Source: Pedobacter cryophilus
Lineage (GTDB): Bacteria > Bacteroidota > Bacteroidia > Sphingobacteriales > Sphingobacteriaceae
Assembly: GCF_005116455.1 (NCBI RefSeq)
Contig: NZ_SWBP01000001.1
Coordinates: forward strand, 868,001-932,000
Reading direction: 5' to 3'
DNA: 64,000 nucleotides
Shown: positions 1 through 64,000 of the stretch, in pieces
How the letters are laid out: the number at the start of each line of letters is the position of its first letter
How positions within the stretch are numbered: the first letter of the stretch is position 1
Notes under the pieces: generated by a model
Told to the model about the DNA's origin: nothing
The model's input: only the letters and a program-made list of their open reading frames with translations
Database searches by the model: none
Position numbers and translations under genes: made by a program

Positions 1-63
1 CCGGACTAACGTTAATAGTAGAATTTGCCCTGCTTTTCAAAAAAAGTAAACCATAAATTGAAT

Positions 64-2232
64 ATGAAAAATCTTGTTAAAATAAAATTTATCATCAGCG
101 CAGTATTTATTTTTGCGGTTTCTGGTGCATTTGCTCAATTTGGTCAAGGGACTTATTGGTCGGCAGATGGAAATAAAATTATGGAGGTAGAAGAGGGCAA
201 TATTGTACAAGTTGATGCCTTAGATCCCTCTAAAACAGCGGTGCTCATCTCTAAAGAAATGCTCACTCCAAAAGGGGGCGCACCTTTAGATGTGGTTCGT
301 TTTGCTTTCGCCGATGGTAACCAAAAAGTATTAATTAATACCAACACCAAAAAAGTTTGGCGTTATGATACCAAAGGAGATTTTTGGGTGTATGATTTAA
401 CTGCAAAAACTTTAAAGCAAGTGGGTAAAACTAAACCCGAATCAAGTTTGATGTTTGCAAAATTCTCTCCTGACGCTAGTAAAGTGGCTTATGTAAGTGA
501 GCATAATATTTATGTGGAAGATTTAGCAACCGGAGCTGTAAAAGCGCTAACTACTGATGGTACTTTGCGTTTAATTAACGGAACTTTTGATTGGGTTTAT
601 GAAGAAGAACTAGAGTGTAGAGATGGCTTTAGATGGTCGCCAGATAGTAAATCTATTGCTTATTGGCAAATTGATGCCCGTAAAATCAAAAATTATTTGA
701 TGTTGAATACTACTGATTCTTTGTATCCATTTACTATTGCGGTAGAATATCCGGTGGTGGGCGAAGATCCAAGTTCTTGCAAAGTAGGTGTGGTTGATAT
801 TGCCACAGCGCAAACCAAATGGATGAACGTTCCGGGTGATGCGGTGCAACACTATATTCCCAGAATGGAATGGGCAAATAATTCGTCGCAGTTAATTATT
901 CAGCAATTAAACAGAAGGCAAAATGAAAGTAAAGTAATGTTGTTAAACATTGCTGAAAACAACTCAAAAACCATATACAGCGAAACAGACGAAGCTTGGG
1001 TAGATGCTAAAGCTGAGGCAACCGGCTGGACTTGGATTGAAAAAGGAAAGAAATTTATTTGGCTCACCGAAAAAGATGGCTGGAGACATATTTACGCCGT
1101 TGGTTTAGACGGAAAACAGACTTTAATTACCAAAGATGATTTTGATGCCATTGAATTAAACTTGGTTGATGAAAAAAACGGGTTGGTTTATTTTATGGCT
1201 TCGCCAACCAATGCCACTCAAAAATACCTTTATAGAGTGAGCTTAAAAGGTGGCAATGCAGTAAGAGTAACTCCGGCAGACCAAAGCGGAACACATGGTT
1301 ATGATATTTCGCCAAACGGAAAATTAGCTTTTCATGATTATTCTAGCAGCACTGTTTTCCCTTTGAGTGATGTAGTGGCTTTGCCTACACACAAAAGATT
1401 AAGCGGAGGCGAAGTGAGCGAAAGAGCTAAAACCATGATGCTTCCTAAAGTGGAATTCTTTAAAGTTACTACCGAAGACGGAATTGAAATAGACGGTTGG
1501 ATGGTGAAACCAAAAGACTTTGATCCTAAAAAGAAATATCCGGTTGTTTTTTACGTCTATGGCGAACCAGCAACTCAAACAGTGGTAGACCGCTTTGGAA
1601 CCGGATTTAATCGTTTGTACAACGGCAATATGGCTAATGATGGCTATATCTATCTATCTGTTGAAGGTAGAGGAGCGCCAGCGCCAAAAGGCAGAGAGTG
1701 GCGCAAAGCTATTTACCATAATATTGGCAAAATTAATATCAGAGATCAGGCAATGGCGGCTAAAGAAATTTTGAAATGGGATTATGTAGATGCCACCCGA
1801 GTTGCCGTTTGGGGCTGGAGTGGTGGAGGTTCTTCTACACTAAACCTACTAATGCAATACCCAGAAATTTACCAAACCGGAATTTCTATTGCCGCAGTAG
1901 ATAACCAACTCAATTACGATAACATTTATCAGGAACGTTACATGGGTTTATTGCCAGCAGATAAACACTATTTTGAAGAAGGTTCTCCTTTAGCTCACGC
2001 AAAAAATTTAAAAGGCAATTTGTTGTTAATTCACGGTACTGGAGATGATAATGTGCATTACAACAACGCCGAGCAAATGATTAATGAGTTAATCAAATAC
2101 AATAAAACTTTTCAGTTGATGAGCTATCCCAACAGATCTCACAGTATTTCTGAAGGAGAGGGAACTAACCAGCATTTAAGATCTACTTTTACTAAGTTTT
2201 TAAAAGAAAATTGTCCTCCAGGCGGGAGGTAG
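64..2232 (+). CDS. Dipeptidyl-peptidase IV-like serine peptidase (S9 family)
   Basis: Secreted peptidase expected to remove N-terminal dipeptides, typically X-Pro, from peptides in the periplasm or outside. An N-terminal signal peptide ends near the AFAQ motif. A beta-propeller DPPIV N-terminal region is followed by an alpha/beta-hydrolase domain with the nucleophile motif GWSGGG (Ser586), the acid in HGTGDDNVH (Asp661) and the base in NRSHS (His693). The ATG at 64 is chosen because it begins the signal peptide; an in-frame TTG at 25 would add 13 unlikely residues. The C-terminal tail CPPGGR is encoded by a GC-rich palindrome and looks acquired. Length is about 722 residues, normal for bacterial DPP4-like enzymes. 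Confidence 0.93.
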   Translation: MKNLVKIKFIISAVFIFAVSGAFAQFGQGTYWSADGNKIMEVEEGNIVQVDALDPSKTAVLISKEMLTPKGGAPLDVVRFAFADGNQKVLINTNTKKVWRYDTKGDFWVYDLTAKTLKQVGKTKPESSLMFAKFSPDASKVAYVSEHNIYVEDLATGAVKALTTDGTLRLINGTFDWVYEEELECRDGFRWSPDSKSIAYWQIDARKIKNYLMLNTTDSLYPFTIAVEYPVVGEDPSSCKVGVVDIATAQTKWMNVPGDAVQHYIPRMEWANNSSQLIIQQLNRRQNESKVMLLNIAENNSKTIYSETDEAWVDAKAEATGWTWIEKGKKFIWLTEKDGWRHIYAVGLDGKQTLITKDDFDAIELNLVDEKNGLVYFMASPTNATQKYLYRVSLKGGNAVRVTPADQSGTHGYDISPNGKLAFHDYSSSTVFPLSDVVALPTHKRLSGGEVSERAKTMMLPKVEFFKVTTEDGIEIDGWMVKPKDFDPKKKYPVVFYVYGEPATQTVVDRFGTGFNRLYNGNMANDGYIYLSVEGRGAPAPKGREWRKAIYHNIGKINIRDQAMAAKEILKWDYVDATRVAVWGWSGGGSSTLNLLMQYPEIYQTGISIAAVDNQLNYDNIYQERYMGLLPADKHYFEEGSPLAHAKNLKGNLLLIHGTGDDNVHYNNAEQMINELIKYNKTFQLMSYPNRSHSISEGEGTNQHLRSTFTKFLKENCPPGGR
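2215..2229. repeat. GC-rich palindrome forming the 3' end of the S9 peptidase gene
   Basis: The arms cctcc and ggagg surround a five-base centre. The element is much richer in GC than its surroundings and supplies the last codons (PPGGR) of the peptidase before the stop. It resembles the short palindromes found between genes in many Bacteroidota genomes; that comparison is from general knowledge. Confidence 0.45.
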
Positions 2233-2252
2233 AATTTTTAATATTATCGAAG

Positions 2253-2281
2253 AGCCGTTTCTGTAAAGAGCGGCTTTTTTG
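2253..2281 (+). terminator. Rho-independent terminator of the S9 peptidase gene
   Basis: Arms agccg and cggct form a hairpin followed by a run of seven T residues, 20 bases after the stop codon. The next gene converges from the other strand. Confidence 0.75.
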
Positions 2282-2294
2282 TTCGATTTGATCC

Positions 2295-3407
2295 TTATCC
2301 CTCTAATATTCTTATTAAGTCATCATTCACATAAAAGACTTCTTTACCATCTTTTCTAATACTTAAGACTTTGTTTTCTACTAGTTCATTAAAATATTTG
2401 GTAAGGGTTGTTCTTGATGATATTTTAAGAAATTCGCCAATTAGCTTGGGTTTAATGTAAGGTTGGCTAAATAAGAGTTCATTTACTTCTTTGCTGTACC
2501 ATTTTATTTTTGATTTGGCCTGATTTAAAGTGGCTTCCATTTGAGCCAATATGCTTTCAATTAGCTGACTGGTTAATAGCGCTGTTTTTTCTACGGCATC
2601 TAAAAGATATAATATCCAGTCTTTCCAAGCCCCTCTTTGGGTAACCACTCCTAAATGATAATAATAATCGTCTTTGTTTAAGATAATATATTTTGAGAGG
2701 TAAAGTGCTGGTTGAGACAACAAGCCTTTATTTACTAAATAAAGTAAATTTAATATCCTTCCTGTTCTGCCGTTACCATCAACAAAAGGATGTATGGCTT
2801 CAAATTGATAATGCGCCACACACATTTTTAATAAGGGATCTGTAGGGTATTTTTCATCATCATTTAGATAATCAATTAAATTATCCATCAAATTTTGCAA
2901 AACTTGTTCCCCTCTAGGCGGCGTATAAATTATTTCACCGGATCTAAATTCACTTTGCCCTCTGCGAATAACCGTTAAAGATTGTGCAGATCTTAATCCC
3001 GCTGTTGTGTTTTTAATTTGCTTAAAAATACCCTTAATGATATTCAAATCAATTCGTTTGTTTTTATCCATTAATTGATAGCCTTCCCACAAAGCTTCGC
3101 GGTAACGCAAAACCTCTTTGGTGGCAGCATTTGCATTTTCTTCTTTATAAGTATCTGAAATGGCCTTATATAATTCGTCTTCAGTAGTAAAAATATTTTC
3201 TATTGCAGTAGAAGCCTTTGCTTCTTGTAGTGCAACCGTATTGATTAGAATAAAAGGATTAGGCAACCTTTGAATGCTCATGTTTACAGTAGCAAGCGCC
3301 CTAGAAGTGGTTACCAAAGCTTTTAAAATTGTCACATCATCTTCTATTGCTACTGCGGGCGGCAATAGTGGTAAATTATTAAAAGGTTTATTCCTATCGT
3401 AAGCCAT
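2295..3407 (-). CDS. Fic family protein AMP transferase with C-terminal winged helix
   Basis: Fic enzymes usually transfer AMP from ATP to hydroxyl side chains of target proteins. The catalytic motif HPFVDGNGRTGR (residues 206-217) is intact. An N-terminal helix carries STAIEN (66-71), matching the (S/T)xxxE(G/N) inhibitory motif, so this is a self-inhibited class II Fic with the inhibitor in the same chain. The last 60 or so residues look like a winged helix-turn-helix. No antitoxin partner gene is present, as expected for class II. The upstream region has three operator-like palindromes, which together with the DNA-binding-like tail suggests autoregulation (inference). Target protein unknown. 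Confidence 0.92.
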   Translation of the reverse strand: MAYDRNKPFNNLPLLPPAVAIEDDVTILKALVTTSRALATVNMSIQRLPNPFILINTVALQEAKASTAIENIFTTEDELYKAISDTYKEENANAATKEVLRYREALWEGYQLMDKNKRIDLNIIKGIFKQIKNTTAGLRSAQSLTVIRRGQSEFRSGEIIYTPPRGEQVLQNLMDNLIDYLNDDEKYPTDPLLKMCVAHYQFEAIHPFVDGNGRTGRILNLLYLVNKGLLSQPALYLSKYIILNKDDYYYHLGVVTQRGAWKDWILYLLDAVEKTALLTSQLIESILAQMEATLNQAKSKIKWYSKEVNELLFSQPYIKPKLIGEFLKISSRTTLTKYFNELVENKVLSIRKDGKEVFYVNDDLIRILEG

Positions 3408-3416
3408 GTTTTATAG

Positions 3417-3580
3417 GTTCATTTTTTAGTTAAAATCTGAACATATCACAAACTTATTGATTTAATTGGACATATTTATCACATATGTTCATTTTTTTAA
3501 TAAAAGTGAACATGTTTTATTGCTTGGACAAGAAATGGACAGATAACGGCTATATGTTCATTATTTTAAATAAAATGAAC
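3417..3580. promoter_or_regulatory. Three regularly spaced operator-like palindromes upstream of fic
   Basis: Three inverted repeats with arms gttca and tgaac and an AT-rich 15-16 base centre lie at 3417-3442, 3487-3511 and 3556-3580. The second extends to atgttca/tgaacat. Centre-to-centre spacing is about 69 bases both times. The spacers share traces of similarity (ttattg, ggaca), so the array may be a decayed tandem repeat of about 70 bp. The first site begins 10 bases before the fic start codon. They are probably binding sites for a dimeric regulator, possibly the Fic protein itself. Confidence 0.55.
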
Positions 3581-3620
3581 AAGTTATAATATTGATTGAT
3601 GAAGTCTAAAATATTGATTT

Positions 3621-3695
3621 GGGCATTTTAACACGCTGTTCGCTATATCTTTATCCCCGAAAAGGGATAAAGGATGCCGCTTCCATCGTTAATGC
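3621..3695 (+). repeat. Dispersed hairpin element, copy A
   Basis: The element begins gggcattttaacacgct and ends ccatcgttaatgc. Between the ends lies a perfect hairpin, ctttatccc / gggataaag, with a cgaaaa loop. It is the first of seven related copies in the window and lies between fic and ssb. An open reading frame across it on the plus strand has no support. Confidence 0.8.
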
Positions 3696-3745
3696 GAAAA
3701 AACTATCGAGAGTTGATAATTTAAAAAAGCGTACAAATTGTTTAG

Positions 3746-3780
3746 AGAAAAAAAAGCCATTCTCTTCAGAACAGCTTTTT
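3746..3780 (-). terminator. Rho-independent terminator of the mutY-ssb unit
   Basis: On the minus strand a 13-bp stem with two G-T pairs, a four-base gaag loop and a run of T residues follows the ssb stop codon by about 30 bases. Confidence 0.7.
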
Positions 3781-3810
3781 ACTTGTCTATTTTTAAATTA
3801 TTCACCCAAC

Positions 3811-4266
3811 CTAAAAAGGCAAATCATCATCGTCATTTCCTTTAGCAAATTCATCAGAAACAGTACTCTTAGGCGATGCCTCGCTAGTTTCATGATGTGT
3901 TGTTGCTTGGGATGGTGCAGACCCATTCTCAAAATCTGTTTTACGACCAAGTAGCGTAAAGTTCTCGGCCACCACTTCTGTGGTATATTTTTTATGCCCT
4001 TCCCTATCTTCAAAAGAACGGGTTCTTAACTTGCCTTCTATGTAAACTAACTTTCCTTTTTGCAGGTATTTTGCAGCAATATCAGCTAAACCACGCCACA
4101 TCACTATGTTATGCCATTCGGTTTGCTCAATTCTTTTGCCGTCTTTATTAAATGTTTCGGATGTTGCTAAAGGAAAACTTGCTACGGTTACATTTCCATC
4201 TAAATGCCTCACTTCGGGATCTTTCCCTAAATGCCCTACTAAAATAACTTTGTTAATTCCTGACAT
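3811..4266 (-). CDS. ssb: Single-stranded DNA-binding protein
   Basis: SSB coats single-stranded DNA in replication, repair and recombination and recruits partner proteins. The N-terminal OB fold starts MSGINKVILVGHLGKDPEVR and includes the typical WHNIVMW core around residue 51. A disordered Ser/Thr/Gln linker leads to the acidic tip DDDDLPF, the partner-binding tail. At 151 residues the length is normal. It lies 15 bases downstream of mutY on the same strand, so the two are probably co-transcribed, with a terminator just after ssb. Confidence 0.97.
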   Translation of the reverse strand: MSGINKVILVGHLGKDPEVRHLDGNVTVASFPLATSETFNKDGKRIEQTEWHNIVMWRGLADIAAKYLQKGKLVYIEGKLRTRSFEDREGHKKYTTEVVAENFTLLGRKTDFENGSAPSQATTHHETSEASPKSTVSDEFAKGNDDDDLPF

Positions 4267-4281
4267 AATTCCTGGTAAATT

Positions 4282-5337
4282 TTAATACAATTTAAAAAAG
4301 TTTTTCAAGAACTCAAAAATTAATTTGGGCTGTCCAAATTGCGATACATCATCAATATTTACCCAAAACCAGCCATTTTCTTGGGTGAATTCTGGGTTGA
4401 TATGCTCTATATGCACAAAACGGGCATAAATCCGCTGATGTGTTAAAATGTGCTTAATTTGATCTGAAACCGAATGAATAATAGGATCTCCTGAAAACCA
4501 GTCTTGGAAATTTTGATCAACAAATAGCTGATCTAATGATGTTTGTTCAATAAATTCTATAGAAGGTAAATCATGTAAGCCAGCCCAAATATCTTCGTTA
4601 CCTCTTCTTTTAATTAATATTTGTCCTTCTTTTATCGCTAAAAAGAAATAGAAATAACGCTCTCTAATTTTTAATTTTTTAAGCTTTACTGGTAATTCGT
4701 TCACTTTTTTGTGTTGGTAGGCAAAACAAGAAGTGATAAAAGGGCATTGCTCACAATTAGGGTTTTTAGGTTTGCATTGCAAAGCCCCAAACTCAATCAT
4801 GGCTTGGTTATGTTCGGCAGCGTTGGCTGGGTTAATTAATTCATCGGCAATTTCTTGAAACTGCTTTTTCCCTTTTCCGGTGTTTATGGGTGTATCTATT
4901 CCAAAATATCTGGCTAAAAGCCTGTAAACATTTCCATCAACCACGGCCTTTGCTTCATTAACAGAAAAAGAAGAAATTGCAGCGGCGGTATATTCGCCAA
5001 TTCCAGTTAATTTTATCAAATCAGCGTAAGCGGTAGGGAAAATGCCGTTAAAACTTTGCTCAATAACTTTTGCTGTCTTCAGCATGTTTCTCCCTCTGGA
5101 GTAATAGCCCAAACCTTGCCACATTCTTAAAATATCATCTTCAGATGCTGCTGCAAAATTTTTCACAGTTGGATATTGCTCAGAAAATCTCAGAAAATAA
5201 GGCATTCCTTGCTCAACTCTGGTTTGTTGCAGAATAATTTCCGACAGCCAAATCAAGTATGCATCAGTGGTATTTCGCCAGGGTAAATCTCTCTTATTAA
5301 TTCTATACCAGTTAATTAGCTCATTAGAAAATATCAT
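4282..5337 (-). CDS. mutY: A/G-specific adenine DNA glycosylase
   Basis: MutY removes adenine mispaired with 8-oxoguanine in base-excision repair. The catalytic Glu42 lies in QQTRVEQG and Asp134 in VVDGNV, with the helix-hairpin-helix LTGIGEYTAAA before it. Four cysteines at 188, 195, 198 and 204 (C-x6-C-x2-C-x5-C) bind the 4Fe-4S cluster. The C-terminal part is the NUDIX-like domain that recognises 8-oxoG. At 351 residues it is full length. It is read with ssb, 15 bases downstream, and diverges from the HU gene. Confidence 0.97.
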   Translation of the reverse strand: MIFSNELINWYRINKRDLPWRNTTDAYLIWLSEIILQQTRVEQGMPYFLRFSEQYPTVKNFAAASEDDILRMWQGLGYYSRGRNMLKTAKVIEQSFNGIFPTAYADLIKLTGIGEYTAAAISSFSVNEAKAVVDGNVYRLLARYFGIDTPINTGKGKKQFQEIADELINPANAAEHNQAMIEFGALQCKPKNPNCEQCPFITSCFAYQHKKVNELPVKLKKLKIRERYFYFFLAIKEGQILIKRRGNEDIWAGLHDLPSIEFIEQTSLDQLFVDQNFQDWFSGDPIIHSVSDQIKHILTHQRIYARFVHIEHINPEFTQENGWFWVNIDDVSQFGQPKLIFEFLKNFFKLY

Positions 5338-5450
5338 TCGTATCTTGTCGTTTTTGCAAATATAATAACCTTAAAAGTGCTTAATGGTTGTAATATAAGG
5401 GGTTGATATAAAAAAGTAGGTATTTATTTCCCTTTTACAACAAAAAGCAA

Positions 5451-5458
5451 TACTTTTG
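5451..5458 (+). promoter_or_regulatory. Candidate -7 promoter box of the HU operon
   Basis: The sequence tacttttg matches the Bacteroidota -7 consensus TAnnTTTG exactly and lies 52 bases before the HU start codon. A clear TTTG -33 box at the expected spacing is not seen. Confidence 0.45.
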
Positions 5459-5510
5459 CAACCCCAAATCGTCCGATAGGAATAGTAAATATAATTGAAA
5501 ATATAGGAAA

Positions 5511-5810
5511 ATGACAAAGGCAGAAATCATTGCAGAAATTGCAAGCAAAACCGGAATTGAGAAAGTAGATGTACAAGAAACTGTTGAAGCATTCTTCAAA
5601 GTAGTGAAGAGTTCTATGGTGAGCGGAGAAAACGTTTACGTTAGAGGTTTTGGAAGTTTTGTGGTAAAGAAAAGAGCAAAGAAAACTGCTAGAAATATTT
5701 CTAAAAATACTGCGATAATTATTCCTGAGCATTTTGTACCTAGCTTTAAACCAGCTAAAGTATTTGTTGATAAAGTGAAAATAGGAAACAAAAACAGCAT
5801 TAACGCTTAA
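5511..5810 (+). CDS. HU/IHF family DNA-bending protein
   Basis: A 99-residue histone-like protein that binds and bends DNA in the nucleoid. It opens MTKAEIIAEIASKTGIEKV, the usual HU helix pair, followed by the signature segment VRGFGSFVVKKRAKKTARN (residues 44-62) that forms the base of the DNA-clamping arm. The arm has IIIPEHFVPSFKP in place of the usual RNPqTG segment, a variant often seen in Bacteroidota. It heads a probable operon: the TPR gene starts 5 bases after its stop. Confidence 0.93.
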   Translation: MTKAEIIAEIASKTGIEKVDVQETVEAFFKVVKSSMVSGENVYVRGFGSFVVKKRAKKTARNISKNTAIIIPEHFVPSFKPAKVFVDKVKIGNKNSINA

Positions 5811-5815
5811 AATTT

Positions 5816-6664
5816 ATGTTAAAAACTAAACAATACATTTTATTAGGCTCGGTAGGAATATTGATGGCTGCCTTGTATAGTTTAGACATTAAAGGTTTAA
5901 TAAAACCAAAAGAAAACGAAGGAATGCAAAATACTGCAACCGCCGGTGATAAACCAGCGGCTGTAGTTTCTGCAGAAAGCGTATCTTCCCTTTCTAAGCA
6001 AATGATAAATGCCAGCCTTGCTGCTGATATTGAGAAATTAGAAGCTCAATTAAAAGATGCAAGTGGTGATAATGCAATTACACTTCAAAAAGAAATTGCT
6101 AAAAAATGGGACGATGTAAATCAACCCGCAGCAGCAGCTTTTGCTTATGAAGCCATTGCACAGGAAGAACAAACTTATCCAAACTGGCTAACTGCAGGGG
6201 ATAGATTTACCGAAGGTTATCAAAATTTTAGGGATACCACAGCAACAGCAGGCTTGTTAAATAAAGCCATAAATGCTTACAACAAAGCTTTAGAGCTTAA
6301 CCCAAAGAGTTTAGATGCGCAAACGGGATTAGGAGTAGCTTATGTTTCTGGCACTCAAGAGCCAATGAAAGGCATTAGCTTATTATTGGGAGTGGTAAAA
6401 GAAGATCCAAAAAACATTAAGGCTAATATGAATTTAGGCATGTTTTCTATGAAATCAGGTCAGTTTCAAAAAGCTTTAGACAGATTTAAAACGGTAATTT
6501 CCGTAAGTCCAACACCAGAAGCATGGTTTTATTTAGGAACCAGTTATGAGAATTTGGGAATGAAGTCTGAAGCTGTTTTAGCTTATCAAAAAAGTAAAGA
6601 ATTGGCAGCAGATCCTAGCCTTTCTGACTTTGTAGATAGAAAAATAAAAGAACTTAGTAATTAA
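5816..6664 (+). CDS. Membrane-anchored tetratricopeptide repeat protein
   Basis: A single hydrophobic segment at about residues 7-25 anchors the protein, with the rest predicted in the periplasm. After a linker and a helical region, TPR units run from about residue 145 to 270, with recognisable elements AINAYNKALELNPKSLDAQ, ANMNLGMFSMKSGQFQKAL and AWFYLGTSYENLGMKSEA. TPRs mediate protein-protein contacts; the partner is unknown. It lies between the HU gene (5 bases upstream) and a small ribosomal-type gene, so a general growth or envelope role is possible but not shown by the sequence. Confidence 0.85.
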   Translation: MLKTKQYILLGSVGILMAALYSLDIKGLIKPKENEGMQNTATAGDKPAAVVSAESVSSLSKQMINASLAADIEKLEAQLKDASGDNAITLQKEIAKKWDDVNQPAAAAFAYEAIAQEEQTYPNWLTAGDRFTEGYQNFRDTTATAGLLNKAINAYNKALELNPKSLDAQTGLGVAYVSGTQEPMKGISLLLGVVKEDPKNIKANMNLGMFSMKSGQFQKALDRFKTVISVSPTPEAWFYLGTSYENLGMKSEAVLAYQKSKELAADPSLSDFVDRKIKELSN

Positions 6665-6688
6665 ATAAAACATTAAAAATTTAAAATT

Positions 6689-6778
6689 ATGCCAAGCGGT
6701 AAAAAAAGAAAAAGACATAAAATGGCTACCCACAAGCGCAAAAAACGCTTAAGAAAAAACAGACACAAGAAAAAATAG
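6689..6778 (+). CDS. Small basic AURKAIP1/COX24-like protein, probably ribosome-associated
   Basis: A 29-residue reading frame, MPSGKKRKRHKMATHKRKKR followed by LRKNRHKKK, almost entirely Lys/Arg/His. The pattern KKRKRHKMxxHKxKKRxRxxR matches the COX24/AURKAIP1 domain, known from mitochondrial ribosomal protein mS38 and the mycobacterial ribosomal protein bS22. By analogy it should sit in the small ribosomal subunit (inference). It starts 24 bases after the TPR gene and is followed by a hairpin. Genes this short are often missed by annotation. Confidence 0.8.
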   Translation: MPSGKKRKRHKMATHKRKKRLRKNRHKKK

Positions 6779-6801
6779 GCTAATTAATTAGTCTCATTTA
6801 T

Positions 6802-6836
6802 AAAATAATTACATACAATTTGTGTGTAATTATTTT
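6802..6836 (+). terminator. Hairpin between the COX24-like gene and rng
   Basis: Twelve-base perfect arms aaaataattaca / tgtaattatttt enclose an 11-base loop. The stem is AT-rich and no clear T run follows, so it may be a weak terminator or a processing site in the rng leader. Confidence 0.4.
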
Positions 6837-6909
6837 GTTGTGTATATTATTTTCAATCATTCTTCTGTGGATTAAAAGATTTCAAAAATCTTTTCTAAAA
6901 AAGTAGCTG

Positions 6910-8460
6910 TTGGTAAAGGAGTTAATTATTAATTCTACCCCCATCGGGGTAACTATTGCATTACTGCAAGACAAGCAACTTGTAGAACTAAACAAAGAGC
7001 AAATTAACAACAGTTACGCTGTTGGTGATATTTATATGGGCCGAATCAAAAAGATTATGCCTAGTTTAAATGCTGCTTTTGTTGATGTTGGCTATGAGAA
7101 GGATGCTTTTTTGCATTATTTGGATTTAGGTCCTCAGGTACAATCATTGCTTAAACTAAGCAAAATTGCTAGAAGCAACACTTTTAAAGATCATTTACTA
7201 GATCACTTCCAAAAGGAAACTGATATAGATAAAGCAGGAAAAATATCAGATATTTTAACAAAAAATCAGCTGATACCTGTTCAAATCGCAAAAGAACCCA
7301 TCTCCACTAAAGGACCTCGTTTAAGCTCTGATCTTTCTATTGCAGGCAGATTTGTAGTATTGGTACCTTTTTCTGATGTGATTTCTATCTCTAAAAAGAT
7401 AAGAAGCAATACTGAAAGAACTCGTTTAAAAAAGATTGTTGAAGGCATTAAGCCAAAGAATTTTGGAGTAATCATTAGAACGGTTTCAGAGAAAAAAGGA
7501 GTAGCCGAAATTCAGAAAGACCTTTTAGATTTAATTTCTAAGTGGGAAACTTTCATGAAAAAGTTGCCTACTACTGAGCCTTCTAAAAGAATTTTAGGAG
7601 AAATGGGTAGAGCTTCTACTATTTTAAGAGACATTTTAAATGATGAGTTTACCAATATTTATGTTGATGACTTATCCATTTACGAAGAAATAAAATCTTA
7701 TGTACATGAGATTTCTCCCGAATTAGAAAAGATTGTAAAGCTTTACAAAGGTAAAGAACCCATTTTTGATCATTTTGGAATAGAAAAGCAAATTAAAGGC
7801 TCTTTTGGTAGAACCGTAAATTTGGCTGGTGGTGCTTATTTAGTGGTAGAACATACCGAAGCACTGCATGTAATTGATGTAAATAGCGGTAACCGAAGCG
7901 CCAGCCCTGAAAACCAAGAGCAAAATGCTTTTATGGTGAATAAGGAAGCGGCAAAAGAAATTGCTCGTCAGTTGCGTTTACGCGATATGGGCGGCATAGT
8001 GGTAATAGATTTTATAGATATGCACAAGGCGCCAAACAGAAAAGACCTGTTTGATTATCTAAAAGCCGAAATGAACTATGACCGAGCTAAACATACCATT
8101 TTACCCCCAAGTAAATTTGGTTTAGTTCAAATCACACGTCAAAGGGTAAGACCCGAGATGAATATTGTTACCGTTGAAAAATGTCCAACTTGCGAAGGAA
8201 CCGGAGAAATTAAAGCAAGTATTGTTTTGATGGATGATATTGAAAGTAATTTGAATTACATTTTAAACGAGCAAGCAGAAAAAGGCATTACACTTTGTGT
8301 GCATCCTTATATTGAAGCCTTCATTAAAAAGGGTTTAATGTCTCAGCAAGTGAAATGGTTTTTCAAATACAACCAATGGATAAAAGTGAAAGCAATTTCA
8401 TCATATCATTTAACAGAATTTCACTTCCTAAACAGCAAGGAAGAAGAAATTAAGTTGTAA
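6910..8460 (+). CDS. rng: Ribonuclease E/G family protein
   Basis: Endoribonuclease for rRNA maturation and mRNA decay. The S1 RNA-binding domain occupies roughly residues 35-140 (IYMGRIKKIMPSLNAAFVDV). The metal-binding aspartates of the catalytic DNase I-like domain are Asp323 in HVIDVNSG and Asp367 in VVIDFIDM. The zinc-link CPTC is at 425-428. At 516 residues it is RNase G-sized, without the long RNase E scaffold. It starts at TTG: a stop lies two codons upstream and the next in-frame ATG would remove the conserved N-terminus. It is the last gene of the HU-TPR-COX24 cluster. Confidence 0.95.
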   Translation: MVKELIINSTPIGVTIALLQDKQLVELNKEQINNSYAVGDIYMGRIKKIMPSLNAAFVDVGYEKDAFLHYLDLGPQVQSLLKLSKIARSNTFKDHLLDHFQKETDIDKAGKISDILTKNQLIPVQIAKEPISTKGPRLSSDLSIAGRFVVLVPFSDVISISKKIRSNTERTRLKKIVEGIKPKNFGVIIRTVSEKKGVAEIQKDLLDLISKWETFMKKLPTTEPSKRILGEMGRASTILRDILNDEFTNIYVDDLSIYEEIKSYVHEISPELEKIVKLYKGKEPIFDHFGIEKQIKGSFGRTVNLAGGAYLVVEHTEALHVIDVNSGNRSASPENQEQNAFMVNKEAAKEIARQLRLRDMGGIVVIDFIDMHKAPNRKDLFDYLKAEMNYDRAKHTILPPSKFGLVQITRQRVRPEMNIVTVEKCPTCEGTGEIKASIVLMDDIESNLNYILNEQAEKGITLCVHPYIEAFIKKGLMSQQVKWFFKYNQWIKVKAISSYHLTEFHFLNSKEEEIKL

Positions 8461-8503
8461 GTTTTTCGAAAGCTTAAACTCCCTTTTAATTTAAAAATAT
8501 TTA

Positions 8504-8544
8504 AAACCTAAGCCCGATGAAAAATCGGGCTTAGGTTTTTTATT
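8504..8544. terminator. Strong bidirectional terminator after rng
   Basis: A perfect 15-bp stem (aaacctaagcccgat and its complement) with a gaaaa loop is followed by T residues, and preceded by A residues that serve the opposite strand. It separates rng from the converging phosphatase gene. Confidence 0.9.
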
Positions 8545-8578
8545 TCCATCTCTATGCTAAAGGATTTCTTCAACGCCA

Positions 8579-9577
8579 CTAAAAGTTAATTTCCTCGGTA
8601 TGATAAACAGGAGTTTCTATTCCTTTTAGTTGAATTTTAATGGAAAGTTTATTTCCAATATTACTAAATTCCATTAAACCGTAATGTTTTTGATTAACTA
8701 ATGGACCAACCCTGTATGGGTTAGCTTCGCCGTTATTATTGGTTGCCGAATGTGTTAATCCGCTTGAGGTTACATCGTAGAGAGGAAAATTTAATCCTTT
8801 AACTTCCATTTTAGAGAATTCGCCAATGTGTCTGTCACCACTTAATAAAATTGCTCCTTTTATTTTAGTCTTTACTAAAAGTTCTAACAATCTTTTCCTT
8901 GCAGCAGGGAAATTAGCCCATTTCTCATACGGGTGTTCGACAGATAAAATTTGAATACCAGAACCAATAATGTAAGCATCAGCTTTGCTTTTCAATTCCT
9001 TTTTTAACCATTTCCATTGCGCTTTACCTAAAATATCTCCATTTATGTTTGGGACATAATTTTTATCAGCATCTTTCATTAAAGTATCACGGTGATAACG
9101 GGCATCCAATAATATTACTTTTACAGTTTTTGAACCTACTTGATAGGTATTTGCAGAATATAAACCTTCGATTTTCCGTAATGGACTTTCTTTAGAAACA
9201 TTTAAGAAATCTAATGCCAATTGTTGACTTTCCTTTTTGTGCGGATAACCAATACCCGCATCGTTTCGGCCATAATCATGGTCATCCCATGTACCTATAA
9301 CTTTGGTAATTGCGGCAAATTTTTTGTAACCTTCGTTGTTTAATTGTATATCGTATTTTCCTTTTAATACGGTCATATCATCGGTGTCACCATAAATATT
9401 ATCCCCTAACCATAACCAAAGATTCGGTTTGTCTTTTCCAATAACATCCCACATAGGTTGAGGTAAATTTTGGCGATTACAAGAGCCAAAGGCAATAGAA
9501 AAAGTATTGTTTTGCTGTGCTGATGTATTTAGCACAAAAAGAAATAAAATGGCAATAGTTAAAATACGTTTCATCAT
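8579..9577 (-). CDS. PhoD-like phosphatase, secreted
   Basis: Predicted metal-dependent phosphodiesterase or phosphatase of the PhoD-like class. A signal peptide (LTIAILFLFVLNTSAQ) opens it. Metal-ligand motifs are FGSCNRQ (about residue 31), LWLGDNIYGD (about 55), WDDHDYGRND (about 97) and the late ILLSGDRHIGE (about 245). Length 332 fits the shorter alkaline-phosphatase-D-like proteins of Bacteroidota. Two ATG codons are adjacent at the start; either could be used. It stands alone, converging on rng. Substrate is not evident. Confidence 0.88.
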   Translation of the reverse strand: MMKRILTIAILFLFVLNTSAQQNNTFSIAFGSCNRQNLPQPMWDVIGKDKPNLWLWLGDNIYGDTDDMTVLKGKYDIQLNNEGYKKFAAITKVIGTWDDHDYGRNDAGIGYPHKKESQQLALDFLNVSKESPLRKIEGLYSANTYQVGSKTVKVILLDARYHRDTLMKDADKNYVPNINGDILGKAQWKWLKKELKSKADAYIIGSGIQILSVEHPYEKWANFPAARKRLLELLVKTKIKGAILLSGDRHIGEFSKMEVKGLNFPLYDVTSSGLTHSATNNNGEANPYRVGPLVNQKHYGLMEFSNIGNKLSIKIQLKGIETPVYHTEEINF

Positions 9578-9714
9578 GTTATTATTTTGAGAAGCAATAT
9601 TGCGATTATATTGTTAGCTGTAGGTTAAGTCTATTTAATATTCTTGATGATTTGCTATAATAAATTTATTAAAATTCAAGTTGCAAAGGATGTTCTATTA
9701 AAGAAAGCAATTTC

Positions 9715-9760
9715 AGATTTGTTACCTCTTTAATAAAGCAGCAAGACAATTGACAAATCT
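9715..9760. repeat. 46-bp hairpin element, copy 1 (degenerate)
   Basis: Starts agatttgt and ends acaaatct, with exactly 46 bases between outer ends, the same length and ends as the copy at 29375-29420. Inner stem pairing is partly decayed here. Confidence 0.6.
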
Positions 9761-9802
9761 TCATTCAACTTTACTTTTCAAAACTTCCAAATAATTTTTA
9801 AT

Positions 9803-9835
9803 AAAAAAAAGCCCAACCAAATGGTCAGGCTTTTA
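9803..9835 (-). terminator. Terminator copy accompanying the aspS relic
   Basis: On the minus strand a 10-bp stem with two G-T pairs (aagcctgacc / ggttgggctt) and an attt loop is followed by T residues. The hairpin is identical to the one after the intact aspS at 12206-12236. It now ends the WG-repeat gene's transcript. Confidence 0.75.
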
Positions 9836-9873
9836 ATCTTGAATCTTGATACTTTACTCTTGATACTTAATAT

Positions 9874-9983
9874 CTAAACCGTCGTTTCAATATATAATTC
9901 TTTCTTCTGCTTATCATCAATATTAGATGGCGAATCAATCATTACATCGCGGCCCGAGTTGTTTTTAGGGAAAGCAATTACAT
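9874..9983 (-). pseudogene. aspS: 3'-terminal relic of an aspartyl-tRNA synthetase gene
   Basis: On the minus strand this reads [20 protein letters not shown], then [15 protein letters not shown] and a stop: the last 35 residues of AspRS, with one change (Asn for Thr) from the intact aspS at 12287. Over these 105 bases eight positions differ and seven are synonymous, so the copy diverged while still under protein-level selection. Similarity stops abruptly at 9983. The relic and its terminator form a direct repeat with the end of aspS, enclosing the WG-repeat gene. Confidence 0.88.
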
Positions 9984-10019
9984 TTTATCAATTAACCAAA
10001 TTTCATTTCCTAAGGTCCC

Positions 10020-12044
10020 TTAATTAAGTTTTAATTTTTTTCCATTATAATCAAATAAGTAAAACTTATTATCTAGCAAAAAATATATCATCCCAATTTC
10101 TGGGCTTTTTGGCCTTTCTCTTATGATTTGAAAAATTTTATTTCCATATTTCTTAATCGCCCAACTCCTAGTTTCAACATCATTCAATCCGATTATAAAA
10201 AAATCAGCTTCTTGGCATTTTTCATCATATTTTATTTCTACAATTTCTTTACCTGTTTTGTCTATTAAGCCCCATTTACTGTTTAATTGAACCAAAAATC
10301 CAGTTGGTGTTCTCTCAATGTTATCGTATTTGTTTTCAAAAATCTCTTTGCCAGATTTATCCAAAACACTCCACTTACCGTTTAGTTGAGCCAAAAATCT
10401 ATCATCAATATGGGCTAATTCAAATTTTATTTCATCGTACTTCATTTCCAATACAGCCTTACCTGTTTTATCTATCACTCCCCACTTACCATTGGTTTTT
10501 ACTCGAGCAAAATTATCTGAAAAAAGATCCGCTTCATCATATTTTATAGGGATTACGATTTTACCTGTTTTATCAAGGAAGCCAAATTTGTTACTTAATT
10601 TCACTTTAACTAAACCACTAGCCTCATAAGGCTCACTTTCATATTCAATCGGTATGATTACATCTCCTTTTTTATTAATCATACCCCACTTCCCGTTTAA
10701 AGATACAGCCGCCACTTCGTTAATAAAGGGGGTAAATTTATCATAACCTGTTGGAGATATTATTTTACTTGAACCCACCATTTTACCACGGGCATCAATA
10801 GTGAATTGTTCATGATCTTTGTTTACTAATGCAATGGGCGATCTAAGTCTGAGTAGTGTATGCCCATCCTCCGGTATTTTTCCTGGATAATTGGGTGCAG
10901 GAATGTTAAAGCTGGTGACAATTTCATCAAATTGAAAATCTATCAATATAGCACCATTTTTATCAAGAAAACCCCAGTATTTACCTTTCTTCATCGCAAA
11001 ATACCCGTTAGATTCTGCTTTGTAATCATCGTACAATAAAGGTATCACAGCATATCCAAGCGTGTTTATATAGCCAACTTTTCCTTTTTGGGATACCAAG
11101 GCTAATCCGTCTTTAAAAAAAGATACGCGGTCATATTTTAATGCGATAACGACTTTCCCGTTTGGATCAATAAAACCTGATTTGCCATTCAGGATTACCT
11201 TAGCCAGACCATTATAAAAGACCGATGCATCATCATAAATCAAAGGAATCACCAGTTTTCCGCTAGCATTAATGTAACCAGATTTTCCTTTCATCTTTAC
11301 TGGCGCAAGTCCATTGCCGAAAGCATCGGCAGAGTCATATTTGGCTGGAATAACCATTTTTCCACTTTTATCAATAAACCCCCACAATTTACCTGTTTTT
11401 ACACTTGCTAGTCCTTCGCTAAACTGATGGATATCATTATATTCCCTCCCAAATTCGGTTCCTGCTATGTCCACAAATATCTTTTTACCCATTCTGGTTA
11501 CCATGGCAATACCTCCGTTGACCTCACTATTTAAATCATCATATTTAATAGATATCACTACTTTCCCGGCCTGATCTACAAAGCCCCAATAACCAAATTT
11601 TTTAACTCCAAAGTAGCTTGGAGTACTAAATTTCAACCCATCATATGCTAACGATAATACGATGTCATCGTCACTGTTCAAATACCCCCAATTGTAATTA
11701 AACCTTGATTGAACCATTCTTAAATTTCCATTGAGCTCGCCTAAAAATCCCAATTCGTAAACAACCAATCTTCTTTTAGCATCTGCCAATTCCTTTAGTT
11801 GACTGCTAGATGCGGGAGCAACATATCGTCGAGTTGTGGCAGCTTCCGTAGTGCTTGGGGAAGATTTAGGGGTGACAAATGGTTTGTTTTGTTTATTCCT
11901 AGCTTCCTCAGCGGCCTTGTCTGAACTTGTTCTCACCCCGTTTTTATCGTAAGCAGGTACATATTGAGCATTTATTTGTTGAACAGTTATTGTCGAGATT
12001 GATATTAAGGCGATAAAAAACCTTTTGACTGACAAATTTTTCAT
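10020..12044 (-). CDS. Secreted WG-repeat protein
   Basis: A signal peptide (FFIALISISTITVQQINAQ) is followed by a short Ser/Thr/Pro-rich linker and about a dozen repeats of the WG type, for example WGFIDKSGKMVIPAKYD and WGVIDKTGKAVLEMKYD, which should fold as a beta-rich binding scaffold in the periplasm or on the surface. No catalytic motif was recognised. It is 674 residues long. The gene is single and flanked by two copies of the aspS 3' end with its terminator, so it was probably inserted, or left between, during a recombination event at aspS. Confidence 0.88.
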   Translation of the reverse strand: MKNLSVKRFFIALISISTITVQQINAQYVPAYDKNGVRTSSDKAAEEARNKQNKPFVTPKSSPSTTEAATTRRYVAPASSSQLKELADAKRRLVVYELGFLGELNGNLRMVQSRFNYNWGYLNSDDDIVLSLAYDGLKFSTPSYFGVKKFGYWGFVDQAGKVVISIKYDDLNSEVNGGIAMVTRMGKKIFVDIAGTEFGREYNDIHQFSEGLASVKTGKLWGFIDKSGKMVIPAKYDSADAFGNGLAPVKMKGKSGYINASGKLVIPLIYDDASVFYNGLAKVILNGKSGFIDPNGKVVIALKYDRVSFFKDGLALVSQKGKVGYINTLGYAVIPLLYDDYKAESNGYFAMKKGKYWGFLDKNGAILIDFQFDEIVTSFNIPAPNYPGKIPEDGHTLLRLRSPIALVNKDHEQFTIDARGKMVGSSKIISPTGYDKFTPFINEVAAVSLNGKWGMINKKGDVIIPIEYESEPYEASGLVKVKLSNKFGFLDKTGKIVIPIKYDEADLFSDNFARVKTNGKWGVIDKTGKAVLEMKYDEIKFELAHIDDRFLAQLNGKWSVLDKSGKEIFENKYDNIERTPTGFLVQLNSKWGLIDKTGKEIVEIKYDEKCQEADFFIIGLNDVETRSWAIKKYGNKIFQIIRERPKSPEIGMIYFLLDNKFYLFDYNGKKLKLN

Positions 12045-12205
12045 GGTTTATGCGCTTTTTTAAAAAATTATAATATTAAGCAATATAAATAAATCCTGAC
12101 TAAGTTTATTTTGGTGCTGCTTAAATAAAGTAACTTTTTTCAAGGATAAAGCCCTCAACTTCCTGCTTTTTGCACATTTCCTCCAAAATCATTTCTTTTC
12201 TAAAC

Positions 12206-12236
12206 ACAAAAAAGCCCAACCAAATGGTCAGGCTTT
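12206..12236 (-). terminator. Rho-independent terminator of aspS
   Basis: Same hairpin as at 9803-9835: stem aagcctgacc / ggttgggctt with two G-T pairs, followed on the minus strand by a T run, about 50 bases after the aspS stop. Confidence 0.8.
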
Positions 12237-12286
12237 TAATCTTAAAATGAACAATGCAAATCATCTTGCATCTTGATACTTAATAT

Positions 12287-14071
12287 CTAAACCGTTGTCT
12301 CAATATATAACTCCTTCTTCTGCTTATCATCAATAGTAGATGGTGAATCAATCATTACATCACGGCCCGAGTTATTTTTAGGGAAAGCAATTACATCTCT
12401 AATGGTATCTAAGCCGGCTAAAATAGAAACCAATCTATCAAAACCGAAAGCGATTCCACCATGCGGAGGTGCGCCATATTCAAAAGCTTCTAATAAGAAA
12501 CCGAATTGTTTTTGAGCTTCTTCTGGCGTAAAACCTAAATGCTTAAACATAATAGATTGTAATTTTCTATCGTGAATACGGATAGAACCACCACCAATCT
12601 CGGTTCCATTAATTACCAAATCATAAGCGTTTGCTCTTACATCACCTGGGTGAGTATCTAACAAAGCAATATCTTCTGGTTTTGGCGAAGTAAATGGATG
12701 GTGCATAGCGTGGTAGCGCTCAGTTTCTTCATCCCACTCTAATAAAGGGAAATCTATCACCCAAAGTGGCGCAAATTTATTTTTATCGCGTAAACCCAAA
12801 CGGTTACCCATTTCTAAACGTAATTCATTTAATTGCTTACGGGCTCTATCTTTTGCTCCTGCTAAAACTAAAACTAAATCCCCTGGCTCTGTTGCAAACG
12901 CTGCCGACCATTTTTTTAGTTGTTCTTCATCATAAAACTTATCCACAGATGATTTTAAAGTTCCGTCTTCGTTATGACGCATGTAGATTAAACCAGTTGC
13001 GCCAATTTGTGGTCTTTTTATAAAATCTGTTAGCTCATCTAATTGCTTACGAGTATAATGTGCTGCTCCTTTTGCATTAATACCTACTACAAATTCAGCG
13101 TTATCAAAAACCGGAAATACAGCCTCACCCCCGCCTCTCCAAAGGAGAGGAGCCTCGTCTACTGGCAAAGTTGAATTCTTCAGCTCAACAAACTGCATCC
13201 CAAAACGGATATCAGGTTTATCAGACCCGTATAAACGCATCGCATCAGCATAATCCATTCTTGGGAAATCCTCAAATTCCAAGCCTTTCACATTTTTAAA
13301 CATGTGACGAGTTAAGCCTTCAAACATATTTAAAATATCTTCTTGCTCAATAAAAGCCATTTCGCAATCAATTTGCGTAAACTCAGGCTGTCTGTCGGCT
13401 CTTAAATCTTCATCTCTAAAGCATTTTACAATTTGGAAATAACGGTCAAAACCGCTTACCATTAACAATTGCTTAAACGTTTGTGGCGATTGTGGCAAAG
13501 CATAAAACTCACCAGGATTCATTCTGCTGGGTACCACAAAGTCTCTGGCACCTTCTGGAGTAGACTTAATTAAAACCGGAGTTTCTACTTCTAAAAAGCC
13601 CTCAGCATCTAAATATTTTCTAATTTCTTGCGCCATTTTATGACGAAGAATTAAGTTATTTCTAACCGGATTACGACGTAAATCTAAATAACGGTATCTC
13701 ATACGCAGCTCATCACCGCCGTCAGTTTCGTCTTCAATCATAAACGGAGGCAATTTAGCCACGTTTAAAATCTCTAAGTCAGAAACCTTAATTTCAATAT
13801 CACCAGTCGCTATTTTTGGGTTTTTGTTAGAACGTTCTAACACCGTTCCTTTCACTTTTATCACAAACTCACGACCTAAATCTTTCACCTTGGTACGTAA
13901 ATCATCCGCATCATCGGTATTTACCACCAATTGTGTAATTCCGTAACGGTCACGCATATCAATAAAAGTAGTTCCGCCTAAATCTCTTGATTTTTGTACC
14001 CAACCGCTCAATATCACTTCCTGACCTAAGTTTCCGATGGTTAATTCACCACAAGTATGTGTTCTGTGCAT
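12287..14071 (-). CDS. aspS: Aspartate-tRNA ligase
   Basis: Charges tRNA-Asp with aspartate. The N-terminal OB anticodon-binding domain (about residues 1-105) is followed by the class II catalytic core: motif 2 in [18 protein letters not shown] (218-235) and motif 3 in [12 protein letters not shown] near the C-terminus, with the bacterial GAD insertion between. At residues 306-317 the segment [12 protein letters not shown] is encoded by a GC-rich palindrome and looks like an in-frame insertion at the edge of the GAD domain. The gene is otherwise intact (594 residues) and presumably essential, so the insertion is tolerated. Its 3' end is duplicated at 9803-9983. Confidence 0.97.
13121..13156. 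repeat. GC-rich palindromic element inserted in frame in aspS
   Basis: The core is a perfect 7-bp inverted repeat cctctcc-aaa-ggagagg (13134-13150), flanked by agcctc on the right and a matching gcctc on the left. The GC content is far above that of the rest of aspS. Its minus-strand reading gives LLWRGGG, typical of translated Bacteroidota intergenic palindromes. Its 36 bases keep the frame. Confidence 0.7.
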
Positions 14072-14359
14072 TTCTTTTGATTTTGTAATTGGCTACGAAT
14101 ATAAGTTTAAATATATTTTTAGGGAAGTTTATTGTCTTTTTGGTCGGTTTTACGATACATAAAAAGCCATTTATTTTTTTTAGAAAAGCAAACGCTGTGT
14201 TTCATAGCTTCTGATAGTCAGGTTTTACTTCTACGCCACAAAGCATTAAGCTCAAATGCCGTTATCTGCTTCACTTGGCTTTATGATGAAATTAAACTCC
14301 AAATAATCAGTATTTTAAGTTAAAGTGTGAATAATTTTTCTTTTAATTATGCTTATTTA
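14072..14359. other. Intergenic region between aspS and a lipoprotein gene
   Basis: The region separates two divergent genes and must hold the aspS promoter. No RNA gene, repeat or supported reading frame was found; a 63-codon frame at 14132 lacks any family resemblance. Confidence 0.5.
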
Positions 14360-14376
14360 ATAAGTTTGAAACTTAT
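14360..14376 (+). promoter_or_regulatory. Promoter -7 box inside a perfect palindrome
   Basis: The 17-bp palindrome ataagttt-g-aaacttat contains taagtttg, a perfect match to the -7 consensus TAnnTTTG, 20 bases before the start codon of the lipoprotein gene. A partial tttc -33 box lies 20 bases upstream. A dimeric repressor bound here would block the promoter (inference). Confidence 0.5.
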
Positions 14377-14387
14377 AAAAATCTTAA

Positions 14388-15065
14388 ATGAAACTTAAAA
14401 TTATTACCATTTCAGCCTTTTTAGGCTTCGTTTTGTTTGTTTCTTCATGTTCATTTAAAATGAAGGCAAAAAATTTACCTGCTGGATTACCTGATTATAC
14501 TGCCTATAATAACGGTGATACGGTATTTACTGACGGCAGTATAAAAAAAGCAATTGAACCTATTAAAGTAGAAAAAAAAGAAGTTTCTGAAGTTAAAAAG
14601 GGACAATCATTTACAGTATTTAGTGAGGGCACTTCTTACCAAGGAAGTTATTACGGTAAACTTAATGTGTTTACTGAATATGGAGGAAGACAATATACAG
14701 GGATGCAATATAACTCGCCAACCGGAAATAGTATGGGTCCAAGTTATCAAAGCACTTACAATTACTACATCCAAAAAAGAGGACAGAATGAAGTCTATAA
14801 ATTTTCCTTAAATCAGTTAAAAGAATTAATTACTGATAATCCTTTAGCTTTTAGAAAAGCTAGCGCAGCAAAAATTTATAGTAAAATTGCGATTCCATCA
14901 GTTTTAATCGCAATTACTGGAATAACCGCGGGAGTTTTTTTAAAAGAAGGACCAATTAAATCTATAGCGGGTACAGCAGGATTAATAGCACTTCCTCTTT
15001 ATATTATTACTTTACCAATTGCATCTGCTAAATCTAAAAATGCTATTAAAGTTTACAATCGTTAA
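14388..15065 (+). CDS. Lipoprotein of unknown function
   Basis: A lipoprotein signal with lipobox FVSSCS places the acylated Cys at residue 21. The middle (residues 60-140) is rich in Tyr, Gly and Ser; two hydrophobic stretches follow at about residues 165-183 and 192-212, which is unusual for a lipoprotein and suggests a two-helix hairpin in the membrane. No known family was recognised. A short hydrophilic gene follows 57 bases later. Start chosen at the ATG that opens the signal sequence, just after a candidate promoter. Confidence 0.75.
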   Translation: MKLKIITISAFLGFVLFVSSCSFKMKAKNLPAGLPDYTAYNNGDTVFTDGSIKKAIEPIKVEKKEVSEVKKGQSFTVFSEGTSYQGSYYGKLNVFTEYGGRQYTGMQYNSPTGNSMGPSYQSTYNYYIQKRGQNEVYKFSLNQLKELITDNPLAFRKASAAKIYSKIAIPSVLIAITGITAGVFLKEGPIKSIAGTAGLIALPLYIITLPIASAKSKNAIKVYNR

Positions 15066-15122
15066 TAAAAACTCTTTGGATAGGTTATTGCTTTCCCTAT
15101 GTTGTAATCACTTAAATAAAAG

Positions 15123-15281
15123 ATGATGAAAACGAAAGAAAAAAATCCAATTCCAGAAACAGATCAACAAGGAAAAACAAAATCAGATAGAGCGCATATT
15201 GACCCATTAGAGAAAAAGGCATTTAATATTCCTAACTCGGGCGGGCAAACCGGAAAAAACACTAACAAAAAAGATGAATAA
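15123..15281 (+). CDS. Small hydrophilic protein of unknown function
   Basis: A 52-residue reading frame (MMKTKEKNPIPETDQQGKTK and onward) that is strongly charged, lacks hydrophobic segments and is probably disordered. It follows the lipoprotein gene by 57 bases and ends 10 bases before a good terminator hairpin, which supports it being a real final gene of a short transcript. No family recognised. Confidence 0.55.
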   Translation: MMKTKEKNPIPETDQQGKTKSDRAHIDPLEKKAFNIPNSGGQTGKNTNKKDE

Positions 15282-15291
15282 TAATAATTAA

Positions 15292-15326
15292 AAAACTCTC
15301 TATGTTACCAAACACAGAGGGTTTTT
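15292..15326 (+). terminator. Rho-independent terminator
   Basis: Stem aaaactctctatgtt pairs with aacacagagggtttt, with one mismatch and one G-T pair; T residues follow. It ends the lipoprotein/small-protein transcript. Confidence 0.75.
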
Positions 15327-15423
15327 GCTTAAAGGGTTTGTTAAATTAATAACTAGAATTTATAATTATCCAATATTATTTCAAATGCTTTAAAATGAAT
15401 GGAAATTTTTTCATACAATAGTT

Positions 15424-15431
15424 TATTTTTG
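15424..15431 (+). promoter_or_regulatory. Candidate -7 box of clpS
   Basis: The sequence tatttttg matches TAnnTTTG. Transcription would begin near 15437, which favours the ATG at 15448 as the clpS start. No TTTG was found at the -33 position. Confidence 0.45.
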
Positions 15432-15447
15432 CCTGATGATGAAGCAC

Positions 15448-15732
15448 ATGGCAGATACACAAACTAAAGAAGAAACTTTTACGCTTGATGAAATTTTAAG
15501 TTCTTTAAAGGTGATACACCGCTTAATTTTATGGAATGACGAAGTGAATAGTTTTGACCATGTGATATATTGCCTGATGAAATATTTAGATTACTCTGAA
15601 AATCAATCTGAGAAAATAGCCTGGAAAGTACATAACGAAGGTAAATGTGCTGTTTTAGAAGGTTCTTTTACCGAAATGGAGGTTTACCGTAAGATTTTGC
15701 AACAAGAAGGTCTTACCGTTTCTGTTGATTAA
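15448..15732 (+). CDS. clpS: ATP-dependent Clp protease adaptor ClpS
   Basis: ClpS delivers substrates with N-degrons to the ClpAP-type protease. The core LILWNDEVNSFDHVIYCLMK contains the Asn-Asp pair that binds the N-terminal residue, and KIAWKVHNEGKCAVLEG forms the second half of the fold. The N-terminal extension is polar. ATG codons at 15436, 15439 and 15448 are all possible; 15448 is preferred because a -7 box ends at 15431 and the protein then begins MADTQTKEE, as is usual in related bacteria (from memory). Confidence 0.9.
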   Translation: MADTQTKEETFTLDEILSSLKVIHRLILWNDEVNSFDHVIYCLMKYLDYSENQSEKIAWKVHNEGKCAVLEGSFTEMEVYRKILQQEGLTVSVD

Positions 15733-15974
15733 TATTATAAATTTTCTACTCTTATAGTCATCATTTTAAACTTCTTGAGTTAGGTTTTTCTTATCTCAAA
15801 CCTTTGTTTTTTCTGACTCTCTTTAACGCCAAAACGCCACTGATTTTCTAGGTAGAATCCATCAAATTATGTGTTTACATCATGTTTTTTACTGTAATAA
15901 TGTGGTTACTATCATAGTTTATATGAAACACCAAGCCACCTTTGTAGTTTAGAATTAGAAATTATACTACAGTT

Positions 15975-18470
15975 ATGAAATCCAAATTAATTGCCTTTTT
16001 AATGTTTTTTGTTTTTGCAACAACCAGCTACGCTCAAAACAGCGCTAGTACAGATCAAAAAGGCGTAAAAATTACGGGAAAGGCAGTTGATGAAAAAACG
16101 GGTGCAACTTTAGATTTTGCAACTGTTGCTTTGGTAAATCCGGTAAATGGAACGCCAGTTAGAGGCGGGCAAACGGATTTGGATGGGAAATTTACTTTTG
16201 AGAATATTCCAACAGGCAACTACACCATAAAGATAAGTTTTGTAGGTTATGAAGCTTTTTCAAAAACTATTATAGCCAATACTAATACTCCAGTTTTAGA
16301 TTTAGGCGCTTTAAAAGTTAAAAAAGCTTCGGGTTCGGTTTTAAATGAGGTGGTGGTTACGGGTAGAAAAGATGTGATCCAGTTAGGAATTGATAGAAAG
16401 GTTTTTAATGCCGATCAAAGTTTGGTTTCACAAGGCGGCTCGGCCAGTGATTTACTTTCTACTGTTCCATCTGTACAGGTAGATTTAGATGGCAATGTAA
16501 GCTTAAGAGGAACAAGTAATGTTAGAATTTTAATAGATGGCAAACCCTCTACTTTTGGTGGGGCTAATGTGGCTCAAATCTTACAATCTTTACCAGCTAG
16601 TGCTATAGAAAAAGTAGAATTAATTACCAATCCATCTTCAAAATACGATCCTGAGGGGCAATCGGGTATCATTAATATTGTTTTAAAGAAAAACCAGCGT
16701 TTAGGAATCAATGGAAATATAGCTTTAACTACTTCAAGGTTTAATGGTTTTAATGCCAATACAGGTTTAAATTATAGAAATGAGAAGTGGAATTTATCAG
16801 GTAATTACAGTTTTAGAACTGGCGATAGGTTGGGTTCTGGTTTAAATAATACCGAGTTTTTATCAAGCAGTTTAGCTACTCCTTTTAGTTTTGCGAATGA
16901 AAACTCTTTATCAAATGATAAAAACCATACGACTAAAATAGGGGCCGAATATTACTTTACCGAGAAAACAAGTTTAGCGCTTTCGGGTAATTTAAATACA
17001 GGTAAAGAGAGTGGAAATGAAAATTTAACACAACGCTTTTTAGCTCAAAACAGAGATTTAGTTGATTTTGGATCGGGTTTTAATAAAAACACCGAAGATG
17101 GATATGGGTTTGATGTAAATATGGATTTCTTCCACAAGTTTAAGAATCCTAATGAAGAGCTAACGGCAAATTTATCTGTTGGTAAAAGCGGAGAAGATCA
17201 GACTGAAAATATTGTACAAAATTTCTTTGATTTAAACGGCGAATTATCCAATAATAGAATATCTAGCAATAGAAGAAATGTAGTTGATCAAAGTAATAGA
17301 AATTATAATATTCAGGTTGATTATATAAAGCCCCTATCTGAAGAAAGTAAATTTGAACTTGGTTTTAGAAGCACCATCAGAAACAATAATGAAGATCAAA
17401 TTTCTGACACCTTAGTAAGCGCTACTAATAATTATTCTTTAGATAGAAATCTTACCAGTTTGTTTAAATTAGAAGATATAGTACATGCTTTATATACTAA
17501 TTATCAAAATCAATTTACCAAAAATTTTGGCGTACAAGTGGGCTTGAGAGCAGAGCAAGCCTACCTAAATACGTCTATTACCGGTACAGATATTAACGGA
17601 AACTCATTAACCACACCCGGCAGATTAGATTATTTTAGAATATACCCAAGTGTGTTTTTAACTCAAAAGTTTACAGGCAACAACCAATTACAATTAAGCT
17701 ATACCCGTAGGGTAAACAGACCAAGAGGTTGGCAGGTAAATCCTTTTCCTGATGTAGATGATCGTTTCAATATCAGAATTGGTAATCCAAACTTAAGGCC
17801 AGAAGATATTCACTCATTTGAGTTTAGCTATGCAAAATTTTGGGATGCCGTTACTTTTACATCTTCCCTATATTTTAGACAAGTAAATGATGTGGTGCAA
17901 AGCTTAAGAACTTCTAACCCAGATCAGTTAGGTGGAACCATTTCCAGGTTTTTTAACTTGGCTAAAAACCAGGCTTATGGTTTAGAATTAATTAGCAGGG
18001 CTGATATCACTAAAAAAGTAAACGTAACCGGAAACTTAAACTTTTTTCAAAGTGTTTTTACAGGGGATGCAAGTTTAGGTGTTAATGATAATTCGGGCTT
18101 TAACTGGAATGGAAATTTAACCGCAAATGCCACTTTAGCTAAAAATTTATCGGCTCAATCTACTTTTTTTTATAGTGCACCAAGAGTTCTTGCGCAAGGT
18201 AAAATGAAAGAAATGTACAGCTTTGATGGCGGATTGAGATATGATATACTAAAAGCAAAAGGAAGCTTATCTTTTAATATGAGAGACATTTTAAACTCCA
18301 GAAGATTTGGCAGCACTACCGATAATGGTTTCTTTTTACAAGAATTTGAAAGAAGAAGAAGAGGTGGAATTTATAGTTTAACGTTTAGTTACCGTTTTGG
18401 AAAGCAAGATTTTGCACCAAGAAAAAATCAGAAGAAAGATAATCAACCAGCAGAGGAAGAAGGTTTTTAA
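15975..18470 (+). CDS. Outer-membrane beta-barrel protein with carboxypeptidase-regulatory and plug domains
   Basis: A signal peptide ends at SYAQ. A carboxypeptidase-regulatory-like beta-sandwich covers about residues 30-115 (VKITGKAVDEKTGATLDFAT), then a TonB-receptor plug (about 120-235: LNEVVVTGRKDVIQLGIDRK, RGTSNVRILIDGKPS) and a long barrel rich in alternating Asn/Phe/Tyr strands to the C-terminus. It belongs to the outer-membrane beta-barrel family related to TonB-dependent receptors; the substrate is unknown. A lysine-rich tail follows the last strand. A paralogue begins 72 bases downstream. Confidence 0.88.
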   Translation: MKSKLIAFLMFFVFATTSYAQNSASTDQKGVKITGKAVDEKTGATLDFATVALVNPVNGTPVRGGQTDLDGKFTFENIPTGNYTIKISFVGYEAFSKTIIANTNTPVLDLGALKVKKASGSVLNEVVVTGRKDVIQLGIDRKVFNADQSLVSQGGSASDLLSTVPSVQVDLDGNVSLRGTSNVRILIDGKPSTFGGANVAQILQSLPASAIEKVELITNPSSKYDPEGQSGIINIVLKKNQRLGINGNIALTTSRFNGFNANTGLNYRNEKWNLSGNYSFRTGDRLGSGLNNTEFLSSSLATPFSFANENSLSNDKNHTTKIGAEYYFTEKTSLALSGNLNTGKESGNENLTQRFLAQNRDLVDFGSGFNKNTEDGYGFDVNMDFFHKFKNPNEELTANLSVGKSGEDQTENIVQNFFDLNGELSNNRISSNRRNVVDQSNRNYNIQVDYIKPLSEESKFELGFRSTIRNNNEDQISDTLVSATNNYSLDRNLTSLFKLEDIVHALYTNYQNQFTKNFGVQVGLRAEQAYLNTSITGTDINGNSLTTPGRLDYFRIYPSVFLTQKFTGNNQLQLSYTRRVNRPRGWQVNPFPDVDDRFNIRIGNPNLRPEDIHSFEFSYAKFWDAVTFTSSLYFRQVNDVVQSLRTSNPDQLGGTISRFFNLAKNQAYGLELISRADITKKVNVTGNLNFFQSVFTGDASLGVNDNSGFNWNGNLTANATLAKNLSAQSTFFYSAPRVLAQGKMKEMYSFDGGLRYDILKAKGSLSFNMRDILNSRRFGSTTDNGFFLQEFERRRRGGIYSLTFSYRFGKQDFAPRKNQKKDNQPAEEEGF

Positions 18471-18542
18471 ACCTTTAGTCTAATAAATAGTCGAAGTATT
18501 TCAATTGATTTTTCTGATATTTATGGGGCTAATAAACTTACT

Positions 18543-20966
18543 TTGATCAACCTGTCTTTTCCAACAAAAATATTGTTTGTTTTCTTGTTTACATTTTGTG
18601 CTTTTACACTCCAAGTAAAAGCGCAAAGTGCTGTTGGAACTTTGCAAGGGAAAACTTTAGACCTAAAGAATAAAGAAATTATTCCTTTTGTGAATGTTGT
18701 TATTTACCGTGATGCAGATAGTTTGTCGGCAAAATCATTTCAATCAAATGCTGATGGAGTTTTTGATATTAAAAATCTTTTATTAGGGAGTTATACCGTT
18801 AAGTTTTCATTCATCGGCTACCAAGCTAAAACCATCACCAAAATTGTTTTAGATGAAAATAAACCCATTCTAAATTTAGGAACTATTGAGCTAGATGCAG
18901 ACAGTAAAATGCTGAACGAAGTGGTGATTGAGTATAGAAAGCCAGTGGTTGAAATGCAGGATGACAAAATAGTTTATAACGTTGATCAAACCATTTTTGC
19001 CGAAGGCAGTGTAGCTTCTGATATTCTAAAAAACGTACCCATGGTTTCGGTTGATTTGGACGGAAAAGCTACCATTGCAGGGAAAAGAAATACTCGAATT
19101 TTTATTGATGGAAAGCCATCAGATTACAACGCAGCCAGCATTGGTGATTTACTCAGTATTCTTCCATCGGATGCTTTAGAAACCATAGAAGTGATTACCG
19201 ATCCTTCTTCTAAATTTGATGCTGATGGAGATGGTATCATTAATATCGTTTTAAAGAAAGGAAGAAAAGTAGGTTTAACAGGTAATCTTTCTTCAAGAGT
19301 GGGCACCCAAGGAAACCATAATACTGGTGCATTTTTATCAAAAAAAACACCTAAATATTCTTTCTCTTCTAATGTTGGGTACAATCATGCAACTCGTTTT
19401 TCTGATGCAAATTCTAACAGAAGCAACTTATTTACAGATACCACTTTTTACAACAACCAAAGCAATAATTCTGATAGAATATCTGATGGATTTAGCGGGA
19501 GATTTGGCGCTACTTACCAACTAGATTCTGTTCAAAGTTTTAAATTTTCTGCCCGAGGCGGCTTTAATAAAGGAATTAGTACTTCTTTATCTGACAACTT
19601 ATATTTAGACGAACAAAAAATTGGGCAAACTTTGCGTTTTCAAAACAACAGTAGCGGAAACAGAAATTTTGATTACGCTATAGATGCTACCTACAATATC
19701 AATGCAAAAAAAAGAGGGCAATTTGATTTGGGTATAGTTTACCTCAAAAACTCCTCTAATAATAATAGGGATTACGCCAGATATTTGCTTAACGCAGATG
19801 GTTCGCCCAGAACCACCAACCCCACTTTGCAGTTAAATGATAATAATGATTTAGGGCACAACATTGATTTAAATGCCGATTATGATAAAAGTTTTGCTTT
19901 TTTAAACACCAAATTAGAAGCGGGTTTAAAAACCAGCATTAATTTTTCTGACAATAGCCAAGCGGTTCAAAATTTTGATTATGCCATTAATGATTATGTG
20001 TATAACCCAAACCTTACCAATAGCTTTCTTTTTCAGCAAAATATTTATTCGGCCTATGTTTCTTTAAGGTTTAAGATCCAAAAATGGAGTTTTAGATTAG
20101 GTAACCGAGCCGAGGTAACCAACGTAAACTTTATTCAAGAAAACAGCCCAAATGTAGAAATAGCTCCTTACACTAATTTTTTTCCAAGCTTTGGTGTCAA
20201 TAGAGTTTTTAATAGCAAATACAGCATCGGCATAAGCTATAGTAACAGAGTAGCCAGGCCAAGAGCTTTAAGTTTAAATCCTTTGATTGATGATTCTGAC
20301 CCTCAAAACTTAAAATTTGGAAACCCAAATTTGATTCCTTCTTTTACCCATCAGTATGAACTTAATTTTAGTGTTTTTGGGAAAGATTGGTCGGTTTCGC
20401 CACGTTTAAGTTATGCAGATTCTAAAAAAATTATTGAAAGACTAAAAACAGTAAGTACTGATGGAAATACCATTACCACTTACCAAAATTTGGCTAATAG
20501 CACCTCTTTAAATCTCAACGTTTTTAGTAATTATAGAATGGATAAGCGTAAAACTTTTAATGCGGGTTTTACCTTAAGTCAAATTAATTATACTTCTGCT
20601 GCTAATGCCGCGTACAATAGAAAAGGGATGAATATAAGGTCTAATTTAGGGATAAGTTATGCGCTTAAAAATACATCGGCTTTTGAGGTAAACGTAAACT
20701 ACATTAAAAACACCGCTGCACAAGGTGTTACGCAGGGTTCGGTAGAAACACAGTTTGGGTTTAGAAGAAATTTTTATAAAAACAAAATTGGGGTTAGATT
20801 TACAGCAATAGATCCATTTACCCAAAGAAACTTAACTACCGTTACAGAAGGACCAAACTTTTATCAAGAAAGTTTTTCTATCCAAAGAACAAGAAACTTT
20901 TTATTGGCCTTAAGTTACAGGTTCACAAAAATTGAAAAAGGACCAATCATCAAAAAGAAAGTTTAA
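18543..20966 (+). CDS. Outer-membrane beta-barrel protein, paralogue of the upstream gene
   Basis: Same architecture as the previous gene: signal peptide (ending QVKAQ), carboxypeptidase-regulatory-like domain (LQGKTLDLKNKEIIPFVNVV), plug (KNTRIFIDGKPSDYN-like segment, residues about 180-195) and barrel. The two share plug and barrel motifs such as VNRPRxxxxNP versus VARPRALSLNP, but are clearly diverged. The likely start is TTG at 18543, since it opens the signal peptide and no in-frame ATG precedes it. The stop overlaps by 4 bases that of the convergent PorP/SprF gene. Confidence 0.86.
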   Translation: MINLSFPTKILFVFLFTFCAFTLQVKAQSAVGTLQGKTLDLKNKEIIPFVNVVIYRDADSLSAKSFQSNADGVFDIKNLLLGSYTVKFSFIGYQAKTITKIVLDENKPILNLGTIELDADSKMLNEVVIEYRKPVVEMQDDKIVYNVDQTIFAEGSVASDILKNVPMVSVDLDGKATIAGKRNTRIFIDGKPSDYNAASIGDLLSILPSDALETIEVITDPSSKFDADGDGIINIVLKKGRKVGLTGNLSSRVGTQGNHNTGAFLSKKTPKYSFSSNVGYNHATRFSDANSNRSNLFTDTTFYNNQSNNSDRISDGFSGRFGATYQLDSVQSFKFSARGGFNKGISTSLSDNLYLDEQKIGQTLRFQNNSSGNRNFDYAIDATYNINAKKRGQFDLGIVYLKNSSNNNRDYARYLLNADGSPRTTNPTLQLNDNNDLGHNIDLNADYDKSFAFLNTKLEAGLKTSINFSDNSQAVQNFDYAINDYVYNPNLTNSFLFQQNIYSAYVSLRFKIQKWSFRLGNRAEVTNVNFIQENSPNVEIAPYTNFFPSFGVNRVFNSKYSIGISYSNRVARPRALSLNPLIDDSDPQNLKFGNPNLIPSFTHQYELNFSVFGKDWSVSPRLSYADSKKIIERLKTVSTDGNTITTYQNLANSTSLNLNVFSNYRMDKRKTFNAGFTLSQINYTSAANAAYNRKGMNIRSNLGISYALKNTSAFEVNVNYIKNTAAQGVTQGSVETQFGFRRNFYKNKIGVRFTAIDPFTQRNLTTVTEGPNFYQESFSIQRTRNFLLALSYRFTKIEKGPIIKKKV

Positions 20967-21880
20967 AAATAACAAGCGGTATGGTCTCTGCCTCTAACGG
21001 GCAATCTAAATTGAAGAGAGATTTCATGAGAACCTTTTTGAACTTTAGCTAATGCCGTATTGGTAAAATCAAATGAATAGCCAACTTGAAAATCAGGAGT
21101 GATACGAAAAGCAGCAACAGCATCAAAAGAATCTAAGGTACGATAAGAAGCACCAAGCCATAAAGTTTCGCTAATGAGCACACTTGCATTTAAATCAAAC
21201 TGAACAGGAGAGCCATTTACATATTTGATTAAAAAATTAGGTTTCAGCTTTAAATTGGCATTTAATTGAACTAGGTAGCCTGCCTGTAAAATATAATGTG
21301 CCCTGTAAGCGGTAGAAGCATTGGTTTTTGCAATACTATTGATGTCTCTATAAAAAAAATGTGGAGAAGAAATACCAAGATAGTATTTATCAGAAAACAG
21401 CATGGCGCCCCATCCTAAATTTACCTTCATGTTATTTGCATCTTGAAAAACAGGGTCGTTAACGGATGCCGGACTTTCGCCATATTTTTCTGAATAAGTG
21501 GCACTAAAGCTGCTTGCGCCACCATTTATGGCTAAAGCTAAGTAAGAGTTAGTGCCTACAGGTACTCGTTGTGCAATGCTTAAATCGCCTCCTGTTTCCT
21601 TTATTACTTCACCAATTTGATCATTCATTAAAATGGCGCCTATGAAAGTGTTAGATTCTTTTATGGGTGTGTGAACAGAAATAGTTTGCGTACGAGGAGC
21701 GCCTTTAAAACCTACCCATTGATGCCTGCTGAGTGCGGTAAACGTTAATGATTCATCAACAGCAGAGTAAGCTGGATTAATTGCTAAGGTATTAAACATG
21801 TATTGGGTGTACATAGCTTTTTGCTGCCCATGTACAAGATAGGCAGTAAGTACTAAAATACATGTTAGAATAAATTTCAT
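20963..21880 (-). CDS. PorP/SprF family type IX secretion membrane protein
   Basis: Proteins of this family are outer-membrane components or partners of type IX secretion and gliding. After a signal peptide (ending YLVHGQ) comes the family signature QYMFNTLAINPAYSA (about residues 26-40), then SRHQWVGFKGAPRTQ and repeated barrel strands (YLGISSPHFF, LGASYR, VGYSFDF). At 305 residues it is full length. Many such paralogues sit beside genes for secreted proteins; here the neighbour is only convergent. The four-base overlap with the barrel gene leaves no room for a separate terminator. Confidence 0.9.
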   Translation of the reverse strand: MKFILTCILVLTAYLVHGQQKAMYTQYMFNTLAINPAYSAVDESLTFTALSRHQWVGFKGAPRTQTISVHTPIKESNTFIGAILMNDQIGEVIKETGGDLSIAQRVPVGTNSYLALAINGGASSFSATYSEKYGESPASVNDPVFQDANNMKVNLGWGAMLFSDKYYLGISSPHFFYRDINSIAKTNASTAYRAHYILQAGYLVQLNANLKLKPNFLIKYVNGSPVQFDLNASVLISETLWLGASYRTLDSFDAVAAFRITPDFQVGYSFDFTNTALAKVQKGSHEISLQFRLPVRGRDHTACYF

Positions 21881-22146
21881 TTTATTTCTCCCAATGTTTC
21901 GGGCTTAAAAAATTTTGAAGGAAGGAGAGGCCTAGCAAAATAATTTTAGTGTACCGCTTTGTTGTGCGTACTTTTTTACGAAATAAAGGAGGTTAAGGTT
22001 ACTGCAAATTAGCCGATAAATTGTGGAGTTGAACAAAGAATTTGAGTATAAAAATTGTTGATTAACAGGCTATTAAGAGTTAAACAAATGCTTTTAAAAG
22101 AAACTATTTTGCATAAAATGAGTTTAAAAAATCTTGAAAGTTAATT

Positions 22147-24015
22147 TCATTTCAATAAATTATCAATGCTGTTGTAAGCCACAGAATGATAATTAGGACG
22201 AGCAGATAAATAAATTTCTTTAGCTAATTTTTTTCCTTCGGGAGTTTTAATTAATTCTTTATAAATGGGCATTAAAAATTTTCGTCGGCCTACGTTTATT
22301 AAGAAGTTTTTCATTGGAGGATAAGCTACAGCATATTTAGTTTTTGCCGCTAAAGTGTACCAAGCGCATTGAATTTCGGCATTGCCAGAATTACTAAAAC
22401 CAAACTCTTTATCTATGGCTTGTATTTCGTTTAATCCAATATTTTGAGGTAAGGTATTAATGAAATATAATTTTTCATTTGTTGAGCTTATTTTATTGCT
22501 TAAGCCCACCGGGTTTTTAGAAGTATTTAAAGCCTTTTGCAGGATTTCTATTTGTTTAAATTTAGTACTTACCGGCGCTTTAAACTCTTTAGGTAAACCA
22601 GGTTGATAAACCCAGGCATAAGAATTTATTTTATTTTTTATTTCTTCATTTCCTTTAATCAATTTGGTGTTGATCTCTTCTAAAAACCTATCATTTGTCA
22701 TACTTTTAAAGGCATATTCATTGAAATAAGATTTTAAAAAGGAATCAAATTGTGTTTTTCCAATAGCTTTTTCTATGTTTTTAAGAAAGAAATATCCTTT
22801 TTCATAAGCAATATCACTTACGCCACCATCAGGGTCTCTATTTGTAAAATCAACATTTAAGCGAGTGTCAGGACTTTTCTCTCCTAAATCCTGAATGGTT
22901 TCCATAAGACTATTATAACCCAAAACCTCCTGCATTTTAGCCTCCTCCGGTCCGTAAAGCTCTTCTAAAATCCTTCTTTCAAAGTAAACGGTAAACCCTT
23001 CATTAAGCCAAAAGTCGTTCCAAGTGGCATTGGTTACTAAATTACCGCTCCAGCTGTGTGCCAATTCATGAGCCACTAAACTCACCAAAGATCGGTCTCC
23101 AGCAATTACCGTTGGAGTGGCAAAAGTTAGCATAGGGTTTTCCATCCCACCAAAAGGAAAACTAGGTGGGAGTACTAAAATATCATACCTGCCCCATCTG
23201 TAATCTCCATATAACTTCTCAGCAGTATTTACCATTTTACCCATATCAGCAAATTCATACCCTACTTTTTCTAACATAGAAGGTTCGGCGTAAACGCCAG
23301 TTCTATTATCTATGGCTTTGAAAGTAATATCGCCAACGGCTAAAGCCATTAAATAAGAAGGGATGGCTTGCTTTTGCTCAAAATGGTATTGGCCGGTTTC
23401 ATTTTTTACGGTTGGGTTTTGAGCACTCATTAGCGCTAACAATTCTTTTGGCACCGTTATATCTGCGGTATAGGTAAACCTAATGGCTGGGCTATCTTGT
23501 GTTGGAATCCAGGTTCTGGCTAAAATGGCTTCAGATTGGGTAAATAAATAAGGTTGTTTTTTGCCCGCTGTTTGTTGTGCGGTTAGCCATTGTAAAGCGG
23601 CAGCATTTTCACCTGTGCTATAAAAAATGTGAATTTTTTTGGTTTGCGGGGTAATTTGGATGCTTAATGGCTTACCAGTAAATTCTTCTTCATCGCCTAA
23701 AGCAAAAAAAGCACTATCTGTTTGGTTATCTAATGTTACTTTTTCTATGTTTAAACCTTTGGTATCAAATATTACTTCATCTACTTTTTGGGTGTTATTG
23801 ATGGTCCAAACGGCTTCTCCATTAAGTTCTTTAGCTGTAAAATTAACTTTCAGCTTTAAATCTAAATGGGTAACTATACATTGTTCTGGATTTGAAAAAG
23901 AGTGAGGATCTTGCCTTTTTATAGGTTCTTCAATCGCTACATTTTCTGCTTTCTTTTTATCCTGATTGCAAGAAAAAATAATTAAAACAGGCAATAAAAG
24001 GAATAACTTTTTCAT
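22147..24015 (-). CDS. M1 family aminopeptidase, lipoprotein
   Basis: Zinc aminopeptidase expected to remove N-terminal residues from peptides in the periplasm. A lipobox (IIFSC, Cys16) follows a short signal. The exopeptidase motif GGMEN is at 289-293, the zinc site HELAH at 316-320 with the third ligand Glu339 in LNEGF, spaced as in M1 enzymes. The C-terminal helical domain resembles leukotriene A4 hydrolase. It begins 19 bases downstream of the sigma-factor partner gene and may belong to the same transcript. Confidence 0.93.
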   Translation of the reverse strand: MKKLFLLLPVLIIFSCNQDKKKAENVAIEEPIKRQDPHSFSNPEQCIVTHLDLKLKVNFTAKELNGEAVWTINNTQKVDEVIFDTKGLNIEKVTLDNQTDSAFFALGDEEEFTGKPLSIQITPQTKKIHIFYSTGENAAALQWLTAQQTAGKKQPYLFTQSEAILARTWIPTQDSPAIRFTYTADITVPKELLALMSAQNPTVKNETGQYHFEQKQAIPSYLMALAVGDITFKAIDNRTGVYAEPSMLEKVGYEFADMGKMVNTAEKLYGDYRWGRYDILVLPPSFPFGGMENPMLTFATPTVIAGDRSLVSLVAHELAHSWSGNLVTNATWNDFWLNEGFTVYFERRILEELYGPEEAKMQEVLGYNSLMETIQDLGEKSPDTRLNVDFTNRDPDGGVSDIAYEKGYFFLKNIEKAIGKTQFDSFLKSYFNEYAFKSMTNDRFLEEINTKLIKGNEEIKNKINSYAWVYQPGLPKEFKAPVSTKFKQIEILQKALNTSKNPVGLSNKISSTNEKLYFINTLPQNIGLNEIQAIDKEFGFSNSGNAEIQCAWYTLAAKTKYAVAYPPMKNFLINVGRRKFLMPIYKELIKTPEGKKLAKEIYLSARPNYHSVAYNSIDNLLK

Positions 24016-24033
24016 CAGCTTAAAATATTTTTA

Positions 24034-25278
24034 TTATTTGAATCTAACAGCAACTTTAATTTTTTGCGCTCTACCATCAGCAGCACCATGCCAAGATGTA
24101 TAGCCTTTTATTAACTCAAGGGCTTTATTATTAGCATTATTACTCAATCCTTTTTGAATATTAAAATCAGAAAGTTTGCCATTCTTTAAAATTACAAATT
24201 CTACCACCACTCTACCTGTTTCTCCGTTATTTAATTGTGCATTAGCATCTAAATATTTTCTGAAAGCTCGCCATCCATCTTTTGGACCTGCAAAAATTTC
24301 TTCTGATTTTTTTGCAGTGCCATAACCTACCACCACGACTTCAGATAATGCCGATAAATCTGGTTTCAAAGAAATATCTAGGGAAACATCTTTATTATTT
24401 ACCGCCACAGTCTCTGATAAAAAACCGAGGTAGCTGATTTTTAAATCAGCTTTTTCTGATGCTAAAATTTCAAACTCTCCTTTAGCATTAGAAACGGTTA
24501 CCTCTCCATTTTGCTGGTTAATAATTTGGACCCCGGGTAAAGCAACGCCATCGGTAACATCAGTAATTTTGCCACTGATAAGTTTAGTTTTTGAAGTAGC
24601 GGCAACACTAGCTATCCTAAATGCAAGAGCAGAATTATTCTCTGTTTTCATTTTTGCACTGAGGTTAGCAGCCAGTAGGTCTCTTTTTTGTTGTACCGCA
24701 TAGCCAATTACACTTACCTCATCAAGAGCTAAAGTATCTGCTTTAGAAGTTGCAGACATTTGCGCCATAGGTTCTATCGTAATTTCATCTGCTGGTGAAT
24801 ATTGTTTGGCTTGCGCCGATGGATTGGCATCATTTTGAACAATTGCCGGGCTGTTGACTAAATCAGCAATTAAATTTTCATCACTTTCTATGAGTGTATC
24901 TCCCATTATTTTGGTTGATTTGGGATAACCCTCTTTCTTTTGTAATTCTGTAACTGCAATTGCTTTATTTTCTGGTGTTTGGTTAAAGTATATACTGATA
25001 ACTGCAATCCCAAAAATGACTGATGCGGCAATGGATAGCTGTTTTAGCCCCCAATTTATAACGATACCTTTTTCCTTATTTTCTATTCTTTTGGCTAGTC
25101 TTAAAGATAGCTCCTCTAAATCTTTGTCTTTTACTTTAAAAGCTTCAAAACCATCCATAGCTTCCTGCAAAAAAGGATCTTCCAAAGCCCTTTTTTCCAA
25201 GTGATGCTTGGCAGCAGGCGTTAGTTCTCCGTTAAAATACTGGCGGATTAATGCTATGTCAGTGTTTTGCTTATTCAC
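24034..25278 (-). CDS. Membrane protein with anti-sigma-like N-terminus, carboxypeptidase-regulatory domain and TonB-like C-terminus
   Basis: The first 75 residues are charged helices like an anti-sigma domain; one membrane segment follows at about 79-99 (LSIAASVIFGIAVISIY). In the periplasm lies a low-complexity linker, a carboxypeptidase-regulatory-like domain (about 230-310: ISGKITDVTDGVALPGVQII) ending in LSEVVVVGYGTAKKSE, and a TonB C-terminal-like domain (about 345-414: GRVVVEFVILKNGKLSDFNI). It overlaps the sigma-factor gene by 8 bases, so translation is coupled, and it probably controls that sigma factor. The fusion of these three parts is unusual. Confidence 0.8.
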   Translation of the reverse strand: MNKQNTDIALIRQYFNGELTPAAKHHLEKRALEDPFLQEAMDGFEAFKVKDKDLEELSLRLAKRIENKEKGIVINWGLKQLSIAASVIFGIAVISIYFNQTPENKAIAVTELQKKEGYPKSTKIMGDTLIESDENLIADLVNSPAIVQNDANPSAQAKQYSPADEITIEPMAQMSATSKADTLALDEVSVIGYAVQQKRDLLAANLSAKMKTENNSALAFRIASVAATSKTKLISGKITDVTDGVALPGVQIINQQNGEVTVSNAKGEFEILASEKADLKISYLGFLSETVAVNNKDVSLDISLKPDLSALSEVVVVGYGTAKKSEEIFAGPKDGWRAFRKYLDANAQLNNGETGRVVVEFVILKNGKLSDFNIQKGLSNNANNKALELIKGYTSWHGAADGRAQKIKVAVRFK

Positions 25279-25855
25279 CTTGTTTTTCTATACAAATTTT
25301 TAAATTTCGTTTCCCGTTTTGGATATAGCTTTTCACCTTGTTAAGCTCAAAACCTGTATTTTGCGCAACTTCGGTATAACATTGTTGTTGTAAATAAAAC
25401 AAGTTAACACTTATTTTTTGCTCATCAGAAAGGGTTTCCATACATTTTTCCATGGCCGTTAAATACCATTCTTTTTGGTTACTATCTTCATGATGCTGTG
25501 AAGACTCTAATTCCATAAATTGGTCTTCTATGTTTACCATAGTATGTTTTTGGCTTTTACGTAATTCCATTAAACAATAGTTTCTACTTAAAACGTATAA
25601 CCAGCTTTTAAAATTTTTTACTTCATGCAATTTTAATTTATGGATAAGTTCTTCAAAAATTTGCATTACGGCATCTTTACTTTCCTCCTCATCTTTAAAA
25701 TATTTTAAGCAAACGCCATACACTAAAGGCATATATTGCTCATAGAGTTTACCTAAAACTAACAGATCTCCTGATTTTTTATAATCGGTGATCAACTGCT
25801 CGTCTAAGCTTATTGGCTCAATATTTTTAGAGATCAATTCCATTAATTCCATCAA
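25271..25855 (-). CDS. ECF-type RNA polymerase sigma factor
   Basis: A 194-residue sigma-70 family protein. Region 2 includes LYEQYMPLVYGVCLKYFKDE and the DNA-binding NFKSWLYVLSRNYCLMELRK (about residues 83-102); region 4 is the C-terminal helix-turn-helix with LSDEQKISVNLFYLQQQCYT and NKVKSYIQNGKRNLK. The gene for its membrane partner follows with an 8-base overlap. The vWA gene diverges from it only 70 bases away, so the two promoters are back to back. Several ATG codons exist at the start (MMELMEL). Confidence 0.93.
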   Translation of the reverse strand: MMELMELISKNIEPISLDEQLITDYKKSGDLLVLGKLYEQYMPLVYGVCLKYFKDEEESKDAVMQIFEELIHKLKLHEVKNFKSWLYVLSRNYCLMELRKSQKHTMVNIEDQFMELESSQHHEDSNQKEWYLTAMEKCMETLSDEQKISVNLFYLQQQCYTEVAQNTGFELNKVKSYIQNGKRNLKICIEKQGE

Positions 25856-25925
25856 TTTAAAAAAAATATTCTGCCCTTTTATGGAATTCTATCAGAATAG
25901 CATCTTCATTAAAAAACTTAACAAT

Positions 25926-27779
25926 ATGAAAACAATAGTCACCTCCATTTTCATCGTCATGATGTTCATCGGCTTTAAGCCAGATGAAAACCAAGTTATT
26001 AGCGGCTATGTGTATGATCAAAAAGATAAACTACCCTTGCCAGGAGTAATGGTTTATGCTCAAAATTATCCACAACAAAAAACAGCGACAAATGCCAAAG
26101 GCTATTTTAAAATTACGGTTTCTAAAAATGAAAAGAATTTATTTTTTAGCTATTTAGGTTACGTAAACCACATCGAAAAAATTACAGCTAAGGCCATAAA
26201 TATTTATTTACAACAAGATACTAAGCGCCTAGGGGAAGTGGTGGTGATAGGCTACAGTACGCAAAAGAAGGAATCTTTAATGGGAAAAATGGCGGTTAGA
26301 GGGTCTGTTAATCAAGTTTTTAGTCCGCAAGTTGCTGATTTTAATACCGAAACTTACAGCGCCATTAATGAAAACGGATTTAAAAACACATCCGATCATC
26401 CGCTTTCTACTTTTTCTGCCGACGTAGATGCAGCTTCTTATAGTAACATTAGACGGTTTATACAAAGTGGGCAATTACCGCCAAAAGATTCCATTAGAAT
26501 TGAGGAAATGATTAATTATTTTGGTTACAACTACCCAGAACCTAAAGGCGATGATCCCGTAAGTATTACCACTGAAATGAGTGAAGCGCCATGGAATAAA
26601 AATCACAGATTGGTTAAAATTGGCTTAAAAGCTAAAAATATCTCGACAGAAAAATTACCAGCATCAAACTTGGTTTTTTTAATAGATGTATCTGGTTCTA
26701 TGCAAGGTGCAAATAGGTTAGAGTTGTTAAAAACTTCCATGAAATTATTAACCAACCAATTAAGACCAAATGATAAAGTTGCTATTGTAGTTTATGCAGG
26801 GGCGGCTGGTTTGGTTTTGCCATCTACGCCGGGTAATCAGCAAATAAAAATAAAAGATGCCTTAAATAGGCTAGAAGCTGGCGGAAGTACGGCCGGCGGC
26901 GCTGGAATTAAATTGGCTTACGAAACCGCACAAGAAAACTTTATTAAAGGCGGAAACAACAGGGTGATTTTAGCCACCGATGGCGATTTTAACGTAGGCA
27001 TATCTAGTGATGGTGATATGCAAAGAATAATAGAAGAGCAACGTAAAACGGGTATTTTTTTAAGCGTTTTAGGTTTTGGTACTGGAAATTTTAAGGACAG
27101 TAAAATGGAAACTTTAGCCGATAAAGGAAACGGAAATTACGCTTATATAGATAATTTAAATGAAGCCAAAAAGGTGCTGGTTAACGAGTTTGGCGCTACA
27201 TTATTTACAGTAGCAAAGGATGTAAAATTGCAAGTAGAGTTTAACCCAGCCTATGTTGCAGCTTACCGTTTAGTAGGTTATGAAAACAGGTTGTTAAATA
27301 CCGAAGATTTTAAGGATGATTTAAAAGATGCCGGCGAAATGGGTGCTGGCCATACCGTAACCGCTTTATACGAAGTGATTATGCAAGGTGTAAAAGATAA
27401 ATTTGTGAAGAAAGCCGATGCCCTTAAATATCAAACAAAGGGCAGTGTAAAAGCCTCAAATGAATTACTAACGGTTAAAATGCGGTATAAAAATCCTGAT
27501 GAAAATAAGAGTAAAGAATTGAGCGTTTCATTGGCTAATCAATTTAATAAAATGGAAAATGCTTCCGCAGATTTTAAATTTGCAGCAGCCGTAGCTCAGT
27601 TTGGTTTGCTCCTTAGAAATTCTGAGTTTAAACAAAACGCTACATTTGAGCAATGTGTAGCTTTAGGCCGAGCCGGAAAAGGGGAGGACAAATATGGGTA
27701 CAGGGCAGAATGTATTCAATTAATAGAAAATGCAATGCTTTTAACTAAAAAAGATTTAACTTCAAATTCAGAAGATTAA
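25926..27779 (+). CDS. von Willebrand factor A domain protein (YfbK-like) with N-terminal carboxypeptidase-regulatory domain
   Basis: The ATG at 25926 opens a signal sequence (TIVTSIFIVMMFIGF); a longer frame upstream would run into the divergent sigma gene. A carboxypeptidase-regulatory-like domain (about 25-100) ends in EVVVIGYSTQKKE, the same kind of motif as in the sigma-partner protein. A vWF-like N-terminal region then a vWA domain follow, with an intact MIDAS site DVSGS (254-258) and later Thr and TDGDFNVG. The C-terminal part is the DUF3520-like domain. It probably binds protein partners through a metal ion at the envelope. Two DUF4197 genes follow directly. Confidence 0.9.
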   Translation: MKTIVTSIFIVMMFIGFKPDENQVISGYVYDQKDKLPLPGVMVYAQNYPQQKTATNAKGYFKITVSKNEKNLFFSYLGYVNHIEKITAKAINIYLQQDTKRLGEVVVIGYSTQKKESLMGKMAVRGSVNQVFSPQVADFNTETYSAINENGFKNTSDHPLSTFSADVDAASYSNIRRFIQSGQLPPKDSIRIEEMINYFGYNYPEPKGDDPVSITTEMSEAPWNKNHRLVKIGLKAKNISTEKLPASNLVFLIDVSGSMQGANRLELLKTSMKLLTNQLRPNDKVAIVVYAGAAGLVLPSTPGNQQIKIKDALNRLEAGGSTAGGAGIKLAYETAQENFIKGGNNRVILATDGDFNVGISSDGDMQRIIEEQRKTGIFLSVLGFGTGNFKDSKMETLADKGNGNYAYIDNLNEAKKVLVNEFGATLFTVAKDVKLQVEFNPAYVAAYRLVGYENRLLNTEDFKDDLKDAGEMGAGHTVTALYEVIMQGVKDKFVKKADALKYQTKGSVKASNELLTVKMRYKNPDENKSKELSVSLANQFNKMENASADFKFAAAVAQFGLLLRNSEFKQNATFEQCVALGRAGKGEDKYGYRAECIQLIENAMLLTKKDLTSNSED

Positions 27780-27780
27780 T

Positions 27781-28518
27781 ATGAAAAAAATAGCATTATT
27801 GGCCTTAGCAGCCTTTTTTTTAACTGCAAATGCATCTTTTGCACAGTTCGGAAAATTAATTGAAAAAGCTAAAACAGCAGCTACTAGCGGCACAACAGCA
27901 ACGGCAAATCCAACGGAAATTGCAACGGCATTAAAGCAGGCGTTAGAAATTGGAGCTACTAAAAGTGCCGATTTACTTTCTAAAGAAAACGGTTTTTTTG
28001 CAAATCAAGCTGTTAAAATATTGTTTCCGCCAGAGGCTTTAAAAGCAGAAGCTACTTTAAGAAGGTTAGGACTAAACAAAATGTGTGATGATGCTATTTT
28101 AAGCTTTAATAGAGCGGCAGAAAATGCAGCCATAGAAGCCAAACCTATTTTTATTTCGGCAGTAAAAAACATGACCGTTAAAGATGCTACCAATATTTTA
28201 ATGGGCTCTAAAGATGCCGCTACTACTTATTTTAAGCAAAGTACCACAGATTCTTTAACTAAAGTTTTTGCGCCAATTGTACAAAAAAGCATGGATAAAG
28301 TAGGCGCAACTCAATATTATACAGACGTGGCTACTAAATACAATAAAGTGCCAATGGTTGCTAAAATTAACCCAGATTTAAAGGGATATGTGACTCAGAA
28401 AGCGATTGAAGGCTTGTTTATGCAAATAGCAGCCGAAGAATTAAAAATTAGAGAGAGTAGCGCTTTTAGAACTACTGATTTAATGAAAAAAGTTTTTGCT
28501 ATTGCAGATAAGAAATAG
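27781..28518 (+). CDS. DUF4197 domain protein, secreted
   Basis: A signal peptide (LALAAFFLTANASFAQ) precedes a helical DUF4197 domain of about 215 residues, with conserved segments ALKQALEIGATKSADLLS, LFPPEALKAEATLRRLG, SFNRAAENAAIEAKPIF and TNILMGSKDAATTYF. Function of the family is not known. It starts one base after the vWA stop codon, so it is translated from the same transcript. It is followed by a terminator and then by a paralogue with a lipoprotein signal. Confidence 0.88.
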   Translation: MKKIALLALAAFFLTANASFAQFGKLIEKAKTAATSGTTATANPTEIATALKQALEIGATKSADLLSKENGFFANQAVKILFPPEALKAEATLRRLGLNKMCDDAILSFNRAAENAAIEAKPIFISAVKNMTVKDATNILMGSKDAATTYFKQSTTDSLTKVFAPIVQKSMDKVGATQYYTDVATKYNKVPMVAKINPDLKGYVTQKAIEGLFMQIAAEELKIRESSAFRTTDLMKKVFAIADKK

Positions 28519-28546
28519 AACTTATTAGAAAAGGATAATTTTTAAC

Positions 28547-28575
28547 AAAAGGAGCTTTCTGATAGCTCCTTTTTT
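28547..28575 (+). terminator. Rho-independent terminator between the two DUF4197 genes
   Basis: Perfect 10-bp stem aaaaggagct / agctcctttt with a 7-base loop and T residues. It also argues against the second gene starting at the ATG at 28576. Confidence 0.85.
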
Positions 28576-28629
28576 ATGAATAGGTATTTTACATGGCAAC
28601 ATTATTGCAATAGTTTATTAAACAATCAC

Positions 28630-29364
28630 ATGAGAAGAATTTTCGCTATTTCCGCACTGTCATTAACTCTTGTTTTATCAAGTTGTGACACTTTAAATCA
28701 GTACGCAGGAGTACTAAATCAAGCAGTAGGAGTAGTAGCACCTACACAAACTGAAATGGGTTTAGGCTTAAAACAAGCGTTAGAATTTGGTACTAATTAT
28801 AGTGCAGAAAGACTAGCAGCAAAAGATGGTTATTTGGGAAATTTGGCCATAAAAATTCTTTTTCCTGAGGAAGCTCGTAAAGTTGAAAATGCTTTAAGAG
28901 CGGTAGGCTTAAATTCTTTATGCAATAATGTAATTACCAGTTTAAATAGAGCCGCAGAAGATGCCGCAATGGAAGCTAAACCTATTTTTGTGAGTGCTAT
29001 TAAGCAAATGAGCTTTCAAGATGTAACCAATATTTTATTAGGACAAGAAGATGCTGCTACCCTTTATTTTAAAAGAACCACCAACATTGCTTTGGCAGAT
29101 AAATTTAGACCTATTATTAACGCTAGTTTAAGTAAAGTAGGCGCCACTCGTTATTGGGGTGATGTTGTAAACAACTACAACCGTTTGCCTTTGGTAAAAC
29201 CTGTAAATACAGATTTAGCCGGATATGTGACCGATAAAGCCATCAACGGTTTATTTATGGAAATAGCTAAAGAAGAATTAAAAATCCGTCAAAATTTATC
29301 AGCAAGAAGTACTTCTTTATTACAAAAAGTTTTTGCTTACGCAGATAAACAAAAAGCTGGGTAA
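28630..29364 (+). CDS. DUF4197 domain lipoprotein, paralogue of the upstream gene
   Basis: Same domain as the previous gene, sharing motifs GLKQALEFGTNYSAERLA, ILFPEEARKVENALRAVG, SLNRAAEDAAMEAKPIF and TNILLGQEDAATLYF, but with a lipoprotein signal (LTLVLSSCD) instead of a cleaved one. The start at 28630 gives a normal signal; an earlier ATG at 28576 lies in the terminator's T run and would place 18 odd residues before it. So one copy is probably soluble in the periplasm and the other membrane-bound. Function unknown. Confidence 0.87.
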   Translation: MRRIFAISALSLTLVLSSCDTLNQYAGVLNQAVGVVAPTQTEMGLGLKQALEFGTNYSAERLAAKDGYLGNLAIKILFPEEARKVENALRAVGLNSLCNNVITSLNRAAEDAAMEAKPIFVSAIKQMSFQDVTNILLGQEDAATLYFKRTTNIALADKFRPIINASLSKVGATRYWGDVVNNYNRLPLVKPVNTDLAGYVTDKAINGLFMEIAKEELKIRQNLSARSTSLLQKVFAYADKQKAG

Positions 29365-29374
29365 AATTAGCTGA

Positions 29375-29420
29375 AGATTTGTCAACTCTTTTGCAAGCTG
29401 GTAAGAGAGTTGACAAATCT
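29375..29420. repeat. 46-bp hairpin element, copy 2
   Basis: agatttgtcaactctt pairs with aagagagttgacaaatct around a short loop; only one base is bulged or mismatched. It lies just after the second DUF4197 gene and could act as its terminator, though no T run follows. Copy 1 is at 9715-9760. Confidence 0.7.
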
Positions 29421-29646
29421 ATTATAAATAAAAAGAGAATCGTTTTAATTGATAACGCTTCTTAATTAATATGGTTTCTATCTGTAAACGCATTTTTACG
29501 TACGAATAAATGTAATTCGCCACAATTTTCCAAAGGAATAAATGTAATTCAATACACTTTTCCTAATGAAAACACATGAAACTTGTTTGATTAATTATTA
29601 GAATGGGGGCTCTAAGTAAATACAATAAAAAGGTTTGAGGTAAAGT

Positions 29647-30117
29647 TTACTTCGCCTCCTCAATTTTTAAACCCACATCATTTATCCCTTTTAGTGGGTT
29701 ATCTCTCATGTTTTGTTCTACCACAATGGTATGAGTTCCTTTAGATTTGAATTTGTAATTTTCTTTATAAATGAGTTGGTAACTGTATAAACTTCCTGAT
29801 CCTTTTCCTAACCATTCGCCATCAGGCAAAGCCAATTGAAATTCTTGGCGTTCTATAACGTCCTTTTTATCAGGGCCAATAACATGAAATCTGAGCCAGA
29901 TATTGGCATATTTATAATCTGCAGTATGCCTAAAATTTACATAAATATTGTAGGCTTTGGTGCTATCAGCTATAGCAATACTTGCTTTTACAGGTTTAAG
30001 GTAAGTCCAGTTTTGATTAGGAACCGATTCAAAACTATCAATAATGGTATCACTATTACAGCTTTGTAAAGCCATAATAGTGAGGCAAAAAAGAGCAAGT
30101 TTTTTAATTCTATTCAT
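29647..30117 (-). CDS. gldH: Gliding motility lipoprotein GldH
   Basis: GldH is required for gliding in Flavobacterium but also occurs in non-gliding relatives. A lipoprotein signal with lipobox LQSCN gives Cys20; the family features SFESVPNQNWTYLKP, YNIYVNFRHTADYKYANIW and LPDGEWLGKGSGSLYSYQ follow. At 156 residues it is full length. Its ATG overlaps the TAA of ricT by one base (TAATG), so the two are translationally coupled. The holB-ricT-gldH order is common in Bacteroidota (general knowledge). Confidence 0.93.
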   Translation of the reverse strand: MNRIKKLALFCLTIMALQSCNSDTIIDSFESVPNQNWTYLKPVKASIAIADSTKAYNIYVNFRHTADYKYANIWLRFHVIGPDKKDVIERQEFQLALPDGEWLGKGSGSLYSYQLIYKENYKFKSKGTHTIVVEQNMRDNPLKGINDVGLKIEEAK

Positions 30118-31445
30118 TATTCCTGCTCTGGTTTTTTGTTTTGGTTGTTTTTACGCTTTTTGTTCCTGTTTTTGTTGGGTCTTGGCGCAGCCTCACCCGT
30201 AACTTGATCTGGCTTTGGAGTGTTTACAGCTTTTGGAGCCGCAGCAACACCTTCAACTTTAGGGGCGTTAACTTTTACATTTCCCTCTGGCCTGTTGCGT
30301 GATTTGTTGCGGTTGTTATTGTTTCTCTTTTTGTTTTTGGCTTTATCGTCTAATCTGGTTAAGCTATCCTGTCCTACTACGTTTTCGTAATCAAAAGATT
30401 TTTCTACCAATTCTAAGTCATCCTCAATAGCGCTATAATCTTTCAGGTCTTCAGGTTTTTCGCCTTTTTTGTTCATCTCCTGAATTTCCTTTACCCTAGC
30501 CACTTCAACCGGAATCCAAGTGTTTTCTTCGCCGAAATAATTAAACCACATTACTTGCTTAAAGATGTCGGTTTTTTGTAGGCGAGCTTCTCCTTTTTCG
30601 GTTTTTAGTCTGTCTGCATTATCTGGGATGGTTTTTAAAGCATCCATATAAGTATCCAACTCATAATTTAAGCAGCATTTTAACTTACCACATTGCCCTG
30701 CTAACTTTAAAGTATTTAGAGACAAATTTTGGTATCTGGCTGCTGATGTAGAAACGGTTTTAAAATCGGTTAACCAAGTACTGCAACACAATTCGCGGCC
30801 GCAAGAGCCAATTCCGCCTAAACGACTAGCTTCCTGGCGCATCCCAATCTGACGCATTTCTATACGAACTCTAAAAGATTCGGCTAATTTTTTAATCAGT
30901 TCTCTAAAATCTACCCTGCCTTCTGCGGTGTAATAAAAAGTTGCTTTTGTTTTATCACCTTGATATTCTACATCGCTCAGTTTCATGGCTAAACCTAATT
31001 CTAAAGCAATGGTTCTTGCTTTATACATGGTTTCAGATTCACGTTCTTTAGCGGCTTTCCATTTATCTACATCCTGAACGGTGGCTTTTCTGTAAATTTT
31101 AAGAGCGGCTTTTTCTTCGGTTACACGTTTGCGATTCATTTGCATACGCACCAATTCGCCGGTAAGGGTAACATGGCCAATATCATAACCACCAGTAGCA
31201 GTTTCTACGGCTACCAGTTCGCCAGCTTCCAAATAAATATTTTCTTCGTTTCGGTAAAAATCTTTTCTAGATCCTTTAAATCTGATTTCTACATAATGAA
31301 ACGGCTTATAGTTAGAAGGTAAATCCATATCGGATAACCAATCGTAAACATCTAATTTGCTGCAACCCCCGTCTGTTAAACAAGAGCCATTACTTTTGCA
31401 GCCTCCAGGCGTACATCCGCCTGTTGAACAACTTCCACATCCCAT
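30117..31445 (-). CDS. ricT: PSP1-domain protein, RicT (YaaT) homologue
   Basis: In Bacillus, RicT is part of an iron-sulfur complex with RNase Y. The PSP1 domain spans about residues 45-270, with LGGIGSCGRELCCSTWL and AGQCGKLKCCLNYEL holding the conserved cysteines. An N-terminal Cys/Gly-rich stretch (MGCGSCSTGGCTPGG) adds further cysteines that may bind a metal. The last 100 residues are Lys/Asn/Arg-rich and disordered, suited to RNA contact (inference). It sits between holB (3 bases) and gldH (1-base overlap). No rny gene is visible in the window. Confidence 0.9.
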   Translation of the reverse strand: MGCGSCSTGGCTPGGCKSNGSCLTDGGCSKLDVYDWLSDMDLPSNYKPFHYVEIRFKGSRKDFYRNEENIYLEAGELVAVETATGGYDIGHVTLTGELVRMQMNRKRVTEEKAALKIYRKATVQDVDKWKAAKERESETMYKARTIALELGLAMKLSDVEYQGDKTKATFYYTAEGRVDFRELIKKLAESFRVRIEMRQIGMRQEASRLGGIGSCGRELCCSTWLTDFKTVSTSAARYQNLSLNTLKLAGQCGKLKCCLNYELDTYMDALKTIPDNADRLKTEKGEARLQKTDIFKQVMWFNYFGEENTWIPVEVARVKEIQEMNKKGEKPEDLKDYSAIEDDLELVEKSFDYENVVGQDSLTRLDDKAKNKKRNNNNRNKSRNRPEGNVKVNAPKVEGVAAAPKAVNTPKPDQVTGEAAPRPNKNRNKKRKNNQNKKPEQE

Positions 31446-31448
31446 AAT

Positions 31449-32597
31449 TTATAATAATATATGTTGAGTCCCTTTCGGGAGCGAATTAAACTTTAAAATC
31501 TTAACTAACTTCAAAGATACATCTAAAAATAATATTTTGGGATTTGCATTTCTTTCGATATGAAAGTGTGCTTTCTCCAATTCATCAGCTATAGCTTCGG
31601 CTTTGGCCAGGTTTAAAATTTGCGAAAATTTACTAATAAATTCTAATTCTTTTTCTGGTAAATGAATAAGTTCAGAAGCATTGGCCATAAAAAGCATACA
31701 TTCTCGCATTAAATTAATGCCGTAACGTAAAAAATTCTTTTGGTTTTCTCGGCCCATTTTAGAAAGTTCGCCGTCAGTATATTCTACTATTTTAAGTCCT
31801 TGATTTCCCCAACAAGAGCGTAACCAGCTTAAAAATAATTCGTGATAGTCATTTTCTTGATGGATGAGCAGGTGTTGTGCTGTTTGTAAATTTCCATTAC
31901 TTAAGTAAGCTAACTGTGCTGCTTTGTTTGTGTCAGCACCTTTTTCTTTGATTAAATATTGTTCAATTTCTTTTGTTTTAAGCTTGGGGATTTTTACAAT
32001 TTGGGTTCTAGAAAGTATGGTATTTAAAATTTGATCTTGGCTTTGAGCCACTAATAGAAACAAGGTTTTTTGGGATGGTTCTTCTATAATTTTAAGCAGC
32101 GCATTACCAGATTTTTCTAAATATTCTGGCAACCACATAATGAGTACTTTATATTCAGATTCGAAAGGTTTTAAGCTTAATTTACTGATGATGCTATGCG
32201 CTTCCGCAATGTTAATGTTGGCTTGTTTGTTATCAGCGCTTAAGTGGTCTCGCCATTCATCTAAGCCTAAATAAGGGTTTGCTAAAAAAGCTTTTCTCCA
32301 TTCTTCAATAAAAGTAAGTGCCGTATCTTCTTTATGTTTAGCAAAAAATGGATAAGAGAAATGCAAATCTGGGTGAACCAGTTTATTGTATTTGCGGCAA
32401 GAAGAGCATTCGCCGCAAGAATCATTCTCTAACTTATTTATGCAACTAATAAATTGAGCATAAGCCATGGCTAAAGCCAAACTTCCCGAACCTTCTGGAC
32501 CTAAAAAAAGTTGTGCATGGCTAATTCTATCATCCTTAACGGTTTGTATTAAATGATTTTTAACCTCGTCTTGACCTACAATATCTTTAAACTGCAT
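31449..32597 (-). CDS. holB: DNA polymerase III delta-prime subunit
   Basis: Clamp-loader subunit of the replicative polymerase. The AAA+ domain opens MQFKDIVGQDEVKNHLIQTV; the Walker A region is altered to GPEGSGSLA (lacking the GKT signature), as is typical for delta-prime, which does not bind ATP. Zinc-binding cysteines are in CINKLENDSCGECSSCRKY. IIEEPSQKTLFLLVAQS and ILSRTQIVKIPKL match sensor regions. At 382 residues it is full length. It heads the holB-ricT-gldH unit. Confidence 0.92.
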   Translation of the reverse strand: MQFKDIVGQDEVKNHLIQTVKDDRISHAQLFLGPEGSGSLALAMAYAQFISCINKLENDSCGECSSCRKYNKLVHPDLHFSYPFFAKHKEDTALTFIEEWRKAFLANPYLGLDEWRDHLSADNKQANINIAEAHSIISKLSLKPFESEYKVLIMWLPEYLEKSGNALLKIIEEPSQKTLFLLVAQSQDQILNTILSRTQIVKIPKLKTKEIEQYLIKEKGADTNKAAQLAYLSNGNLQTAQHLLIHQENDYHELFLSWLRSCWGNQGLKIVEYTDGELSKMGRENQKNFLRYGINLMRECMLFMANASELIHLPEKELEFISKFSQILNLAKAEAIADELEKAHFHIERNANPKILFLDVSLKLVKILKFNSLPKGTQHILL

Positions 32598-32685
32598 TGC
32601 TGCAAAATAAAAATAAGTATTGAGATTTGGGTAAAGAGTATAGAGATTTGATACCTTGTTTTGTAAATTTGATTAAACAAAAATT

Positions 32686-32934
32686 ATGGCTGCTCTAATT
32701 ATCGAATCAACTAACTCAAAGAATCTTAAACTTATTGCTGAACTTGCTAAACAGCTAGGAAGTAGGGTAAAATCAGTTTCTGATGAAGCTTTGATAGATT
32801 TTGAGTTTGAAAAAGATGCTAAAGATGAGTTACCTGATTTTGTTTTAAAAGGAATTGAAAGAGGTTTACAAGATGTTAAAGCTGGAAGGGTAAAATCTTT
32901 TGAGGAAGTAAAAGAAATAATAGCGAAAAGATGA
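32686..32934 (+). CDS. Antitoxin-like protein of a type II toxin-antitoxin pair
   Basis: An 82-residue acidic protein. The C-terminal helix GIERGLQDVKAGRVKSFEEV followed by KEIIAKR is the form often seen in antitoxins that pair with ParE/RelE-like toxins. Its stop codon overlaps an ATG (ATGA, 32931-32934), the usual toxin start arrangement, but only about 20 codons of a toxin follow. It may now be an orphan antitoxin. Confidence 0.7.
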   Translation: MAALIIESTNSKNLKLIAELAKQLGSRVKSVSDEALIDFEFEKDAKDELPDFVLKGIERGLQDVKAGRVKSFEEVKEIIAKR

Positions 32935-32990
32935 AGCGAGAACTCTGTTTTACAGAGGAGGCTTCTGAAATACTTCTAACAACAAGTTTA
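32931..32990 (+). pseudogene. Truncated 5' end of a RelE/ParE-like toxin gene
   Basis: The frame opened by the ATG overlapping the antitoxin stop reads MKRELCFTEEASEILLTTSL, resembling the start of RelE/ParE-like toxins (basic, then FTEEA). Similarity ends as it meets the 3' end of the convergent gene at 32992, so the remainder of the toxin is missing. Assignment rests on position and a short resemblance. Confidence 0.5.
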
Positions 32991-32991
32991 T

Positions 32992-33639
32992 TTATTGTAG
33001 ATGAGGTACAAAATCAATTCCTGTACAGTTTGCATTTTCAATTTCTTCCTTTAAACTTTCCGAAACGTAATAGTTGCTACCTTTAAATCTGTCAATAAAA
33101 ATCATTTCATCAGGAATATTATCTTGAAGAACCAACTTATCTATCCAAACTGACACTCCCGTATTTGGTGAAACTATTTTTTTAATAGCAGTTTCTAGTT
33201 CACTTGCTGAATTAATTTTTAAAGTCTCAATTTTCACGCGACCAATTCCAACTTTGTTGATTATAGATTTTTTAAAATCGATATATTGATAATCAAACTT
33301 ATAAGCATTCATTAGCCAATAGTCTATTTTTTTATCTTTAACAATTAAATGGGTGGGTAAAAATTTAAGGCCTGTGCTTCTGTGCTTAGCTAAAATATTT
33401 TTTAATTTATCACTTATTATTGGATAATAAATGGGTGAAGAAGATATTAAATCGGTTACCTTAGCTTTTCTGTGCAAAATGGAATCAGGAATATATATAT
33501 CATCTGGCAGTTCACCCCATACTGACCATAAATGATTAGGATGATCAACAGGAATTAAACTCACAAATTCTTGAGATTGAGGCGCTGTTTTACCAATAAC
33601 TTCTTCATCTGAACTATATTCTAATTTATAAAAGCTCAT
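32992..33639 (-). CDS. Possible Imm11/DUF1629-like immunity protein
   Basis: A 215-residue soluble protein without signal peptide or membrane segment. The spacing of SSPIYYPIISDKLKNILAKH, STGLKFLPTHLIVKDK and the final NCTGIDFVP suggests the DUF1629 (imm11-type) fold found in immunity proteins of polymorphic toxins; this is a resemblance from memory, not a search. No toxin gene is next to it. It converges on the truncated toxin relic, whose loss may have happened when this gene arrived. Confidence 0.5.
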   Translation of the reverse strand: MSFYKLEYSSDEEVIGKTAPQSQEFVSLIPVDHPNHLWSVWGELPDDIYIPDSILHRKAKVTDLISSSPIYYPIISDKLKNILAKHRSTGLKFLPTHLIVKDKKIDYWLMNAYKFDYQYIDFKKSIINKVGIGRVKIETLKINSASELETAIKKIVSPNTGVSVWIDKLVLQDNIPDEMIFIDRFKGSNYYVSESLKEEIENANCTGIDFVPHLQ

Positions 33640-33756
33640 ATACTAACTAAAAAGTTATATTATTAATGTTCACACCTGGATTATTATTAATCCAAATTAA
33701 GAAATATTTATTTCTTAATAATTTAATTTATCTTTATTGTTTCTTTTAATAATTAT

Positions 33757-34176
33757 ATGCCCCGTCTTCTCGCTTTCGATTTTGGAACCAAACGTTTAGG
33801 AATAGCCGTTACAGATCCTATGCAATTATTTGCAACGGGTTTAACTACTATTCATCCAAAAGATACTCTAGATTTTTTACAAAAGTACCTCTTAACCGAG
33901 CAAATTGAAACCTTTGTGGTAGGTGAACCCAAACAAATGGACGGCAGCGCATCACAATCTATGCAGCATGTAAAAGGTTTTGTCACCATTTTGAAAAAGA
34001 ATTTTCCAGGAATCCCTGTGGAGATGATGGATGAGCGTTTCACCTCAAAAATGGCTTCTGCTGCAATTGCACAATCTGGATTAAAAAAATCAGATCGTCA
34101 GAAAAAGGAATTGGTAGATACCGTTTCGGCTACCATTATTTTGCAATCTTATTTAGAGAAGAAATCTTTTCAATAG
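33757..34176 (+). CDS. ruvX: Holliday junction resolvase-like protein RuvX (YqgF)
   Basis: RuvX/YqgF is an RNase H-fold nuclease linked to pre-16S rRNA processing and junction resolution. The first acidic motif is FDFGTKRLGIA (about residue 6), the second lies around VVGEPKQMDGS, the third in MMDERFTS, with the terminal helix DTVSATIILQSYLE. At 139 residues it is complete. It stands alone; the repeat element copy B follows 29 bases after its stop. Confidence 0.93.
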   Translation: MPRLLAFDFGTKRLGIAVTDPMQLFATGLTTIHPKDTLDFLQKYLLTEQIETFVVGEPKQMDGSASQSMQHVKGFVTILKKNFPGIPVEMMDERFTSKMASAAIAQSGLKKSDRQKKELVDTVSATIILQSYLEKKSFQ

Positions 34177-34204
34177 CTAAGGGTTTTGTTCTAGGTAATT
34201 TTTT

Positions 34205-34278
34205 GCATTAACGATGGAAGCGGCATCTTTTTTGGTTTTTCACCAAAAAAATACAGCGTACAGCGTGTTAAAATGCCC
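34205..34278 (-). repeat. Dispersed hairpin element, copy B
   Basis: In the element's orientation (minus strand) it begins gggcattttaacacgct and ends ccatcgttaatgc, as copy A does, but the central stem is ttttttggt / accaaaaaa with a gaaaa loop. It lies between the converging ruvX and DUF5916 genes. Confidence 0.8.
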
Positions 34279-34337
34279 AAATAACTCTCTTAATTTACTT
34301 TTTCTTATCTGTAAATTAGCTTAAAAAGCGTTGAAAA

Positions 34338-34368
34338 TAAAAAAAACGCCCCACGTTCTGGGGCGTTT
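34338..34368 (-). terminator. Strong terminator of the DUF5916 gene
   Basis: Perfect 10-bp stem aaacgcccca / tggggcgttt with a 5-base loop; on the minus strand a long T run follows. It starts about 20 bases after the stop codon. Confidence 0.9.
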
Positions 34369-34388
34369 ACCTGCATAACACTAACTAA

Positions 34389-36818
34389 CTAAACTTTCTT
34401 TCTCAACTGCAGGTAATCGAGATAGTAAAGGATCTTTATAGAGAAATTATTATTTTGAGGAGAATTGATGGTTTGATTAAAATTCTTAAAATAATTAACA
34501 GAATTAACGTGGGGCACAATAGGTGTTGAATCTTTCCAAACAGCACTTAACTCACTGCCCGGAGCAAAACGCCAGATGTAAACCATATCTACATTAAAAG
34601 CATTAAAATTTCTGTCAGATGGTTTATTAAAAGAAGCGTTTGATGCTAAAGTTCCATCAGCGTTAAGCGTATAAAATTCTTTGTTAATTAATTTAGACCA
34701 ATAATGTCTGGCGGTTAAATTGAGCCCCATTTTATTATTGAAAGTATATTTAACGGTTAAAGAATTCTCTACCGTTCTTTGGTCTCGTCTAGAAAAAATG
34801 ATGTTTTGCTGCTCATCTTTAGCAATATATCCAGCAAAATTATGTCGAGGGTTAATGCTAAACTCGGTGCCAAAACTAAACTTATTGTTTACTCTAAAAT
34901 TTTGGTAACTGCCATAAGCAAACGCTCGCCCGTTAAATAGCTGGTTGTTTCTTGTCGAGAAAAATGCGCCCCCACTAATTTTTTTTGATCTATTACTATT
35001 GATATTGAAACTGTAAGATTCTGTTGCTGTACTTTTAAAAAACCTACCATTTGTTCGGGGTTCATAAAAATCGTTTCCCTCTGCGGCAATGTTAATATTG
35101 GTGTTAAATGACCATAAATTTTTAAATTGAACCCAACCGCCAACGTAAATTCCTTTAGATTGGTAGGTTCCTGGTTTAAACCTTCTCATGTATTCGCCTT
35201 CAAACCAAGCTTCTAATTTATTATACCACTTGGTGGCTTTATACCAGTTGTATGCCAAAGAAACGGAGTTGGTGATATAGTTGTTATTAAACAAGATTCC
35301 TAAATCATTAGGGTTATATTGATCATCAACTACAGAAAAGCGGTAATTGTAGTTGAAATTTCCACTTCTTTTACCGGGGTTAATTTGATAGCTGTAGCCA
35401 ACAGAGGGCTTGGCAAAATTGCCACCAAAAAGCCTGCTCATTTTTGCTTCTCCATTTAAATTGTATTTATTTTCTTTGGTATTTAAGTCAAAAACAAGCG
35501 CACTTACATTGGCATCATAAGTATTTCCTTCTCTTAACACATTAGAATTAATAAATGAAACCGAAGAGTTATTCTTCAAATTTTGGTCTAATACCAAAAT
35601 GTTATAATTGCTTAAAGGAGCAGTTTCTATGGTTTCTCTGCTTCCGTTGGGATGCTCTATAATGGCTACTGTTTTTTTAGAAACCGCATTAAAAAACCCA
35701 ATTCCTAATCCTTTGGCAGTACGACCAGATATTTTTGTAGCATTTATTAACTTGGTTTGCGCAGGGTTTTCAATAATTTTATCATTTGTGCCTAAAGCAT
35801 CATAAAGTTTGTAAGCATTGATTGGTGATGCACCTACTCGTCTGCTATAAAATAAATCTCCTTTGTTAAATAACTCGGTTCCTTCGGTAAAAAACTGACG
35901 ATTCTCATTAAATCTTACTTCAAAAGGAGTGAGATTTAGTACCTGATTATCTGATTGAACCTGACCAAAATCAGGAATCAATGTCATGTCTAAAGTAAAA
36001 CTTTGGTTAATTCCGTATTTAATATCCATACCACCATTTAAAGATTGAGTGGTATTATTAATTCCAGTTTGGTTGAGAGGATAATTATTTACATAAGAAG
36101 AGATATAAGGACTAAAAGATAACCTTAAAGGCGATTTTACTTTTTCTATGCCTACCAATTCCCCTTCTTGATTAATAAAACCACTTCTAACAGGATCTAA
36201 CCTATTCCAAGTTAATTTTTGTTGAAATTTTTGGCGGCTTCGTACAATGTTTAAGCCCCAGTTTTGTACATCTTTACTCGCAAACCTTAACGCCGAGTAA
36301 GGAATTTTCATTTCGGCAACCCAAACATTACCGTTAATTTTTACGGCACTTTCCCAAACCGCATTCCATGCATCATCTTCACCCTGAGCAGAAAATTTAG
36401 CATCAAACTGAACGCCTGCTGCCGTTACGGCAAATTCTTGGGCATTAATTTTATCATTATAAGTATCTAAAATCACATCAATAAAATCGGCATTGCCAAT
36501 TTGGTCTCTGTTGGTTAATTCCTTTGCAATGTCTTTTGCATCCAATTCATACATTCTGGCGGCTATATAAACAGCTTGGTCATCATATAAAATGTACACT
36601 TCCGTTTTATGATTTTCGTCTTCTTTTACATCCGGAACTGGCTGAAAAGCTATAAAATTTGTTGCTAAAGGGGCGTTTTTCCAAATATCTTCATTAATAA
36701 TCCCATCTATTTTTGGAGCAGTAGTTGTTCTTTTTGCAGCTAATGTTTTATTAGGAGCTTGTGCCGTTGCTATAAATGTAAAACTAACCAGTATAAAGCT
36801 TAGTAAAAATATTCTCAT
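34389..36818 (-). CDS. DUF5916 outer-membrane protein with CBM9-like N-terminal domain
   Basis: A signal peptide (FILVSFTFIATAQ) precedes a CBM9/DOMON-like beta-sandwich of about residues 28-220 (KIDGIINEDIWKNAP, YDDQAVYIAARMYE, VWVAEMKIPYSALRF), then the DUF5916 region, a large beta-barrel with INQEGELVGIE, VRFNENRQFFTEG and FYSRRVGAS. It ends in a strand-like motif near KILYYLDYLQLRKKV. The N-terminal domain could bind carbohydrate or haem; the family's role is unknown. It is a single gene, divergent from ffh. Confidence 0.88.
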   Translation of the reverse strand: MRIFLLSFILVSFTFIATAQAPNKTLAAKRTTTAPKIDGIINEDIWKNAPLATNFIAFQPVPDVKEDENHKTEVYILYDDQAVYIAARMYELDAKDIAKELTNRDQIGNADFIDVILDTYNDKINAQEFAVTAAGVQFDAKFSAQGEDDAWNAVWESAVKINGNVWVAEMKIPYSALRFASKDVQNWGLNIVRSRQKFQQKLTWNRLDPVRSGFINQEGELVGIEKVKSPLRLSFSPYISSYVNNYPLNQTGINNTTQSLNGGMDIKYGINQSFTLDMTLIPDFGQVQSDNQVLNLTPFEVRFNENRQFFTEGTELFNKGDLFYSRRVGASPINAYKLYDALGTNDKIIENPAQTKLINATKISGRTAKGLGIGFFNAVSKKTVAIIEHPNGSRETIETAPLSNYNILVLDQNLKNNSSVSFINSNVLREGNTYDANVSALVFDLNTKENKYNLNGEAKMSRLFGGNFAKPSVGYSYQINPGKRSGNFNYNYRFSVVDDQYNPNDLGILFNNNYITNSVSLAYNWYKATKWYNKLEAWFEGEYMRRFKPGTYQSKGIYVGGWVQFKNLWSFNTNINIAAEGNDFYEPRTNGRFFKSTATESYSFNINSNRSKKISGGAFFSTRNNQLFNGRAFAYGSYQNFRVNNKFSFGTEFSINPRHNFAGYIAKDEQQNIIFSRRDQRTVENSLTVKYTFNNKMGLNLTARHYWSKLINKEFYTLNADGTLASNASFNKPSDRNFNAFNVDMVYIWRFAPGSELSAVWKDSTPIVPHVNSVNYFKNFNQTINSPQNNNFSIKILYYLDYLQLRKKV

Positions 36819-36971
36819 TGTATAAGGTTTGGTTTATTAGACGCCACTTACACCTAAACGTTGCAAGCCTATTTGTTAAATTTTTGTTAAAGCCTGTTTG
36901 TAACTTAAATGTTATTTTTAAAGACTCATTTATAGATTGAAATCAGCGTCTTTTCTTTTCGCTCAAAATGA

Positions 36972-36979
36972 TAACTTTG
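36972..36979 (+). promoter_or_regulatory. Candidate -7 box of ffh
   Basis: taactttg matches TAnnTTTG exactly, 80 bases before the ffh start codon. No convincing TTTG -33 box was found at 19 bases upstream. Confidence 0.4.
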
Positions 36980-37059
36980 TCCTTACAAAAGAGTTCCGCA
37001 TTTATGAAATGATTTGCTGCGGAACAATCCAAAATTTTAAGAATAAACAGGGATAAGGC

Positions 37060-38406
37060 ATGTTTGATAATTTGCAGGATAAGCTCGAAGGAGCGTTTAA
37101 AGTATTAAAAGGACAAGGTAGCATTACCGAAATTAACGTGGCCGAAACCATGAAAGAGATTAGAAAAGCTCTTTTAGATGCCGATGTTAACTATAAAACT
37201 GCTAAAACTTTTACCGATGAGGTAAAACAAAAAGCATTGGGTCAAAATGTATTAACTGCAATTTCTCCGGGTCAGTTATTAACTAAGGTAATGAATGATG
37301 AGTTGACTGCTTTAATGGGAGGCAGCGTAGAAGAGCTCAACATTAAAACCAACCCAACCGTTATTTTAATTGCAGGTTTAAATGGTGCGGGTAAAACCAC
37401 ATTTTCAGGAAAACTGGCGCTTTATCTTAAAACTCAAAAAGGCAAAAAACCATTATTGGTAGCTGGTGATGTTTACCGCCCAGCAGCTATAGACCAATTA
37501 GAAGTATTAGCAAGCCAGGTTGATGCAGAAGTATATACCAATAGAGAATCTACAGATCCTGTAGCTATTGCTTTAGAGGGTATAGCTTACGGTAAAAAGA
37601 ATGGCAACAACATTATTATTATAGATACAGCAGGTCGTTTAACTTTAGACGATGCCTTGATGGATGAAATTGCTGAGGTGAAAAGAGCGACTCAACCACA
37701 AGAAATTTTATTTGTGGTAGATGCCATGACCGGGCAAGATGCTGTAAATACCGCCAAAGTATTTAATGATAGATTAGATTTTACTGGCGTTGTATTAACC
37801 AAATTAGATGGTGATACCCGTGGTGGAGCAGCGCTTTCTATTAAATCTGTAGTAAATAAACCCATCAAATTTGTAGGTACCGGCGAAAAAATGGATGCCT
37901 TGGATGTTTTCTATCCAGACAGAATGGCTTCCCGTATTTTAGGTATGGGTGATGTGATTTCTTTGGTAGAAAGAGCACAACAACAGTTTGACGAGAAAGA
38001 AGCAGCCGCTTTACAAAAGAAAATCCGCAAGAATAAATTTGATTTCAACGATTTCTTGGGTCAGATACAGCAAATCAAAAAGATGGGTAACATCAAAGAT
38101 TTAATGGGCATGATTCCCGGTGTTGGTAAAATGATGAAGAACGTAGATATAGATGATAACGCCTTTAAAGGAATAGAATCTATCATTCAATCTATGACTC
38201 CTTATGAGCGTGAAAACCCAGATAGCATTAGCCAAAGCCGTAGAAACCGTATTGCAAAAGGTAGCGGAAACGACATGACCGAAGTAAATAAACTCATTAA
38301 ACAGTTTGAAGATATGCGTAAGGTAATGAAACAATTCTCAGATCCATCTGCCATGGCTAAAATGCAAAAAATGATGAAAGGAATGCCCGGAGGAGGAATG
38401 AGGTAA
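37060..38406 (+). CDS. ffh: Signal recognition particle protein Ffh
   Basis: The GTPase of the signal recognition particle, which delivers nascent membrane and secreted proteins to the translocon. The N domain is followed by the G domain: GLNGAGKTTFSGKLA (G1, about residue 107), DTAGRL (G3), TKLDGD (G4) and GTGEKMDAL (G5). The methionine-rich M domain runs from about 325 with GMIPGVGKMMKN and ENPDSISQSRRNRIAKGSG, the 4.5S RNA-binding segment. At 448 residues it is complete. It is a single gene followed by a terminator. Confidence 0.98.
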   Translation: MFDNLQDKLEGAFKVLKGQGSITEINVAETMKEIRKALLDADVNYKTAKTFTDEVKQKALGQNVLTAISPGQLLTKVMNDELTALMGGSVEELNIKTNPTVILIAGLNGAGKTTFSGKLALYLKTQKGKKPLLVAGDVYRPAAIDQLEVLASQVDAEVYTNRESTDPVAIALEGIAYGKKNGNNIIIIDTAGRLTLDDALMDEIAEVKRATQPQEILFVVDAMTGQDAVNTAKVFNDRLDFTGVVLTKLDGDTRGGAALSIKSVVNKPIKFVGTGEKMDALDVFYPDRMASRILGMGDVISLVERAQQQFDEKEAAALQKKIRKNKFDFNDFLGQIQQIKKMGNIKDLMGMIPGVGKMMKNVDIDDNAFKGIESIIQSMTPYERENPDSISQSRRNRIAKGSGNDMTEVNKLIKQFEDMRKVMKQFSDPSAMAKMQKMMKGMPGGGMR

Positions 38407-38460
38407 AAAAGCTGAATGCTTAAGGCAGAAAGCTTAAAGCTGATTTGCGAAATATTTGAA

Positions 38461-38489
38461 AGCCTGAGAATTTATTCTTGGGCTTTTTT
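38461..38489 (+). terminator. Rho-independent terminator of ffh
   Basis: Ten-base arms agcctgagaa / ttcttgggct (two G-T pairs) with a four-base loop, then a T run, 55 bases after the stop. Confidence 0.8.
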
Positions 38490-38495
38490 GTTTTT

Positions 38496-38571
38496 GGGCG
38501 TTTAAACACGCTATCCGTTACAATCTTTTGCTCCAAAAAAGCAAAAGGATTTTCACTGCTATCGTTAACGC
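38496..38571 (+). repeat. Dispersed hairpin element, copy C
   Basis: Begins gggcgtttaaacacgctatc and ends ctatcgttaacgc. The central hairpin is cttttgct / agcaaaag. It begins 7 bases after the ffh terminator. Confidence 0.8.
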
Positions 38572-38792
38572 AGAATTGGTGCTTTATAAATTCTATTGTA
38601 GGTTAAATAAATTGTGTTACTTTTAAATATCTATTTGAAGCACAATCTATTAATTGAAAACATGATCATTACTATCAATATCATCGAAAATAACATAGAC
38701 AAAACCCCCATAAGCTAACCAAAAACAGAGGGATAACGGGGGTTTTATTGCGCCTATATACAAGTTAGCAGGCATTATAAACGACTACTTAA
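38572..38792. other. Intergenic region with a long-loop hairpin at the island's left edge
   Basis: The arms aaaaccccc (38701-38709) and gggggtttt (38738-38746) enclose 28 bases; a terminator or a structured recombination site is possible. Close to the next gene is aagttagcaggcatt, resembling cgttagctgcaacc before the gene at 39377. No reading frame with support was seen. Confidence 0.45.
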
Positions 38793-39230
38793 ATGAAAGC
38801 AACTCCTGAAGGAATCTATTTTGAAAATTCTGACTTAAAGCTGAAATGGGACGATAAAATTGAAAGTTTTACATCTGAAAATAATCTTGTTGTAGAAAAA
38901 AGCCGAATTGGTTTTTATTCCTATTTAGGTGAAGACACACTTATAAAAGACTCCGAAATTAATTTAAGAACATTTTTTATTAATTCTGCCTCGACCTTTA
39001 AAGAACTGGAATATAGTGTATCAAGCCGAACAAAAGCCATAAAGGACTTTGACATTTTAAAAGAATATTTTACAAAATCATTTGGCCCACCCATTCAAGA
39101 CAATCAAAATGAAATTGTTTGGAATGACAAATTTTTAAAAATAAAGCTAGACCTTGAAGATTTTCATGGACTTAATCTGAATTTAATAATTACTAAAATA
39201 ACGCCTGCTAACAACAAATTTGTATTATAA
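38793..39230 (+). CDS. Protein of unknown function (island gene 1)
   Basis: A 145-residue soluble protein without signal peptide, membrane segment or recognised motif. It is acidic with mixed alpha/beta character (for example FENSDLKLKWDDKIESF, EIVWNDKFLKIKLDLEDF). It is the first gene of the accessory island, preceded by a long-loop hairpin, and is followed by 146 gene-free bases and another unknown gene. An immunity or effector role is possible from the setting only. Confidence 0.6.
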   Translation: MKATPEGIYFENSDLKLKWDDKIESFTSENNLVVEKSRIGFYSYLGEDTLIKDSEINLRTFFINSASTFKELEYSVSSRTKAIKDFDILKEYFTKSFGPPIQDNQNEIVWNDKFLKIKLDLEDFHGLNLNLIITKITPANNKFVL

Positions 39231-39376
39231 TGGCCGAAGTGCTTTTACTTCCTGTTATCTAATTAATTTAATTTCTACTTTAACCGAAATTAGTGCTATA
39301 AAGCCATTACAACACAAATTCGCAACCGTTAGCTGCAACCTTACAAAAACTACCATATCGACAAACTTGACAAGAA

Positions 39377-40153
39377 ATGACTAAAATTATTAATCTAAAA
39401 AAACGACTTTCAGTAGACTTGGCAAAGTCTATAGAAGAACCATTGCGAAACTACTTCGGGTTATTTAATATCATTGACAAAAATGACAGTTTGCTTTACT
39501 TGTCTGATAAAGACAATACATCTGATTTATTTTTTTCCATTGTTAAAGAAACATATGAATCAAATGGACATATTATTCACTACAGTTGCAAGCCATTCAA
39601 TAATTCCAGAAAAGACAATTTAACCACTGTGACCAAACTAGAGAATTTTATTGCTGTTTTAACTGGCTGGCTTGAAAATGTAAAGTTTTACGAAGAAGAT
39701 TCTGTACTTAACGACCCAATAATTAGAGGTTATACAAAGGAGTTTTATGCTGACTTCAAAATAACCGACCAAAGTGCAGACTTTGAAGGTTTTAACTATA
39801 CACAACAACGACAACTGGGAGAGTTTTTTGAGAAACTTTCGAGAGATATAGAAACTCTCAAAGACGAAAATAATCCTGAGATTATTGAAGACCTTAAAAC
39901 TGAAATTATTGACCTACAGAAAAGTGTAACAAGTGAAACAAAAAACGGAATAATGAAGAAATTTTCCTCTGTTTTAGCAAAAGCAAGAAAAGGAGGTTTT
40001 AAAGTTTGTGATTTTATTCTTAAAGAATTTGTAAAAGATTTTTTAACGGAAGGGGCAAAATTTGCATTCAACTACATTACAAAAAATCCAAATAAATTAC
40101 CTGAATACATTGAACATTTAACCCCCCAGCTGGCGCAAGTCTTCCGAGCGTGA
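39377..40153 (+). CDS. Protein of unknown function truncated by a REP element (island gene 2)
   Basis: A 258-residue protein. The first 120 residues are mixed alpha/beta; residues about 140-195 form charged helices (QRQLGEFFEKLSRDIETLKD, NNPEIIEDLKTEIIDLQKSV) likely to be a coiled coil, then a basic helical tail. No family was recognised. The last seven residues, LAQVFRA, are encoded by the REP hairpin that begins at 40133, so the original C-terminus was probably replaced when the REP arrived. Confidence 0.65.
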   Translation: MTKIINLKKRLSVDLAKSIEEPLRNYFGLFNIIDKNDSLLYLSDKDNTSDLFFSIVKETYESNGHIIHYSCKPFNNSRKDNLTTVTKLENFIAVLTGWLENVKFYEEDSVLNDPIIRGYTKEFYADFKITDQSADFEGFNYTQQRQLGEFFEKLSRDIETLKDENNPEIIEDLKTEIIDLQKSVTSETKNGIMKKFSSVLAKARKGGFKVCDFILKEFVKDFLTEGAKFAFNYITKNPNKLPEYIEHLTPQLAQVFRA

Positions 40154-40178
40154 GAAAAGTGGGTAAGGAGACTTGTGC
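40133..40178 (+). repeat. Left REP hairpin flanking the transposase
   Basis: A 46-base element starting gcgcaagtct and ending agacttgtgc, itself an imperfect palindrome. Its inverted partner of the same length is at 40770-40815, on the other side of the transposase gene. Confidence 0.8.
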
Positions 40179-40206
40179 TTTTGTGTAAGAACCAGTAGAT
40201 TTAAAA

Positions 40207-40761
40207 ATGAGTACAAAATACAAGTTCAACGATCCTGAGGGTATTTATTTTGTTTCGTTTGCCGTAGTGGGTTGGATAGATGTTTTTACGAGGCAGGTTT
40301 ACAGAGATATACTTTTAGAAAGCTTAATTTTTTGTAGAAAAGAGAAAGGTTTGATGATTCATGCTTGGTTAATCATGAGTAACCATGTACATCTTATTAT
40401 CAGTAGAAAAGGAAATCAAAAACTAGAAGATATTATGAGAGATATGAAAAAGTATTCTGCTTATAGAATCTTAAAAGAAATAAAGGAAAGTTCAACAGAA
40501 AGCCGTAAAGAATGGATGCTATACTTATTTGCAAAAGCAGGCAAGCAGAATAGCAATAATACAAATTACCAATTTTGGAGGCAAGATAATCATCCAATAG
40601 AATTAGATTTTCACAGCAATATGTTTGAGCAGAAATTAAATTATCTTCATGAAAATCCTGTAGAAGCTGGGTTGGTGAAAAAAGCATCCAATTATTTATA
40701 CAGTAGTGCCATAGATTATGAAGAAGGTAAGGGATTGTTGGAAATCGATGTGTTGCAATAA
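40207..40761 (+). mobile_element. REP-associated tyrosine transposase (IS200/Y1 type)
   Basis: A single-strand transposase-like protein of 184 residues. The HUH metal site is in MSNHVHLII (about residues 58-66) and the probable nucleophile Tyr lies in KLNYLHENPVEAGLV (about 141). It starts KYKFNDPEGIYFVSFAVVGW, typical for this group in Bacteroidota. It sits between two inverted 46-bp REP hairpins, the arrangement expected for such enzymes, which are thought to mobilise or spread their REPs. All key residues are present, so it may be active. Confidence 0.9.
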
Positions 40762-40769
40762 ATATGAAC

Positions 40770-40815
40770 GCACAAGTCCGGCTTTCACTCACATCCATTT
40801 CACTAAGACTTGCGC
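40770..40815 (-). repeat. Right REP hairpin flanking the transposase
   Basis: A 46-base element starting gcacaagtcc and ending agacttgcgc, the inverted counterpart of 40133-40178. The outer ten bases are nearly identical between the copies; the centres differ. Confidence 0.8.
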
Positions 40816-40858
40816 TAGTGGGGAGAGTTTACAAAAAAAATGATAACCAAAAAATAAA

Positions 40859-41047
40859 CCATCCTAGTTTCAGTGTTCCTTTTTCAGGATCACTGAAATC
40901 TTTTCATGAAAAAAGAGGACTCTGTCCGGCAAATGGAAAGAAACGTTTTTAGAAAGTACATATTCGTAAATTTTAGCCTTTGATTGAATACGTTTTATCA
41001 AATACAGATTAGTCTTCCACCATAAATTTGCCTGCAAAAAAATATAT
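40859..41047 (+). repeat. Island direct repeat, copy 1
   Basis: The first 104 bases match copy 2 (41599) with only two differences; similarity then weakens but resumes around atcaaatacagattagtc. The repeat begins with a hairpin, tttcagtg / cactgaaa with further pairing inside, followed by a smaller one (tcttttcatgaaaaaaga). Copies 1 and 2 bracket the toxin-antitoxin pair. Confidence 0.85.
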
Positions 41048-41074
41048 ACTTAACTTGTATCAAAGAAAAACACC

Positions 41075-41311
41075 ATGACTAATACGGAGCTCAAAAAACA
41101 ACTGATGGAAAAGATTCAAAAGACAGAAAATCATAGTCTTTTAGAAGAGGCTTATCGACTTTTGGAACTCGAGACCAAAGATGAGGAAGTTTTTAAATTG
41201 GGTGAGCAACAAAAAGAGTCCATAGAAATTTCACGTCATCAGATTAAAAATGGTGAGTTTCTTACTGGTGAGCAAGCAAATAAAGAAATTGATGAATGGT
41301 TAGGAAAGTAA
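41075..41311 (+). CDS. Antitoxin of a ParE/RelE-type toxin-antitoxin pair
   Basis: A 78-residue acidic, helical protein (MTNTELKKQLMEKIQKTENH and onward), ending QIKNGEFLTGEQANKEIDEW, the toxin-wrapping tail seen in antitoxins of this class. It overlaps the toxin gene by 16 bases. The pair is enclosed by two copies of the island direct repeat. It should neutralise the toxin and repress the operon, but no separate DNA-binding motif was recognised. Confidence 0.8.
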   Translation: MTNTELKKQLMEKIQKTENHSLLEEAYRLLELETKDEEVFKLGEQQKESIEISRHQIKNGEFLTGEQANKEIDEWLGK

Positions 41312-41592
41312 TTTGGTCTTTAAGAGCTCAGCAAGAAAGAAAACACATTTTAACATACTGGCAAACCAGAACAAAATCTAATATCTACAGCAAAAAATTA
41401 AATCAACTTTTTATTGAGGCAATAAATATTATTAGTGATTTTCCTCAAATTGGAAAATTAACGGATGATCAAAATGCAAGAATAAAAATAGTTAAAGATT
41501 ACTTCATCATTTATGAATATTTTGAAACTCAAATATTGATATTGTCAATTTTTGATAGCCGACAAGATCCTGCGAAAATTGATTTTATTTAA
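41296..41592 (+). CDS. ParE/RelE-family toxin
   Basis: A 98-residue protein with the family pattern: MVRKVIWSLRAQQERKHILT at the start, a helical hairpin with YSKKLNQLFIEAINIISDFP, the marker PQIGKLT, and C-terminal beta strands VKDYFIIYEYFE and ILILSIFDSRQDP. RelE relatives cut mRNA on the ribosome while ParE relatives poison gyrase; the sequence alone does not separate these. The start overlaps the antitoxin gene. All core segments are present, so it is probably functional. Confidence 0.85.
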   Translation: MVRKVIWSLRAQQERKHILTYWQTRTKSNIYSKKLNQLFIEAINIISDFPQIGKLTDDQNARIKIVKDYFIIYEYFETQILILSIFDSRQDPAKIDFI

Positions 41593-41598
41593 TAGAAG

Positions 41599-41773
41599 CC
41601 ATCCTAGTTTCAGTGTTCCTTTTTCAGGATCACTGAAATCTTTTCATGAAAAAAGAGGACTCTGTCCGGCAAATGGAAAGAAACTTTTTTAGAAAGCACA
41701 TACTTTTTGCTTTATACTTTTCATCAAATACAGATTAGTCATCCACCCACAAATTTGCCTGTAAGAAATATAA
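41599..41773 (+). repeat. Island direct repeat, copy 2
   Basis: Begins ccatcctagtttcagtg only 7 bases after the toxin stop codon. It is almost identical to copy 1 for 104 bases and includes the same hairpins and the segment gtccggcaaatggaaag. Confidence 0.85.
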
Positions 41774-41865
41774 TTTAATCCTCATTTTGAACACAAAAAA
41801 CTGCGTTTTGGATACATCCAAATTTTAGAATGCTCCGACCTTGGCACTTCACAATTAAATTAAAA

Positions 41866-42906
41866 ATGATGAAGTACAAAATTTTAGGAAATACAGGCTT
41901 GAAAGTTTCAACGCTCTGTTTAGGGACAATGAATTATGGTGGAAAAGGTTTTTTTGGTTATATGGGAAATCTTGACCAAAAAGCAGTTGATGAACAAATT
42001 AAAACCGTAACTGATGCAGGGGTTAATTTTATAGATACTGCAAACATATATTCCGAGGGTCTGTCAGAAGTGATGATAGGCCAAGCAATAAAAAATCTTT
42101 CTATCAACAGAGACGAATTGATTTTGGCGACAAAAGTGAGAGGCTCAATGGGTAAAAGTGAAAATGATAGAGGGCTTTCAAAAAAGCATATTATCCAACA
42201 AGTTGAAGCTAGTTTGAAAAGGCTTGGTACAGATTATATTGACTTGTACCAAATTCATACAGCCGACCCATTAACGCCAATTGAAGAAACAATTAAAACA
42301 TTAGACGATTTAGTTCGAAGTGGCAAAATTAGATATTTTGGTGCAAGCAATATTTCGGCTTGGCAGTTGATGAAAGGTTTGGCTTATTCACAATACAATC
42401 ATTTAGATAAGTTTGCCTCTTTACAAGCAAATTACTCATTAGATGTGAGAGATGCAGAAAGAGAAATTGTACCTATGTTACAAGATCAAAAAGTGGGAAT
42501 GATGGTTTGGAGTCCTTTAAGTGGTGGTTTGCTCACAGGAAAATACAAAAGAAACGGACAAAAAGAAGAAGGTAGATTAAATAGCTTTCCATTTCCGCCT
42601 TTTCACGAAGAAAGAGCCTATGATGTTTTAGATGTGCTTACACCAATGTCGGAGAAAAAACAAGTTTCAATTTCTCAATTGGCGTTGGCTTGGTTATTAC
42701 ATCAGCCAGTAGTAAGTAGCATTATTGTTGGTGCCACCAAAATACATCAACTTCAAGACAACTTAAAATCTGTAGATATTGTGTTTACGGCAGACGAATT
42801 AAATCAGTTAAATGAAATAAGCAAATTGCCTGTTGAATATCCTGCCAATGTTTTAGAATTAATGACGATGGACAGAAGTGCAGGGGTTGATTTTCTAAAT
42901 GCTTAA
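41866..42906 (+). CDS. Aldo/keto reductase
   Basis: NADPH-dependent oxidoreductase of the AKR superfamily. It starts MMKYKILGNTGLKVSTLCLG, has the catalytic Asp/Tyr in FIDTANIYSEG, the Lys in LATKVRG, and the His in YQIHTADP, followed by the cofactor-binding SNISAW and IIVGATK segments. At 346 residues it fits the long AKRs. The upstream in-frame ATG at 41830 would add 12 unlikely residues. An AraC regulator follows 47 bases downstream, so the two form a module, which lies between direct-repeat copies 2 and 3. Substrate unknown. Confidence 0.92.
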   Translation: MMKYKILGNTGLKVSTLCLGTMNYGGKGFFGYMGNLDQKAVDEQIKTVTDAGVNFIDTANIYSEGLSEVMIGQAIKNLSINRDELILATKVRGSMGKSENDRGLSKKHIIQQVEASLKRLGTDYIDLYQIHTADPLTPIEETIKTLDDLVRSGKIRYFGASNISAWQLMKGLAYSQYNHLDKFASLQANYSLDVRDAEREIVPMLQDQKVGMMVWSPLSGGLLTGKYKRNGQKEEGRLNSFPFPPFHEERAYDVLDVLTPMSEKKQVSISQLALAWLLHQPVVSSIIVGATKIHQLQDNLKSVDIVFTADELNQLNEISKLPVEYPANVLELMTMDRSAGVDFLNA

Positions 42907-42953
42907 ATTCACAAAATAAAGAAGGTAATATTTATTATTTCCTACTTATTCTA

Positions 42954-43865
42954 ATGATGAGAGAGACAGAACAAAATATTAAAAAAATTAATTCAGTAAA
43001 AGAATTACATTCTTTTATGGGTTTACCATGTCCATTAAACCCTTTGCTAACTATTATTGATCATTCGCGAAATAATAAACAACCTACACATCAAAAAATA
43101 CTTTTAGATTTTTATAATATTTCAATCAAAAGAAGTTTTAAAGGGAAATTAAAATATGGTAAAAATCATTATGATTTTGATAATGGCACCATGTCATTTA
43201 TAGCCCCAAATCAAATCATTAGTGTTGATAGCCAAGAAGTTAAAGACAATGATGGTTGGTCTTTATTGTTTCACCCTGATTTAATTAGGCAATACCCATT
43301 AGGCAAAATCATTAAGGATTATGGTTTTTTTTCCTACGCTATAAATGAAGCATTACATCTTTCAGACGAAGAAGAAAAAACGATTGAAGCAATTGTTCAA
43401 AACATTGAAAAGGAAATAAATTCAAGATTAGATAATTTCAGTCAAGATGTAATTGTTTCCAACCTAGAATTACTTTTGAGTTATTGCAATCGTTTTTATA
43501 GCAGACAATTTATTACAAGAAAGATGGCTACAAACGATTTGCTTACAAACTTTGAAAGAATTTTAGATGATCTCTTTAGTAATAATTCAAATTTTTCTCT
43601 ACCAACAGTAGAGAAATTAGCAACCGAACTCAATGTTTCCTCTTCGTATTTAAGTGATATGTTGCGAAGCTTGACAGGGCAAAATACCCAACAACATATA
43701 CACGAAAAATTGATTGAAAAAGCAAAAGATATTTTAACAACAACCAATTTTACAGTAAGCGAAATTGCTTACCAATTAGGTTTTGAATATCCACAATCAT
43801 TTAGCAAACTGTTTAAAAGTAAAACAAATTTGACACCAATTGATTACAGAAATAGCTACAATTAA
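42954..43865 (+). CDS. AraC family transcriptional regulator
   Basis: The C-terminal 100 residues hold the two helix-turn-helix motifs of AraC/XylS regulators: LATELNVSSSYLSDMLRSLT (about residues 222-241) and FTVSEIAYQLGFEYPQSFSK, followed by the signature FKSKTNLTPIDYR. The N-terminal part is a cupin-like ligand-binding region (FDNGTMSFIAPNQIISVDSQ). It lies just downstream of the aldo/keto reductase and probably regulates it. Start could be either of two adjacent ATG codons. Confidence 0.92.
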   Translation: MMRETEQNIKKINSVKELHSFMGLPCPLNPLLTIIDHSRNNKQPTHQKILLDFYNISIKRSFKGKLKYGKNHYDFDNGTMSFIAPNQIISVDSQEVKDNDGWSLLFHPDLIRQYPLGKIIKDYGFFSYAINEALHLSDEEEKTIEAIVQNIEKEINSRLDNFSQDVIVSNLELLLSYCNRFYSRQFITRKMATNDLLTNFERILDDLFSNNSNFSLPTVEKLATELNVSSSYLSDMLRSLTGQNTQQHIHEKLIEKAKDILTTTNFTVSEIAYQLGFEYPQSFSKLFKSKTNLTPIDYRNSYN

Positions 43866-43880
43866 AGCCACTACTCATTC

Positions 43881-43974
43881 TGGTTTCAGTGTTCCTTTTT
43901 AAGGATCACTGAAATCTTTTCATAAAAAAAGAGGAAGTTGTCCGGCAAATGGAAAGAAGTGTTTTTAGAAAATA
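43881..43974 (+). repeat. Island direct repeat, copy 3
   Basis: Starts ggtttcagtgttcc 16 bases after the AraC gene stop. It keeps the hairpin, the aaaaaaagagga stretch and gtccggcaaatggaaag but differs from the other copies at several bases and ends sooner. It closes the aldo/keto reductase-AraC module. Confidence 0.8.
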
Positions 43975-44198
43975 TTTTAGTGCTTTAACTTATCTTGAAA
44001 TGAGTTTACAAAACTAAACAAGATTAACATATAACGCAGGGCCCTCTGCGAGAGAGACCCTGCTTAGACAATACACTACATTCCATAAGATTCTGAAATG
44101 AGTTCAGAATAACAAAGCTCGAAAAAGTCAAAGTAATCCTTACAATTTACTGATGCCATTTCTTAAACTCGCTGGTATCTTTGTCGAGTTTTAAAATC
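43975..44198. other. Intergenic region with two short hairpins at the island's right edge
   Basis: One hairpin is GC-rich, gcaggg (44036-44041) pairing with ccctgc (44058-44063); the other is attctgaa-atgag-ttcagaat (44090-44110). Both resemble short interspersed palindromes. No gene is visible before the metallophosphoesterase. Confidence 0.5.
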
Positions 44199-45395
44199 AT
44201 GAAAAGAAAAATAAGTTTATTGCCGTTCATCGTTATCGCCATCATTTTATTGTTAATGAATTGGTATGTGATGGCAGGTTTATCGGTGATTTTCCCTTCA
44301 AATTTATGGAAGCCCGTTTTTATTGCCATTATTTTAACCATTAACCTTTCCTTTATTATGGCGTTAATAAGGTTGGCTAAAATTGGGATTGATACTTTTT
44401 TTAAAGTTACCGTTCATGCTTTTATGGTGGTTTTTGTTGCCGAGCTGACCTTCTCTGTTCTTGTTTTTTTAGGAAGTATTTTTAAACTTCTTGTTGGTTT
44501 TTTAGGTTTCAACCTATCAAGTGGTATTTTTTCTGTTGTGGCTTTGGCTTTTACGCTCCTGCTCTTTTTGTTTTTTATTCATGGAATGATTTGGGGTAAA
44601 TACGCTTACCGAGTAATTAGGCAAACCTTATATTTTGATGATTTACCGATGGCTTTTGATGGCTTTACGCTCACCCAAATTTCTGATGTGCACTCCGGCA
44701 GTTTTACCAATGCAAAAGCGGTACAAAAAGGAATAGATTTAATTAACGCTCAAAACTCTGATCTTTTTGTTTTTACAGGAGATTTGGTAAATAACAAAGC
44801 CGATGAAATTGTGCCTTGGATGGCTCATTTCTCCCAAATTAAAGCTAATTACGGTCAGTTTTCTATTTTAGGTAACCATGATTATGGCGATTATGTAAGC
44901 TGGAATAGTGACCTTGAAAAAATAGAAAACCTACAAACTTTAAAAAGTCATCACCAGCAAATGGGTTTCCGCTTGTTATTAGATGAACATATTACCTTAG
45001 AAAAAAACGGAGAAAAAATGGTGTTGGCCGGAGTTGAAAACTGGGGCAAAGGTTTTGGAGAAAGAGGCGATTTACAAAAAGCCTTAACTAAAACTGATAT
45101 TCATGATTTTAAAATTTTGCTTTCGCATGATCCTTCTCATTGGGATGAACAGGTGAAAACTCATCCTTCAAAAATTCATTTAACCTTAAGCGGCCATACC
45201 CACGGGATGCAATTTGGTATAGAAGCTTTTGGTATTAAATGGAGTCCGGTGAAATACCGTTACCCACATTGGGCAGGTTTAAAAGAAGAATTTAATAGGT
45301 TTTTGTATGTAAACCGAGGTTTTGGTTTCTTGGGTTTTTCTGGGCGAGTAGGCATTTGGCCAGAAATAACCGTAATTGAATTAAAAAAGAAGTAA
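44199..45395 (+). CDS. Membrane metallophosphoesterase
   Basis: Four or so hydrophobic segments in the first 140 residues anchor a calcineurin-like phosphoesterase domain. Metal-ligand motifs are QISDVHSGSF, FTGDLVNN, LGNHDYGDY, LSHDPSHWD and LSGHTHGMQ, in the correct order. The ATG at 44199 is preferred over a TTG at 44181. Related membrane proteins (YkuE/YaeI-like) act on lipid-linked phosphates, which is a plausible but unproven role here. The gene is single. Confidence 0.92.
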   Translation: MKRKISLLPFIVIAIILLLMNWYVMAGLSVIFPSNLWKPVFIAIILTINLSFIMALIRLAKIGIDTFFKVTVHAFMVVFVAELTFSVLVFLGSIFKLLVGFLGFNLSSGIFSVVALAFTLLLFLFFIHGMIWGKYAYRVIRQTLYFDDLPMAFDGFTLTQISDVHSGSFTNAKAVQKGIDLINAQNSDLFVFTGDLVNNKADEIVPWMAHFSQIKANYGQFSILGNHDYGDYVSWNSDLEKIENLQTLKSHHQQMGFRLLLDEHITLEKNGEKMVLAGVENWGKGFGERGDLQKALTKTDIHDFKILLSHDPSHWDEQVKTHPSKIHLTLSGHTHGMQFGIEAFGIKWSPVKYRYPHWAGLKEEFNRFLYVNRGFGFLGFSGRVGIWPEITVIELKKK

Positions 45396-45406
45396 GTTGC
45401 TTTTTT

Positions 45407-45480
45407 GCGTTAGGGATTGCAATGAAAATCCTTTTTGTTTTTCACAAAAAGATTGTAATGTAAAGCCCGCTCGAACGCCC
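45407..45480 (-). repeat. Dispersed hairpin element, copy D
   Basis: In its own orientation it begins gggcgttcgagcgggcttta and ends caatccctaacgc. The central hairpin is ctttttgt-gaaaa-acaaaaag. It lies between the convergent metallophosphoesterase and recQ genes. Confidence 0.78.
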
Positions 45481-45496
45481 TCATTAATTAATTTTT

Positions 45497-47611
45497 TTAA
45501 GCTTCTCTTTTCTCTAAAATTGCCATCGCCAGTCTAATTTTATGATAAGGAACGACTTCTTTTAAATGCTCAAAAATGGGTTTCATTATTTTTGTTTCGC
45601 CTGTAGCTTTTATAGCTTCTTTTACACTTACTACCTCGTCTTCATTTACAAACTGAGCCAGACTTTCAATTTCGCCACTTAAATATAAAGCAGCAATGTG
45701 AGAAAAAACAGTGGCAACGGCGATGTTTCTTCTTACCGCAATTTCTTCGATAGATAAACGCTGACGGTAGAGTGATAAGGTTTCTTTATAAGTGCTTCCT
45801 TTTAATTTTTTGGAAGATGAACCCGAAGAAAAATCAATAATAGCGTTTAAAAAAGCGTTACCGTATTTTTCTAACTTATGCTCTCCAACACCAGAAATTA
45901 ACAACATATCTTGTGAAGTGATAGGTTTTTGATTAACCATTTCTGACAAGGTAGCGTCTGAAAAAATGACGTATGCCGGAACGTTTTCTTCAATAGAAAA
46001 ATCTCTTCTTACTTTACGTAATTGGTTAAATAATTCTTCATCATCAGTAATAGCATTGTTTTTTCTGGTTTTTACTGTTTTATCTGTTGCTTGCAAGGTT
46101 TGTAAAACGGTAAGCTCCATTTTTCTTTTTCCAAACAAAATATCTTTACCTAGTGGGGTAATTCTAAGCGCAAAATTTTCATCGTAAGCAATTTCTAAAA
46201 CCCCTAAATTTAACATCTGCATGAGGTAGCGTTGCCAATCTATGGCAGGGACTTCTGCTCCGGCACCATGTGTTTTCAGTTTATCATAACCTGCGGCAAC
46301 AATTTCTTGTTTTTTAGAGCCTCTTAAAACATCAATAACCATGTTGGCGCCTTCTTTTTCGCCCATTCTCATAATTGCCGAAAGCGCTTTTTGCACCATT
46401 AAAGTGCCATCAAAATGCTTTCGAGGGTTGCTGCAAACATCACAATTGCCACAATTTTCTTCCAAATTTTCTGAAAAGTAATTCAATAAAATTTTTCGTC
46501 GGCAACTGTCTGCTTCAGCATAATGTTGCATTCGCTTTAGCTTTTCTAAATTCACCTCGGCCATGGCGCCTTCACTGGCAAATTTATTCAACATAATTAA
46601 GTCGGCGTAATTGTAATATAAAATGGTTTCAGATGGAATTCCATCTCTGCCAGCCCTACCAATTTCCTGATAATAACCTTCTATATTTTTAGGTAAATTA
46701 TAGTGAATTACCCAGCGTACGTTAGATTTATCAATCCCCATTCCAAAGGCAACAGTGGCGCAAACTACCTGCAATTCATCGTTAATAAAACGATCTTGAA
46801 CAGATGAACGGGTTTCACTACTCATACCTGCATGGTAAAACATAGCGCTCACTCCTGCATTTGCTAAAGCTTCATAAGCTTCTTCACATTTTTTTCTGCT
46901 GAGGCAATAAATAATCCCACTCTGTTGATCTCGTTCCTTCACAAAATCTATAATCTCCTCCATTTTTTCTTTTGGCTTTACGCCGATGCGGACATCAAGA
47001 CTTAAATTTTTTCTGTCAAAAGAGGTGATAAAAACTTGTGGGGTTTTAAGTTTTAATTGTTTGATGATATCTCTTCGGGTTACTTTATCAGCCGTTGCTG
47101 TTAAGGCCATAAATGGGATATGAGCAAAACGCTGTCTTAAAAAACCGAGTTGCGTATATTCTGGTCTAAAATCATGTCCCCAAGAAGAAATACAATGCGC
47201 TTCATCTATAGCAAATAAACTTGGTTTACAAACTTGGTTGATGATATCGATATCAGAAATTAATTTCTCTGGAGATACATATAACAAGCTAATTTGACCT
47301 TTGTGGCAAGCATCCAAAATCATTTGCTGTTCTTCAAAAGTTTGCGAGCTATTTAAAAATGCGGCTGCAATTCCGTTGCTTCTTAAGGCATCTACCTGAT
47401 CTTTCATTAAAGAAATTAAAGGAGAAACTACAATAGCTGTTCCGGGCAGTAATAAGGCAGGAATTTGAAAACATAAAGATTTTCCACCTCCGGTGGGCAT
47501 CAATACTAAAGAATCGGCACCACTCAACACTTTTTCTATAATTTCTTCTTGCTGAGGGCGAAAAGAATCATATCCAAAATATTTTTTGAGGAGTTCTGGT
47601 GGTTTTAGCAT
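45497..47611 (-). CDS. recQ: ATP-dependent DNA helicase RecQ
   Basis: 3'-5' DNA helicase of recombination and replication-fork repair. Motif I is LMPTGGGKSLC (about residues 38-48), motif II DEAHCISSWGHDFRPEY, motif VI IGRAGRDG. The RQC zinc-binding cysteines are in CRRKILLNYF and CGNCDVC, then a winged helix, an HRDC domain (about 535-610) and a C-terminal helix-turn-helix-like segment. At 704 residues it has the long form usual in Bacteroidota. It is a single gene. Confidence 0.97.
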   Translation of the reverse strand: MLKPPELLKKYFGYDSFRPQQEEIIEKVLSGADSLVLMPTGGGKSLCFQIPALLLPGTAIVVSPLISLMKDQVDALRSNGIAAAFLNSSQTFEEQQMILDACHKGQISLLYVSPEKLISDIDIINQVCKPSLFAIDEAHCISSWGHDFRPEYTQLGFLRQRFAHIPFMALTATADKVTRRDIIKQLKLKTPQVFITSFDRKNLSLDVRIGVKPKEKMEEIIDFVKERDQQSGIIYCLSRKKCEEAYEALANAGVSAMFYHAGMSSETRSSVQDRFINDELQVVCATVAFGMGIDKSNVRWVIHYNLPKNIEGYYQEIGRAGRDGIPSETILYYNYADLIMLNKFASEGAMAEVNLEKLKRMQHYAEADSCRRKILLNYFSENLEENCGNCDVCSNPRKHFDGTLMVQKALSAIMRMGEKEGANMVIDVLRGSKKQEIVAAGYDKLKTHGAGAEVPAIDWQRYLMQMLNLGVLEIAYDENFALRITPLGKDILFGKRKMELTVLQTLQATDKTVKTRKNNAITDDEELFNQLRKVRRDFSIEENVPAYVIFSDATLSEMVNQKPITSQDMLLISGVGEHKLEKYGNAFLNAIIDFSSGSSSKKLKGSTYKETLSLYRQRLSIEEIAVRRNIAVATVFSHIAALYLSGEIESLAQFVNEDEVVSVKEAIKATGETKIMKPIFEHLKEVVPYHKIRLAMAILEKREA

Positions 47612-47731
47612 CGTAAATATAAAATTAATAGGAAAATCAATTCATCATCAAAATTTGATAATGAATTGGCGAAGATAGAAAATCAGTTTCGACTACTAAG
47701 CTTAGATATTACGAATGGGGAAAGAATTTAT

Positions 47732-49009
47732 TTAATGTTTAAAGCGCTCAAACGAACTTCTTTCTAGTTCTTCTCTATGATCTGGATGGGCAATATTTGT
47801 TAACGCTTTGGCTCTTTGTTCCATATTCATTCCAAACAAATTTACAGCGCCATACTCTGTAACCACCCAATGGATGTGGCCACGGGTGGTCACTACGCCT
47901 GCGCCAGGTTTTAATAAAGGCACTATCCTTGAAATACCTTTTGCGGTAACAGACGGGATTGCAATAATTGGTTTTCCACCTTCAGATAAGGCAGCGCCCC
48001 TTATAAAATCCATTTGGCCGCCAATGCCAGAGTATTGGTAAGTACCAATAGAATCAGAACAAACTTGTCCGGTTAAATCTATCTCAATAGCACTGTTAAT
48101 GGCCGTTACTTTTGGGTTTAAACTTAACACTCTTGGGTCGTTAACATAGCTAATGTCCATTGCCTTAATAATGGGATTATCATCAGCAAAATCATATAAT
48201 TTTTTGGTGCCCAGCATAAAAGAAGTTACGCAGTAGCCGTTAACAACCTTTTTTAAACTGTTGTTTATGGTTCCGTTTAAGATGAGAGGAATGGCACCGT
48301 CAGAAAACATTTCTGTGTGTAAACCTAAATTTTTATGGTTGGTAAGGTTCTTTAAAACCGAATCTGGTATGGTTCCAATTCCTAATTGTAAAGTGGCACC
48401 GTCTTCTACTAAGCCGGCTACAATTTTTCCGATTTTATCATTTATTGGGTTTGAGGCCGAGTAGCTTACTTCTTGCAAAGGTTCATCAACCCATACCGCA
48501 GCATCAAATTTACTAAAAGGTACAAAAGCATCTCCGTGTACCCTAGGCATATTTGGATTTACCTGAGCAATTACTTTTTGTGCTGTACTTACCGCCGATC
48601 TTGCAATATCAACCGAAGTACCTAAAGAGCAGTAACCGTGTTTATCTGGTGGCGAAACTTGTACAATGGCAACATCTATTGGTAAAATATTACGCGTAAA
48701 TAATAATGGAATTTCACTTAAAAAAACAGGTACATAATCGCCCATACCACTGTTTACAGCCTTTCGGTTACTTTCAGAAACAAATAAAGAATTCATAAAA
48801 AAGTGCCCAGCCAAATCAGGGTTGTTCATATCTACGCCTTGTTGGGTAATACTTACTAATTCTATATTGTGTAAACGATGTTTTTGGGCAACCATTTCAT
48901 TAAATAAATGAACCGGGGTAGCCGCACTACCATGTAAAAAAACCCTTTGATTAGATTGAATAAGCTGGATTGCCTCTTGAGCGGTACAGTACGTATTAGA
49001 TGTGTGCAT
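47732..49009 (-). CDS. Acetyl-CoA hydrolase/CoA-transferase family protein
   Basis: Moves CoA between carboxylic acids or hydrolyses acetyl-CoA; relatives use 4-hydroxybutyrate or acetate/succinate. Motifs include VSPPDKHGYCSLGTSVD (about residues 128-144), LQLGIGTIPDSVLKNL (about 215), HTEMFSDGAIPL with the candidate catalytic Glu, and GIGGQMDFIRGA. At 425 residues it is full length. It stands alone 120 bases upstream of recQ's start; the acid it uses cannot be read from the sequence. Confidence 0.92.
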   Translation of the reverse strand: MHTSNTYCTAQEAIQLIQSNQRVFLHGSAATPVHLFNEMVAQKHRLHNIELVSITQQGVDMNNPDLAGHFFMNSLFVSESNRKAVNSGMGDYVPVFLSEIPLLFTRNILPIDVAIVQVSPPDKHGYCSLGTSVDIARSAVSTAQKVIAQVNPNMPRVHGDAFVPFSKFDAAVWVDEPLQEVSYSASNPINDKIGKIVAGLVEDGATLQLGIGTIPDSVLKNLTNHKNLGLHTEMFSDGAIPLILNGTINNSLKKVVNGYCVTSFMLGTKKLYDFADDNPIIKAMDISYVNDPRVLSLNPKVTAINSAIEIDLTGQVCSDSIGTYQYSGIGGQMDFIRGAALSEGGKPIIAIPSVTAKGISRIVPLLKPGAGVVTTRGHIHWVVTEYGAVNLFGMNMEQRAKALTNIAHPDHREELERSSFERFKH

Positions 49010-49263
49010 GTTTAAAATTTGTATAAAACTATTGAAACTAAATCATCGTAAAAATGACAGTAGTCACGAAATTTAATGAACTATTGCCAAATCATCTACA
49101 TTAAAAGAGTTATCCTATAGAAGGATTGGCTTGATTAATGATAAACACAAAACAAGGTTTATTGTAGTTAAATATCACAATTATTACTTACAAAAAATTT
49201 AAAAGCGTTGCTATTAGCATTGGATTAAAAATTTCCTCTTATTTTTACGTCAAATTTTAGAAT

Positions 49264-49641
49264 ATGAATTTCCCTGCAGAATTAAAGTACACTAAAGATC
49301 ACGAATGGATTAGAGTTGAAGGTGACGTAGCCTTTGTTGGTATTACAGAATTTGCACAGCGTGAGTTGGGTGATATTGTTTATGTGGATATTAACACCGT
49401 AGGTAGTGAAGTTGCCGAAGGCGATGTTTTTGGAACCGTAGAAGCTGTTAAAACAGTTTCAGATTTATTTATGCCCGTTACCGGAACCATTTTAGAGGTT
49501 AATGCTGCTTTAGATGCAAATCCAGAAATGGTAAATCAATCTCCTTACGGCGATGGTTGGATGGTAAAAATAGCTCTTGATCCTGCTTTGGCAGAAGCTC
49601 TTTTATCTGCTGATGATTATAAAGCTTTAATAGGCGCTTAG
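49264..49641 (+). CDS. gcvH: Glycine cleavage system H protein
   Basis: Lipoyl carrier that shuttles the aminomethyl group between the P, T and L proteins. The lipoylated residue is Lys63 in [12 protein letters not shown]. The N-terminus [18 protein letters not shown] and the GDGWMVKI segment are characteristic. At 125 residues it is normal. The gene starts a small unit with a VanZ-like gene (1 base after its stop) and a tiny lipoprotein gene; the other gcv genes are not in the window. Confidence 0.97.
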
Positions 49642-49642
49642 T

Positions 49643-50050
49643 ATGTTTAACACATTAAAGTTTCAGTGGCCAGCAATGCTTTGGTCAGTGTTGGTACTGA
49701 TTCTTTGTAATATCCCTTCTGAAGATGTTCCTGGTGCGGGCCTTTTTTTTGAAGGGTTTGATAAGCTAGCTCACCTAGGTTTTTTTTTCACCTTAACAGT
49801 TTTACTGTTTTTTGGTAAAATAAACCAACAAAACAGTTATGAATACCGTATACTCACCATTGTAAAAATATTATTAATTAATGTTGCTTTAGGTGGAGGA
49901 ATTGAATTATTGCAATGGAAAGTTTTTACCTACCGTTCTGCGGATTGGTGGGATTTCTTTGCGGATATGACCGGTTTAGGCATGGGAATTTTCAGCTATC
50001 TTTTATTACATAGAAAAGCTTACTTGATAAGATTTGTAAAGCAGGATTAA
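49643..50050 (+). CDS. VanZ family membrane protein
   Basis: A 135-residue protein with four predicted membrane segments (about residues 9-26, 41-60, 72-92 and 105-124). FDKLAHLGFFFTLTVLLFF and the ELLQWKVFTYRSADWWDFFA segment, with its buried Glu, match the VanZ-like family. The role of these small proteins is not settled; some affect resistance to glycopeptides. It is directly linked to gcvH, a common pairing in Bacteroidota (general knowledge). Confidence 0.88.
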   Translation: MFNTLKFQWPAMLWSVLVLILCNIPSEDVPGAGLFFEGFDKLAHLGFFFTLTVLLFFGKINQQNSYEYRILTIVKILLINVALGGGIELLQWKVFTYRSADWWDFFADMTGLGMGIFSYLLLHRKAYLIRFVKQD

Positions 50051-50059
50051 ATTAAAATC

Positions 50060-50191
50060 ATGAAAAACACTTTAAAAATCACTTCCATTTTTTTGTTCGT
50101 ATTTTGTTTAAGTGCTTGTGGTGTTTTTAAAAAAGGCTGTCAATGCCCAAAATTTAATCAACAGATTGTTCCTGCAAAAGGTATTAAATAA
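50060..50191 (+). CDS. Small Cys-containing lipoprotein
   Basis: A 43-residue reading frame with a lipoprotein signal (ITSIFLFVFCLSACG; acylated Cys20), leaving a mature peptide of 24 residues, CGVFKKGCQCPKFNQQIVPA then KGIK. It starts 9 bases after the VanZ stop and ends before an inverted repeat. The CxC motif may bind a metal. Tiny lipoproteins of this type are common in Bacteroidota and are often left unannotated. Confidence 0.7.
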   Translation: MKNTLKITSIFLFVFCLSACGVFKKGCQCPKFNQQIVPAKGIK

Positions 50192-50213
50192 GAATTGTTT
50201 TAGGTTTAGGGAT

Positions 50214-50250
50214 TCATTTAAGTCTAAAGAATGAATTGAAACTTAAATGA
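50214..50250. repeat. Inverted repeat upstream of feoAB
   Basis: Perfect 10-base arms tcatttaagt / acttaaatga separated by 17 bases. It lies just upstream of the feo promoter candidate and after the preceding small gene. No T run follows, so an operator for an iron-responsive or other regulator is as likely as a terminator. Confidence 0.45.
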
Positions 50251-50268
50251 CAAATGGCTTAAATCTTA

Positions 50269-50300
50269 TTTGGATTTAATATAAATAAGCTTTAATTTCG
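50269..50300 (+). promoter_or_regulatory. Candidate promoter of feoAB
   Basis: The -33 box tttg (50269-50272) and -7 box taatttcg (50293-50300; seven of eight bases match TAnnTTTG) are separated by 20 bases, 20 bases before the feoA start codon. Confidence 0.5.
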
Positions 50301-50320
50301 TCTCACTCATTTAAAACACC

Positions 50321-50536
50321 ATGAAGTTATCGCAATTAGCAATAGGACAGCAAGGCATCATCAAAGAATTTACAGATTTAGAAATGTCTGTGAAACTGAT
50401 GGAAATGGGTTGCCTACCAGGAGAATTGGTTAAAGTAGAACGTGTTGCTCCTTTTGGAGATCCAATAGCCGTTTCTGTTTCAGGTTACCAATTATCATTA
50501 AGAAAAAAAGAAGCTTCTACCATAGAATTAATTTAA
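50321..50536 (+). CDS. feoA: Ferrous iron transport protein A
   Basis: A 71-residue SH3-like protein that assists FeoB. MKLSQLAIGQQGIIKEF, LMEMGCLPGELVKVERVAPF and DPIAVSVSGYQLSLRKKEA are characteristic of the family. It lies 9 bases before feoB on the same transcript. Confidence 0.95.
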   Translation: MKLSQLAIGQQGIIKEFTDLEMSVKLMEMGCLPGELVKVERVAPFGDPIAVSVSGYQLSLRKKEASTIELI

Positions 50537-50545
50537 TCTTTAAGA

Positions 50546-52660
50546 TTGAAAAATAAACTCCGAGTAGCATTAGTAGGTAATCCCAACACCGGAAAATCAA
50601 CGATATTTAATGCGCTAACGGGTTTAAATCAAAAAATCGGAAATTTTCCTGGAGTAACTGTTGATAAGAAAACAGGAATTAGTAAACTGCCAGACGGTCA
50701 GTTTATAGAAATTGTTGATTTACCAGGTACTTATAGTTTATACCCAAAAAGTGCCGATGAAACCATCGTTTTTGAGGTTTTATCTAATCAAAATAACCCT
50801 TCTTATCCAGATTTAGTGTTAATTGTAGCTGATGCTACCAATCTAAAAAGAAACCTTTTACTGTACACCCAAATTGCCGATTTAGGTTTGCCGGTCATCA
50901 TTGCATTAAACATGATGGATTTGGCGGCTAAGGGCAATATGGAAATTGATATAGATGCTTTAGCCAAAAGGCTAAATATCCCTGTAATTCCACTAGCGGC
51001 AAGAAAAATACAAGGCATTGAGGAGCTTAAAAAAGCGATTCAATACCATACCAAAATACCTTTGCAGTTACCTACTATTGATGTAGAAGTGATTGCGCCA
51101 GAATTAATCAAAGATATTTCTAGTTATTTAGCTATTGAAAATCCTTATGTAGCGCTTCAAATTGCGCATCAGCATGATCATTTAAAGTATTTAAGTAAAG
51201 CTCAAAATGAACACATTAAGGCCTTAGAAATTAAATATGACTTTCATAGTCAAAAGGCACAAGCATCAGAAACTATTGCCCGCTACAATTACATTAACGA
51301 TATATTATTAGATACTGTAAAATATACTTCGGTTGCTTTAGAAGAGAATATCAGTAATAAAATAGACCATTATTTGACCCATAAATTTTGGGGACTAATT
51401 ATTTTTGTTGGAGTGCTTTTTGCTATTTTCCAATCCATTTTTGCTTGGTCAGAATATCCAATGCTTTTGATAGAAACCGTATTTGTATGGTTAGCAGAAA
51501 TGGGTCATCAGTATTTACCAGAAGGCGCTTTAACCAACTTATTAATTGATGGCGTTTTAGCCGGTTTAAGTGGTGTTATGGTTTTTATTCCGCAAATAGC
51601 GCTATTATTTGCTTTCATATCTATGTTAGAAGATACGGGCTACATGTCTCGTGTTACTTTTATGATGGATAGGCTCATGAGAAAAGTGGGCTTAAGCGGA
51701 AAATCTGTAGTGCCTTTAATTGGAGGTTTAGCTTGCGCTGTTCCTGCTATTATGAGTGCCCGTACCATTGAGAGTTGGAAAGATAGAATTATCACCATTA
51801 TGGTGACTCCTTTGGTGAGCTGCTCTGCTCGTTTGCCTATTTATACCTTGTTAATCTCTTTAGTGGTCCCTAAAAAAATGCTTTTGGGCTTCATTAATTT
51901 ACAAGGCTTAGCCATGATGTCTTTATACCTGTTAAGTATCATAACAGCGGTTTTGGTAGCCTGGGTAATGAAATTAATTATCAAAAGCGACTTAAAAAGC
52001 TATTTCATTATGGAATTGCCCGTTTACCGGATGCCAAGATGGAATAACGTGGGGATAACCATGTATGAGAGCGTAAAAACTTTTGTTACAGAAGCAGGAA
52101 AAGTAATTGTAGCAGTTTCTATAATTTTATGGGTTTTAGCCAGTTATGGTCCATCTAATAAATTTGAGCTGATAGAGAAAAAATATCAAACCCAAGAAAT
52201 TATTAAAGGCTATTCTCCAGAAGAAATTAATAGACTAAGAGCGTCAGAAAAGTTAGAGAATTCTTATGCCGGCGTATTGGGGAAATCCATAGAACCCGGT
52301 ATTAAACCTTTAGGTTTTGATTGGAAAATTGGGATTGCATTAATAACTTCATTTGCTGCCCGAGAAGTTTTTGTAGGCACAATGGCCACCCTTTATTCTG
52401 TAGATGGTGATGATACCAAAATGGAATCGGTAAGAGAAAAAATGGCTAAAGCTACCAATCCAAACACAGGCGAAATTGTTTTTACCACTGCAACCGCTTT
52501 TTCTTTAATGATTTTTTACGCTTTTGCTATGCAATGTATGAGCACAATGGCTGTGGTTTACCGAGAAACAAAAAACATTAAATGGCCATTGATTCAGTTT
52601 TTTTATATGTTGGCGTTGGCTTATGCCGCTAGTTTTGTTGTTTATCAAATCTTAAAATAA
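50546..52660 (+). CDS. feoB: Ferrous iron transport protein B
   Basis: Inner-membrane Fe2+ transporter with an N-terminal GTPase domain: G1 GNPNTGKS (11-18), G3 DLPGTYS, G4 NMMD. The membrane part has the two Gate motifs GGLACAVPAIMSARTIE and TPLVSCSARLPIYTLL, with the cysteines thought to line the path, and about eight membrane helices. The start is TTG at 50546: it gives MKNKLRVALVG and there is no in-frame ATG before the GTPase motif. At 704 residues it is full length; FeoC is absent, as is usual outside enterobacteria. Confidence 0.96.
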   Translation: MKNKLRVALVGNPNTGKSTIFNALTGLNQKIGNFPGVTVDKKTGISKLPDGQFIEIVDLPGTYSLYPKSADETIVFEVLSNQNNPSYPDLVLIVADATNLKRNLLLYTQIADLGLPVIIALNMMDLAAKGNMEIDIDALAKRLNIPVIPLAARKIQGIEELKKAIQYHTKIPLQLPTIDVEVIAPELIKDISSYLAIENPYVALQIAHQHDHLKYLSKAQNEHIKALEIKYDFHSQKAQASETIARYNYINDILLDTVKYTSVALEENISNKIDHYLTHKFWGLIIFVGVLFAIFQSIFAWSEYPMLLIETVFVWLAEMGHQYLPEGALTNLLIDGVLAGLSGVMVFIPQIALLFAFISMLEDTGYMSRVTFMMDRLMRKVGLSGKSVVPLIGGLACAVPAIMSARTIESWKDRIITIMVTPLVSCSARLPIYTLLISLVVPKKMLLGFINLQGLAMMSLYLLSIITAVLVAWVMKLIIKSDLKSYFIMELPVYRMPRWNNVGITMYESVKTFVTEAGKVIVAVSIILWVLASYGPSNKFELIEKKYQTQEIIKGYSPEEINRLRASEKLENSYAGVLGKSIEPGIKPLGFDWKIGIALITSFAAREVFVGTMATLYSVDGDDTKMESVREKMAKATNPNTGEIVFTTATAFSLMIFYAFAMQCMSTMAVVYRETKNIKWPLIQFFYMLALAYAASFVVYQILK

Positions 52661-52903
52661 GTTAAAACGCTAACTAATTTTTCTCCCTAAAAAGCATATT
52701 TAAACATTTTCCGTTACCTATTGGCTATTTCACTGTAAACCGCTTCAGGTTATCTAATTATATGCTAAGAAGATTAATAAAAACTTGGTTTTATTAGGCA
52801 ATAAAACAATCTGTTAAAAAGTTATTTGTACTACAAATATTTTATGCAGCATTAATCCTTATCATTTTCATTTCGTCATAAAGGCCATTAAACAAATCAT
52901 AAA

Positions 52904-54877
52904 ATGAAAACATTGCTTAAATATTTTTATTTGCCTTTTGTCCTTTTAGTGGGTGTATTGTTTTTTTCTTCTTTTTTAGTCGATAAAAGCGATAAAGGTC
53001 AAGCCTCATTTCCTTATAAAAAAGCTGGATTAACTGATCGTCAGGCGGCGCTTCATTTATTAAATCGTTTTACTTATGGCGCAAAAACCGAAGATATAGA
53101 CTTTGTTTTAAAAACCGGATTAGAAAAATGGTTTCAGCAACAACTTACCGGTAAACTGGCAGATGATTCCTTAAAGCAAATGCTTTCTGTTTATGATGTT
53201 ATCAATTTAAGCAATCAAGAAGTATCCAATATTTATCCAAAAGGAGCACAAGTATTAAGAAGAGCCATCAAAGATGGTTATATTGATAAAGATTCTGTAA
53301 ACAAAGCTGATCAAAAAGAATATCGTAATAAGTTAAAAGCTTACATGGATGATAAAGGTTTAAAGCCTCAACAAGAGCTTTTTAGGCAATTCATCAATCA
53401 AAAAATATTAAGAGCTACCTACACAAATAACCAATTACAAGAAGTATTAACAGATTTTTGGTTCAATCACTTTAATGTATCTATTACTAAGAATGATTGT
53501 GCCATGTTTATTCCAGCTTATGAGCGAGATGTAATTAGACCCAATGTTTTTGGAAAGTTTGAGAACCTAGTTTTAGCTACAGCAAAATCACCGGCCATGC
53601 TTTATTACTTAGATAATTTTAGTAGCGCTGGCACCAATACAAACTTGGAGGTTCAACCTAAAAGAAACCCTGCTATGCTTAATCAAACTGTTAATGATAA
53701 CATGAAAGCGGCAGCATTACAAAAGCTACAACAGAATAGAAAAAATCAAGGTTTAAATGAAAACTATGCCCGTGAAGTAATGGAACTACATACTTTGGGT
53801 GTAGATGGCGGTTACACGCAACAAGATGTAACACAGGCAGCAAAAGTGCTCACTGGCTGGACGGTTTTCCCTATGGATGAGGAAGGTGCTGGAGGAGCGA
53901 TAAAAAAAATGATTGAAAAAGTTGGCGAAAGTAAGCTAGAAGAGAGAGGTTTTATACATCAAGGAGATTTTTTGTTTGCTGCCAACAGACATGATACTGG
54001 TGAAAAAAATGTTTTAGGTAAACGATTTACCGCAAACGGAGGATATGAGGAAGGCGTACAACTATTAACAATGTTGGCTAAAAACCCATCAACTGCAAAA
54101 TTTATTACTAAAAAATTAGCAGTACGTTTTGTAAGTGATAACCCGCCACAAAGCTTGTTAGATAAAATGAGCAAAACCTTTTTAGATAAAGGTGGAGACA
54201 TTAAAATGGTATTGACTACCATGGTAAATTCACCAGAGTTTTGGAGTAAAGAAGCACTTAGAGAGAAAACAAAATCTCCTTTTGAATTAGCCATTAGTGC
54301 CGTTAGAACTTTAGATGCAGATATCACTCAGCCTTTCCAGTTGTACAACTGGATTACAAAAATGGGGCAAAAAATGTACTATTACCAAGCACCAACAGGT
54401 TTTCCTGATAAAGGGCAATACTGGATTAATACTGGTGCATTATTAAATCGTATGAATTTTGGATTGGCATTGGCCGCTCAAAAAATTCCGGGAGTAAGAA
54501 TTAATTTGGCTAAGCTAAATAACAATCACGAGCCAGAAAGCCCAGAAGCAGCTTTAACAACGTATTCAAAAATAATTATGCCCGAACGTGATTTAAGCGA
54601 AACCATTAAAAGGCTTACGCCGATGTTGAGCGACCCGGATTTAATAAATAAAGTAGATAAAGCAGCTAGTAATGCCGTTGTTCCTAACGCATCGTCTACT
54701 ATGATGAATGCTGACGAAAATAGGTTGATGAGCGATGAGAACATGATGGTTAAACCAAAAGATCCAAAAGGAAAACTAGCTGTTAATAAAGCCAAGCAAA
54801 GTTCATTTGGAAATAATACCATGTTGGCACAAGTAGTAGGCGTAATTATAGGATCGCCAGAATTTCAAAGAAGATAA
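52904..54877 (+). CDS. DUF1800 family secreted protein
   Basis: One N-terminal membrane or signal segment (FYLPFVLLVGVLFFSSFLV) precedes the DUF1800 domain: AALHLLNRFTYGAKTEDID, LTDFWFNHFNVSITKN (about residues 184-199), NENYAREVMELHTLGVDGGY (about 285-304), VTQAAKVLTGWTVFP and RHDTGEKNVLGK. A DUF1501 gene follows 25 bases later, and the two families are nearly always adjacent, which implies a shared, still undefined task at the envelope. Length 657 is in the normal range. Confidence 0.9.
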   Translation: MKTLLKYFYLPFVLLVGVLFFSSFLVDKSDKGQASFPYKKAGLTDRQAALHLLNRFTYGAKTEDIDFVLKTGLEKWFQQQLTGKLADDSLKQMLSVYDVINLSNQEVSNIYPKGAQVLRRAIKDGYIDKDSVNKADQKEYRNKLKAYMDDKGLKPQQELFRQFINQKILRATYTNNQLQEVLTDFWFNHFNVSITKNDCAMFIPAYERDVIRPNVFGKFENLVLATAKSPAMLYYLDNFSSAGTNTNLEVQPKRNPAMLNQTVNDNMKAAALQKLQQNRKNQGLNENYAREVMELHTLGVDGGYTQQDVTQAAKVLTGWTVFPMDEEGAGGAIKKMIEKVGESKLEERGFIHQGDFLFAANRHDTGEKNVLGKRFTANGGYEEGVQLLTMLAKNPSTAKFITKKLAVRFVSDNPPQSLLDKMSKTFLDKGGDIKMVLTTMVNSPEFWSKEALREKTKSPFELAISAVRTLDADITQPFQLYNWITKMGQKMYYYQAPTGFPDKGQYWINTGALLNRMNFGLALAAQKIPGVRINLAKLNNNHEPESPEAALTTYSKIIMPERDLSETIKRLTPMLSDPDLINKVDKAASNAVVPNASSTMMNADENRLMSDENMMVKPKDPKGKLAVNKAKQSSFGNNTMLAQVVGVIIGSPEFQRR

Positions 54878-54902
54878 GTATTCATAGATAAATAGAATTA
54901 GT

Positions 54903-56171
54903 ATGACATCTAGAAGAGGATTTTTAAAAGCCGGAGGAATAGCCCTTTTTGGAGTAGGATTAGGCGGTGTGCCTTCATTTGTTGCGCAGGCTGCGCAAAT
55001 GATTCAAGCACCTGCGTTGTTTAAGAAAAGAAAGACTTTGGTTTGCATTTTTCAACGTGGGGCAATGGATGGTTTAATGGCCGTTAATCCGTTTACAGAC
55101 CAATATTTAAAAGCCGCCAGACCAACCTTATTTATGTCGGCAGCAAAAAACGCAACAAATAAACCTTTAATAGATTTAGACGGACGTTTTGGTTTGCATC
55201 CATCCATGGCAGCTTTCGAATCTGTTTTTAAAGATGGAAGTTTAGCCATTGTGCATGGCATAGGCTCGCCAAATAGTACCCGTTCCCATTTTGATGCGCA
55301 AGATTATATGGAATCTGGCACACCGTTTAATAAAGGGACTGCTAGCGGTTGGTTAAACAGAGCGGTTGGCTTGCTAGGGCATGAAGCTGCTACTCCTTTT
55401 CAAGCGGTAAGTATGACTTCTTCTTTACCTCGTTCTTTTTACGGTGATCAGCCTTCGGTAGCGATTAGTAATCTTCAGGATTTTGCCATTCAACTGAAAG
55501 GAAACCCAAACGGGGCAAATATGGCATCAAAAAGTTTTGAAGATTTATATGATCAAACTTCTTCTGGTCTTTTAAAAGAGACCGGTAAAGAAAGTTTTGA
55601 TGCAGTGAAGATGCTCGATAAAATAGATACCAAAAACTACAAAGCAGCAAATAATGCAATTTACCCAAATACAGCTTTAGGGAATGCGCTCAAACAAATT
55701 GCACAATTAATTAAAATGGATGTAGGTTTAGAAGTGGCTTTCGCCGAATCTGGTGGTTGGGATACGCACTTTAACCAAGGAACCACAAACGGGATTTTTG
55801 CCCGTAATGTGAACGATTTAAGCGAATGTATCATGGCTTTTTGGACAGATATGGGAACACTTCAAGATGATGTAACCGTAATGACCATGACAGAGTTTGG
55901 ACGTACCGTAAAACAAAACGGAACCGGCGGAACAGACCATGGTAGAGCTTCTTGTAATTTTATTTTAGGTAATGATGTAAATGGGGGTAAAGTACATGGC
56001 TTGGTAAAACCATTAGCCATAGAAAACCTAGAAGATGGTAGAGATTTAGCCGTAACCACCGATTTTAGAAGTGTTTTTAGTGAAGTTGCTGATAAGCATT
56101 TAAAAATCAACAATGATAAATTATTGTTTCCAGATTGGACTGGGAAACATATAGGGATGATGAAAGGATAA
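54903..56171 (+). CDS. DUF1501 family protein with Tat-type signal
   Basis: The N-terminus MTSRRGFLKAGGIALFGVGL is a twin-arginine signal, so the protein is exported folded. The sulfatase-like domain includes LVCIFQRGAMDGLM (about residue 45), VHGIGSPNSTRSHFDAQDYM, ESGGWDTHFNQG, TEFGRTVKQNGTGGTDHGRA and a late NILGN-like segment; several His/Asp could bind metal. It is partnered with the DUF1800 gene immediately upstream. Function is not established. At 422 residues it is full length. Confidence 0.9.
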   Translation: MTSRRGFLKAGGIALFGVGLGGVPSFVAQAAQMIQAPALFKKRKTLVCIFQRGAMDGLMAVNPFTDQYLKAARPTLFMSAAKNATNKPLIDLDGRFGLHPSMAAFESVFKDGSLAIVHGIGSPNSTRSHFDAQDYMESGTPFNKGTASGWLNRAVGLLGHEAATPFQAVSMTSSLPRSFYGDQPSVAISNLQDFAIQLKGNPNGANMASKSFEDLYDQTSSGLLKETGKESFDAVKMLDKIDTKNYKAANNAIYPNTALGNALKQIAQLIKMDVGLEVAFAESGGWDTHFNQGTTNGIFARNVNDLSECIMAFWTDMGTLQDDVTVMTMTEFGRTVKQNGTGGTDHGRASCNFILGNDVNGGKVHGLVKPLAIENLEDGRDLAVTTDFRSVFSEVADKHLKINNDKLLFPDWTGKHIGMMKG

Positions 56172-56187
56172 TCTCATTTTAAGTTTT

Positions 56188-56280
56188 GTATTAGGGATTG
56201 ACGTGGAAATCATTTTTGTTTTTTACAAAAATATTGGAGCAAAAGCCCGACCCCAGATTTTTTTTTCTGGGGTAATGCCC
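56188..56280 (-). repeat. Dispersed hairpin element, copy E
   Basis: In its own orientation it starts gggcattacccc and ends caatccctaatac. It contains an extra hairpin, ccccag / ctgggg, near the first end, and the central hairpin atttttgt-aaaaa-acaaaaat. It lies between the convergent DUF1501 and MscS genes, overlapping the latter's last base or stop region. Confidence 0.72.
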
Positions 56281-57425
56281 TAATCTACCTTTTGCAAAGG
56301 AATTCCTTTACTGCCAAACTCATGATATAAAGTTCTGGATGGAAAAGCGAAATCGGCTTCGTTTTTTAATACAATATCCATTACGCTATAATTAATTTCC
56401 TCTTTAATTTTCATGTACATATTGTAATCTACAATTTCAATAAAATACAAAACCTGAATGTTTAAAGATGAATCGCCAAAAGAATCAAAAGTTACTAAAG
56501 TATCTTGTGTAGTTTCTTTATGTGTTTGAATATAATCTGTTATTTCTTCTGAGATCTTTCTAATCACAGCAGGAGATGTGCCATACAAAACACCCACGTT
56601 AAACTTCACTCGTCTTAAATTTCTTAAGGTTAAATTTTCTAACGGACTATCAATCATTTTTTTATTTGGGATGACTACTAAAGTTTTATCCATAGTTCTT
56701 AATAGCGTACTTCTAAAGCCCACTTTCTCTATCACACCATCGTAACCTGCTACATTCACTAAATCGCCCACAACAAAGGGTTTATCTGCAAAAATGGTAA
56801 AAGAGCCTAGTAAGTTTTGTAAAGTATCTTGAGCGGCTAAAGCAATTGCTAAACCACCAATACCCAAACCAGCAACAATGGTAGCAACATTCATATTAAA
56901 TACAGCGCCCATCACTACAAAAACGCCTAAAATAATAGCTATAATTTTGCTCAATTCCCTTAAAAAAGGAACCATTTGGTCGTCTGTTTTAGATTCTGTT
57001 AAACTAGCCCGATAAGAAAACACATGAGAAATAAAATCTATGGTTCTTAATAAAATTCTAAAGGCAGAAATTATAATGAGGAATAAAAATACCTTGTCTA
57101 AAACCTGAATAATAGTAATGGTATATAAAGATTTGCCAACTGTTCTTTTAAATACCACCACCTCTAAAGGGTAATTTAATTGGTTAATGGCGACATAAAA
57201 AACAATAATGCTGATTAAAAATTCTATAGGTTTTACCAGTAAGTCTAAAAATTTATCAATTTTAATTTCTTTAGAAAACTTATGGAATAAGGTAAATAGT
57301 GATTTACTTATAATTTTAGAAATCACCTTTTTAAGAATCAATCCCAAAAGAATAATCCCAATAAAAAGCAGGTAACTTTTAATGGTATTTCCCCAAACTA
57401 TCTGATTTAGAAATTGTGTGTCCAT
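56280..57425 (-). CDS. Mechanosensitive ion channel (MscS family)
   Basis: Channel that opens under membrane tension and protects against osmotic shock. Four or five hydrophobic segments lie in the first 200 residues; the pore helix NVATIVAGLGIGGLAIALAA (about 177-196) has the Gly/Ala pattern of TM3, followed by QDTLQNLLGSFTIFADKPF and the beta domain VGDLVNVAGYDGVIEKVGFR. At 381 residues it is a medium-sized member. Its stop codon adjoins repeat copy E. It is a single gene downstream of rplS on the same strand, separated by a terminator. Confidence 0.94.
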   Translation of the reverse strand: MDTQFLNQIVWGNTIKSYLLFIGIILLGLILKKVISKIISKSLFTLFHKFSKEIKIDKFLDLLVKPIEFLISIIVFYVAINQLNYPLEVVVFKRTVGKSLYTITIIQVLDKVFLFLIIISAFRILLRTIDFISHVFSYRASLTESKTDDQMVPFLRELSKIIAIILGVFVVMGAVFNMNVATIVAGLGIGGLAIALAAQDTLQNLLGSFTIFADKPFVVGDLVNVAGYDGVIEKVGFRSTLLRTMDKTLVVIPNKKMIDSPLENLTLRNLRRVKFNVGVLYGTSPAVIRKISEEITDYIQTHKETTQDTLVTFDSFGDSSLNIQVLYFIEIVDYNMYMKIKEEINYSVMDIVLKNEADFAFPSRTLYHEFGSKGIPLQKVD

Positions 57426-57478
57426 TTGCTCAAGATATTGTTTTTGAATTTAAATGTCAATTTAAAATTTAGTACAAA

Positions 57479-57513
57479 CAAAAAAACCTCCCGATGTTTG
57501 TCGGAAGGTTTTT
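57479..57513 (-). terminator. Rho-independent terminator of rplS
   Basis: Minus-strand stem aaaaaccttccga / tcgggaggttttt with a short loop and one mismatch, followed by T residues, about 20 bases after the rplS stop. Confidence 0.8.
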
Positions 57514-57528
57514 AATATTTTTAAAGTA

Positions 57529-57876
57529 TTAAACTCTTTTAGTTTTGATACGAGCAGCTTTACCAGTAAGTTCACGTAAGTAAAATAATTTTGCTCTACG
57601 TACTTTACCAACACTGTTTACTATAACTTTATCAATGTTTGGAGAATTGATAGGAAATATACGCTCAACGCCAATACCGTTAGATATTTTACGAACTGTA
57701 AAGGTTTCAGTTGCGTTTGTGCTATTTCTTTGGATAACTACACCTTGGTAAACTTGGATACGCTCTTTATTTCCTTCGCGAATTTTATAATGAACACTAA
57801 CTGTATCTCCAGCTTTAAATGCAGGGAAAGATGTTTTAACTACTGCCTGCTCTTCTACAAATTTTAATAAATCCAT
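57529..57876 (-). CDS. rplS: 50S ribosomal protein L19
   Basis: Ribosomal protein at the interface of the two subunits. [54 protein letters not shown] and [20 protein letters not shown] match L19 throughout its 115 residues. In many bacteria it is co-transcribed with rpsP, rimM and trmD; here a small membrane-protein gene separates it from trmD, and rpsP is not in the window. Confidence 0.98.
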
Positions 57877-58000
57877 GATTTTTTTGCGATTAAACGATGA
57901 TCTAAAATGTGATGATCGCCCCTAAATTTCGGAGTGCAATATTAGGGATTAATTTTTATAAATAAAAACGAATTTAAAAAATTTAGTTGTCAAATTTATT

Positions 58001-58237
58001 TTATCTGGGAATTTTAGACTTTCTGGTACTGTAATAAGCAATAATTGAATAAACAAAAGCGCCAAATAATGCGTTAAATGCAAAGTTAATTAAGGTGTCT
58101 CTTACAGAGTGCGTTCGTATATCTACACCAATAAAAGTATATATCCAATAAGCTATCAGTAAAATTAACAGCAACCATCCTACGGTAGAAGATGGGATAT
58201 ATAAAATTCCTTTTCTTTTAAACCAGGGCTTTTCCAT
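58001..58237 (-). CDS. Small membrane protein of unknown function
   Basis: A 78-residue protein with two hydrophobic segments at about residues 17-37 and 51-68 (GWLLLILLIAYWIYTFIGV and NFAFNALFGAFVYSIIAYY) and charged ends. It begins 39 bases downstream of trmD and ends 124 bases upstream of rplS on the same strand. No family was recognised with confidence. Confidence 0.7.
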   Translation of the reverse strand: MEKPWFKRKGILYIPSSTVGWLLLILLIAYWIYTFIGVDIRTHSVRDTLINFAFNALFGAFVYSIIAYYSTRKSKIPR

Positions 58238-58276
58238 AAATAAAATGAATTAGAATGTTTCATTTAAATTTACGCA

Positions 58277-58951
58277 TTAATCCAGCAAATCGGGTCTTCT
58301 TTCTTGTGTTCTTTTTAAAGCTTCCTCATAACGCCAATTCTCTATTTTAACAGGGTCTCCGCTTAATAAAATATCAGGTACTTTATGCCCTTTCCAATCG
58401 GCGGGTCTGGTGTATAAAGGTGCATCCAGCAGTTCTCCTTGGAAAGAATCAGACAGCGCAGAAGTCTCGTCATTTAAAACACCCGGAATCAATCGCACTA
58501 CCGCATCTACCACAATAGCAGCGGGCAGCTCTCCGCCAGATAAAACATAATCTCCTACAGATATTTCACGAGTCACATAAATATCTCTTATACGCTGGTC
58601 TATGCCTTTGTAATGGCCGCAAAGAATAATGATGTTCTCTTTTCCTGATAGCTCATTAGCCATCTCCTGGTTTAAAGTGACCCCATCAGGCGTCATAAAA
58701 ATAATTTCATCGTAAACCCTTTCAGCTTGTAGTTTTTCTATGCAATTAGAAAAAGGCTCAATTTGCATTACCATGCCACTGCCGCCCCCGTAAGGATAAT
58801 CATCTACGCTTTTTTGCTTATTATTAGTGTATTCCCTCAAATTATGGACATGAATTTCTGCTATTCCTTTTTTTTGCGCTCTTTGTAAAATAGAATGTGC
58901 AAACGGACTTTCTAATAAGCCAGGTAAAACAGTAATGATATCAAAACGCAT
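58277..58951 (-). CDS. trmD: tRNA (guanine-N1)-methyltransferase (G37)
   Basis: Methylates G37 of several tRNAs, preventing frameshifting. [37 protein letters not shown], the SAM-knot segment [16 protein letters not shown] (about residues 108-123) and [16 protein letters not shown] are diagnostic. At 224 residues it is normal. rimM lies upstream on the same strand with repeat copy F between them, so the element may lie within the transcript. Confidence 0.97.
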
Positions 58952-58994
58952 ATTTTTAATTTACGATTTTTTTGAATGATGATTTATAATTTTT

Positions 58995-59091
58995 GGGCGT
59001 TTTAACAGGCTTTCCGCTAAATCTTTTTATTGCCGTCCTTCGACTCCGCTCAGGATGACAATAAAAAGGATACCGCTTCAATCCTTAACGC
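58995..59091 (+). repeat. Dispersed hairpin element, copy F, with nested element
   Basis: Starts gggcgttttaacaggctttc and ends caatccttaacgc. The central stem ctttttattg / caataaaaag carries, in its loop, a second element, gtccttcgactccgctcagg and five more bases (59035-59059). It is between rimM and trmD. Confidence 0.8.
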
Positions 59092-59115
59092 AAATTCAGG
59101 GTCACTAAAAATCAA

Positions 59116-59640
59116 TTACTCCAAATACAAATCCAGTAAACCTTCTGGTAAATCTAAAGAGATGGTATTGGCTTTAATGTCAATTTCTAAAATAAAAGCT
59201 TCATTTAACGGAATTAAAACTTCCTTTTCCTGATAAATAATGGTTGCTATAAATTGCTGCGGAAACTCTTTTACTTCTATAATTTCTCCTAATAAACCTT
59301 CATGTTCATCAGTAGCAATAAAACCTTGTAAATCTGTAAACGAAAATTCTTCTTTCTTCTTTTTAGGCTTTAGCCTATTTGGAAGGTATATTTTCTTTTT
59401 AGTAATGTTTTGCGCCTTATCAATATGATCTATATCCTCAAAAGAGAAATAGCCTACTTGTGGCATAGGTATTTTATAAGCAGAAACAAAAAAGGGAACC
59501 AATTTGCTATTCACCTCAACAAAAACCGAACTAATTTTGAGTTTCTCAGGCTCAGGATAGGTAAAAGAAACCTGTACTTCTCCCTTTAAACCTCTGGTTT
59601 TTGTGATGTAACCAATTTCAAAACACTCTTCAATTTTCAT
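59116..59640 (-). CDS. rimM: Ribosome maturation factor RimM
   Basis: RimM helps assemble the head of the 30S subunit. The N-terminal RimM domain starts ECFEIGYITKTRGLKGEVQV and the C-terminal PRC-barrel contains FSFTDLQGFIATDEHEGLLG and VLIPLNEAFILEID. At 174 residues it is complete. It is followed by repeat F and trmD. The usual upstream partner rpsP is absent; instead an ABC permease gene lies 41 bases upstream. Confidence 0.93.
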   Translation of the reverse strand: MKIEECFEIGYITKTRGLKGEVQVSFTYPEPEKLKISSVFVEVNSKLVPFFVSAYKIPMPQVGYFSFEDIDHIDKAQNITKKKIYLPNRLKPKKKKEEFSFTDLQGFIATDEHEGLLGEIIEVKEFPQQFIATIIYQEKEVLIPLNEAFILEIDIKANTISLDLPEGLLDLYLE

Positions 59641-59681
59641 TCAAATCTTAATTTGATGCAAAAATACAGATTTGAGACCTA

Positions 59682-61370
59682 TTAATCCGCCATTTCTAAG
59701 CTTTCCCAAGTTTCTTTTTTATACGAAGCAAAAGAAATCCATGCAAATAAAGTCATTAATGCAGCGCTTATCCATATAACGGTTTCCCATTTTGCCGCCC
59801 AATTATGTAAAAAACCAAAAGCTATTGGGATGAGCATAATAAAAAAGGTAATAAATGTTCTTCCTCCTTTTTTAATATTAATAGGCTGAGAAAAGGGTAA
59901 ACCTTTTACCTGAAAAACAGCCACTAATAAGCCATAAATAATACCCACCATAAAGGCTAAAATTAAATCGTTTATCACTTTTGTACCCCAAAAAGTTAAG
60001 CTAAATATAGAAACCACTAAAAAGTAAGGAACGTAATATTTGGTAATTACTGCTTTAAACATTCCTGCTAAAATTTTACCGGGCTGTTGGTGTGGGGTAG
60101 TAAAAAATATCCACGATGCTTTGTATTTCTCTGTGAGGCTCACATATTGTAAAACAGTAGTGAGCACAAAACTGGTAAGATAAATAAGTAGGATATACAT
60201 ATCTCCTGATAGTAAAGATTGCCAGTTTTCACTAATGCTGCCTTTTTTACCTATAAAACCGAAATACACAAAATATACAGGGACATAAGCAAAAGAAGGA
60301 TAAACTTTCACTTTAAAATCGCGGTAGCGAGAAGATAATAACCAAGTGAGTTTAAAGCCTGCATTTTCTATAGGATCTGGCGCTAAGCTTTTTGCTAAAA
60401 CATTCATAAATCCTTTAGAAGCTCCTTTTCCTTCTGAAGAAATAATAGTACCATCATCGCCACTGCCGCTGATAGAAGATAGCTTTTGATTAAAACCTGG
60501 CGCCAATACTTTTACCACTAAATACAATGATAATACAGGAGAAAACACCGCTAACAAAGCATAAGCTACCGTTAATAAATCTGTAGATTTAAAATTAACA
60601 GCCATTTCATGCAATGCGGCTATCCAAACCGGGGGTACAATGGCTAAAATTTTAATGCTCTTAATTTCAAAATTTTGTAGCGTACTGGCGGTCATTAAGC
60701 GGGGTAAGGTGTAATAAGCCGCAAAAATGAGTACCGAGAAAATGATTTGAAAGTAAGAGATAAAGTCTTTAAACTTTTGCGGACTGGTTACTTTTAAAAC
60801 AATTAAGTAAATGATATTTACTAAAAAAATGCTGAGTACAGTTGCTATAAAAACTTCTAAAATAAAAACCAAACTAGCTATTGGACCTTCCCAAATAAAG
60901 CTATAAATCATCCCCGAAAGGGAAATTGCCAAAGCCATTTTTGTGGTATGAATGCCAATATGTAAAATTCTGGAAATGGTAAATGTGCTATCAGAAACCG
61001 GGCGAGGCAAAATAATATAATTGTCTCTTACGTCTATTAATACACTGGTGAAATCAGAAATTAAAGTGATGGCCAGCATCACCATAAAAGCCGAAAAGTA
61101 AATGGTATGGCCTACAAAAGGTTGTTTGGCAATTACTAAAAGAGCGGTAAAAAATAAGCCGGTAATCCCTAAAAAAAACATGGTAAGCCAGCTAGAGTGG
61201 TTCACTTCTTTTTTTTGTTTTTGTCTTTGTTGGTTATAAACGTTTGGTCTGCGGTCGTCCATTTTCATTTTGGTGGTTAAAATGATGCGGAGTTGATTTG
61301 GATCTACGCCAAAACGCACAAAAACGCCTTTAAAAAGCAATACGAAATTGATGATGTATTTATTAAACAT
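59682..61370 (-). CDS. ABC transporter permease
   Basis: A 562-residue integral membrane protein with about 12 hydrophobic segments, in two groups separated by a soluble stretch at about residues 295-345 that contains SSEGKGASKGFMNVLAKSLA. It pairs with the ATPase gene 6 bases upstream, so together they form an ABC-2-like exporter. Substrate is unknown. The N-terminal 60 residues are cytoplasmic and basic (MDDRRPNVYNQQRQKQKK). Confidence 0.82.
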   Translation of the reverse strand: MFNKYIINFVLLFKGVFVRFGVDPNQLRIILTTKMKMDDRRPNVYNQQRQKQKKEVNHSSWLTMFFLGITGLFFTALLVIAKQPFVGHTIYFSAFMVMLAITLISDFTSVLIDVRDNYIILPRPVSDSTFTISRILHIGIHTTKMALAISLSGMIYSFIWEGPIASLVFILEVFIATVLSIFLVNIIYLIVLKVTSPQKFKDFISYFQIIFSVLIFAAYYTLPRLMTASTLQNFEIKSIKILAIVPPVWIAALHEMAVNFKSTDLLTVAYALLAVFSPVLSLYLVVKVLAPGFNQKLSSISGSGDDGTIISSEGKGASKGFMNVLAKSLAPDPIENAGFKLTWLLSSRYRDFKVKVYPSFAYVPVYFVYFGFIGKKGSISENWQSLLSGDMYILLIYLTSFVLTTVLQYVSLTEKYKASWIFFTTPHQQPGKILAGMFKAVITKYYVPYFLVVSIFSLTFWGTKVINDLILAFMVGIIYGLLVAVFQVKGLPFSQPINIKKGGRTFITFFIMLIPIAFGFLHNWAAKWETVIWISAALMTLFAWISFASYKKETWESLEMAD

Positions 61371-61376
61371 AAAAAA

Positions 61377-62156
61377 TTAGTTTAAAGCGTTTAATACATC
61401 ATTTGCTTCTTTATTAGATTCTTCTTTGCCGGTAAGTTTGGCAAAAATGCTTTCTAATGTTTGGTTTCCACCGGCTTTTAAATCTTCAAAAGAACCATCG
61501 GCAATAATTTCTCCGTTGGCAATCAGTAATATTCTGTCTGATACTTTTTCTACCACATCCATCATGTGCGAGCAATAGAAAATGGTTTTTCCTTCTTTGG
61601 CTAAAAGAGCAATTAATTCTTTTACCATAATCACCGCATTGGCATCTAAACCAGAAAGCGGCTCATCTAAAATGATAATTTTTGGGTTGTGTATAATACC
61701 AGATATTAACAACACTTTTTGGCGCATTCCTTTAGAAAAAGTATCCATACGTTGGTCGGCATTGCTACCAATTCCAAAAGCGTTTAAGAGTTTTAGGGCT
61801 CTATCTGCAATATGGTCTTCTTCCATGCCGTAAAGTTTACCCACAAAATCAAGGTATTCTAAAGGGGTTAATACTTCGTATATTTCGGCGTTTTCTGGTA
61901 CATAACCAATCTGACTTTTAATGCTTACCACATCATCTTTAATGCTTTTGTTGTACATGAATACTTCTCCTTCAAAGTCAGGAATTAAACCAGTTAAAAT
62001 TTTAACTGTGGTTGATTTTCCCGCTCCGTTTGGTCCTATATAACCAATCACCTGGCCCGGATAAATTTCTAAATTAATGCCTTTTAGAACTTGTTTTTCG
62101 CCGTAGCTTTTCTTTAAATTTCTAATGCTGATGATAGGTAGTATTTCTGATTCCAT
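61377..62156 (-). CDS. ABC transporter ATP-binding protein
   Basis: The ATPase of the exporter encoded with the adjacent permease. Walker A is GPNGAGKSTT (about residues 42-51), the signature motif is the variant FSKGMRQKVLL, Walker B KIIILDEPLSGLD, and the switch His lies in IFYCSHMMDVV. At 259 residues it is a single-domain subunit. The tail (LTGKEESNKEANDVL) is charged. It heads the transcript of the pair; repeat copy G lies upstream. Confidence 0.94.
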   Translation of the reverse strand: MESEILPIISIRNLKKSYGEKQVLKGINLEIYPGQVIGYIGPNGAGKSTTVKILTGLIPDFEGEVFMYNKSIKDDVVSIKSQIGYVPENAEIYEVLTPLEYLDFVGKLYGMEEDHIADRALKLLNAFGIGSNADQRMDTFSKGMRQKVLLISGIIHNPKIIILDEPLSGLDANAVIMVKELIALLAKEGKTIFYCSHMMDVVEKVSDRILLIANGEIIADGSFEDLKAGGNQTLESIFAKLTGKEESNKEANDVLNALN

Positions 62157-62224
62157 GTTGTTGTTTATTTTTTAAACCTGAATTAGATTATTGATTTTGC
62201 GCTTAGTTACAGAATTGTTTTTTT

Positions 62225-62331
62225 GCGTTAACGATTTAGTGAAAACCCTTTTTTGTCCTTCGACTCCGCTCAGGACGACAACAAAAGATTGTAATGGATA
62301 GCGTGTTATCCCGATAGCTATCAGGACGCCC
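62225..62331 (-). repeat. Dispersed hairpin element, copy G, with nested element
   Basis: In its own orientation it starts gggcgtcctgatagctatcg and ends ctaaatcgttaacgc. The first part includes an extra palindrome gatagctatc, and the loop of the central hairpin carries the same nested element as copy F (62255-62279), here in the opposite orientation relative to its host. It lies between divergent genes. Confidence 0.8.
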
Positions 62332-62468
62332 AAAATTCCTTGTTTTTGATCTTATTAATCTCAATCTCTAAATATAAGATATGTTCTATAAACGAGTGTA
62401 TTTAAGCATATAAATTAGAAGGTTTTTGTAATTACGAATTTTTTAATATTTTCACAGCATACAAAAAC

Positions 62469-63113
62469 ATGAAAAAATATCTATCCATGTTATTAGTTAC
62501 ACTAGGTGTAGCTTTAACAACTTATGCACAGGAATCGGCAAAGCAAGTATTTGAAAGTCCCAAATTACAAACAGAAATAGGCACTCATAAATTAGTAGCT
62601 ATTTTACCTTTTACGGTTTCTATTAAGTATAAAAAGCCGCCCAAAAATTTTAGTGCAGAAGCAAACAGAGATCAAGAAAAATCAATGTCTAAATCTATTC
62701 AAAGTAGTATGTACACTTTTTTGCTAAGAAAAGGAGAAAGCTATTCTGTTGAATTTCAGGATGTAGAAAAATCAAATATTCTATTGAAGAAAGCTGGGAT
62801 GTTAGATAAAATGGATGAGTTTACTAAAGATGAAATTTCTAAAGTTTTAGGAGTTGACGCCGTAATTGGTGGAACTTTTGAATCTGAGCAAACTAGATCT
62901 GATGGTGCTGCAATTGCAACCACTATATTGTTTGGAAGCATGGGCGGAAAAACTGGATCTGGAACTTCTGTTCTTACCTTAAACAATGGTAAAGATGGAG
63001 AATTACTTTGGAGATTCTTTAAAACAATGGACGATAATATTTTTTCTTCTACAGATGATTTGGTAGAAAGAATGATGAGAAAAATAAGCAGAAATTTTCC
63101 TTATATGAATTAG
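62469..63113 (+). CDS. CsgG-like secreted protein of unknown function
   Basis: A signal peptide (MLLVTLGVALTTYAQ) precedes a domain with the alpha/beta order of CsgG/GNA1162/LpoB-like proteins: KLVAILPFTVSIKYK (about residues 42-56), SKSIQSSMYTFLLRKGE, LLKKAGMLDKMDEFTKDEIS, LGVDAVIGGTFES and DGELLWRFFKTMDD. Proteins of this fold help outer-membrane assembly or secretion; no lipobox is present, so it is probably soluble in the periplasm. The family assignment is by fold pattern only. Confidence 0.65.
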   Translation: MKKYLSMLLVTLGVALTTYAQESAKQVFESPKLQTEIGTHKLVAILPFTVSIKYKKPPKNFSAEANRDQEKSMSKSIQSSMYTFLLRKGESYSVEFQDVEKSNILLKKAGMLDKMDEFTKDEISKVLGVDAVIGGTFESEQTRSDGAAIATTILFGSMGGKTGSGTSVLTLNNGKDGELLWRFFKTMDDNIFSSTDDLVERMMRKISRNFPYMN

Positions 63114-63114
63114 T

Positions 63115-63151
63115 AAAAAAATGGCTTCCAAAACATCTGGAAGCCATTTTT
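63115..63151. terminator. Bidirectional terminator
   Basis: Stem aaaatggcttcca / tggaagccatttt, perfect over 13 bases or more, with a 7-base loop and A/T runs on both sides. It separates the CsgG-like gene from the convergent msrA. Confidence 0.9.
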
Positions 63152-63170
63152 GCTTTTATGAAATGAGATT

Positions 63171-63839
63171 TTAAACTCCCTTTTTCAACTTCCCTTTATA
63201 CGTTTTTTTAAATTGCTCAAAACGAGGTAAAGAAACATTATTTACATAAGGGTTTCCACTTCCTTTACCAGCATTAATATAATCTTGGTGGTATTCTTCG
63301 GCTTCGTAGAAAGCTTCTAATTTTTGTAATTCGGTGACCAAAGGTTTTGCAAAACGATTGGTTTTGCTGATTTCTCTAACCGCATTCATGGCAATTTCTT
63401 TCTCCGCATCTGTTTGGTAAAACAAAATAGAGCGGTAAGAAGAACCTCTATCTGGTCCTTGTTGATCTTTGGTTGTTGGATCATGCGATGCAAAAAAGAC
63501 TTTTACCAATTCTTCATAAGAAATCACTTTTGGGTCGTAATAAACTAAAACGGTTTCTGCATGGCCTGTAGTTTCTGTATTCACTAAATCGTAAGTTGGG
63601 TTTTTGGTAGTTCCCCCTGCATAACCAGAAACTACTTCGCCAACACCTGCTACGGCTTCAAAAATATGTTCGCTACACCAAAAGCAACCTTCGGCAAAAG
63701 CAACAACAGCTTTCCCTTTGGGCGGAGTAAGATCCATTTTTTTGTCTTTTTGTTTAGATGAATTGGTTTGTCCGTTACTGTTGCAGGCAAATAGAAACAC
63801 TAAAACGCTTATTGAAAATAATTTTATAATCTTATTCAT
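63171..63839 (-). CDS. msrA: Peptide methionine (S)-S-oxide reductase, lipoprotein
   Basis: Repairs oxidised methionine in proteins. The active-site motif GCFWCSEHIFEAV gives Cys52 and Cys55; GHAETVLVYYDPKVISYEEL and the YHQDYI region follow. A lipoprotein signal (LVFLFACN, acylated Cys19) places it in the periplasm or outer membrane rather than the cytosol. At 222 residues the length is normal for this exported form. It is a single gene. Confidence 0.96.
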   Translation of the reverse strand: MNKIIKLFSISVLVFLFACNSNGQTNSSKQKDKKMDLTPPKGKAVVAFAEGCFWCSEHIFEAVAGVGEVVSGYAGGTTKNPTYDLVNTETTGHAETVLVYYDPKVISYEELVKVFFASHDPTTKDQQGPDRGSSYRSILFYQTDAEKEIAMNAVREISKTNRFAKPLVTELQKLEAFYEAEEYHQDYINAGKGSGNPYVNNVSLPRFEQFKKTYKGKLKKGV

Positions 63840-63908
63840 AACAGTTTTTAAAAGCTTTGTCTATTGATGAACGCATTCCTTACATGAATAGTTTTGTAGA
63901 AACGAGAA

Positions 63909-64000
63909 TTAACCCGCCCAACTTTCTCTGTCTAAACTTCTAAAATGAATAGCTTCGGCCAAATGTTCAATGCCAATTTCTTCGCTTTGAGATAAATCTG
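63909..64000 (-). CDS. comM: C-terminal end of a ComM/YifB-type magnesium chelatase-like ATPase (partial)
   Basis: Only the last 30 codons are in the window. On the minus strand they read DLSQSEEIGIEHLAEAIHFR followed by SLDRESWAG and a stop. The ending EHLAEAIxxRSLDR-xWxG is the hallmark of the ComM/YifB family, ring helicases linked to DNA transformation and branch migration. The rest of the gene lies beyond the right edge. Confidence 0.85.
   Translation of the reverse strand, partial: DLSQSEEIGIEHLAEAIHFRSLDRESWAG

Follow-up and report, generated by a model that had tools for sequence, protein, structure and literature searches.

Seven intergenic elements (copies A to G) dispersed over a 64,000-nucleotide stretch of Pedobacter cryophilus DNA, the whole of which we call the window, belong to the Flavo-1 family, Rfam RF01705. 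The family itself is already known, as a catalogued motif whose function is unexplained. We favour reading Flavo-1 as a dispersed, non-autonomous DNA repeat that folds in a strand-specific way, rather than as a transcribed RNA, and put the probability of this reading at roughly 0.55. Copies lie scattered between genes in either orientation, and their numbers differ greatly within one genus. Their pairing is almost purely Watson–Crick, and some sites retained across related species carry a replaced apical hairpin within a conserved frame and conserved flanks. Neither the DNA-repeat reading nor hairpin replacement for Flavo-1 was found in the literature searched.

The curated RF01705 cut-off was passed by six of the seven window copies (A–F), with E-values of 4e-10 to 1.9e-6; copy G fell under the gathering threshold (31.1 versus 42 bits), with an E-value of 1.2e-4 in a 601-base search. 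None of the seven matches is due to chance. Copy A (3617–3699, minus strand) scored 56.2 bits with RF01705 and 97.2 bits with R1, our own model, which was built from copies including A; its ends are GCATTAACG and GTTAAAATGCCC and its apical stem is CTTTATCCC. Copy B (34201–34282, plus strand; 55.5 bits with RF01705, 99.6 with R1) lies at the convergent gene pair RuvX/DUF5916, and copy D (45403–45484, plus strand; 57.5 and 80.1 bits) likewise has convergent genes on either side. Copy C occupies 38492–38575 on the minus strand (58.4 and 92.3 bits). Copy E (56184–56284, plus strand; 45.0 bits with RF01705, 36.9 with R1 over 56184–56258) carries an additional hairpin, CCCCAGA...TCTGGGG, at its 3′ junction. 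Copy F (58991–59095, minus strand; 53.1 and 85.3 bits) sits in the rimM–trmD gap, as identified with Pfam, and its apical loop holds the nested palindrome CCTGAGCGGAGTCGAAGG, the core of which was located by pattern search at 59039–59053 (plus strand). Copy G (62221–62335, plus strand; 29 bits with R1 over 62221–62316) is flanked by divergent genes and has palindromes in its apical loop (core at 62259–62273, plus strand, from the same kind of search) and at its 3′ junction. All seven copies were found at the positions and in the two orientations that the initial annotation had reported, and the hairpin arms that it quoted were found in the printed copies; the question it left open, whether the family had been described, is answered by Flavo-1. 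The ends it gave as shared are variable, as other genomic copies end in CTAAACC/GACTAGCG or TTTAGCCC/GGAATAGCT.

Each copy forms a long imperfect hairpin composed of an outer stem, a middle stem, two 3 × 3 internal loops and an apical hairpin, with a mostly conserved unpaired C. The outer internal loop reads G-N-A/G-N-A in 30/30 aligned copies, and the element carries its conserved internal loops on one strand, as would also be expected of an RNA. In a structure-free alignment of 30 genomic copies, 98.9% of cells were paired and both-sided changes occurred at 14 of 22 pairs (84 cells compared with 22 in shuffles), a test that is partly circular because the pairs were picked after inspecting the same columns. 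Shifting the pairing partner lowered the paired cells to 38–61%, and the counted pairs match most stems of Rfam's independent consensus. Across the 30 copies, columns 16–68 hold U-A 16 times, G-C 10 times and A-U 4 times; columns 12–72 hold C-G 25, G-C 4 and U-A 1; and columns 7–81 hold G-C 24 and A-U 6. The earlier inference of compensatory change, with pairing rather than sequence being kept, is borne out by these genome-wide copies and by low G-U counts. The covariation that had been placed in the central hairpin is present there but is not restricted to it, as the three column pairs above show for the middle and outer stems.

G-U pairs occupied 26 of 1889 cells in 91 matches from the P. 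cryophilus genome, compared with 16 of 192 in tRNA acceptor and T stems (Fisher, 3e-7), and 20 of 1344 cells in 93 Flavobacterium-like matches (Fisher against the same stems, 1.5e-6). G-U is thus about six times rarer in Flavo-1 than in tRNA stems, a figure drawn from alignments fitted to the structure and from a comparison set of 16 tRNAs. Half of the G-U cells in Flavobacterium (10 of 20) fall at a single pair. Our strict pattern scanner, which requires Watson–Crick pairs (it finds five of the seven window copies and has no matches in 20 plain shuffles), was kept out of the G-U counts themselves. Model R2, which gave rise to the Flavobacterium alignment A4, was built from 35 sequences taken from the strict scanner or another earlier search, and the Flavobacterium count may lean low because A4 derives from Watson–Crick-selected sequences. 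In the own-genome alignment, A2, 18 of 26 A-C cells fall in one column pair, which we take as a register shift. Minimum-free-energy RNA folds contained 10% G-U compared with 14% in tRNA and did not separate the two; DNA folds of the seven window copies were modestly stable (z of −0.6 to −3.9).

The P. cryophilus genome holds 116 Flavo-1 matches, 86 of them above cut-off. The initially estimated density of about one per 9 kb applies in the 64-kb window but not to the genome, which averages about one match per 34 kb. The window is a local excess, with seven copies compared with 1.9 expected (P = 0.003, which is optimistic because the window was chosen by a reader). All 18 genomes surveyed in the genus, P. 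cryophilus included, hold Flavo-1, with 1 to 113 matches each; five hold 1 to 9. Nearly identical cores occur in different flanks within one genome (for example, L174 and L189), and copies are scattered rather than arrayed. A lagging-strand mechanism might predict a replication-strand bias. With the origin placed at dnaA and the terminus set to half the length, no lagging-strand insertion bias was significant, either in a first set (56 versus 37, p = 0.06) or in a second set of 31 positions among the matches listed (15 versus 16). Phage or plasmid cargo was set aside, as one natural Flavobacterium-type copy used as query had no match among 72,556 plasmid records and 50,697 phage records. Two exact Flavo-1 patterns match 14 and 9 stretches of viral contigs.

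Empty sites, the search for which had been proposed as a check, were found in relatives at sites E, F and G and at Flavobacterium loci. Site E holds no copy in any of the three relatives that keep both neighbours, and by eye these three carry a different hairpin there. At site F, two of three relatives have a copy with a different inner hairpin, one of the matches being weak (23 bits), and the third has none; site G is empty in the one testable relative. Loss is part of the pattern, because some copy-free sites retain a fragment of the Flavo-1 3′ end. No target-site duplication, clean insertion boundary or terminal inverted repeats of an insertion sequence were seen at filled/empty pairs, where the flanks have diverged.

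Replacement of the apical hairpin was observed among 81 Flavobacterium-like loci, which gave 80 ortholog pairs at six sites when flank identity of at least 85% was required; unparsable ortholog pairs, 38 of 292, were dropped. Mean identity over the 80 pairs was 87.8% in the flank, 82.7% in the frame and 58.3% in the apical part, where low-complexity sequence depresses the value. The apical part was less than 65% identical in 56 of the 80 pairs, and 31 of these had a stem of at least 6 bp in both members, at three sites; a single site contributes 56 of all 80 pairs and, of the 31 with such stems, 28. In the nine pairs with flanks at least 90% identical, the apical part was below 65% in five (one of which, L248/L246, is mis-parsed, its boundary still being wrong) and 92–100% identical in four. 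The clearest replacement is that of L251 compared with L255 and L241, where the flanks are 84–98% identical per side and both arms differ in L251. Palindromes also lie within the element: 16 of 40 genomic clusters of TTCGACTCCGCTCAG fall inside Flavo-1 matches compared with 0.1 expected from genome length, an expectation that we estimate to be perhaps ten times higher against intergenic DNA alone, and loops and junctions hold further nested palindromes.

If Flavo-1 is a DNA repeat, copies would spread, and tips be exchanged, while the element is single-stranded, either through a structure-recognising enzyme, possibly lost in some lineages, or during replication, by template switching and conversion from one copy to another. 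No selection for the benefit of the host would be needed. A further proposal, which we offer tentatively and regard as somewhat unlikely, is that Flavo-1 is a novel kind of mobile DNA structure in which the tip of a fixed hairpin frame is a hairpin cassette exchanged as a unit between loci by such a single-strand mechanism (enzyme or template switching), that palindromes enter preferentially through loops and bulges, and that Flavo-1 covariation reflects DNA copying and not RNA selection. Cassette exchange would change both arms together; its probability is reduced by the fact that most replaced tips come from a single site.

The copies might instead be bidirectional transcription terminators or 3′-end stabilisers that the host keeps near gene ends, which we consider unlikely. 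Copies lie nearer gene ends than starts (median 56 versus 154 nt), convergent gaps are mildly enriched (25 of 99 placed copies compared with 11 of 84 copy-free gaps, p = 0.04), and three relatives have, by eye, another hairpin at site E. However, 18 of the 99 placed copies are divergent (the other 56 being tandem, 22 sense and 34 antisense), in a context count that covers 101 of the 116 matches and uses our own gene calls. An intrinsic-terminator scan, for a GC-rich stem with a T run immediately behind it, had no match on six of the seven window copies and overlapped only copy C, with a weak match and a poor T tail. Separate terminator-like hairpins lie near three of the seven copies, 51 nt from A, 61 nt from B and 4–5 nt from C (38458–38487, terminator scan), and such a hairpin directly precedes two of ten printed copies in genome G331 (a duplicated pair) and one of ten in genome G057. 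Together with the mixed gene orientation, these separate hairpins disfavour the 3′-end RNA structure that the initial annotation had listed as an option. The proximity of copies to gene ends runs against disfavouring it.

A structured non-coding RNA acting in trans or as a leader, as the Rfam label has it, is in our judgement improbable. Flavo-1 entered the literature in 2010 as a candidate RNA; it is rated likely RNA, not cis-regulatory, in PMC2864571, and PMC9029176 places it among the most abundant small-RNA families listed. The strong covariation and the conserved loops on one strand are consistent with an RNA, as are several 5′ transcribed regions of Flavobacterium psychrophilum that coincide with Flavo-1 matches in an RNA-seq study (PMC9723704). 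The same study, however, describes matches in sense or antisense alike, with no preferred sense and many outside transcripts. Mixed gene orientation, few G-U pairs, up to 113 matches per genome and large swings within the genus also argue against RNA and are better accommodated by a DNA repeat.

Less probable still is that the copies are REP/REPIN-like elements mobilised by a REP-associated (Y1) transposase. Flavo-1 copies are small dispersed palindromes, six of eight close pairs in the P. cryophilus genome are head to head, and Y1 genes are resident there; the window's RAYT gene is about 1.6 kb away from copy C, and a broken IS200-type frame is some 100 bp away from one Flavo-1 copy. However, among 36 Y1 loci scanned (five resident), the stretch fetched contained a clear Flavo-1 copy at two and a weak match (18–20 bits) at two more, and genome G138 (listed completeness 100%) has no Y1 match although it has at least 11 Flavo-1 matches. 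The fetched stretches of three resident RAYT-like genes contained no Flavo-1 copy, copy C being just outside one of them (L034), and at the other two (L035 and L036) other repeats surround the gene. GGAG is a REP foot tetranucleotide. Neither it nor GTAG, named as the REP tetranucleotide in the title of PMC3733652, was seen by eye at the foot of the printed copies. With Flavo-1 rarely near Y1 genes and G138 lacking them, a Y1/REP transposase as the mover is unsupported.

The copies are extragenic, lie in either orientation and keep their pairing, which fits sites bound by a nucleoid or topology protein (gyrase, IHF-like) such as have been proposed for BIMEs, but we think this very unlikely here, as conserved mismatched loops would be needless for a duplex-binding protein and five genomes of the genus hold so few matches. 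Integron attC-like recombination sites, which the conserved ends, single folded strand and variable tip recall, are unsupported and barely credible, as copies are not arrayed and no integron integrase exceeded the cut-off in 14/14 genomes (12 have weaker matches, of the sort expected from tyrosine recombinases).

Five of the eight close pairs were printed: four enclose 16 to 341 bp, and one encloses 742 bp with two frames that read as ordinary genes by inspection. Genome G331 has three evenly spaced copy pairs, and blastn shows no common DNA suggesting a shared element between copies. These short stretches and the G331 pairs speak against an autonomous element framed by copies. No mobilising enzyme for Flavo-1 was found at the Y1 loci, among integron integrases or in the DNA between close copies. 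Copy-number swings and copy-free sites nevertheless make a non-autonomous mobile element the best fit of the three options first proposed.

Since 2010 this candidate RNA has had no function assigned to it. Should Flavo-1 be a DNA element, its listing as an abundant sRNA is misleading, and covariation alone is no proof of RNA function. A repeat with replaceable hairpins would then offer a system in which to study the spread and change of palindromes in bacterial chromosomes.

Rfam files Flavo-1 as an sRNA gene, and its stems and internal loops are the same as in the window copies; where the Rfam model leaves bases unpaired, however, copies of the common form here have an outer stem (GCGTT/AACGC) and, optionally, a hairpin at the junction. 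Flavo-1 resembles attC sites in its conserved ends, one folded strand and variable tip, but differs in the lack of arrays and of an integron integrase over cut-off in the 14 genomes. As with MITEs, Flavo-1, read as non-autonomous, is present or absent at orthologous sites, whereas no insertion-sequence terminal inverted repeat or target-site duplication was seen at the diverged filled/empty pairs and its tip is more variable than its frame. REP, BIME and REPIN elements with their RAYTs are likewise small, extragenic, dispersed palindromes, sometimes in head-to-head pairs, but Flavo-1 is longer, has no GTAG foot that we could see and is not tied to RAYT; the RAYT-like gene at L036 has its own GTAG-type repeats. 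The STAXI motif of Enterobacteriales is an RNA candidate for which the authors considered a single-stranded DNA role and finally preferred RNA because of its UUCG loops (PMC2864571). Flavo-1 is like STAXI in being an RNA candidate with a possible role as single-stranded DNA.

The seven elements that the initial annotation had located in the window, on both strands, were present at the positions it gave: copies B (34205), D (45407), E (56188) and G (62225) on the forward strand and A (3621), C (38496) and F (58995) on the reverse. An Rfam scan identified them as Flavo-1 (RF01705), an already known family. Six of the seven passed the gathering score, and copy G reached 31.1 bits against a required 42. 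The whole genome of P. cryophilus held 116 matches at an E value of 1 or better, 86 of them above the cut-off; the density is about one match per 34 kb, and the window is locally rich.

We aligned 30 copies from this genome without reference to structure and tested a structure of 22 pairs. Paired bases filled 98.9% of cells and 14 of the 22 pairs had changed on both sides, bearing out the earlier claim that the hairpin arms covary. The covariation score was 0.393, compared with 0.132 after shuffling and no more than 0.089 with the partner slid, in a test that was not blind because the pairs were picked after inspection of the same columns. Most of these stems also appear in Rfam's own consensus. 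Flavo-1 consists of an outer stem, a middle stem, two 3 × 3 internal loops, an unpaired C (25 of the 30 copies) and an apical hairpin. The outer stem is GCGTT/AACGC in this genome and, by eye, AGC/GCT in many Flavobacterium-type copies. The outer internal loop reads G-N-A/G-N-A in all 30 copies; the inner loop holds G on one side and A on the other, the full G-N-A/G-N-A being a minority form. We fetched 80 loci around one conserved protein, mostly titled as Flavobacterium with some metagenome-assembled genomes otherwise labelled, which together with locus L195 gave 93 matches in 81 loci. Among Flavobacterium-like matches, the pair before GAT was represented by all four Watson–Crick types (C-G 36, T-A 23, A-T 16, G-C 11, G-U 2, others 3).

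Flavo-1 has been catalogued in Bacteroidetes as a likely but not cis-regulatory RNA (PMC2864571, in the part available) and, in the available text of PMC9029176, among abundant sRNA families with no function given. The pairing was nearly all Watson–Crick: 1812 of 1889 cells in 91 aligned matches from P. cryophilus, with 26 G-U and 26 A-C cells (a single column pair accounting for 18 of the A-C), and 1289 of 1344 cells in the 93 Flavobacterium-like matches, with 20 G-U (half at one pair) and 4 A-C. In 16 tRNAs from the fetched loci, 16 of the 192 acceptor- and T-stem cells were G-U; the deficit in Flavo-1 was significant, in a comparison where the alignments lean toward the structure and the tRNA control is small. 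Energy folds failed to separate the two classes (10.2% G-U for Flavo-1 versus 14.0% for tRNA). Orientation relative to genes was mixed: by our own gene calls, the 101 copies comprised 25 with convergent neighbours, 18 with divergent neighbours and 56 in tandem gaps (22 in sense, 34 in antisense), plus one at an edge and one overlapping a predicted frame. In the F. psychrophilum transcriptome, the passages available of PMC9723704 describe Flavo-1 hits as equally sense and antisense, many beyond transcribed regions, and several 5′ regions as overlapping hits. We conclude that Flavo-1 is most likely a dispersed DNA repeat rather than an RNA gene.

Copies lie nearer to gene ends (median distance 56 nt) than to gene starts (154 nt). 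In the window, separate terminator-like hairpins occur near copies A (3751–3780), B (34344–34368) and C (38458–38487); only copy C of the seven overlaps a terminator-like match, and its T tail is poor. Two of ten copies inspected from genome G331 (L174 and L183, a duplicated pair, 92% identical over 152 bp) come immediately after a terminator-like hairpin, as does L193 of genome G057.

No integron integrase scored above cut-off in the 14 genomes searched. Copies showed no significant replication-strand bias. Six tyrosine transposase (Y1) matches are resident in P. cryophilus, three of which we took as resembling REP-associated tyrosine transposases (RAYTs), two above and one below the NF047646 cut-off. 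The gene in loci L035 and L036 is surrounded by repeats other than Flavo-1. We scanned 36 Y1 loci, of which five are resident: L141 and L149 carry a clear Flavo-1 copy, and L127 (19.8 bits) and L032 (18.2 bits) a weak match. About 1.6 kb separate copy C, which falls just beyond locus L034, from the window's RAYT gene, and about 100 bp separate another copy from a broken IS200-type frame (L031). No Y1 match turned up in genome G138, which is listed as 100% complete and holds at least 11 Flavo-1 matches. Separately, the RAYT-like gene at L036 980–2052 (contig C15 of P. cryophilus) has paired GTAG-type palindromes (GTAGGGATAACCCTCGGGTTATCC) on both sides, a REP-like arrangement. The RAYT gene of the window (40207–40761; NF047646) is followed at 40851–41731 by two copies (87% identical) of a 141-nt repeat, with a third (72%) at 43867–44007; the first two flank a putative toxin–antitoxin pair of small frames.

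All 18 genomes of the genus, including P. cryophilus, contained at least one match (range 1 to 113). In an even draw of the phylum, 53 of 395 genomes had matches at an E value of 1e-5, 32 of them in one family (f4); 11 candidates were scored per genome, so per-genome counts are floors. One genus of that family (g9) is probably Flavobacterium, judging from a protein of its member G316 that is 99% identical to Flavobacterium records. Genome G331 contains near-identical cores with differing flanks, such as L174 and L189. Of eight close pairs (less than 2.6 kb apart; for example C14:4764–4943 and C1:339999–340199) in P. cryophilus, six have a head-to-head arrangement (minus, then plus), two of them with spacings of only 16 and 24 bp.

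Flavo-1 is absent from some orthologous sites. The genes around copy E are kept in three relatives of the genus, none with a match; by eye these carry other hairpins. At the site of copy F, between rimM and trmD, two of three relatives have a match (49.6 and 23 bits), with differing inner hairpins and flanks that look alike, and the third has none; the sole testable relative at the site of copy G also has none. A 3′ fragment remains at some copy-less sites, indicating that losses occur. Among the Flavobacterium-like loci, flank alignments covered 90 nt or more on each side in 292 ortholog pairs, of which 254, at 9 sites, could be parsed. Flank identity reached 85% or more in 80 pairs (6 sites); across these, identity averaged 87.8% in flanks, 82.7% in the frame and 58.3% in the apical part. 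The apical part fell below 65% in 56 of the 80, and in 31 of these 56 both versions form a stem of 6 bp or longer. One site contributes 56 of the 80 pairs and 28 of the 31 with good stems; two others contribute 1 and 2 of the 31. Where flanks were at least 90% identical (9 pairs), five apical parts were below 65% (one mis-parsed) and four at 92–100%; tips are therefore sometimes replaced and sometimes kept. In L219 a mosaic tip retains, by eye, the 3′ arm of its relatives and looks like partial conversion. How copies spread and change we infer. In the boldest reading, a fixed hairpin frame might carry a tip cassette exchanged between loci by a single-strand mechanism; to this we give a probability of about 0.22, lowered from 0.25 because a recount found that much rests on one site. 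One intergenic site of related Flavobacterium species (L195 and L212–L231, region before ATGAAAGTATACG) contains, by eye, several further palindrome-like repeats alongside Flavo-1.

Other palindromes nest within Flavo-1. The core TTCGACTCCGCTCAG, with one mismatch allowed, occurs 75 times in P. cryophilus, and these occurrences form 40 clusters. Flavo-1 matches, about 0.26% of the genome, contain 16 of the clusters. Eight or more extra bases occurred in the apical loop of 32 of 91 aligned matches, at the 3′ junction of four and nowhere else; placement is the model's, a stem-expecting model would favour these places, and partial matches mask some junction inserts. By eye, ATCC on the 5′ arm is followed in five copies by a hairpin, which the model assigns to the loop. 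The TTCGACTCCGCTCAG core is repeated four-fold in L074 (~1210–1297), as tandem 24-bp units with the CTGAGCGGAGTCGAA palindrome, within what is by eye an apparent further Flavo-1 hairpin. Another dispersed palindrome, AGATTTGTCAACTCT...AAGAGAGTTGACAAATCT, occurs in the window at 9715–9760 and 29375–29420, and a related palindrome sits inside the apical loop of the Flavo-1 copy at L112 2525–2658. A third interior type, GATACCGGC...GCAGTATGA, has a similar frame in low-scoring copies of P. cryophilus (C16:41935, C1:560907, C14:4764, C1:699453 and C1:590041); it may be an older, inactive layer, since two orthologous copies, in L049 and L052, hardly differ. Elsewhere in the window, a 674-aa reverse-strand frame (10020–12044) runs across degenerate ~100-bp DNA repeats and probably encodes a repeat protein.

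Searching the literature for palindromic repeats dispersed in Flavobacterium yielded nothing relevant, judged by title. The available part of a study of GTAG and CGTC repeats (PMC3733652) names Bacteroidetes among the phyla having CGTC repeats; the word Flavobacterium is absent from its text. We found no statement of Flavo-1 as a DNA element or with an exchanged tip in one library, searched mainly through listings and passages. Compared with the Rfam model, which leaves its first and last eight positions unpaired, the outer stem and the optional 3′-junction hairpin are additions to RF01705.
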